Position numbers and translations under genes: made by a program
From: Paratrimastix pyriformis
Lineage: Eukaryota > Preaxostyla > Paratrimastigidae
Assembly (NCBI GenBank): GCA_027972325.1
Contig: JAPMOS010000005.1
Span: forward strand, 753,515-817,514
Length of the DNA stretch: 64,000 nt
Direction: 5' to 3'
Shown here: one piece after another, positions 1 through 64,000 of the stretch
How the letters are laid out: each line of letters begins with the position of its first letter
Position numbering within the stretch: the first letter of the stretch is position 1
Notes under the pieces: generated by a model
Seen by the model: the letters and a program-made list of their open reading frames with translations, nothing else
Database searches by the model: none
What the model was told of the DNA's origin: nothing

Positions 1-450
1 TTGCGTGCGGAAGAAATCATCCTTCTGAATGTGACTCGACCAGCTGACGGGAATCTTAAGGAATTGGATTGATTGGGAAAGGCATCTCCTCATTCGTATC
101 GCCTACCAAGACGAGGCGGGCGGTATGGCACCACCGAGATTGACCGAGCTGTACGATCTGTTCAGGGCCCAAGCGCATGTGATCGGAAGCAACGAAGTTC
201 TCATCCCAACACCCAAGAGAAGAAGAGGTACGGCTCACAATTCCACTTGCTGGTCGAAAGCGCATTTGATCAGCAGGGCCTCAACGTGGACACAATCCGG
301 ATCGTCTTCTCAACAACATTCGGCGAGGTTTATCGCGGCAACCACGATCTATCCCTCGAAATTGCCCGAATAATGGGACATGGGACAGAGATGCACGAGG
401 CACGTTACATCAAACTACATTGACGAAGAAGGGAAAGTTGTAGATCTTCC
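1..450 (+). other. left flank of the replication-module fossil
   Basis: A stretch of about 100 codons (roughly 200-425) reads as ordinary protein-like sequence on the + strand but matches no family I recognise. It ends where the (GT)n tail of the first inserted retroposon begins. Because the polymerase fossil resumes on the far side of that insertion in the same orientation, I infer this is the upstream part of the same fossil. The left end of the fossil lies outside the window or is not recognisable. Confidence 0.35.
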
Positions 451-2040
451 GTGTGTGTGTGTGTGTGTCATACATGTTTGCAACATAGAGATGCAAAACT
501 CCCGATTCCGGCCGAAGCCGGGGTAACATGACCCCAGTCCCTCCCATGTCCCCCGCAATTCTGCGGGCAACTAGGGCGGGGCGGGGGCTATGGTGACAGG
601 GAGGTAGAAAAGAACGGGGGGAGGGACCAAGGAATAGGGTGGATCGAGGAGATAAATCAGGGAAAAGACTGAACAACGGGACAAAAGATTGAACCGAAAG
701 GAACACAATTCCCTTACATTGGGACTTCTTGTTGGGCATCCGCGTCCCCATGTACCATCTGGTACTGGTGCGGAACACGAACATCGGGGCGTGTTGCTGG
801 CGGATCCACCATCCAAAGTCCCGCCTCCGCGGCCCGTCCGGTCCCGCGGGCACTCGAGCCGCCGCTCCCCTTCAACCCCAGATCCGTGGGGCAGAGCGAG
901 GCTCCCTTCGGCGTGGCAAAGCCCTTGCGCTGGGGCAGGGACAAGCGCAGGGGCAGCATGGGCAGGGGCAGCATGGGCAGGGGCAATTTGGGCAGGGGCA
1001 TGGGCATGGGCAGGGGCAGGGGCAGGGGCAGGGCAGGGGCCACAGTGGGAGTCGCAGTGGGGGCTGGTGCAGGTGCAATGGGGGCTGGTGCAGATGCAGT
1101 GGGGCTGGTGCAGATGCAGTGGGGGCTAGTGCAGATGCAGTGGGGCTGGTGCAGATGCAGTGGGGGGGGCCAGGGCGGCGTTCCCGACCGGCGCGGGCTG
1201 CTGGTGGGCAACAGCAGGGCGCACAGCAAAAATTGCTGTCAGCCTTCTCCTCAACCCTGTCCTTCTTCTTCGCTGGTGAAGGTTCAGGGGATGGCGGACG
1301 TGGCCGACTTGTACCACCTCGAAAGCGGGGCAGCTGAGGGGTCGATGCAATGTGCGGTCACTTTTCCGGGAGGCTGTTTGACAGTGCTCGGTGACTTTTG
1401 GACGCAGGGCGGATTGCGGCGAAGCAATGGACGGGTTCACCGAAGCAACAGGTCGGGCGGGAACGGGGTCGCCATCGATACTCGCGATACAGTAACGGGC
1501 TTGCTGGAAGACTCCAAATTGAAAATGGTGGCACCACAAATGAATTGAATCAATTGCGCAAGCTTTTGACAGCACAGAGATTGATCGCCCCCGCCGACCG
1601 TAGAATGCTCAAACTGATGCGCTGAAGCAGCTTGGTCGACGGGATGCGCTTCTCAGAGGCCACCAAATACCCAAAAGTTTGCCAAACTCAGGGATCATGG
1701 TAGGTGAAGGAAAAGCGGCTCAGCTGGTCCATGCTCCGGAAGATAGCTCGATGATCGTCGAGCTCGTCAATAAAGCACAGAAATGGATCTTCTTCATCAA
1801 GAATAGAAGCATGTTTTCAATAAAAGCAATGGTTGCGTCGTCCAGATCATCATTCACCGCGAGTGATTTTCGCGGGCCATAGCCCTGCGTAAATCGTGTT
1901 GAACTGAGAATAGTGCCGAGAACTTCATCTATGCCGTGGCGTGAAGCCCTTTCTGAGGCCCAGGCGGTGCAACGGAGACTTGCAGAGGAACGTTCTTCGT
2001 GAATTCGCAAATTCTAAGAAGATTTCAGAAATCTGTAAAT
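451..2040 (-). mobile_element. retroposon-like insertion E1 (hairpin-tail family)
   Basis: Read on the - strand, this element ends in (AC)9 at 468-451. About 55 bases upstream of the tail is the shared 3' module: CATGTTACC (530-522), then a 5-bp stem with a UUCG loop (521-508). Internally it has a Pro/Ala/Leu-rich low-complexity stretch (about 1210-890) and, near 1880-1740, a helical segment (DLDDATIAFIENML) resembling the N-terminal domain of the related elements E2 and E3. The 5' end near 2040 is an estimate, and I found no clean target-site duplication, so the 5' part may be altered. There is no reverse transcriptase, so it would have been mobilised in trans. Confidence 0.55.
508..530 (-). 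other. conserved 3' hairpin of E1
   Basis: On the - strand this reads CATGTTACC, then stem CCGGC, loop TTCG, stem GCCGG. The same motif order occurs in E2a, E2b and E3 with different but still complementary stem bases. Confidence 0.75.
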
Positions 2041-2059
2041 GGATTTTTGGTCCTCTAAA

Positions 2060-3327
2060 ACCAGATGCAAAACCTCGTTGTTGAGTTTACTCGCCTCGTG
2101 ACCGGATTCGATGAGGGGTTTCGGGGCGAATTTGACGAAACTCCGAGAAAAAGTGTCCAAATCGCGCGACAGGAAACAATACATGAAGGTCGTTCACCCG
2201 CTGCTTGCCCGATACGCCAAATGGGTCGTGGAGCATGGCAAGTGCGGTACGGAAACGGCCCTTCCCCATATCAGCCTCCGGCGGCACCTGTCGTTGAGGC
2301 TCCGAAGAACCGATGGGAGCTACCATTACTCGGACAGAGACGAGCCAGCGTGCCGTCAGGAACGAGATCAAGATGCTTTTCGACATTGACGCGACGCGTG
2401 AACCGCTGCGCCAGACGTACAGCAATGCACTCGTCTTCAGGAACGCGTTCTACTTCGTCCGCCAAGACGGCAAGATTGAGTACCGCCAGTCCATTCCGTT
2501 CGACCCCGTGCTCCAACAAGAAGACTGCTTCCGCGCCAGCCAAGAGAAGCAACGCGACGTCCTGGAAAAGGCCATCAATGAATTCGATATCCAGTTCCAT
2601 CTCGGCGAAATCGCGATGGTGGCGTACGATATTGAGACGTACTCTTCCACCCCGGTGTTCCTCTTCCAGATGATCCTCTCGCGCACATCGGCATGATCTG
2701 CGCCGCGTACTCATTCAACGGAGTGACGGAGAAACATGCGTTCTTGTGGAAGGCGAGGTGCCGGTCGAGTTGGATTCCACAAGGCTTCCGGCAAACGTCG
2801 CTGTGCACGTCGACTCGTCTGAGGCTGGGATGTGCTGCGCCTTTATCAGTTGGGTCCGTGCCAAGAGCGCAGAGCGAGAGATCATCCTCGTGGGATGGAA
2901 CAGTAACCAGCAGCCGTTTTCGCAACAAGCCAAAAGAGAGCCGGAGAATAAGCGCCCAGCCGGGTACGATTACCCGTGGATCATGAAGCGATGTGGTGCC
3001 TTTGCTCAAACGCAAATGGCGGCTCCATACAAGGGCTCGGGCCTCGCTTACGTCTACAGCTCACTGTTCGGCCTCCGTGTCCACATGGTTGATATGATGT
3101 ACTGGGCGAAGAGTCAATATCGTCCAGGTGACGCCCCGATAACTTAGCGCTGGACACGATTCTGGGTGCACTCAAGCTACCGCTCAAGCAGCGTCACAAC
3201 ATGAGCTACGCTGTGATGAACAAGATCATGATGGACCCGAATGCGGCAACGGAGAACCCCGAGCATTGCCTCGAAAACATCATCCGCTACTGCGTCTACG
3301 ATGCCGAAGCAGTCCTCCACATCGCCG
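2060..3327 (+). pseudogene. fossil family-B DNA polymerase, 3'-5' exonuclease part
   Basis: Family-B polymerase exonuclease motifs are visible in order: Exo I as YDIETY (about 2620-2640), Exo II in a GWN...YDYPW stretch (about 2890-2985), and Exo III as YCVYDAEA (about 3290-3320). The proofreading domain of a replicative, virus- or transposon-type PolB is therefore represented. The copy is broken, and the whole module carries roughly ten reading-frame interruptions besides its nested insertions; some could be introns. No capsid gene is visible in this window, so assignment to Polinton-like or other viral elements is inference. Confidence 0.6.
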
Positions 3328-3339
3328 ACAAGATGGACT

Positions 3340-4743
3340 CTCCCGGGTTCTAGCCGATCAGCACATTCAAATTGCGTGCTCTGTTCCCTCGTGCATGCAT
3401 ATTGCCGAGGAGAATCATCTTAGTGACTTTCAAGTTCATTTTCTAAAGAGCACGCACAATGTGGCAAGCGAAGTGTTTCTTGAATTTTCAATCGCGCTGA
3501 GGAAGATGATCTGGTCTTCCACGACCTTGACCACATTTCTACTTTCGAGAATTCGATGCTGGATGAATTTTGCAAACTCTTTGGGCATTTGGGTTTCTCT
3601 TCTGGAGCGCTTCCTTCGAGTACCTTGTTGAAGGGCATCATTGAATCGCTGCAGAAGGGCTGTTCTCCAGCTGTGTCTCGGGATCGCATTGCCGTCTGGA
3701 TCCAGAAACTATTGTCCTCGTTTATGTGGCAGTGCTATCTCAAGTATCGAGACGACGCTCCACCATCTCATTCTCGCCACTCTTCGGCATCCTCAACTGA
3801 CGACTCTTCTGACCCTCCAACTTCGCCAGAATGTTTTCCTACGCGTACCCATCAACGTGGTGGGGACCGGGACGTGTCCATTCCCGGTCTCACTCATCAT
3901 CTGATTCATCGGCGACGAGGTGCAACAAGACTCCCCGTTCCCGCGTCCGTTCACGCTCACCGAAGCACGCGGATGCAAGGGGGTTCGCCTCGCCCTCGGC
4001 CAAGAAGGCTGCGCGCACGGAGGCGACCTCCACACGGAAGTTGCCTGCCTCCCCGCCTGCCCGGGAGGTGACGCCGCCCCTCCGCCCCCTGCCGCCTCGG
4101 TGCCGGCCCCGGTCCGGTCCAGACTGAGCAGGGAAGCCGCTCCTGCAGTCCGCCTTGGGTCTCGCCCGGGCGGGATGGAAGGCGATCAAGGGGCCGTTTG
4201 CGCGGGCCGCCCGCTCCAACCAAGCCGGCTGCGGCCAAGTCGAGTGTTCTGGCGCCCCTCCACCACCTCCCCACTTCTTGCCCTTCTGACCCTCCTTCAC
4301 GTCCATCTGCTCCTCTTCCCTCTGCCTCCCCAATCTCGTGTGCCGATCTTGGCGTCCGTGTGGTGCGTGCTGGGCGTTCTCCTTTCAACCCCGGATGGAC
4401 CGGCGGAGAGACTTCTCGTGGTTGCGCGCGAGCACTGTCTATGTGTGCTACACCCACGCACGATGGTATGTCGGGAGTAAACCTCCCCGTTCAGGCCTTT
4501 TAAAATAATGTCTTTTCGTTCTTTTGTTTCATGGATGCGGGGTTCTGCGTGTTCTCTCTCTCCTGTCCGCTCCTTCCATTCCATGCGTCTGCTGCTGGTC
4601 TTCAGTGGACGAGTGCGTCGTCCATGTTGGTTGGTGGTTTATCGCATGTTACCCCCACTTCGGTGGGATGCACCCCGTTACGAGCTGATCAATACAGGGG
4701 TGTTGGGCGAGGACCTTTGGGGTTTCTCAAGTATCCAACACAC
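3340..4743 (+). mobile_element. retroposon-like insertion E2a
   Basis: A 1.4-kb insertion inside the polymerase fossil. It is bounded by a 12-bp direct repeat ACAAGATGGACT at 3328-3339 and 4744-4755 (the first three bases overlap the CA tail). It starts with ccgggttctagccgatcag and ends in a short (CA)n tail. The 3' module is CATGTTACC at 4645-4653 followed by hairpin CCCAC-TTCG-GTGGG at 4654-4667. The region about 3490-3780 can encode an alpha-helical segment (MLDEFCKLFGHLGF...) followed by a Ser/Arg/Pro-rich tail, like a small gag or ORF1 protein. A target-site duplication of variable length plus a simple-repeat tail fits target-primed reverse transcription. There is no RT, so it is non-autonomous. 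Confidence 0.7.
4645..4667 (+). other. conserved 3' hairpin of E2a
   Basis: CATGTTACC followed by CCCAC, loop TTCG and GTGGG. The C(UUCG)G tetraloop is a well-known hyperstable RNA loop. Confidence 0.75.
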
Positions 4744-4755
4744 ACAAGATGGACT

Positions 4756-5353
4756 ATCTCGAGAAGATGCGATGCTTCATTGGTGACGAATTACGCTCTC
4801 AACCTATTTCACGCACACATGCAGCGTGGGGTATGATGAAGCTGGCTCGCCTGGCGACGCCGTGACCATGTCTCGCTCAAATGGAATTATGGGGAGCTCG
4901 GCGAGAAGAATGGCAAGTATAAAGGTGCCGTCAACTGGTCGGAGGACAATGATCTGGCGGACACGCCGTGCATGATGTTTGACTTCGCTGGACTTTATCC
5001 ATCGATGATGCGCGCCTACGCAGTCTCTCCGTTTTCGTACGTAGCAACGGTGGATGACCTCGCTGAAGTCTATCAAGACGGCCATCACACCGGAGAACAC
5101 AACTTTCGTGCGCAATCCGACAGAGCAGGAGGTGGAGGCAAGCAAAGAGTCAAACAAGGGCGTGACCAACCCACTCACATTGTTCCGCGAAGATATCCTG
5201 AAACAATACACCGTCTTTGAGATCCGCGAGCACGACCCGTTTCTCGACACCGTGTCGTACTTCGTCGATCAGCGCAGCCACCACAAGGCACTTCTGAAGG
5301 ATGCCCGGAAACGGAACGATGCCGCCGGCGTCAAGTATCACAACACCATGCAG
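4756..5353 (+). pseudogene. fossil family-B DNA polymerase, palm part with motif A
   Basis: Between the two E2 insertions lies polymerase sequence with the PolB motif A, DFAGLYPSMM (about 4979-5010; family form DFxSLYPS), followed by about 100 codons of palm/insert sequence. It is part of the same broken fossil. I name and place the part only. Confidence 0.65.
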
Positions 5354-5363
5354 TACTGCTTCA

Positions 5364-6702
5364 GTGTGTGTGTGTTGGATACTTGGAGAAACCCCAAAGG
5401 GTCCCCGCCCAACACCCCTGTATTGATCAGCTCATAACGGGGGTGCATCCCACCGAAGTGGGGGTAACATGCGATAAACCACCAACCAACATGGACGACG
5501 CACTCGTCCACTGAAGACCGGCAGCAGACGCATGGAATGGAAGGAGCGGACAGGAGAGAGAACACGCAGAACCCCCATCCATGAAACAAAAGAACGAAAA
5601 GACATTTTAAAAGGCCTGAACGGGGAGGTTTACTCCCGACATACCATCGTGCGTGGGTGTAGCACACATAGACAGTGCTCGCGCGCAACCACGAAAGTCT
5701 CTCACCGCCAGTCCATCCGAGGTTTGGAAAAGGAGGACGCCCGGCACACACCACGGACGCCAAGATCGGCACACGAGATTGGGGAGGCAGAGGAAGAGGA
5801 GGAGCAGATGGACGTGAAGGAGGGTCAGAAGGGCGAGAAGTGGGAGGAGGTGGTGGAGGGGCGCCAGAACACTCGACTTGGCCGCAACCGGCTTGGTCGG
5901 AGCGGGGCTGCCCGCGCAAACGGCCTTGATCGCCTTCCATCCCGCCTGGGCGAGACCCAAGGCGGACTGCAGAACGGCTTCCCCTGCTCAGTCTGGACCG
6001 GACCAGGGGCCGGCACCGAGAGCGGCAAGGGGGGGGGCGGAGAGCGGGGCGGCGTCACCTCCCGGGCAGGTGTGGAGGTCGCCTCCGTACGCACGCAACC
6101 TTCTTGGAGCGAGGGGCGAGGCGAACCCCTTTGCATCCGCGTGCTTCGGTGAGCGTGAACGGACGCGGGGCGGGGAGTCTTGTTGCGCCTCGTCGCCGAT
6201 GAATCAGATGATGAGTGAGACCGGGAATGGACGTCCCGGTCCCCACCACGTTGATGGGTACGCGTAGGAAAACGTTCTGGCGAAGTTGGAGGGTCAGACG
6301 AGTCGTCAGTTGAGGATGCCGAAGAGTGGCGAGAATGAGATGGTGGAGCGTCGTCTCGATACTTGAGATAGCACTGCCATAAGCGAGGACAATAGTTTCT
6401 GGATCCAGACGGCAATGCGCGACAGCACAACCCTTCTGCAGCGATTCAATGATGCCCTTCAACAAGGTACTCGAAGAAGAAGCCCAAATGCCCAAAGAGT
6501 TTGAATCGAAAAATGTGGTCAAGGTCGTGGAAGACCAGATCATCTTCCTCAGCGCGATTGAAAATTCAACCACTTCGCGCTTGCCATTGTGCGTGCTCTT
6601 TTAGAAAATGAGCTTGAAAGTCACTAAGGTGATTCTCCTCGGCAATATGCATGCACGGGGAACAACGCAATTTGAATGTGCTGATCGGCTAGAACCGGGG
6701 CA
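5364..6702 (-). mobile_element. retroposon-like insertion E2b
   Basis: A second copy of the E2 element, about 1.34 kb, inserted about 0.6 kb from E2a in the opposite orientation. It is flanked by a 10-bp direct repeat TACTGCTTCA at 5354-5363 and 6703-6712. The tail is (AC)n at 5364-5375 (- strand). The 3' module is CATGTTACC at 5471-5463 with the hairpin at 5462-5449. It matches E2a through most of its length with scattered small indels, including the 5' terminus ccggttctagccgatcagc. The two copies form a large inverted repeat around 4744-5363. Confidence 0.7.
5449..5471 (-). other. conserved 3' hairpin of E2b
   Basis: On the - strand: CATGTTACC, CCCAC, loop TTCG, GTGGG, as in E2a. Confidence 0.75.
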
Positions 6703-7740
6703 TACTGCTTCAAGATCATGGCGAACAGTCTCTATGGGCTCTTGGGCTCCCCTTTGCATGCTACATGTTCAACGAAAAGTGTGCCGCAGCAGTAACGACC
6801 GCCGCCCGTGATGCTATCATGCGCGCGAGTTCGATCGCATCATCCTACGGCAAACGACTCTTCATCGACACGGACTCCACTGCCGTGCAACTTGCCCAGG
6901 AGCATCAGCCACCGCTCGACTTCAGCACCCAGGCGGGCGTCGATGCATTTAATGGGTGGGCGGCGCGGATGCAGACCGAGATCAACAGCCGGCTGCAGAA
7001 AAGCTATATCGAGGTCAACATGTTCCCGAGTGCACACCTCCGGTACATCTCCTTTGCGTTCGAGGCAGTGTTCACGCGAGCCTTCTTCGCCCAGCGCAAG
7101 ACCTACTTCAAGCTCCAAATTCCTGGCGATGGGGTGAAAGTTGGCGTGGAGCCTGAGTTCAGCTACAAGGGATGCCAATTTGCGATCCAGACCGCCTATG
7201 TTCGTGACCGGACGCTGACTCTGCTCCGTCGTCTTCTCGAGCTTCCAGCCTCCGCCCATCCCGAGTGCCTTGCCCGTTTCTATGCTGAGGAAGAGCGCAA
7301 CTGTCGCGAGAACATCCTCCTGTACGCGCGCAAGCAGAAGCTGAGTGGGAAGGACAGGAAAGTTAAGTCCCTGCTGGCGCGTTTCCCAGACCTGAAGAAC
7401 CAGGACTTTTGCCGCATCGTTCGGATCAACCACAGCGGCAAGTCAGGTAGCGACGCGTGGGCGCCAATCGACGAGGAGCACATACCCGCGGGAATCAACA
7501 TCGTGGACACTCTCATCCAGGCGTACAGCAGCAACATCTCGCGCTACTTCCCCATCTGGAAGCTGATCACGCCCAAGAGCCAGACATTCACAGAGAAGGG
7601 CGGCGAGATCCTCGACCGTTCTGAACTCATGTTCCAAGTGGAGACATTGGGAGGCAAACGGACCATGCGCAATGCATCAGCCGACGAGATCGAAGAGCTG
7701 CTTCTCAGCGGGCGCGATAAGCAAACGGTCCACGAGATCA
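6703..7740 (+). pseudogene. fossil family-B DNA polymerase, palm/thumb part with motifs B and C
   Basis: Contains PolB motif B (NSLYGLLGSP, about 6724-6755) and motif C (FIDTDST, about 6861-6881; family form YGDTDS). About 270 codons of continuous thumb-like sequence follow. The active-site aspartates of motif C are visible. Part of the same broken element as the exonuclease region. Confidence 0.7.
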
Positions 7741-8500
7741 TCGGGGTCGCAGAGCACAAGGCGTACTTCGACATCGAGTCCGCAGGACGCATTCCCATCG
7801 CCGGAATCATCGCTGCCGTCGAGCGCATCCTGGGGAAGGGAGTGGTGACATGTTATAGCGCATGCGGCCCAAAAGCAGAGTTATCACCTTGTGTGCAATA
7901 TTGTCGTGACCCGTCGATTCAACCTCGTCCTCGCAAACTACCTTAGCAACGTCTGCGGCTTTGATTGCGTCGACACAGGGTCTACAGCAAGGATCACTGC
8001 ATGCGGTGCTTCACGCAAGATAAGATTGTGACCGTGGATGGGCAGCGTTGCTTTGATCACCGTGTTGTCCACTTGCCCAGTGACCCCGAGTGCGAGCACG
8101 TCACGGAAGAGCAGCTCCTGGCCTCACTCATTACGTACACGTGCGACGTCCCCAACTTCGACATGCAAGCAATGGACTTCTCCGAGGATCTTATCAATGT
8201 GCCCGAGATGCGCTTCTCCCTGGAGGACAGCAACTTACCCGCGAGTCTCCAAAAGTATCTCGGGAGGTGTTCGATGAGTATGATGTGCAGGAGGCGGGCG
8301 GCGACAGACTGCGTATTGCTCCGAAGCATCCTTATCACTGCCGCATCTGCGACCGCGAGCACGTCAAGGATGGAGGTTGGATCTCGCGCAGCGCCACGTC
8401 ATTCCTGTTCCATTGTTCACGCAACCACGAGAAGGACAAGTATGAGCGGTTTGAAGTGGCTTCCTCGGTGACGTTCCATCAAAGCTCCAAGCATACGCCG
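7740..8500 (+). pseudogene. fossil primase (archaeo-eukaryotic / UL52-like) part
   Basis: Directly downstream of the polymerase thumb is AYFDIES (about 7765-7785), which looks like the catalytic DxD/E segment of archaeo-eukaryotic primases. Further on is a Cys/His-rich stretch with CRIC and a downstream C..H pair (about 8340-8430), like the zinc-binding C-terminus of herpes UL52 and NCLDV primases. The assignment rests on these short motifs and on position between polymerase and helicase. Broken. Confidence 0.45.
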
Positions 8501-8504
8501 AGAA

Positions 8505-9995
8505 GTGCCCTCCCTTTGTGCACGACCACCGCGCGGACGAGTTCCTCACATTCGATCCCGTGAAGTCACTCACGTGCGTGAAGGCGCGAATGGGCAGCGG
8601 GAAGACACAAAACTTGACTCGCATCCTCACGCACGAGCAGCCCAACAGCAAGGTGGTGATGATCTCATGCCGCCGCACACTCGCCTTTGACTTCATGAAG
8701 CGTTACCAGGCAGAGGGCAGTCTCCCCTTCGAGTCATACTTGGACATCAAGGAGCACGACATCTCCGTTCGCCGCCACCCACGTCTCATCATCCAGATCG
8801 ACAGCTTAGGACGCATCATCGCGCACGACTTGGGAGCGCAAACAGCAGAACAGAAACCCATCGACTTCCTCATCCTTGACGAGGTGGAGAGCCTTCTCAA
8901 CCAACTCAAGAGCGCAAACAACACAAAGGTCGTGCAGGTGCTCCGCGAGTTGATGGTTCACACACAAAGTGGTTGCGATGGATGGACTTCTTCAAGACTC
9001 CACCGTCCGGATGCTTGAGGTCCTGTGTGGGTGTCCCGCGGAACGCATCGAGTTCAACAAAGACATGCCCGAGCATAAAGTGCGGTTCGTGCAAACGGTG
9101 TTCAAGCAGAGCAAGGAGAACAGGGGACTGACCTTCGTCACGGAAACCATCGCGAAGCTCCTCGCTGAGGGGAAACGCGTCGCCTGCTTCATGTCGATCC
9201 GCAAGGTGATGGAATCAGTGAAGGCGTACATCAGCGAGACCATGCCGGACATCAATATCATGACGTTCAGCGGGAAGGACAAAGAGATGGAAGAGACAGA
9301 GACGGAAGGAGTCTTTGAGTCCCACTACAAGCAGAAGCGTGCAGTCATCTCAGGCGACATCAACGAACATGGTGCGCAACGACATCCGACTCTTCATGTA
9401 CACCAGCACTATCACGGCGGGCGTGGACATCAACGTGCCCCACTTCGACACATTCGTGCACGTGCTCAGCAGCAACATGAACCCCATCGAAACCGCACAG
9501 GCCATCTTCCGTGTCCGCAATTACAAGCAGAGGGCAGGCATCATCGCATATCAGCGAGGCAATGGGGCATGCGACACACAGACCTTGGAGCAGCTGATGG
9601 CGTTGGGCAACACAGTGGAGAGCGCGTTCGCATGCGGCCGGTGCAACTGGACCCTCCCCCAGCAAGTCCTTGCCATGTTGGGAGCGCGACACACAGAACT
9701 GGTGAGTAAGGCGATGGAGTTCATCGTATCCGCCCTCAAGCAGCATCACTACACCCTGGAGTTCACGGACCTGGTGAAACCCGAGATCACCCCAGTCGCC
9801 TTGGCCGAGCAGCACATGGACCAGCGCATCATCACTCTTCTGGGCTGGGAAAAAAGCGCAGAAGGCGTGTGGGACCAACATCGGACCTGGGCCCCGGCGC
9901 CAGAGGAGCTCGCCCACCTCGGGCAGCAGAACGACGCAGCGCATCTTGTGACCTGCACGGACCCCTATTCGAGGAAAAGGATGCGTGGGCTGTGA
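8505..9995 (+). pseudogene. fossil SF2 helicase, UL9/origin-binding-protein-like
   Basis: Walker A is KARMGSGKT (about 8582-8608), with VVMISCRRT as motif Ia and LILDEVESL as Walker B (about 8870-8896). Later motifs include FMYTSTITAGVD (about 9393-9428) and QAIFRVRN (about 9498-9521), an arginine-finger-like motif VI. This order is that of the herpes UL9 / origin-binding-protein helicase family, which in several viruses and plasmids is linked to UL52-like primases. Broken. Confidence 0.55.
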
Positions 9996-10043
9996 TGGTG
10001 CGCGATCTGGGGATGGAGCCAAAAAAGGGGGAGGGGCTGGACA

Positions 10044-10658
10044 TTGCGCCGGATGATGTGGAGCGATACCACAACAAGGAGACGCGCAGCGCCTATCACA
10101 AACTCATCCGTGCACAGTCAGAGAGTGGGGGGCCCGCGGCAATCACTCGAGGGGTCGTTATGTTGCGTCATGCTCATGATAAGTGCACGGGGCAGCGACG
10201 GTCACAACACTCCCGAAGGCACCCGACCAGATATCGGGAGGCAGATACAGACCGTGGCGTGCCGCACAATCGAGGCCGTGAATGGGGAAGGTGCGGCTCA
10301 AGCAGCTGGCTTCATCACGATCGGGCAGAAATCCGTGGTACCCCAGCTGACCCGCGCCGTTGATTTGGAGATTGCCGAGAGAATCGTTGAGATTGGACGT
10401 GAGAAGGGTATGACGCTGACCTTCAGCCAAAATGAAGAGCTCCAGAATGCTGCCGCGAACGCAGCCCTTGAGTACCTAGAGGCGAGAAAAGATGATTTGA
10501 AGCGGTTGCATATCATCTCGAGGTGGGACAGACGAAATGCTCATCATACGATTGTGAGCGTGATGGAACGAGTCGGCCATCCGGTGAGCAAGCCGAAACA
10601 AGAAAGAAAGCGCGTTGGTGGTGAAGTCGCCCGATACTACACAGTGGATCTTGCATAA
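10044..10658 (+). pseudogene. C-terminal extension of the replication-module fossil
   Basis: About 140 codons of ordinary-looking protein ending at a stop at 10656-10658 follow the helicase (DLEIAERIVEIGREKG, then a Lys/Arg-rich end). No family recognised. It is in the same orientation and immediately adjacent, so it is most simply the C-terminus of the fossil. Confidence 0.4.
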
Positions 10659-11348
10659 AAGGCCAGCAGAAACTTCTCCGGGCAGACCAAGCAATAGTGG
10701 ATAGAACCATGGCTGGAGTGAGTTGACGGCAAAGGAAACACCGTTGCAATAGCTCGCGAAATAAGCGGAGAAAACAGACATAAAACGGACTTTCCAAACT
10801 CAGTGCGTAATGTTCGGGAAGACCCGAGAATGAGAAGCAACGGATCCTTTTTTGTAGATGGGAACTCTTCTGAGTAAATCGGCCGTTTCGCCATTTCGGC
10901 GATCCAAGATTTAGGATAAATTGTTTGGGACAGAGATCTTTTGATTGGATCGAACGAGGAGCGAGAAACGCATCCAACTGAAGCAAATCGAACTTTCCGG
11001 CGAGTATGCGGCATGGGTACTATCGACTCGGATTTTCTGAGCTCAAAGTTTACGGAGCTTTTCGGTGGAGATCGAGAGTTGATTTGTGAATTCTTTGTTT
11101 GGAATTCTATTCAGCAAGATAGGAAGACTCATTTCCGCTGGGATTTGATATCTCCGAAAGAGTTTCGCCGGATTCAACTTTTTTCCGGGTTTCTCCATTA
11201 TCAACGTTACAGAACATATTAGTGCCTAATCTTGATACAGTTTGCAAGGTTTTGTACGATACCACACACCACTTGATTCCCCGAAAGAAACGGAAACCCC
11301 GAAATGCAGTCTACTATACCCCGAGGGCAGGGCAGCCGGCCGATTCCG
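10659..11348. other. spacer with one small possible ORF
   Basis: About 690 bases between the fossil and the spliced gene at 11409. An ATG at 11012 opens a 69-codon frame to 11222 (begins MGTIDSDFLSSKF) of balanced composition but no recognised family. The - strand frames over 10476-11014 look like shadows. Nothing else seen. Confidence 0.3.
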
Positions 11349-11356
11349 CTATAAAG
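11349..11356 (+). promoter_or_regulatory. TATA-like box
   Basis: TATAAAGG, about 55 bases upstream of the ATG at 11409, in a plausible position for a start site near 11380. Confidence 0.4.
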
Positions 11357-11408
11357 GGGCGCAGTTTTGATCGAATGCAGCAAATCCTACAACAACTTCA
11401 AAACTAAA

Positions 11409-12254
11409 ATGTCCGCTGATCTTGATATCAATGTGTTTGCCGCTCCAATGGCCGATGAGCAAGTCTCAGGAACTGCTGTGCAGCCGTTTCCAACGGTCAG
11501 ATGATTCGTGCATTTCGATCTGTTCTCACCGTTTCCGAATGTTCAGATGCCTCAGCAGCCCTTGATGCCTCAGCAGCCCTTGATGCCGCAACAAACTACA
11601 AGCGGCCAAGTGCCGCAACAAACTACAAGCGGCCAAGTGCCGCAACAAACTACAATCGGCCAAGCGCCTCAACAAAACGGAATGGTGCTTTCACCAAGTG
11701 AATCCCATGCATACGAAGTCTGTCTTCAAACACAATCCAGCCTCACCTCTCCCTCTCGTCCGACAGAACTTTAAGCTGCTCCACGCACGAGCAAGTCACT
11801 TGTATCCGGCTCTGGTCGAGAGTTTCCAGCACAACAGTGCGGACATTGAACGGCTCGCGGCCAAGGCCAATATCCCTGCAACCGATAGGAGAATCCTCAA
11901 GGTGCAGAGTCTGTTCCACTCCACTGATTCCACCCACATTTCCCACTAGAATTTGCTGGTGACATCACCTGTCTTGTCCTGAACAGCTTGGTCGCAATGG
12001 ATAAGGGGCTGATGGACGAGGCTGAAGCGAAGCTCCGTGAAAACTTCGAGTCCAACAAGAAGCACAGTGCAACGTTGGATGTCGATAGTCTCTACGTCGA
12101 CAAATGTTCTCGCACGAAGCGAGGCAGGCGCTCAGCGTCGGAGGAATTGGAGGATCTGAAGTGTGAGGCCAATATTGCCGCGTTGTTGGAGCTCATCCGC
12201 AAGGAGAAGAAGGACAAGGAGAAGAAGCCCGCAAAGGCATCAGAGGCCGCCTAA
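11409..12254 (+). CDS. small spliced gene of unknown function
   Basis: Proposed exons are 11409-11495, 11547-11717, 11767-11908 and 11950-12254. The introns start GTCAGA, GTCTGT and GTCTGT and end in AG, matching the unusual donor rule of the host genes in this window, and the frame stays open through all joins. The product is about 234 aa. It has an N-terminus with MPQQ and TTSGQVPQQ repeats, a central helical domain (NFKLLHARASHLYPALVESF, then DRRILKVQ), and a charged C-terminus with a probable basic cluster (SRTKRGRR) and a Lys/Glu-rich end. I recognise no family. It lies between two mobile elements, so it could be an element-borne structural or nucleic-acid-binding protein, but its introns look like host introns. 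Confidence 0.55.
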
Positions 12255-12295
12255 GTCCCATTTCGCTTCTTTTTTGCCCTTTGCACGTGCCCTTT

Positions 12296-12480
12296 GTGCC
12301 ACTTACCAAGAACCCGCCATCGACCCTCGATCTCCCCTTCTGAGCAACTGGCACACACATTCCCCCGCGCAACTCGTGTGCCACTTACCAAGAACCCGCC
12401 ATCGACCCTCGATCTCCCCTTCTGAGCAACTGTCACACACATTCCCCAGCGCAACTCGTGTGCCACTTGCTAAAACCCAT
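12296..12480 (+). repeat. 82-bp tandem repeat, about 2.2 copies
   Basis: A unit beginning gtgccacttaccaagaaccc repeats at 12296, 12378 and 12460 (period 82). The text ctgagcaactggcacac from the unit reappears at 13984 on the far side of element E3, showing that E3 inserted into this repeat tract. Confidence 0.75.
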
Positions 12481-12582
12481 CGATCGGGCCCCTAAGTACC
12501 TGTTGTTGTTGTTGTGATACTATTTCGACTGCCAGTAACTGCGCGCAAAACACAGAAAACTGAAACAGAAGAAAATCCGTTC

Positions 12583-12607
12583 ATCCGGTCGAAACCGGCG
12601 GGTAACA
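12583..12607 (-). other. conserved 3' hairpin of E3
   Basis: On the - strand: CATGTTACC, one to two bases, CCGGT, loop TTCG, ACCGG. Compared with E1 (CCGGC/GCCGG) and E2 (CCCAC/GTGGG) the stem changes on both sides together. Confidence 0.75.
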
Positions 12608-12724
12608 TGCCGACCTACACCCCCTCAGGGGTAGGCGCACAGACGGCATGGCGGGAAAGAGAGAGACTGGAATGTCGCCAGGAAACAGAATCGTTCAAAC
12701 ACTTGACAGCAAACAGAAGGAACA

Positions 12725-13909
12725 TCAAAAGAAAGAACGGGGCAAGGGGGGGGGACAAAAGGATCCAACACTGAGACACGGGACACGAGGAACAATGAAA
12801 GGGGGCGAAGGAAGCAAAAGACAAGAACAGTTAGAACGAAAAATATTCCCGAACCCAGCCTGAGGGGGGGGCGGAACCCATCCACCATGACCTACCACCT
12901 CGGTAGGACAGGCGCACGGGCCCCTGAATCCACCACCCCACACACGTTGCTCCCTTCCCAAAGGCCCACGGTTGGCAACAGGCGAGAGGTCGGAGAGGCT
13001 AATCTTCGGAGGCACGGCAGAAGCGGCATGGTCGGGCGTCGAGGTAGCACGAGCGGGCGCAGCAGGCACAGCAGACAAAGGGGACACACCAGCAGCAACA
13101 GAGGCAGCAACAGGGGCAACAACAGGGGCAGCAACAGGGGCAGCAACAACAGGGGCAGCAACAGGTGCAGGTGCAGGTGCAGGTGCAGGTGCAGGTGCAG
13201 GTGCAGGTGCAGGTGCAGGTGCAGGCGCAGGCGCAAGCGGAGCATGAGATGAAGTCGGAGCCGGAACAGGTGCCGGCTTGGCGAATGGGTTCGCCAAGGT
13301 GAGAGGTGCTCTTGGGGCAGCGGAAGAGGCAAATGGATTGCTCGAAGAAGGGGAACGGGCTCTCTCCTTCTTCCCCGCTGGACGATCGCCATCGATGATC
13401 GGGTGGCGAGTTCCACCTCCACCTCCAAGTTGCTTTGGACCACGGTATGTAGTCTCCCCAACAGATAGGAGGACTCGTTCTGGCGGTGTGCGGTGTTTGT
13501 CCACAGACGAGCCGCGCGATGATTCTTGTGGCACGTGGCAGTCGAAAGTTCGCACATTCGATTGCTGGAACAATAAAGCCCCAAGAAGTTGGAAAATAAA
13601 CTGGCTGATCGCTTCAGGCTGCTTCTTCGGATTGTCCTCCAGCAGCATGTGCACCGTGCGTTCGATGATCTCATAGCGTGGAGCACGGTGCTCATTGACG
13701 ACCAATGAACTGAAGAGCTTCATAAGCTCCAAACGCATCCAAGGAGAGAGCTTGTCCAATGGAGCTGAAGAGGGGGACCACAGATGCCGACCCAACTCAT
13801 CTTGAAGATACTCTACCATAGGGTCGTCACGACTTTGGATCTCGGCGTGATCCATAATAAAGTTGGAATCGTCCTTACTGAGCTCGTCATGCTCAGTGGC
13901 GATCTCCAT
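12725..13909 (-). CDS. ORF of element E3 (gag/ORF1-like, 394 aa)
   Basis: Open for 394 codons. Residues 1-130 are helical and charged (begins MEIATEHDELSKDD; ends near QSNVRTFDCHV). Then comes a Gly/Ser linker with NPFASS and NPFAKP, then a long Pro/Ala repeat (APAPAPAP, about 230-290), then a Pro/Gly-rich tail. The N-terminal domain resembles the E2 product in length and spacing: DD, then ML/MV, G.HL.S, and LL..... Q near the end. With no enzyme domain, it is most likely an RNA-packaging or ORF1-type protein. The role is inference. Confidence 0.5.
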   Translation of the reverse strand: MEIATEHDELSKDDSNFIMDHAEIQSRDDPMVEYLQDELGRHLWSPSSAPLDKLSPWMRLELMKLFSSLVVNEHRAPRYEIIERTVHMLLEDNPKKQPEAISQFIFQLLGALLFQQSNVRTFDCHVPQESSRGSSVDKHRTPPERVLLSVGETTYRGPKQLGGGGGTRHPIIDGDRPAGKKERARSPSSSNPFASSAAPRAPLTLANPFAKPAPVPAPTSSHAPLAPAPAPAPAPAPAPAPAPAPAPAPVAAPVVAAPVAAPVVAPVAASVAAGVSPLSAVPAAPARATSTPDHAASAVPPKISLSDLSPVANRGPLGREQRVWGGGFRGPCACPTEVVGHGGWVPPPPQAGFGNIFRSNCSCLLLPSPPFIVPRVPCLSVGSFCPPPLPRSFF

Positions 13910-13981
13910 GGCCAGAAACGGGCAGAACGCGGAGCAAAGGGAACGTGCAACGCCGAGACTTCAACCGGGGCCCCTAAGTAC

Positions 13982-14580
13982 CCCTCTGAGCAACTGGCAC
14001 ACCTAATCGAAAATGGGGCGTTTCGTGATGCTCCGGAGGCATAGTTAGACGCTTTTTGTCGTGTGACAGTTGCCCCCCACTCAGAGTGCCCTACTAATAT
14101 AGTATCAAGAATTTTTCTGGTCTTAGCACAATTTTGTTCTCCAATTTCTCCGATTCATGTTGCTTTTCCAAACGGGGGAGGGGCAAGGGGTTTGTGCATT
14201 TGCGAGAGACGAGATGGGCGGCAGGGTGGCCGAGGGTATCAAACGGCGCGATTTGCACAAGAGAAGTGCAGCCTGAGAGGTGCAAAAAAGAAACAGACGG
14301 AGCAGAAGACACGTTTGCGGGTGGAGAGTCCTTGGGCTAAGAGAGAAGATTGGATACGGCGAAATGTCGCGGCAAATCCTGGATTCACATATAAACCACA
14401 TGCGCGTATTGTTCGCATATAAACCGCATATCATAAAATCCACAATATAGAATATACGTGGCAAACCCCACATTCTATATTCTAGACGGCAAATTCTAAA
14501 ACGCAAATTGTACGGGATAAATTGTTGATATTAGCAGACCAGTTTATAAACTGGTCGATAAACCAGTCCGACCAGTTTGA
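13982..14580. other. spacer entering the AT-rich island
   Basis: No gene seen. It contains an inverted repeat AATATAGAAT / ATTCTATATT around 14444-14490 and a perfect 20-bp palindrome at 14537-14556 immediately before the S74 gene. Base composition shifts from GC-rich to AT-rich near 14,400. Confidence 0.5.
14537..14556. other. 20-bp perfect palindrome
   Basis: GACCAGTTTATAAACTGGTC equals its own reverse complement. It is followed by more accagt-type words up to 14600. Confidence 0.8.
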
Positions 14581-14581
14581 C

Positions 14582-16272
14582 CAGAAACCAAACCAGTCTA
14601 CATTTCCGGTTCATTTGAAATACTGCAGGGCATTTATCAATCAAGCTATAAAGATTATATAGGAACGGATGGTGCTGCATGCACGAACACTGAAACTGGA
14701 ACAAGTAACGCATTCCGTATCCGCACATACGATGACGCTGCTGTTGGACTTATCTATGAAAATTCGAATAATGTATGTAACTTCGCATCAAATTCAAATA
14801 CTGGTGCCTTTTCTATTCGGGGATTACTGACTGCAAATGGTGGCATATCAACACCTAAAATTACTCCAAGAACCCTATCAGCAAATCTGGGTCTAAGGTT
14901 GGGTTTTAAATCACCTGCTGACAACAATTGGGGTGTGTATTTGTCTGCAACCACTGCTTTCGATGGAACTTCAACTGCATGTGTGGGTAATGACTTCTCT
15001 GGACAAGCACTTCGTCTACGAACATATAGTGATGCAACAGCGGGTATAATCTTCGAAAATTCAAACAATGTAACCAACCTATCATGTAGCGGAAATAATG
15101 GGAATCTATGGGTTCGTGGCTTATTGACCGCTAATGGCAACGTAGCAACATCAAAAATCAGTCCAATATCAAGTGCAGGGTTGAAGATTTCATTGTCTAC
15201 AGATACCAATTGGGGCATATATCAAGCTGTCTCCGCAAACAATGATTTATCTGGATCTGGCTCAGCATGTTCTGGTGATGATATGAATAATGGAATTCGT
15301 TTACGGACTTATGATAGCACGTCAACAGGTGTCATTTTTGAGAACTCGAACAATGTATGCAACTTATCTACAAATTCAAACACAGGAACTCTATGGGTTC
15401 GTGGAAAAGCCACTTTTAATGGTGGATTAAAATTACCAAACACTGTATCTGGATATCTTTATAGTGATGCAAGTGGAAACGTTACCTCTACGACAGTCAC
15501 TTCCACTTCTGCTCAATCATGTTCAGCACTCAGTGGCTCTACCACATATATAACATCAACAAATAATTATGTAAACATATCTGGTGATACCGATAGTTCA
15601 TTCTATAATGCAAATAATGCAAACTATGGTGTCATCATTAATGCCGGTGGCGTCAATACAATGAACTTCGGTAAGACAAGAATTACTACACCTTTGGTAT
15701 GGAACACTTCACAGACAACTGGTGACTCCCTTCAAGTGTATATCGATTCTACAGGTAAACTTCATGTGCCTTCATCTTCACAACGTTACAAAGAAAACAT
15801 CAACGATATGGAAGACACATCATATATATATAATTTAAGACCCGTTAATTTCAACTTCATTAACGATGAAAAGAAAACGAAGTGCTATGGTTTGATTGCC
15901 GAAGAATGTGCCACCGTATGTCCTGAACTCGTTTATTCAAAAGATGGTGAAATTGAGGGTATCCGTCAAGATAAACTCCCCTTCATGATGCTCAATGAGA
16001 TGAAGAAAATGAAACAACAAATCACAGACTTAATAACTGAAAACACATCACTAAAAGCCGATATCGCTTCGATCAAGGCATCAATTGCATCATTAATACA
16101 ACCTTCAGTCAAATTCTCATCTACAGTGCCAACATCAACAACAAATAATAGTTTAACATTTTATGAAGGTGTTGTAGACGAGAGCATACATCTCATGGCA
16201 CGTTGGAAGAAGGATAACGTCTTAAAGGAACTTGATATGAACACAGATAATCAAAAACCAGTAAGCGAATAA
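14582..16272 (+). pseudogene. Peptidase_S74-type fibre protein gene, virus-like fossil
   Basis: The frame is open from about 14582 to the stop at 16272 without a clear ATG near its start, so the 5' end is uncertain; the remainder looks whole. The body has three repeats of about 90 aa, each with RLRTYD, FENSNNVCNLS and LWVRGLLTANG-like words (about 14720-15420), followed by a Ser/Thr/Asn-rich beta region. The C-terminus is a classic intramolecular chaperone (Peptidase_S74): SSQRYKENI, YNLRPVNFNF, YGLIAEE, then a coiled coil (about 15770-16110). Such modules trimerise and self-cleave in phage tail fibres and occur in giant-virus proteins. Strong AT bias against GC-rich neighbours argues for transfer. 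Confidence 0.75.
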
Positions 16273-16998
16273 ATAACGGTTTTATCATGAGCTGAATGTA
16301 TGAGACGATAATTAATAGATGATGATCTAAAGTGATGATAAAAAAGATAAAGAAAGAGAGTTACTGAAGGATATAGTAAAATGAAATGTCATATCTTTTC
16401 CCCCTAATTTTCCCACTCTCCCCCGAAATTTCTCCTGTTGACGACCTTTATGTTTATCATTCTTTCGTATTTTTCCATGTGATTTCCATCTAGGATTCAT
16501 TCGTTACTCATCGAGTTATTAAGGAGTTACTTTATGTAGTTACTGAAAATTCTCATCATACTTGATTTTCATTCTTCTGATCTAAATCATCTATGAAATA
16601 TCACTAAAAATAGTTACTCAAAAGAAAATAAACGACCAAATCCTTACCAGGAAATACCCCTATTTTCCCAAATAATCTACCCGAAAATCTTCCTTTAGGT
16701 AACTTTCTTGTGTTAAATCTTCTGACGTAAACCCATCATAAAGATCATTACCTCTATGACACGAACTTTCGAGTAACTCTTTAATAACTCCTTTAGTAAC
16801 TCCTTATATATAACTACTTATATGATCTTATATCAACATAACTTATTAATATCTATTAAAATATAATCATAAATATTACTAGTTAATAAGTTACTGAAGA
16901 GTTACTGAAATATAGATCATATAGTGTATCCATAATAATATGTTACTCTATCATCATTTCACGTCTACGACGTTCATGATGCTATCGTAACGCCCCCC
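16273..16998. other. AT-rich spacer
   Basis: No gene. Many repeats of gttactgaa, gagttact and agttactc words, giving a degenerate low-complexity tract that shares the base composition of the S74 gene. Confidence 0.6.
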
Positions 16999-17649
16999 TC
17001 ATATTAATAACATCATAATAGGAAAAGCTAAGAGTAGAATGGAGGCGCGAGCCGACATGATACGATATGAACCCAAGACTTCCATTAGTGAGGGGGAAAG
17101 AGCCAAAAAACAATTAGCCACAAACACTAGGTCCTGGCCGGCACTTGACGGCCTGTGGCAATGAGATGAATGAGCGGTGACAATACCGAACACCGACCTC
17201 GGCACCGGAGTTGACTCCGCAGGCAACGGCAACGGTAAAGGCCTTGCCGAGACTGGCACAGCCGCAACCGGACCAGGAGTACTGAAAAGAAATGCAATAA
17301 TGATCGTCACCAACGTCGACACAGACGTCAGGACCGAAAGAGGCAAAGCCTCAGAGCCCCCAAGAGCAGTCGCAGCACGTTCAGAAGAACTGCGCAGAAA
17401 GACCAGAAAAGGGGGGCGATGTAATGAATGAGGCGAACGCGCTCCAAGTCCGTCCCAATGCAAAAGGTGCAGCGGGAACAGTGCGAAGCGAACAGACCCA
17501 GAGATGGGAAAGTTCGACATTCGGACGGGAGAAAACAAGCGTTTCGCCAGAGGGAAAAACGATCGCGAACCGGGGTTGGCATCTCTATCTGTGCCGGTAC
17601 TCCGTTCCTTTTCTTTTCTTTCATTGCGCGAGGGGGATGATAATCGCAA
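16999..17649 (-). CDS. hypothetical ORF, 216 aa
   Basis: An uninterrupted - strand frame at the boundary where composition returns to GC-rich. The product is Ser/Arg/Pro-rich at the N-terminus with two hydrophobic stretches (around residues 130-160, LVTIIIAFLFS, and the last 20 residues, ILLLAFPIMMLLI), so a membrane protein is possible. No family recognised, and it may be a chance frame. Confidence 0.25.
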   Translation of the reverse strand: MRLSSPSRNERKEKERSTGTDRDANPGSRSFFPLAKRLFSPVRMSNFPISGSVRFALFPLHLLHWDGLGARSPHSLHRPPFLVFLRSSSERAATALGGSEALPLSVLTSVSTLVTIIIAFLFSTPGPVAAVPVSARPLPLPLPAESTPVPRSVFGIVTAHSSHCHRPSSAGQDLVFVANCFLALSPSLMEVLGSYRIMSARASILLLAFPIMMLLI

Positions 17650-17663
17650 CGTTTACATCAAAA

Positions 17664-17705
17664 GAGTAGAGATACTCTCTACTCCGAGGAACACGGGAGT
17701 GTTCC
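17664..17705. other. two adjacent perfect hairpins
   Basis: A 9-bp stem with a 3-base loop (GAGTAGAGA-tac-TCTCTACTC, 17664-17684), then a 7-bp stem with a 4-base loop (GGAACAC-ggga-GTGTTCC, 17688-17705). They are separated by three bases. Function unknown. Confidence 0.6.
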
Positions 17706-17811
17706 CTAGAGTATAACTGTAGTTTTGGGAAGTATCGACCCAAAACGAGCTTGTTTGGACCAAATTCGGGGTAAATCGGGGGAGTTTGGGCTAAGTTGGG
17801 GTACAACGTGT

Positions 17812-18132
17812 CGTCGGTCGACCATCACCCAACCGGGCTTGATCCGATCGGCAAACCGCGTGATTTCCAGTTGGCCCACACCCGGGGCAACCTCAAACCA
17901 ACGCGCAATCGGGTCCCCGAGTGAGTGGTGCATGGGTGGGGTCAGTCGGCAGGGTACCCTTCCCTATAGGGATGGGGTCGTTCGTCGGTCGACCATCACC
18001 CAACCGGGCTTGATCCGATCGGCAAACCGCGTGATTTCCAGTTGGCCCACACCCGGGGCAACCTCAAACCAACGCGCAATCGGGTCCCCGAGTGAGTGGT
18101 GCATGGGTGGGGTCAGTCGGCAGGGTACCCTT
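17812..18132 (+). repeat. 150-bp direct duplication
   Basis: 17812-17961 and 17983-18132 are essentially identical (offset 171), joined by a 21-base spacer containing the palindromes agggtaccct and ccctataggg. No coding content recognised. Confidence 0.85.
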
Positions 18133-18236
18133 GGAAAAAGTTCGGGTGGCATGCAATATCGCATGTCCGACTCCGACCACACCATGCCAAATTTCGATAC
18201 AGACCTTCGAATTATGCTTAGTTAAGTGGGTTAAGC

Positions 18237-18918
18237 TACAGTATGTGTGGTTTGTCGACAAGAATTGACTGAAGTTGACTGAAATTTGACTGATGAGTGA
18301 AAATCAGTCCACAAGAGGTGACTGAAATTGACAAGCACTGACGCTCTTGTCGACGAGAATTTGACTGAAGTTTTGTGACCACTGACCCGTCAGTCAGCAG
18401 GAGTCTTGTCCAGACTGAAGTTTGTTGACTGAGCAGTTGACTGGCCGAGGGGTCAGTCAAATCTTGTCGGCTGGGGTCAGTCAACCAACATAGGTTGATC
18501 AGCCCCGACAAGAATGTTACAAGCCGCGACAAACTCGCACAAGACCTTACGAGGGTCATGCCATTTTAGTCCAGCAGGTAGGGTGTCAGGTCAGCAAGTT
18601 TCAGGTCAGTGGTTCAATTCTCATCCCCCTCACGTCTTAATTCGCATAAAAAAAATGACAAGTCAGTCAGTACAAGACATTTACAAGGCGAGTAAGGACA
18701 AGAGTTGACAAGACCAGTCAAGTACAAGAGTGACAAGAGTAGTGACTCATCTTTTAGTCGGATGTCGGTCGACAAGTGAGTCAGCAAGATTTGACTAGAA
18801 TTCTAGTCAGATTTGACTAGAGTTATAAAAATTTTAGTCAACAAACTTGTCGGCAAGAGTTCACTAGAGCTCTTGTAAAAAAGTTGACTAGAGTTGACTA
18901 GAAACCACACATACTGTA
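18237..18918. mobile_element. Tc1/mariner-type MITE
   Basis: The element starts CAGTATGTGTGGTTT and ends with its exact reverse complement, flanked on both sides by TA (TA at 18237-18238 and 18917-18918). A TA target duplication with termini beginning CAGT is the signature of Tc1/mariner elements. The 680-bp interior has no transposase frame and consists of degenerate TTGACT / GTCAGT / TTGTCGACAAG words, so it is non-autonomous. Confidence 0.75.
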
Positions 18919-19133
18919 TTCAGATGGGTCTCCCAAAAAGTTGGTCACCATCGATATCATCGGGTCCCGGGTGGTCGAACGGAATGGTCAAAATCAATGA
19001 TCTGATTTTCGTGCCGGATCGATGCCTCACGCGCGCACTCGAACAATCAGCCAAATACAATCCAGCTCTGAATAATCCACGCCACCCAAATAAAATTCGG
19101 AAACCAAAAACATGGACATGTATCGCTCGCACC
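18919..19133. other. spacer, nothing recognised
   Basis: The interval between the MITE and the 3' end of the receptor kinase gene. It presumably includes the kinase 3' UTR. Confidence 0.4.
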
Positions 19134-29143
<10,010 letters not shown>

Positions 29144-29191
29144 CGAGAACCTCGGGGTGCCTAATTTATCTCCCGAAATTAAGCCCTCTTG
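29144..29191. promoter_or_regulatory. 48-bp bidirectional promoter region
   Basis: The kinase ATG (29143, -) and the membrane-protein ATG (29192, +) are 48 bases apart. Both gene models start with clear signal peptides, so the two starts are well supported and the shared 5' region must serve both. There is no obvious TATA box. Confidence 0.6.
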
Positions 29192-38793
<9,602 letters not shown>

Positions 38794-39765
38794 TTTGGCT
38801 GCTGCCCAGATTGCCGTGGCTTTGGGGTGGTGGTGGTGTGGTGGGGCGCTTCCTCCTATTCATCACCGTCCAATCGGCGTCGCCGTCACCACCCACCACC
38901 CACCACCCACCACCACTCATCATCAGCATCAGCATCGGCATCAGCATCATCATGCCTGCATTCTCATCGGCTGGTTTGGATGCTGGTGATGATGGCTGGT
39001 TTTGGGGACGACGCAGCAACGTCTCGGGGCGGCGGAATCCGAACGTGCGGCCCTTCTCACCACCCGGAGCTCAGCCTCCTCTTCATCGCCTTCGTCACTC
39101 CCGCCATGAAGCCTTCCATGCCGCTGCTACAGCCGGCTGCCTGCTGCTGCGACCGCGCGGGCGAATACCAAGAAATCTCCAACTCGATAACGAACTCCGC
39201 CTGTGCCCCGGACGCCCTGATGGGGGCGGCGGGGGCCGGGGGGGGCCTGAGTGTGGTTTTGTTCCCATCCCCGTGGCCATTTTGGGGAGCGTGCAGGGGT
39301 GGGCTGTAACTTTCTCTCCTGGCGGCGGCCTCGAGCGGGGGAAGGACGAAGAGGGGGTGATGCGTCATCCCTCCTTGCGCGGCAAGTGTCACACATTCCC
39401 ATCCACCCGTTCATGCCCCCCGCGATGCGCCCAATAAGAAATGTGACATAAGCCGTTTCTCTTGGCGGGGTGTTCTGCCGCCGATCAGCATCGGGCCGTT
39501 CGGCTCCCTGCCCGTGCTGCCCCTCCCCGACCCGCTTTCTCTGTTGGCGGGATGGAGTCTCTCTCTCTCTCTCTCTCTCAAGGGACGGCTGTGGCGGAAG
39601 AAACCCGATTCCCACAACAAGGAGCTCACCCCCGGATCGGGCCGCCCGATCGGCTGCCCTGCCGGCTGCCCATTCATGCCCGGTGAAACTTCGCAGAAGA
39701 AAACCCATCGGGGATGATCTGTTTGCAACAAGTGGGGTTCGGCATGTCAAGGGCCAGGAATGCTT
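38794..39765. other. convergent intergenic region
   Basis: 970 bases between the stop of the 13-exon gene (+) and the stop of SAM decarboxylase (-). Several open frames exist in this GC-rich DNA, but none has intron signals or family resemblance. A (CT)n run lies at 39563-39580. Both 3' UTRs must lie here. Confidence 0.4.
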
Positions 39766-41235
39766 TTAGAGGGCCAGAATGCCGCGCGGGCTGGGCGGAG
39801 GCGAGGCCACGGGGGACGGCGGCAGCGAGGTGGCGTGCGGTTCCATCTCGGGGGTCGAGTAGACCAGGGCGGCCGCATCGGCGCTGGTGTTGAGGCTGCC
39901 GTGGAAGGACAGGGACACGGCCGAGGGGCACGAGGTCAGCTCGGCGGAGGCCGTGGATGGGGTCTCGACGGCCAGGTAGGTCGAGGTGGACCCCATCAGG
40001 GTCCGGGTGAGGGCCTTCTGCCGGGAGGAGGCCCGGCTATAACCCTTGATGACGCCGCACTGGGCGCCGGTCGACCCGACGGCGCTGTGCCGGTCGGCGG
40101 ACAGGTTGACGGCAAAGTTGCTCGGCTGGAAGAGCTCCACCACCTCCTGCACCACCTGGGTGTAGCCGACGCAGGGCGCGTTGGTCTCGTAGCTGACGTA
40201 GCACTGGTGGGGCTCCGGGGTGATGTGCACGGTCATGAAGACATCCCCCAGCAGGACGTTGACGCTGTACCCGCAAGGGGTGAAGGCGAACTCGTCAATG
40301 AGCAGCTCCTGGTCGCGGAGGTGGGGATGGTCGGCCTGCAGGGCCATGGCGATATGCTCGACGAGTTTGCGGAATCCGCTGGCGGTGCTCATGCGCTCGG
40401 CAACCTCCTTGTCCGTGGCAGTGGAGGTCAGGGGGGCTTTACCGCCAGGCCCGGGGTTGGTCATGCACCAATTGCGGAAGAAATATTGCAAGGACGAGGG
40501 GTCAAGTTGGTACATGCACACCTCTAAGTGAGTGAGAGTGAGAGGAGTGAGGGAAAAAGTGTTTGAAAAACGGACCAATGGTTTGTTCACCACAGTGGTG
40601 AGGATGAACAACATCGCGGTCAAGAGTGTACACATACCAGCTAAGAAAAGGAATGTGTATGCAAAATAATGGCGAAGAGACGACAGACCGGCCGCCGTTC
40701 GAGCCAAGGATATTGGCGCCGCCACACTCGCCGGGATAGAGGGAGTCGAGCCACTCAACCTCGGATTCAAAATCCCTAGATACACAAGTCAGTAAAAAAG
40801 AAAGGAGCGCCCAAGGAGAACAGACCGATGGACGGAAATCTGGTCCGACGGGAAGAAGAAATTCCGGCGCGAGTACTGAAGGAAATCCATTTCATAGCCA
40901 TATGAGCGGGCAATATCGGTCAAGCGGGGCAGGCAATCAAGAAGAGTGGTGGTCCCGCACGTCTATAATGGGATAAAAAATCAAACTGAAGTGTCCCGCG
41001 GAAAAATACAAACCTTGATGATCACCTTGTGACGAAAAACAAACAAGGAACTTTCCGAGAGCACGTACGAGTCGATGTAGGAATTGGAGGTCCGGCTCAC
41101 GATCGAGCAGTGGCCATCGAGCAGAATTGCATCCCACTCGGAACGAGAGATGCGACGCAACCCTTGCTTGTCGTCGCTCTGGACAACGAAGTCCAGCTCC
41201 AGCTTCTTTTCGTTACCTTCAAAGCGGTTTGACAT
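39766..41235 (-). CDS. AMD1: S-adenosylmethionine decarboxylase proenzyme, 5 exons
   Basis: Exons (-): 41235-41014, 40962-40826, 40775-40689, 40640-40576, 40523-39766. They sum to 1,269 nt (422 aa). The pyruvoyl-dependent enzyme makes decarboxylated AdoMet for spermidine synthesis in the cytosol. Family motifs appear in order: FEGNEKKLELDF at the start, LSESSLFVF around the autocleavage serine, KTCGTTTLLDCL with the catalytic Cys (across intron 1), GRWYVYTLD, HCGEQTIEV, then FTPCGYSVN and VHITPEPHQCYVSYET. The length is somewhat over the usual 330-390 aa because of a Ser/Pro-rich C-terminal tail. Intron donors are GTTTGT, GTCTGT, GTCTGT and GTCCGT, and each join restores a conserved motif, which makes this gene the best calibration of the splice rule. 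Confidence 0.93.
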
Positions 41236-41243
41236 TGTGAAAA

Positions 41244-42060
41244 ATGCTATTCAATGAGGAGTTGCAGGGTCGGATCCCAGATGAAGGACTGCAAAAGAAA
41301 CACAAAAACGCATCCAAAAAAACAAAAAATGATGAAAAGAGAAAGAAAAAATCCCAGACTTCGAACTCGAACGGCGAAGACTTCTCTTGTTGGTTAACCG
41401 ACGAAATTGTTCGGAGCTGTTTCCCTAAACTCGAGGAAACAGCAGGGGTCGCAAGAAGGCGATGGATCGATCTCGGGGAGAAACGACCAGGGCAAACAAG
41501 GCTCACTCTATTTTTCAATTCCAAATGGCCTCGGGGAACGTCTCTGCGGGCTTTATGATTTCTTGTTCCATATCTCACGTGCCTTTGCTCCTTTCTGTAA
41601 TAGCATTGAAAATGCACGGAAATCCGTCGGAGACATTGATCGATCCTGTACCCACCCTTCCAGCGACTTGGGTGGCAAGTTCCAATGTCTCGACACACAC
41701 ACCCAGAGATCGGTGGCGCCGAAAGTCCTCCGGGACGCCGTCATCCCACCTCCCCGACAACATCAAGCCGCATTTGGCAGACCCTTCGTCTCTCTCGCTC
41801 CCGAGCCTGCGCGAAATCTCTATCTGATGGCCCCATTTTGTGAGGCAGGAACCCTGGTTGATTGCATCGCTGACCTGCTGCATGGCTGAGGCCCCTTGCC
41901 TCCCCAGTCAGCCCCGGCAGCCCAGCGGGTCGGACACCTCCCGCATCCCCCCCCCCCCCCCCCCCCCCCCCCCGTAGCGCCGGCTTCTTCGACGAGCAGG
42001 CATCTTGTTTGTGTGCGCTCTTGGAAATACACCGCCAGCTTAGTCAAACCTTTGAGCACG
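41244..42060 (+). CDS. protein-kinase-like N-lobe exons, possibly a gene fragment
   Basis: On the + strand, FQCLDTHTQRSVAPKVLRD (about 41680-41735) and ARNLYLMAPFCEAGTLVDCI (about 41808-41867) read like the beta1-beta3 and hinge-alphaD region of a protein kinase (VAxK lysine, LYLVMEY-like hinge). A preceding intron, GTCTCT...TAATAG (41540-41610), keeps frame with an upstream exon opening near 41244. After the poly-C tract (41947-41974), FFDEQASCLCALLEIH could be the next helix. No catalytic loop or C-lobe is seen before the convergent pseudokinase ends at 42294, so this is either a truncated gene or one I have failed to splice. Confidence 0.35.
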
Positions 42061-42293
42061 ACGGGTTGGGGGGCTGGGGGAAGGGAATCCGCGGGGCCGG
42101 GGGGTTGCCTCCAAATCCCGAAGTGGGACCAACTCATCTCGGAAACAGTCGAAAGTTCACCGCCTCGTCTCGCACAGCCCACAGCTGCCCGATGGAGGCG
42201 AGCCGGCGAAAAGAGAAACACAACAAACACAGTAGTCCGGCGGCGCACAACATCATCGCTGAGGGGCGAAGAGGAGAGAAAGTGGGGGAGGGA

Positions 42294-43302
42294 TTACTGC
42301 ACGCAGCACTGCTCGTCGCCCATCCGGGGGTGGGGCGAGCCACATGGGGGTGGGGGCGGCGGCGGGGGCGGAGTCGCGGGTGCTGGCGGGACCTGGGGGA
42401 ACAGCCGCTGCAGAAGCGAGTCGGCGGTCGGCCGCCGGCAGGGGTCCCGACTGAGGAGCCCCAGGATAGCCGACTCAACCTGGGCGAGCGGCAATAACCC
42501 CGGGGTCCGGTTGACTGACGCCAGAATTTGCCGAACGCGCCCGTGCAAGTCGGTCTCGGGCATGGAGTGTGGCGGACAGTCTCCCAGGAGATGGCGGAGT
42601 GCGGCGGGGGTGAGTCGACCGTACAGACAAATCAGAACAAGCCCAGCGGAAAACAGATCACTCTGCAAGGTGCATGGGACGTGCTGGGCCATCTCGGGTG
42701 CCGAGAAATAGTCGACCGGGACCGAGGGGGGAAGGAGGCACTGGGCCTGGCCGGAGACATCGCGTGCCCGGCTGAAATCACCCAGGAAGAGATGCCCCGA
42801 GCAGATGAAAATACTTGCAGGCTAGATGTGATGATGATGATGTTAGCCAAGAGACGTCGTGTGGAGAGACCTTGAGGTTGCAATGCATCACCCGCTCATT
42901 GCAGAGATATTCGAGCACCTCCAGGAGTCGTTGGAAGGCCTGGTCGCATTGCTCCATAGTTATCGTGCCGAGAGGAGCTTGGTCCATCCTCACGAAATCG
43001 CACAGCGGCAGGACCAGGCAGATATGCTGACTGGAATGATCCTGCGACACTCGTCGAAAGATATTGATACAGGGAACGATGCCACTGTGTCGCAGCCTGC
43101 CTTGCAAAAATCCCTCTTGGATGCAACTGTCGAAGAGAGACTCGTCTAAACTGCAGTCCACCTCCTTGATGGCCACGACATTGTTCGTCTGAAGGTCCTG
43201 CATTTTATAAACATGGCTGACATCATCGGAAAATATAAGAGTCCGTGGGACAGTCTGGCCATCCTGTTGGGTGGCCGGGAAATCCTGGTAACGGGCAGTC
43301 AT
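42294..43302 (-). CDS. pseudokinase, 2 exons
   Basis: Exons (-): 43302-42871 and 42821-42294. They total 960 nt (319 aa). The kinase fold is recognisable: VVAIKEV (beta3 lysine), ERVMHCNLKPASIFI (catalytic loop), LGDFSRA (DFG position), SAPEMA (APE). The catalytic-loop HRD is HCN, the KPxN asparagine is Ser, and DFG is DFS, so the phosphotransfer residues are missing while the overall fold is conserved. The C-terminus is Pro-rich and short. The intron donor is GTCTCT. It is likely a scaffold or regulatory pseudokinase. Confidence 0.75.
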
Positions 43303-43652
43303 GAAAGAATCGGTTCAACCAGAAGGCGTTGATCCGGACGGCGGACGGGGTCTGAGCCAGTCATCCGTATAGCACTCGAAAAGGATTATGAAGTGGCGTT
43401 ATAAGTAAACCACTGCCCATCCAACTGACGAGGTCCGACACACGGATTGGTCATCGGACACAGACCACCTGCCCCTCCCCTGATGCCCAAGTGGCCAGAA
43501 ATAAAAAACTACCTTTTGTTGCTTACTAACACGCGACATCAACGTGGCCACGCCCTCCGAAGGAGCCTCGCCATCCTGCCTGCAAACCAACGAAAAACCG
43601 CCAAAGCGGGCAAAACCCTGGGTTCTCGCCCAAATCCAATTCCAAAACCGCG
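43303..43652. promoter_or_regulatory. divergent intergenic region
   Basis: 350 bases between the pseudokinase ATG (43302, -) and the beta-thymosin ATG (43653, +). Both promoters must be here; no clear TATA box. Confidence 0.4.
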
Positions 43653-44311
43653 ATGTCTGCCGTTCCGCCTCCTCCTCCTCCTCCGACCAACGCTGAGGTC
43701 AAGGAATTCGATAAGAACTCTCTCCGGCATCGCAAGGGTCTGTCTTCATTCTGATTTTCTTTCTCCCATTTTTTTGTTGAAAAACTGCTCTTCAATTATT
43801 TTTTTCCTCCCTCTTTTTTTTATACTAGCCCCGGAGCCTGTTTCTGAGGCCGTTATCCAACGGACTCACCATGAAATCACTTCCTTTGACCATGATTCTC
43901 TCAAGAAGACCGCTGTTCTTTCCTCTCCGCCTGCGGTTGCTCAACTCCGGATTCAACATGAGGTGCAGACTTTCGATCCTTCCCACCTTGAGCATACCAC
44001 CACATCATCGGGGGTGGATTCCATTGCTGTCATGAAGACCCAGCATGCTGTCCAGCATTTTGACAAGTCCACTCTTAATCCTGCCCGGAGTCTGGAAATT
44101 GTGATTTTCCTTTCTTGTTTTTGCTCATTCCCATCTTTCTCTAGCCGTCGAGCCCGTCCCTGCCACGACAGTGCTTAAGATGCAGAGTGAAGTGGTTCAC
44201 TTCGACCACGCCAATCTGCGCACTGTTGCTCCTGAAGTCAAGAATGAGCCGGTGGTGTTGGGTTCTCCGGCCCCTTCTTCGACTGCTCCTTCTCCAGCTG
44301 CTCCGCAGTGA
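43653..44311 (+). CDS. multi-repeat beta-thymosin / actobindin-like actin-binding protein, 3 exons
   Basis: Exons 43653-43737, 43829-44089 and 44145-44311 total 513 nt (170 aa). Five related segments are visible: VKEFDKNSLRHRK, ITSFDHDSLKKTAV, VQTFDPSHLEHTT, VQHFDKSTLNPART and VVHFDHANLRTVAPE. Each fits the beta-thymosin/WH2 pattern: an amphipathic helix, FD...L, then an LKKT-type linker; only the second keeps a canonical LKKT. Such proteins bind monomeric actin. The N-terminus is polyproline (a possible profilin site), and the C-terminus is Pro/Ala-rich. Introns begin GTCTGT and GTCTGG. Confidence 0.85.
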
Positions 44312-44589
44312 GATGGCTTGTCTCGAGCCTTTCTATCTTGAGCGATTCTTTTTTCGTTCCTGTAAATCTCCAAAATCACGATTTCTCTATTTCGACTATC
44401 TGCGCCGTTCCTGGCGTTGTTTTTACGCTTCACCTCATTTTCTGAAAAATTCATCCACTCTTCCCATCGTGTTTCTTTCTGAACATTCGTGCCCCGCCAA
44501 CATCCCTTCTTCGGGAGATTTACAAAAAGAAAAGAAAAAAACAAACCTCTGACAAAAACAGAAGCAGCCACAAGATTCAAGGGCAATGT
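44312..44589. other. convergent intergenic region
   Basis: About 280 bases between the beta-thymosin stop and the U-box stop. Nothing else recognised. Confidence 0.5.
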
Positions 44590-53448
<8,859 letters not shown>

Positions 53449-53560
53449 TCCAAATTCAACAGAAAAAAAAGTAGCCAAGATCACCCGTGTCATATCGAAC
53501 CATGCGCCGGAAAAGCCTTTCCGTCCAGCTGACCAGCGCCAAGGGCCCGAAGAAGAAAAA
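53449..53560. promoter_or_regulatory. short divergent promoter region
   Basis: About 112 bases separate the U-box ATG (53448, -) from the preferred ATG of the next gene (53561, +); an alternative ATG at 53502 would leave only 53 bases. Confidence 0.5.
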
Positions 53561-56029
53561 ATGGAACGGCCGCAACCAATGGACACCCATCAACGCCAAC
53601 CCGACACCCGTTCGATTTCTGACCGAGCAAAACAAACAGTGAAAACCTTTTTTGACAGCGGCAACATTCGCAACGAGGACTTCGCCGAGAATTGTGTGTT
53701 TCATCGCAACAGCAAGTCTGGTGATGTTTTTTCCCCTTCTTCGCTCACCGCCTCTTCTTTACGCCAGCCTTGGGATCATCAATAAGGACATTGCTTTTCT
53801 TTTCCTGGGCGACCTGCAGCGCGCCTTCGGCCCCATCGGGGTTCACGAGCGGATCTGCGAGTGCAATGTGAACAATCTTGTTTGTCTCTGGTACAAGATC
53901 ATCCTGCACCATGAGGGCAACTTCCGCGGAACGGGCGAGCCCACCCACAAGTCATGCATCTCCACATGGGTTTGCTTCTTGCGGTACGACGACAACCATC
54001 GCATTGCCGAGGTGTTTTGGATGCTCGATATTGACAGTGTAAAATCCGGACTTGGCATTCGGATCGAGGTCCGCGGGATCCTTCTCCTTCCGTTTTCCTG
54101 ACCACCTGACCACCACATCGCACACAGTATCCCACGGGCGTGCAAGATTGCGCCCGGAGCCCGTCCAATGTTGTTGCACCGACAGAAGCTCTTGTCCCCG
54201 GTTGTGAACGCAACTACACTCTTGCCACCCGCCTCTTGAGCCAACTGAGCGCCTGGAACCCCACTGGTCCCGCCCAAGTGCCCGAGGTGGAGGCATTCGC
54301 TGATTCGTATCTGCCCTTCCGCGATCTGCTCTGCAACAGTTTTCATAACATTTCCTTTGTGCCCCGAATGTGCCTCTGTGATAACGCTCGGTCAGTCGTC
54401 CCACAGCTCCTTCCAAACACACTCACCACGATTCGCAGGACTGTGATGCTCTGCGAAATGCGTTGTGCCGTCTACCGCGAGTTCGAGTCGCTGCCGACGA
54501 CCTTCTTCCCTTGTCGGTGCTTCTGCGCCTTCTCGTTTTCGCACGAAGCAGCGCCGACCGAAAGCCCTCAGCCACGCTTCTTTGCCCAAATTGACACGAC
54601 GACCCTGAGGGCTCAATGCCGCATGGTCCCTCTTGAACCGACCCCGGTCGAAACGACCGAGGCAAGCATGCTCCGGTTGCTGTATCTCTGTGAACTGGGC
54701 TGCCAAAACGTGGCCGACTTTGGCCAGGTTGTCTGGCACGACATGTGCTGCCACGCTCTCCCGCTGCACCTGAAGGACCGCTTCGGGGGTGGTGTGCATG
54801 CCCTCACGGACATGTTGCACTACTGGAACGAGAAATGTGAGGGACTCAAGGTCTCTCATCCCTCCCACCCTCTGGCACTCATCCGTCGTTTAGCTTCGCG
54901 TGATCCACTTGGTGGCCTCCCCGAATTTCGCCGCAGCGTACCTCTCCATCAGCGGCAAAAATCGAAGCCCCATCAGCGGGAGTCAGCCAACTTACCGGAG
55001 ATTCACTGTTCCCGGTGCACTTTTCGCCCAGGCACAGCAGGGGCGTTTCCGCCAGCTGTGGTTCTACTTCGACATCCCTGCCATGTACCGCCACCTTGGG
55101 ATCCCCTTGCCCACTGCCGAGAAGCTCTACACCCCCGCCCAACACCACGTCGTTCCCTGTGAGGTGCTGGGCGACGTCGAGCGTCATAACCTGGTCTGCT
55201 TCCTGTTTGTCCACAAACCAATCCTCTTGGGCCACCAGACCCAAGCAGAGGTCCTTTGGCACTTCATCTGCGACACGAACAAGGATCTCCACCGTCTGCT
55301 TGTGTTCTCACTTCCCCTTCAACGCTCATGCCTTCCCAGAAACACTCCGCCCTCTGTTTAACGACAACGTAACCCTGGTGACGCACGAGACGCACCCATT
55401 TTTCGATTTCGAACGGGCCGTGACCGACCTCCAGGATTCTCGTGCACCGTTCGGGGGACTCCGCGCTCAAGTGTGCCTGGCTGTGTGCAATGCCACCTCT
55501 TGCGCCCTCTGGCTACGGTTGACCGGACATCAGGAGCGCTACTGGATGGGTGCCTATCCCGAACCCGGCGGAGAGAAATCCAAAACGTTCGCCACCGATT
55601 GCGTTGCCTTCTACCGATTTGACCCTCGCGAACACCGCATTGGTCTTTCCTCATCATCATCCTATCGCACCAACCACCACTTCTTTTCCTTCAGTGAATT
55701 TGGTACACCTCCGCAACCGTGTCACCAAGGCCATCGAGCTTGGCGTGGATAACGGAGAACTGTTCGCAGCAGGTTCACTGCAGCAGTTCGATCTGGCCGC
55801 CGCCAAGGCACGACAACGGGGTCGTGCTGGGGTCCATGTCCCTCCTCCGGCCCCTGCCCCGGTCATGGCGCCCTCGCTTCCCCCAGAGCAGCGGGCAGAA
55901 CAACGCCCCGCCCCCCCCGGTCCAACACCGCCAGAGAGCCAGCAGCAGGCAGCCCCTCCGAGCAAAGAGGAGCAAGCCGTCTGGCGGGAGGTCCAGAAGA
56001 TTCAGGAGGCAGCAGGAATTGCGCCCTAA
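53561..56029 (+). CDS. protein with possible NTF2/SnoaL-like N-terminal domain, 6 exons
   Basis: Exons 53561-53715, 53768-54068, 54128-54850, 54894-55293, 55340-55642 and 55695-56029 total 2,217 nt (738 aa). The N-terminal roughly 150 residues (VKTFFDSGNIRNEDF ... HHEGNFRGTGEPTHKS ... IAEVFWMLDID) have the helix and curved-sheet pattern of the NTF2/SnoaL fold. The middle contains a similarly sized second unit and further alpha/beta sequence without a recognised family. The C-terminus is a Pro/Gln/Ala-rich tail (PPESQQQAAPPSKEEQ) ending in a short helix. Introns are only 44-59 nt and start GTCTGG, GTCCGC, GTCTCT, GTCTGC and GTCTTT. Function unknown. Confidence 0.65.
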
Positions 56030-56359
56030 AGGAAGTTCCCGGTCAAAGAGCATCGATCTTCTTAAATCCGATCCAAAAAAGATCCAAAGAAAGCGCGGCA
56101 AAATCACAAGAGACAGAGGCCATGTGCGGGTGTGTGCGACAGAGGGAACAAGAGAAAAAGAGGGGAATGCTGGGCGGGGGGGAGGAGAGGAGAGTCACGC
56201 ATGGGTTCACGGCATTAAAAACGCCATACGTACTGGGAGGAGAGAACCGGCGCCGCGCATGGATGTGTGACGGGACGCGCCCCCCACGGGGGAAAATGCG
56301 AGGGGGCTCGTCCGCACGGCTGCGGGTGGCGAGTGAGAAGGGGAAACACGCGAAGCCGC
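56030..56359. other. convergent intergenic region
   Basis: About 330 bases between the stops of the NTF2-like gene and the ATP6AP2-like gene. Nothing recognised. Confidence 0.5.
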
Positions 56360-58689
56360 TTAGAGGTCGGGCTCCTCCTCCTCGGTGAAGACGAAACCAG
56401 TCTGGAAGACCTGCAGTCGCACGACAGGCGTGGGCAAAAAAAAAAAAAAAAAGAGAGAAGAGGGCACGGCAGCAGAGGCCATCCCGTGTGAGCAAGAGAG
56501 AGAAATCGCACACAAGAAGACAACATCCGTCCATCCATCACCACCCCACATCACCATCAACCGCCCCCACCAGAATCGTCGTCACCGGGGGGGCGGGGCA
56601 GACCAGGGGGTCCTCGAAGACGCTCATGTTCCACAGGAAGACCGTGGCGGCGATCAGGATGAGGATGAGCAGCAGGCCCGTCCAGAAGTTGATGTTCCAC
56701 AGGGAGGCGTTGATGGTCTCGGCGGCGGGGGCATCGTTGCCGACGGCGGGGCTCCGGGTGGTCGGGATGGCGGGGACTTGGGCGGCGGCGGTCAGCAGGG
56801 CGTTCGAGGGGGACATCAGCTGAGGGGGAGGAGTGAGGGGGGGGCGGTCAGCAGGGCGTTCGAGGGGGGACATCAGCTGAGGGCGGGCGGGATGGGCGCA
56901 GAGGATGGTGAGCGAGGGAATGGGTGGTAAAATGCAGAGCGCGCTGCGAATGGACGGACACAGCGGATGGGATGACGGGGGGGGGGGGGGGGGGGGGGAT
57001 TGGTCGAAAGGGCGCGAGAAGTGCGGAGGGGATGGAGGGAGGATCTCGGGGAATGAATGGGCGGCACGACGGATCCTCCATCCTCCCTCCCCCCTCCCCG
57101 AAAGAAACAGATAAACACCCCTTTGTGCCCGCCCTCAAACATGCGCACCCGCCGCACACCGACAGGCCACACAGCCCTGACAGCACCCTGCCCCCGTCAC
57201 ACACAACACAGTACACGTACACACCGACACACCAGCCCACACACGCCGGTACACACCGACACATCAAGACAGCCACAGCCAGGCCCGACGGACCATGGAC
57301 TCGTCGTGGTTCTGGGGGGTCAGCGAGGGGCACTCGGCGGCCATGGGGGTGGCGATGACGTGCAGGTTGATCTTCTGGGCGGCCAGCAGGGCCAGGGCGC
57401 CCTCGAGCAGCCGCTGGGCGGCGGGCAGCTTGGTCACGGGCAGCGACTGGGAGGCCGCCAGGGCAAGGACGTACTGCGGGGAGGGGGGTTGAAGGGAGGT
57501 AGGCTGTGGGTTGAGGTGGTGGTGGCAAGAGAGGATGTCACCCCCCCCCCCCAAAAAAAAAAGAACAATGCACATCCCAAACACCCACAGCCCCCCCACT
57601 TGCACTCCCAAGCCAGTCCCCCCCCCCCCCCGGCGCGGCAAAAACCGAAAAACCGAACGAGGAGGCATCGCCCCTCCCCACTCCCTCCCCAGAGAGATTG
57701 ACATTGGCGTTGGCACGGGTGGCACGGGGTGGCGGACCTGGTGGGTGTGGGCGTGGCGGGCCTCGGCAGACAGGCGGGCGGGCATGCCAAGAACCAGGGC
57801 GAGATCCGCAAGGAAGGCGCGGTCCTCCTGGGGGGGGGGGTGGGGGGATGAGTGGATGGAACCCGGCACTATACCATGCGCCAGAGTGGTCCGGCATGGA
57901 GGGGGAGCGCGACAGGACGCGACGAGGGGCCAAACCCCAGGCGTTCCGGCAACCCACCCCCCCAAAAGCGAGCCAAAGGGTGGTTTGTGGGGCAGACCAG
58001 GGCGGAGTAGGCGAAGGTCACGCCGTCAAAGGTCAGGGTGGCAGTGGAGGCGTCGTGGGAGGCACCCAGGACGACGGCAATGTCTGTTATGGCGAGCAGG
58101 AGATTGTGGAAGTCCGTGTGAGGAGGGGATCGGGCAGACCAGCCAGGCTGTCCGCGGAGATGGTCTGGGGGGTGAGCATGCGAACGTGGGAATTCTTGAT
58201 TTGCCCTGGAAGGCGAGGCAATGAATAGGGGGTGGGGAGAATGTGCAGAAAAGTGACAAAATCCGGGCAGACGAGCAAAATTCTCGGGGAATTCGCAAAC
58301 GGTCTCATCAAGAGAATAAGAAGAGAAACTTTGCGAATTAAGAGAGCCCGAGGGAACTATTCACATCGAAAAAGACCCCAAAAAAGGAAGAAAACGTCCG
58401 TCAGAGCGGGGAAATCGAGGAATGAGGACGAGAGACGGGAAAAAGGATCTGCGAAAAGACCATCAGCAAGAACAGTAACAGTGGTCCGAGGGGAATCGTT
58501 CATCATCGAAACGTGAATGGGGCCAAAGTCAAGCCGCTCCGAGCGAGACATGCGGGCAGAGAGGAAAGAGAAAGCGTCCGAAGACGAAATGCGATTTTGC
58601 TGGTCCAGGTTGAAGGCGCCCGAGAGGACCGAGAAAGAAGACGCAGCAAGGCACAAAACGGGAAGGAGCACAAGCAGGAGCTTCTGCAT
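56360..58689 (-). CDS. ATP6AP2: V-ATPase accessory protein / renin-receptor-like (ATP6AP2), 7 exons
   Basis: Exons (-): 58689-58461, 58205-58140, 58083-57998, 57827-57738, 57473-57294, 56819-56604, 56410-56360. They total 918 nt (305 aa; human about 350). A signal peptide (KLLLVLLPVLCLAASSFSVL) is followed by a lumenal domain. The domain has PRTTVTVLADG near residue 70 and EDRAFLADLALVLG...HTHQYVLALA, which parallels the FL..L..VL ... Y.LELAGL region of the renin receptor. A single TM ends in FLWNMSVFEDPL, like the IWNMDPGYDSII junction of ATP6AP2, and then an acidic tail (TEEEEPDL). The protein would assist assembly of the proton pump in endomembranes. It lacks an obvious KKxx-type end. The assignment rests on pattern, not alignment. 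Confidence 0.6.
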
Positions 58690-58804
58690 TTTGCTTTGTT
58701 TCCCTCAAGTCAGGTAGCCCCCGGAGACACAGACTATATTCGTTTGCCGTTCGGCTTCGCTTCTCCCATTTACCCAGTCCCCTGAGCGCACGGTACGATC
58801 CTCG
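58690..58804. promoter_or_regulatory. 115-bp divergent promoter region
   Basis: Lies between the ATP6AP2-like ATG (58689, -) and the Kelch gene ATG (58805, +). Confidence 0.5.
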
Positions 58805-61800
58805 ATGGGGCTTCGCCACTCCATTTGCAGGTCATCCTCAAAGGAGAGGTCAGTATTGGGTTTTCCAGAGCCTTCCCTCACTTTTTCATCAGGACGATCG
58901 CTCCCGCCCCGTGGTTTTGACCATCGTATGGATAACCCTTCGCCAATTCTTCGAGCTGTTCTTGCTTCTGGAGCAACCACTCCTCCAGGCTGCGTTTCTG
59001 CCGTCCCCTCGGGTGCATCACCCAGGCACTCACCGCGCCCCTCCACGAAACACACTCCCCTTCCGGCCTCATCAACGCCAACACACCCACCCAGGGTTCG
59101 TGATACCGTCCGGGCCACACTGGCCGCACTTCCCTTCCCGCTGTCATCATCCCCGGGGGGAGGACTCCCCTCTCTGGCGGCGCTCTTCCCGGGGGTTCAG
59201 TCGACACTGTCGACAGCCCCCCTGTTGCTGCCGCAACCCTTTCTGGACACCCCCCGCACCCTCCCCCGGCTACCGTCCCCCTTCCTGATCCACACCCTGG
59301 CCTCGCCGGCCACAACCCAATCGGCCCCCACGCCGGTCCCACGAGGCGCATCGACGCCCACTGCCACCGCCACCCCCACCCCGCGGCCGTTCGGGTCCCT
59401 GCCCGTGCTGCCACCCTCGTCGCTATCACCCCGACCCGCTCCACCCCACCGGCAAGGTCGACCCACGCCCCTCGTCCGCCGGTCGGCGCCATCCCTGATC
59501 ATCGCCGCTGCCACCGCCACCGCCACCAACACCCACCCCGTGGTGGGCCCCGAATTGACCATCACGTCATCCCACCCCGCCACCCTCCACCGGGCGGCCC
59601 GCGAGCATCCCGCCCCGCCGCCCCTCCCGCCGCCTCACCCGGCCGCACCCTCGCCTCCCCCACCCCATCGCCTGGTGGGTCTCGCCCCCACGCCCCCGTC
59701 CGCGCCCCCCGGGCGGCTCCCGCGGCCCTCGCCCATGCACCCGCACCCGAGTAGTCCAGCCGGTAGGGCGTCGGGTCCGTATGCCGAACCACCCGGGATC
59801 GAACCCGATCAAAGCCCCGTCCCGCTGACCCCGAGCGACTTCCCGCCGCCCCTCCCGGCTGGGCTGCCTGCGGGCTTCGTGGACGTCTCGCTCGACTCGG
59901 CCAACAACAACAACAACAACAACCAGTCCATGGACTCATCCACATTCAGCTTCCTGGCCCAGCCCCCGCCCACCCAGCCCGACAGCGACCCGTGCCGGTG
60001 GTCGCCCGCCCTCCCGTACCCGGGTGAGCCCCGCCAACCACAACCGCCGCCGGGCGATTCTGACACCACCAGCGCGGTGGATGGGACGACACACACACCG
60101 GCGGCTCAACAAGCCATATTGGGCGAGAGCCACCATCCGCCACCACCACCCGACCTCACCCCACCCCTACTTGATGTCTCCGCCGCCGCCCCCACCGCCA
60201 CCGCCACCGCCACCCCGGCACCGCCGCCGCCGCCGCCGCCACCACCACCACCACCACAGGCGCTTCTCCCGCCCTCGCGCGGGGGCGGCGGCTCGCGGGC
60301 CATGCTGCGCCATTCCCCGCTGCTATATGTCTACATACCCCCCCATCCCGAGGAGGACGATGACGATGACACCGCCACCGCCCATCGACATCCCCCCCTG
60401 CTGTACCCGGCCTGTGGAACCCCGCCCCCCGGCGCGGTGGCTCTCCCCGCCAGGGATGGCGATAGCCCCACGAGCCCCCCAGACTCCGCCACCGCCACCA
60501 CCGTCCGGCCGCCCCAGCCCTGGGGTGAGAATGACGAGGACCTGGGCGCGGCGCGGCAAGGGCAGGTTCACCACCACAGTTCAGGGGGGACATCGACCAT
60601 AATCATGCCGACATCACCCCGGGGGGATACACCCCGCCCCGGCATGCCGACATCACCCCGGGAACAGCAGCATCTGCGCACCTCGATGGCCCAGCTGCCC
60701 CCGACCCTCCTCGTCACGACCCGGTCGCCCATCCCGCCCGCGTGCCAGTGGACCCCCCTGGAGACCCACGGCGACGCGCCCAGGCCCCGGGCCGGCCACC
60801 GGGCCTGGTGGACCCGCGAGGGGAGGCTGGTGGTGGTGGGCGGGTACTCGCATGCCGAGAGCTACCTGACCGAAGGTCTGTATTGCGAACGCATGTCGTG
60901 TGTGTCATGTCTGTGTGTCATGTCTCTGTGTCATGTCATGTCTGTGTGTCATGTCTCTGTGTCATGTCATGTCTCTGTGTCATGTCATGTCTGTGTGTCA
61001 TGTCTGTGTGTCATGTCTGTGTGTCATGTCTGTGTGTCATGTCTTCATGTCTGTGTGTCATGTCTGTGTGTCATGTCTGTGTGTGTCATGTCTGTGTGTG
61101 TCATGTCTGTGTGTGTCATGTCTGTGTGTGTCATGTCTGTGTGTGTCATGTCTGTGTGTGTCATCTGTGTGTGTGTGCGTGTGCTGGTGGTGAGCGGGTA
61201 CTCACATGCCGAGAGCTACCTGACCGAAGGTCTTGCCGCCGCCTTGTGGGTGTCGTGTGTCGTGCCGTCATGTGTCGTGCGCTCATTCACTTCCCACCCG
61301 CGCTCCCCCCCCCCCCCCCCCCCCTCCCCGTCCACCCTGCGCCCCTCACAGCCCACTTCTACGACCCGCGCACGCACCTCTGGACCCGGGCCACCCTCCG
61401 CGGCACCCCGCCCCCGGTCCGCTACGGCCACCACTGCGTCTACCACCCCGCCCTGAACCGGCTTTACTTCTTCGGGGGCCTCGACGCCAGCGATCCCACC
61501 AACCCGGTGCATACCCTTGACATGCGCACCCTGGAATGGGCCGAGGAGGACGTCACCGGGGTGATCCACCCGCCCCCCGTGGCCTGGCACCAGTGCTTTG
61601 TGCTGGAACCCCATCCGGGCTTCTTCGTCTTCGGCGGGATGACCGCTGATGGGAGGCCCGTGAACGCGCTGTACTACTACGACCCCGTCTCGCACGCCTG
61701 GTTTGACTTGGCCCAGGCAGGCACCGTGCCCTCACCCCGGGCCTACCACACCTGCGTCCCGGTGCCCGGGGGCGGCCTGCTGCTGTTCGGGGGTGAGGAT

Positions 61801-62745
61801 GACCGCCGCCGGATTTTGAATGATCTGGTCTTCCTGCACGGGGCGAGCATGACCTGGGTGCCCGTGCTGACCTCGGGCACGGTGCCCCACGGCCGCGACG
61901 GGGCCGCCTTCTGGGTGCAGGCGGGCGCGCTGTGGGTCCACGGCGGGTGGGACTTCCGCGCCCGGAACCAGGCCGATATGTACCGGCTGGACCTGGCGAC
62001 CTTCCACTGGGAGGCGGTCGGCAGCGCCCCGGCCGCCGTGGGGCCCTGTGCCCGCAGCTATCATCAGTGTGCCGTCGACCCGGAGGGGATGGTGTACATG
62101 GTGGGGGGTTGGACGGGCCGAAACCGGTACGCCAACGACCTGTGGGTCTGGCGGGGCACGGAGGGGGGCGGCGGCGAGGAGGATGAGGCGGAGGGTCGCC
62201 GGGGGCCCGGGCGGCAGAGGGAGCGGACCCCGGCGGCCGCGCTCTACGCCAATGCATGCTCCCGGATTCCGGCCAGTATGCGCGAGGTCTGCTGTTGTGT
62301 TGGTTCGGCTGTTGTGTGGATGGTGGGGAATAGTGCCTGCGGGGGAATATCCACTAATTTCATTTTTTTTTTGTCTCCCTTCCCCCTCCTCTCCTCCCAG
62401 ATGTTCCCCCGCAGCCCGCCAACCACCCCCAACGCCCTGCTCTCGCTGCCCTTCCACGCGCACTACCCCACCCCGCCCGAGACGCCCACCTCACCCCACC
62501 CCAATCCGCCGCTCCCCAAACTCCGGGCAATCCCCAGCCCCGCACCGCCACCCATGCTCTCGCCCCTGGTGGCCGTGGGCCGGTCGCCCCAAGTCATCCC
62601 CGTGCAGATCGCCCCGGGGAGGAGGAGACCTGAGGCGTCACCCGCCCGGCGGCTTGCGGTCGGGCGGGGCACTTTGGGCGCAATGCAGAAGGAATTGCTG
62701 GAGGCGGAGTCCGTGGTGCAGCAGGTGGAAGATCGGGAGAAATAA
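58805..62745 (+). CDS. Kelch-repeat protein with long Pro-rich N-terminus, 3 exons
   Basis: Exons 58805-60875, 61352-62286 and 62401-62745 total 3,351 nt (1,116 aa). The first roughly 650 residues are disordered, rich in Pro, Ala, Ser and His, with polyproline runs (ligands for SH3/WW/EVH1 domains). Then come Kelch blades: GRLVVVGGY, RLYFFGGLD, GFFVFGGM, GLLLFGGED, ALWVHGGWD and MVYMVGGWT. Each carries the GG doublet, with the Y/W pair about 20-30 residues later, making roughly six blades of a beta-propeller. The C-terminus is Pro-rich and ends in a short coil (EAESVVQQVEDREK). An alternative start is the ATG at 58928. Introns begin GTCTGT and GTCTGC. Probably a scaffold; the partner is unknown. 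Confidence 0.8.
60895..61175 (+). repeat. tgtctgtgtgtca minisatellite in Kelch intron 1
   Basis: About 20 imperfect copies of a 12-14 bp unit, bracketed by two copies of the exon-1 end. Confidence 0.9.
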
Positions 62746-63035
62746 CCCGTTCAACTCCCCCCCCCCCTGTTCAAACCCCTCGCCGGCTTTATTTGAACAA
62801 TTTCCATAATTGTAGTTTTACACTCACTTTGCGAAACAAGACCCGATCGATCTTTTTTTTCCAGATTCATTCGGCAGAAAACTTCGCCGGCTCATTCGAG
62901 CTCCGACTTCCTTCCCTTACTTCCCTGACTTCCCGCGCTTTCTTGAATTTGCCTGCAGCTGCGTTCAAGTCCCAGGGCCCTAAAGACCATCCCCAAACAA
63001 CCAACTTTGGTTTTTCCGGGTCTTCGGGCTCCATC
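62746..63035. promoter_or_regulatory. tandem intergenic region
   Basis: 290 bases between the Kelch stop and the ATG of the SH3 gene, same strand. It must hold a terminator/polyadenylation region and a promoter; none is obvious. Confidence 0.4.
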
Positions 63036-64000
63036 ATGGACCCAGTCAGAGTTTTTATGGCGCTATTCGACTACCGTCGACTTCGAGATGATGAAATTGA
63101 TGACATCAAGGAGGGTGACGTGCTCATCTCACCGCGTCAGTCACATTCTCCCGTTTGTCACGAATCGAAGCCTCTCCCTAGCCCAAGTTCCGAATCCCGA
63201 GCGAGTCCAAGTCAGATCCCTGACCCTCCCTCGGAAATCTGGCTTCATCCCCCTCTCGATGCTCAGCGAGCTCTCCGATCCTCAGGAAGTTCTGAAGTAT
63301 CGGCGGCAATACCAGGTCTGCGTATCTCCGGCAACCTGTTAAGATTTTGTTGGTTTCCCAGTCCTCGATTGTCCCGAATTTTCCGAAGCTCTCCGAGCTC
63401 ATGGCGGCGCTCCCCGGCAATACCCCATCCCCGCCTTCTTCTGGCAACGCAACAGCAGTCCCCGCACACACGCCATCAGTCGCGAGCCTCGCAATCTCCG
63501 AGTGTATCTTACCCACCGGCACAGGTGGTGGCGATGAATCCGGTCTGCATGACCTCTTTGTCAAATTCCAATTTTTTTTCACGCCGCCGGCATCACCCCC
63601 CGCATATGCAGCGCGCGCCGCGGCCCGGCATCCCATCATGTCCTGGTGTCGGTCGCTACCCCCCGAGGGTCCATGCACCGAGCAGGACATCGGCACCCTG
63701 GTCTCCCTCTTCCGGCACCCGCTCTTCTTCAGTGACCCGGCGATATCCACCCCGCTGGTGGAGGCCTTCGTCCGGCTGACCCCGGCCAACGCGGCCGCCT
63801 TCGGGCGGGCCGGCATGGGGGTCGCCCTGACGGCCATGGTCGCCCATGAGGGTACCATGCGCCGACATGGGGATTATGTCATGCGGGGCATGTTGGCCCT
63901 GGCCGAGTCCCAGGTGCGGCTGCGGGCACAGCTGGGCAGGGGGCCCGTGGTCGGGATGCTGGTGCGCAGGCTGGCCGAGTGGTCTGGCGGCCCCTGCCCG
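63036..64000 (+). CDS. SH3-domain protein, 5' part (runs off the window)
   Basis: Exons 63036-63135, 63182-63315, 63389-63542 and 63612 to beyond 64000. The N-terminus is a split SH3 domain: VFMALFDY (ALYDY motif), DDEIDDIKEGDVL (DELSF.EGD), then across intron 1 RVQV and GFIPLSML (the G-IP-Y/L strand). The canonical WW pair before the G is not seen, so ligand binding may be altered. A Pro/Ser/Thr linker and a helical region (LVEAFVRLTPANAAAFG, MRGMLALAESQVRLRAQ) follow, possibly ARM-like. Introns begin GTCAGT, GTCTGC and GTCTGC. Confidence 0.7.

Follow-up and report, generated by a model that had tools for sequence, protein, structure and literature searches.

The free-living protist Paratrimastix pyriformis very probably has an ordinary-looking U2-type spliceosome in which the 5' splice site code has been rewritten, with a compensating change in U1 snRNA. 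The donor would have shifted from GTRAGT/GTATGT to a G/GTCTGT-like sequence (GTY, mostly GTC, with T or C at +4 and G at +5), and the compensating double change from UU to AG at U1 nucleotides 5-6 would give a 5' end of 5'-AUACAGACCU. The evidence read directly is the donor composition, the gene sequences of U1, U6, U5 and U2, and the calculated pairing of U1 with the donors.

Nearly all P. pyriformis introns examined carry a pyrimidine at donor position +3

Introns were placed by spliced alignment of NCBI proteins to the window, the whole stretch of 64,000 nucleotides analysed here, with an aligner that required GT..AG ends and nothing else, AT-AC introns being outside its reach. GT..AG splicing reproduced three NCBI proteins exactly: a kinase (P0121, 1587 aa, 1587/1587, 16 introns), SAM decarboxylase (P0001, 422/422 identical, four introns) and an NTF2-like protein (P0193, 707/707 aligned, 7 introns). 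In the available text of the P. pyriformis genome paper, RNA-seq supplied intron hints for the NCBI models (PMC10703272). All 27 window introns in these three genes are GT..AG, with C in 24 and T in 3 at +3 (Table 1). The actin family provided 39 introns outside the window (+3 = C33 T5 G1 A0); nine loci, chosen from about 13 places, were aligned, and eight yielded introns while L048 yielded none. Two of these loci, L047 and L049, are remote from actin (133/390 and 160/358 identical), and their junctions are less certain. Pooled, the 66 introns have C57 T8 G1 A0 at +3; they come from 11 gene loci (12 aligned), which is the basis of any genome-wide wording here.

Ten doubtful introns, whose length is a multiple of three and whose frame is open, were then removed as possible in-frame inserts (nine actin, one NTF2-like) to leave a strict set. 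The removed rows contained the sole purine donor, GTGGAC, and also several GTCYGY donors. In the strict set +3 is a pyrimidine in 56/56 introns (P 1.4e-15 versus neighbouring GTs), and the +3 purine of GTRAGT/GTATGT donors therefore appears in 1/66 of all introns and 0/56 of the strict ones. Because +3 is composed differently at the 243 remaining GTs located up to 40 nt from these donors (G100 T76 C56 A11), a chance origin of the bias is excluded. GTC-type donors with a +3 pyrimidine are thus confirmed in the P. pyriformis introns examined. The invariant part of the donor, GTY and mostly GTC, is looser than GTCYGY: GTCYGY fits 36/56 strict donors and GTYYGN 47/56, and in 9/56 either the +5 G or the +4 pyrimidine is missing. 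At the acceptor, -3 is C or T in 57/59 introns, consistent with YAG, and the branch-site motif is weak (CTNAY in 30/59 introns versus 18 in shuffles).

The initial annotation had described about 55 frame-anchored introns, none with a +3 purine and most with GTCYGY donors. That description holds for the 27 introns re-anchored on NCBI models, all GT..AG with a +3 pyrimidine, and the constancy of GTY stands, whereas the full GTCYGY motif proved too narrow. Its coding totals were recovered for the kinase (4,605), SAM decarboxylase (1,269), the pseudokinase (960) and beta-thymosin (513), but not for the NTF2-like gene (2,217; the NCBI model has 707 aa) nor, with a weak predictor, for Kelch (3,351) and ATP6AP2-like (918). 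Its kinase lacks 159 nt that the NCBI model includes, a difference that corresponds to two acceptor choices with identical donors: an acceptor at 26453 for intron 3 makes the protein 25 aa shorter, and one at 20000 for intron 14 leaves K-VSDFG uninterrupted.

Pseudokinase, Kelch and ATP6AP2-like were approached with the weak codon-based predictor only. This predictor is unreliable, having missed known SAM decarboxylase introns, and was used for search queries and for the pseudokinase. The two beta-thymosin introns were picked by eye; joining at both gives a CDS of 513 with 0 internal stops, and neither is a multiple of three in length. Thymosin and pseudokinase introns are excluded from the 66. 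Beyond the four SAM decarboxylase introns of the NCBI protein the aligner called a fifth (GTTGCC, 99 nt, in frame), which was rejected as an artefact and not counted. A hand-guessed list of NTF2-like junctions lost the reading frame. De novo prediction of paired GT..AG sites, run on 264 kb with the threshold at its lowest, gave 29 pairs (+3 = C23 T2 G3 A1), which are supportive but imprecise; several (GTCATC, GTCATG) fit at +3 and not at +4/+5. Ranking GT hexamers by the drop in coding signal gave no information, the codon model being too weak.

Table 1. Introns placed in the window, with strand, donor hexamer and basis of the junctions
Gene	Intron	Position	Strand	Donor	Basis
Kinase	1	28562..28642	-	GTTTGT	NCBI protein alignment
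Kinase	2	27655..28257	-	GTTCGT	NCBI protein alignment
Kinase	3	26528..26703	-	GTCTGC	NCBI protein alignment
Kinase	4	25895..26219	-	GTCTGT	NCBI protein alignment
Kinase	5	25065..25254	-	GTCTGC	NCBI protein alignment
Kinase	6	24016..24527	-	GTCTGT	NCBI protein alignment
Kinase	7	23691..23832	-	GTCCGC	NCBI protein alignment
Kinase	8	22917..23595	-	GTCCGT	NCBI protein alignment
Kinase	9	22537..22764	-	GTCCGC	NCBI protein alignment
Kinase	10	21679..22430	-	GTCCGC	NCBI protein alignment
Kinase	11	21308..21612	-	GTCCGC	NCBI protein alignment
Kinase	12	20725..21168	-	GTCCGT	NCBI protein alignment
Kinase	13	20357..20625	-	GTCCGC	NCBI protein alignment
Kinase	14	20084..20264	-	GTCCGC	NCBI protein alignment
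Kinase	15	19715..19932	-	GTCCGG	NCBI protein alignment
Kinase	16	19506..19646	-	GTCCGT	NCBI protein alignment
SAM decarboxylase	1	40963..41013	-	GTTTGT	NCBI protein, 422/422
SAM decarboxylase	2	40776..40825	-	GTCTGT	NCBI protein alignment
SAM decarboxylase	3	40641..40688	-	GTCTGT	NCBI protein alignment
SAM decarboxylase	4	40524..40575	-	GTCCGT	NCBI protein alignment
NTF2-like		53716..53767	+	GTCTGG	NCBI protein, 707/707
NTF2-like		54069..54127	+	GTCCGC	NCBI protein alignment
NTF2-like		54391..54438	+	GTCAGT	NCBI protein alignment
NTF2-like		54851..54893	+	GTCTCT	NCBI protein alignment
NTF2-like		55194..55238	+	GTCTGC	NCBI model; doubtful (45 nt, open frame)
NTF2-like		55294..55339	+	GTCTGC	NCBI protein alignment
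NTF2-like		55643..55694	+	GTCTTT	NCBI protein alignment
Beta-thymosin	1	43738..43828	+	GTCTGT	Picked by eye
Beta-thymosin	2	44090..44144	+	GTCTGG	Picked by eye
Pseudokinase		42822..42870	-	GTCTCT	Codon-based prediction only; CDS 960

All U1 loci found carry AG at nucleotides 5-6

The U1 5' end is AUACAGACCU in 8/8 loci found, compared with the canonical AUACUUACCU. Nucleotides 5-6 are changed from UU to AG in every locus, exactly opposite donor positions +4/+3, and ATACAGACCT is common to all eight. One locus (L001) aligns to Rfam RF00003 over its full length (1-166 of 166, E 7e-15), all eight span model positions 1-166, and within the first ten U1 letters of the Rfam alignment only positions 5-6 mismatch. 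The best score, 60.2 bits, is below the Rfam gathering threshold of 69.5. One U1 locus is on the same 1.1 Mb contig (C441) as the window, and no U1 sequence matched in viral contigs. The search scored 41 of 992 first-look candidates, therefore additional divergent U1 genes are possible. A CCCATAA element stands upstream at a near-fixed distance in 19/19 U1, U5 and U6 loci, as expected of real snRNA genes. The U1 genes are presumably expressed, with an RNA that would start at the first A of AUACAGACCU and a mature U1 that would include ATACAGACC.

The initial annotation had proposed looking for a U1 altered opposite +3/+4, and the AG for UU in 8/8 loci is such an alteration, so that its interpretation of U1 is supported. 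Its alternative, recognition through U5, U6 or proteins, survives in part: since all eight loci carry AG, the recoding lies in U1 and no bypass of it is required, while U6 may contribute through the pairing of its ordinary box with the new donor.

The recoded U1 fits the donors found

In the proposed pairing, U1 G6 would form a Watson-Crick pair with C at +3, a wobble with T at +3 and no pair with purines, A5 would pair with T at +4, and C4, A7 and C8 would pair as usual with +5 G, +2 T and +1 G. By calculation, pairing with the organism's own U1 is stronger than with canonical U1 for 56/56 strict donors (mean -8.7 versus -3.8 kcal/mol). Among GTs within 40 nt, no other matches the own U1 as well as the true donor does in 48/56 cases, compared with 28 for canonical U1. 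When the 16 possible pairs at nucleotides 5-6 were ranked over 59 introns, AG came first by Watson-Crick pairs and second by energy, and GG would on average pair better. The donors with C at +4 (21/56) give an A-C mismatch with U1 A5 and count against the proposed pairing. The U1:donor pairing is presumably used in splicing.

U6 would read the same word as U1

The U6 box AUACAGAGA is unchanged in 4/4 copies found. The U5 loop CGCCTTTTAC is ordinary in 7/7 loci, as is the U2 branch box, which is GTAGTATCTGTTC in the single copy read out of 10 matches. The first 7 nt of U1 (AUACAGA) equal the U6 5' splice site box sequence, and the donor sequence UCUGU at +2 to +6 complements U6 ACAGA at every position, a perfect match present in 10/56 strict donors. 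The unchanged U6 box would read the same letters, so U1 and U6 would share one best donor. In other eukaryotes, U1 favours GUAAGU and U6 favours UNUGU, which is a conflict. It seems rather likely that in P. pyriformis U1 and U6 are now readers of the same word, with one donor optimal for both recognition steps.

Protein partners were also searched. U1-C and U1-70K were not detected with the zf-U1 HMM, human U1-C, a motif or PF12220, searches in which introns could hide them and of which PF12220 had no working control; the one zf-U1 match (L040) is presumably not U1-C but a WW-domain protein resembling WBP4. Because a METTL16-like domain that includes an NPPF motif was detected, absence of METTL16 is ruled out as the cause of the +4 pyrimidine.

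Alternative explanations

U1 might be dispensable, the unchanged U6 ACAGA box doing most of the donor selection together with proteins, as has been proposed for Entamoeba, and the U1 change would then be a by-product. The exact complementarity of UCUGU to the box and the failure to find U1-C and U1-70K would fit, as would the precedent of Entamoeba histolytica, whose GUUUGU donors share the +3 pyrimidine, UGU at +4 to +6 and a good U6 match, and whose U1 snRNA is absent according to the available parts of the reports (PMC6085484, PMC13292270). P. pyriformis differs in having eight recoded U1 genes and mostly C at +3. In these genes the promoter element and the remainder of the 5' arm are kept, the two changes are precisely the compensating ones, and the one aligned fits the full U1 model, a pattern that drift would not produce; we therefore consider U1 dispensability unlikely.

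That the introns are ordinary, with canonical donors and junctions misplaced by at least 1 nt, is extremely improbable. Slippage can occur where exon and intron ends share letters, and the aligner did produce one false SAM decarboxylase intron, but three NCBI proteins agree exactly and the U1 genes independently match the donors found, contradicting misplacement. The unusual donors could also raise the thought of minor (U12-type) or unconventional euglenozoan-like introns. U12 introns have a GTATCC donor, which P. pyriformis donors do not resemble: GTATCC occurs in 0 of the 66, in a set where ATATCC could not appear as the aligner required GT. The exact GT..AG ends, the C or T at -3 and the presence of U1, U2, U5 and U6 make this reading scarcely tenable. 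Protists of this kind are often grown in mixed cultures, which would favour contamination, or the U1 copies could be pseudogenes; given the U1 copy on the window's own contig, the agreement of the 5' end in all eight copies found and two full-scoring 5.8S loci with common flanking rDNA, we regard either as most improbable.

Comparison with known systems

Recoding of U1 together with its donors remains the preferred reading, and it departs from canonical ACUUACC:GURAGU pairing at defined points. The register, the RNA, the G+1, U+2 and G+5 pairs and U6 ACAGA are the same, while P. pyriformis, unlike yeast, has A at nt 5 and G at nt 6. In the available part of a budding yeast survey, U1 candidates in 227/230 yeasts and 9/10 outgroups all have ACUUACC, and switches at +4 occur without compensatory U1 change, a position-5 change to A being named only as a possibility (PMC10581693). 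Like P. pyriformis, the larvacean Fritillaria borealis shows a whole-genome splice-site shift with a conserved spliceosome, but there, as far as the accessible text goes, it is the GT/AG ends that shift, with a strictly preserved U1 5' end, the opposite of P. pyriformis on both counts (PMC13326754). The diplonemid S. specki also has a naturally altered U1 5' end; in the text available, one of its two U1 genes carries a C stretch with donor complementarity comparable to the normal copy (PMC12621601), whereas in P. pyriformis all U1 copies found are altered and the donors co-changed. The oxymonad Streblomastix strix, a Preaxostyla relative, is intron-rich with GT-AG introns as in P. pyriformis, and the part of the report consulted gives A, U and G at +3 to +5, the presumed starting state (PMC1501061). 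As this relative is reported with +3 A, the donor and U1 change was probably derived in P. pyriformis. The available text of the P. pyriformis genome paper lacks the word 'snRNA' and has one word starting with 'splic' (PMC10703272).

Implications

Apart from the diplonemid alternative U1, we found no report of a naturally recoded U1 or of Paratrimastix donors among the titles and abstract starts listed from the open-licence literature. The U1 5' end is regarded as among the most invariant eukaryotic RNA sequences. If our reading is true, this would be, to our knowledge and in the literature searched, the first case in nature of the U1 code being rewritten genome-wide on both sides. The conflict between U1 and U6 over the donor would vanish, U1 would have lost its two pseudouridines at positions 5-6, and Watson-Crick pairs in each of the two helices would fix +3/+4. 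Gene prediction may fail in this group when the software has been trained on GTRAGT. Presumably thousands of donors and U1 changed together, and how to rewrite a code without killing the cell would become testable; the lineage would likewise let the necessity of the two U1 pseudouridines and the U1/U6 donor trade-off be tested.

Donor sequences in the window and in actin-family genes

The window covers positions 753515-817514 of contig C441 in the P. pyriformis assembly (Metamonada, Preaxostyla; 56.06 Mb in 495 contigs). This assembly carries two full-scoring 5.8S loci that share flanking rDNA, and the spliced SAM decarboxylase is identical at 422/422 residues to NCBI 'adenosylmethionine decarboxylase [Paratrimastix pyriformis]'. 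According to the genome paper of the species (PMC10703272), RNA-seq intron hints and PASA went into its gene models. Introns of three NCBI proteins were placed by spliced protein-DNA alignment in which a GT start and an AG end were the sole intron constraint (see table). All 27 donors have a pyrimidine at +3 (C in 24, T in 3).

The coding lengths in the initial annotation were reproduced for SAM decarboxylase (1,269), the pseudokinase (960) and, with junctions picked by eye, beta-thymosin (513), but not for the NTF2-like (2,217), Kelch (3,351) and ATP6AP2-like (918) genes. Its kinase length of 4,605 was obtained after shifting two acceptors, to 26453 and 20000, which shortens the protein by 53 residues and leaves an uninterrupted motif in which K directly abuts VSDFG in the aligned letters. 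The NCBI kinase model may be wrong at its corresponding acceptors, 26528 and 20084 (introns 3 and 14).

Genes and other features of the window
Feature	Position	Strand	NCBI protein	Residues aligned	Introns	Observation
Kinase		-	P0121	1587/1587	16	
SAM decarboxylase		-	P0001	422/422	4	
NTF2-like		+	P0193	707/707	7	
Broken frames	2200-10660					Resemble B-family DNA polymerase and helicase (by eye); together with the inverted near-copies they suggest a mobile element or one of viral type
Inverted near-copies	~4440-4750 and 5360-5700					Within the stretch of broken frames
AT-rich ORF	14600-16270					Contains repeats (by eye); sampled part of genome 62% GC; end resembles a tail-fibre self-cleaving chaperone (by eye)
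Intron	21679-22430					One of several filled by repeats of the (ATC)n type or by long tracts of poly-G/C
Possible retroelement remnant	33100-35550					Resembles reverse transcriptase/RNase H (by eye)

A search of the genome for the actin family returned 40 exon matches spread over about 13 places; nine of these loci were aligned to human actin. Eight of these loci yielded 39 introns, with C33, T5, G1 and no A at +3. The pooled sample to which "genome-wide" refers comprises 66 introns from 11 loci, with C57 T8 G1 at +3, T36 C23 G4 A3 at +4, G in 56/66 at +5 and T30 C27 at +6. Ten introns with an open frame and a length that is a multiple of three were dropped because they could be in-frame inserts. 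In the strict set of 56 introns that remained, +3 is C in 49 and T in 7, compared with G100 T76 C56 A11 at 243 other GTs that lie no more than 40 nt from these donors (binomial test: pyrimidine, P = 1.4e-15; C, P = 2e-24). The most frequent donors are GTCTGC (11), GTCTGT (10), GTCCGC (8), GTCCGT (7) and GTTTGT (4). GTCYGY, the motif initially proposed, fits 36/56 strict donors and GTYYGN fits 47/56; the proposal was therefore right but slightly over-strict.

U1 snRNA genes are altered opposite the donor change

A genome search with the Rfam U1 model, in which 41 of 992 first-look candidates were scored, gave eight loci, and a DNA search with one U1 copy recovered the identical eight. All eight begin with ATACAGACCTTGCTTGG, versus AUACUUACCU in the Rfam consensus. 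One copy aligned to Rfam covers the whole model and, within its first ten letters, mismatches only at positions 5-6. In the standard register these face +4 and +3, respectively, so that the U1 genes are changed at the place that the initial annotation had named as a test. The other snRNAs look ordinary at the sites read: U6 has ATACAGAGA in 4/4 copies, U5 retains CGCCTTTTAC in 7/7 loci and U2 retains GTAGTATCTGTTC in the one copy read of 10 matches. CCCATAA lies upstream at nearly fixed spacing in all 19 U1, U5 and U6 loci (-59/-60 in 8/8 U1, -52 to -54 in 7/7 U5, -66/-67 in 4/4 U6), evidence that the loci are genuine snRNA genes; it is a putative promoter element common to them.

U1-C and U1-70K were not detected in genome searches; introns may hide both, and the family search for U1-70K lacked a working control. 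The sole zf-U1 match (locus L040, ~1477-2060) combines a zinc finger with a WW domain and is presumably a WBP4-like splicing protein.

G6 of U1 can form a Watson-Crick pair with +3 C and a wobble pair with +3 T, which accounts for dominant C, minority T and absent A; A5 pairs with +4 T. The computed duplex energy over the 56 donors is -8.7 kcal/mol with the organism's own U1 versus -3.8 with canonical U1, and own U1 is stronger at 56/56; it gives -3.6 kcal/mol at the 243 neighbouring GTs. Own U1 has its unique best site within 40 nt at the true donor in 48/56 introns, canonical U1 in 28/56. In an earlier 59-intron set, which predates the NTF2-like addition and the dropping of rows, own U1 was stronger in 58/59, and of the 16 dinucleotides possible at nt 5-6, AG came second to GG in energy and first in Watson-Crick pairs. 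The +4 C of 21/56 strict donors forms an A-C mismatch with A5, which tolerance, A5 modification or helper proteins may explain.

Comparison with other organisms

In a budding yeast survey, every U1 candidate, from 227/230 genomes and 9/10 outgroups, had ACUUACC, and a change of position 5 to A was named as a mere possibility (PMC10581693). METTL16 tends to go with +4 A in yeasts (PMC10581693), whereas P. pyriformis has a METTL16-like gene and a +4 pyrimidine. Fritillaria introns mostly depart from the GT/AG rule with a U1 5' end reported as strictly conserved (PMC13326754), in a diplonemid an altered U1 gene stands beside a normal one (PMC12621601), and the sequence reported for Giardia U1 is ACUUAC (PMC3510501). 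Entamoeba has GUUUGU donors and is reported to lack U1 (PMC6085484, PMC13292270), in contrast to the eight U1 loci here. The related oxymonad Streblomastix has A, U, G at +3 to +5 (PMC1501061), so that the donor and U1 change probably arose in the Paratrimastix line. Among the matches listed from a library of open-licence papers, none reported such recoding.

From the sequences and the calculated U1-donor pairing shown here, we infer that the altered pairing serves splicing in P. pyriformis. GUCUGU-like donors would be located by ordinary pairing with the altered 5' arm of U1 and, after unwinding, the unchanged U6 box would take the same donor letters, ACAGA with UCUGU at +2 to +6, a perfect match in 10/56 strict donors. 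Letters 1-7 of U1 are now identical to the U6 box, and therefore U1 and U6 would stop requiring different donors.
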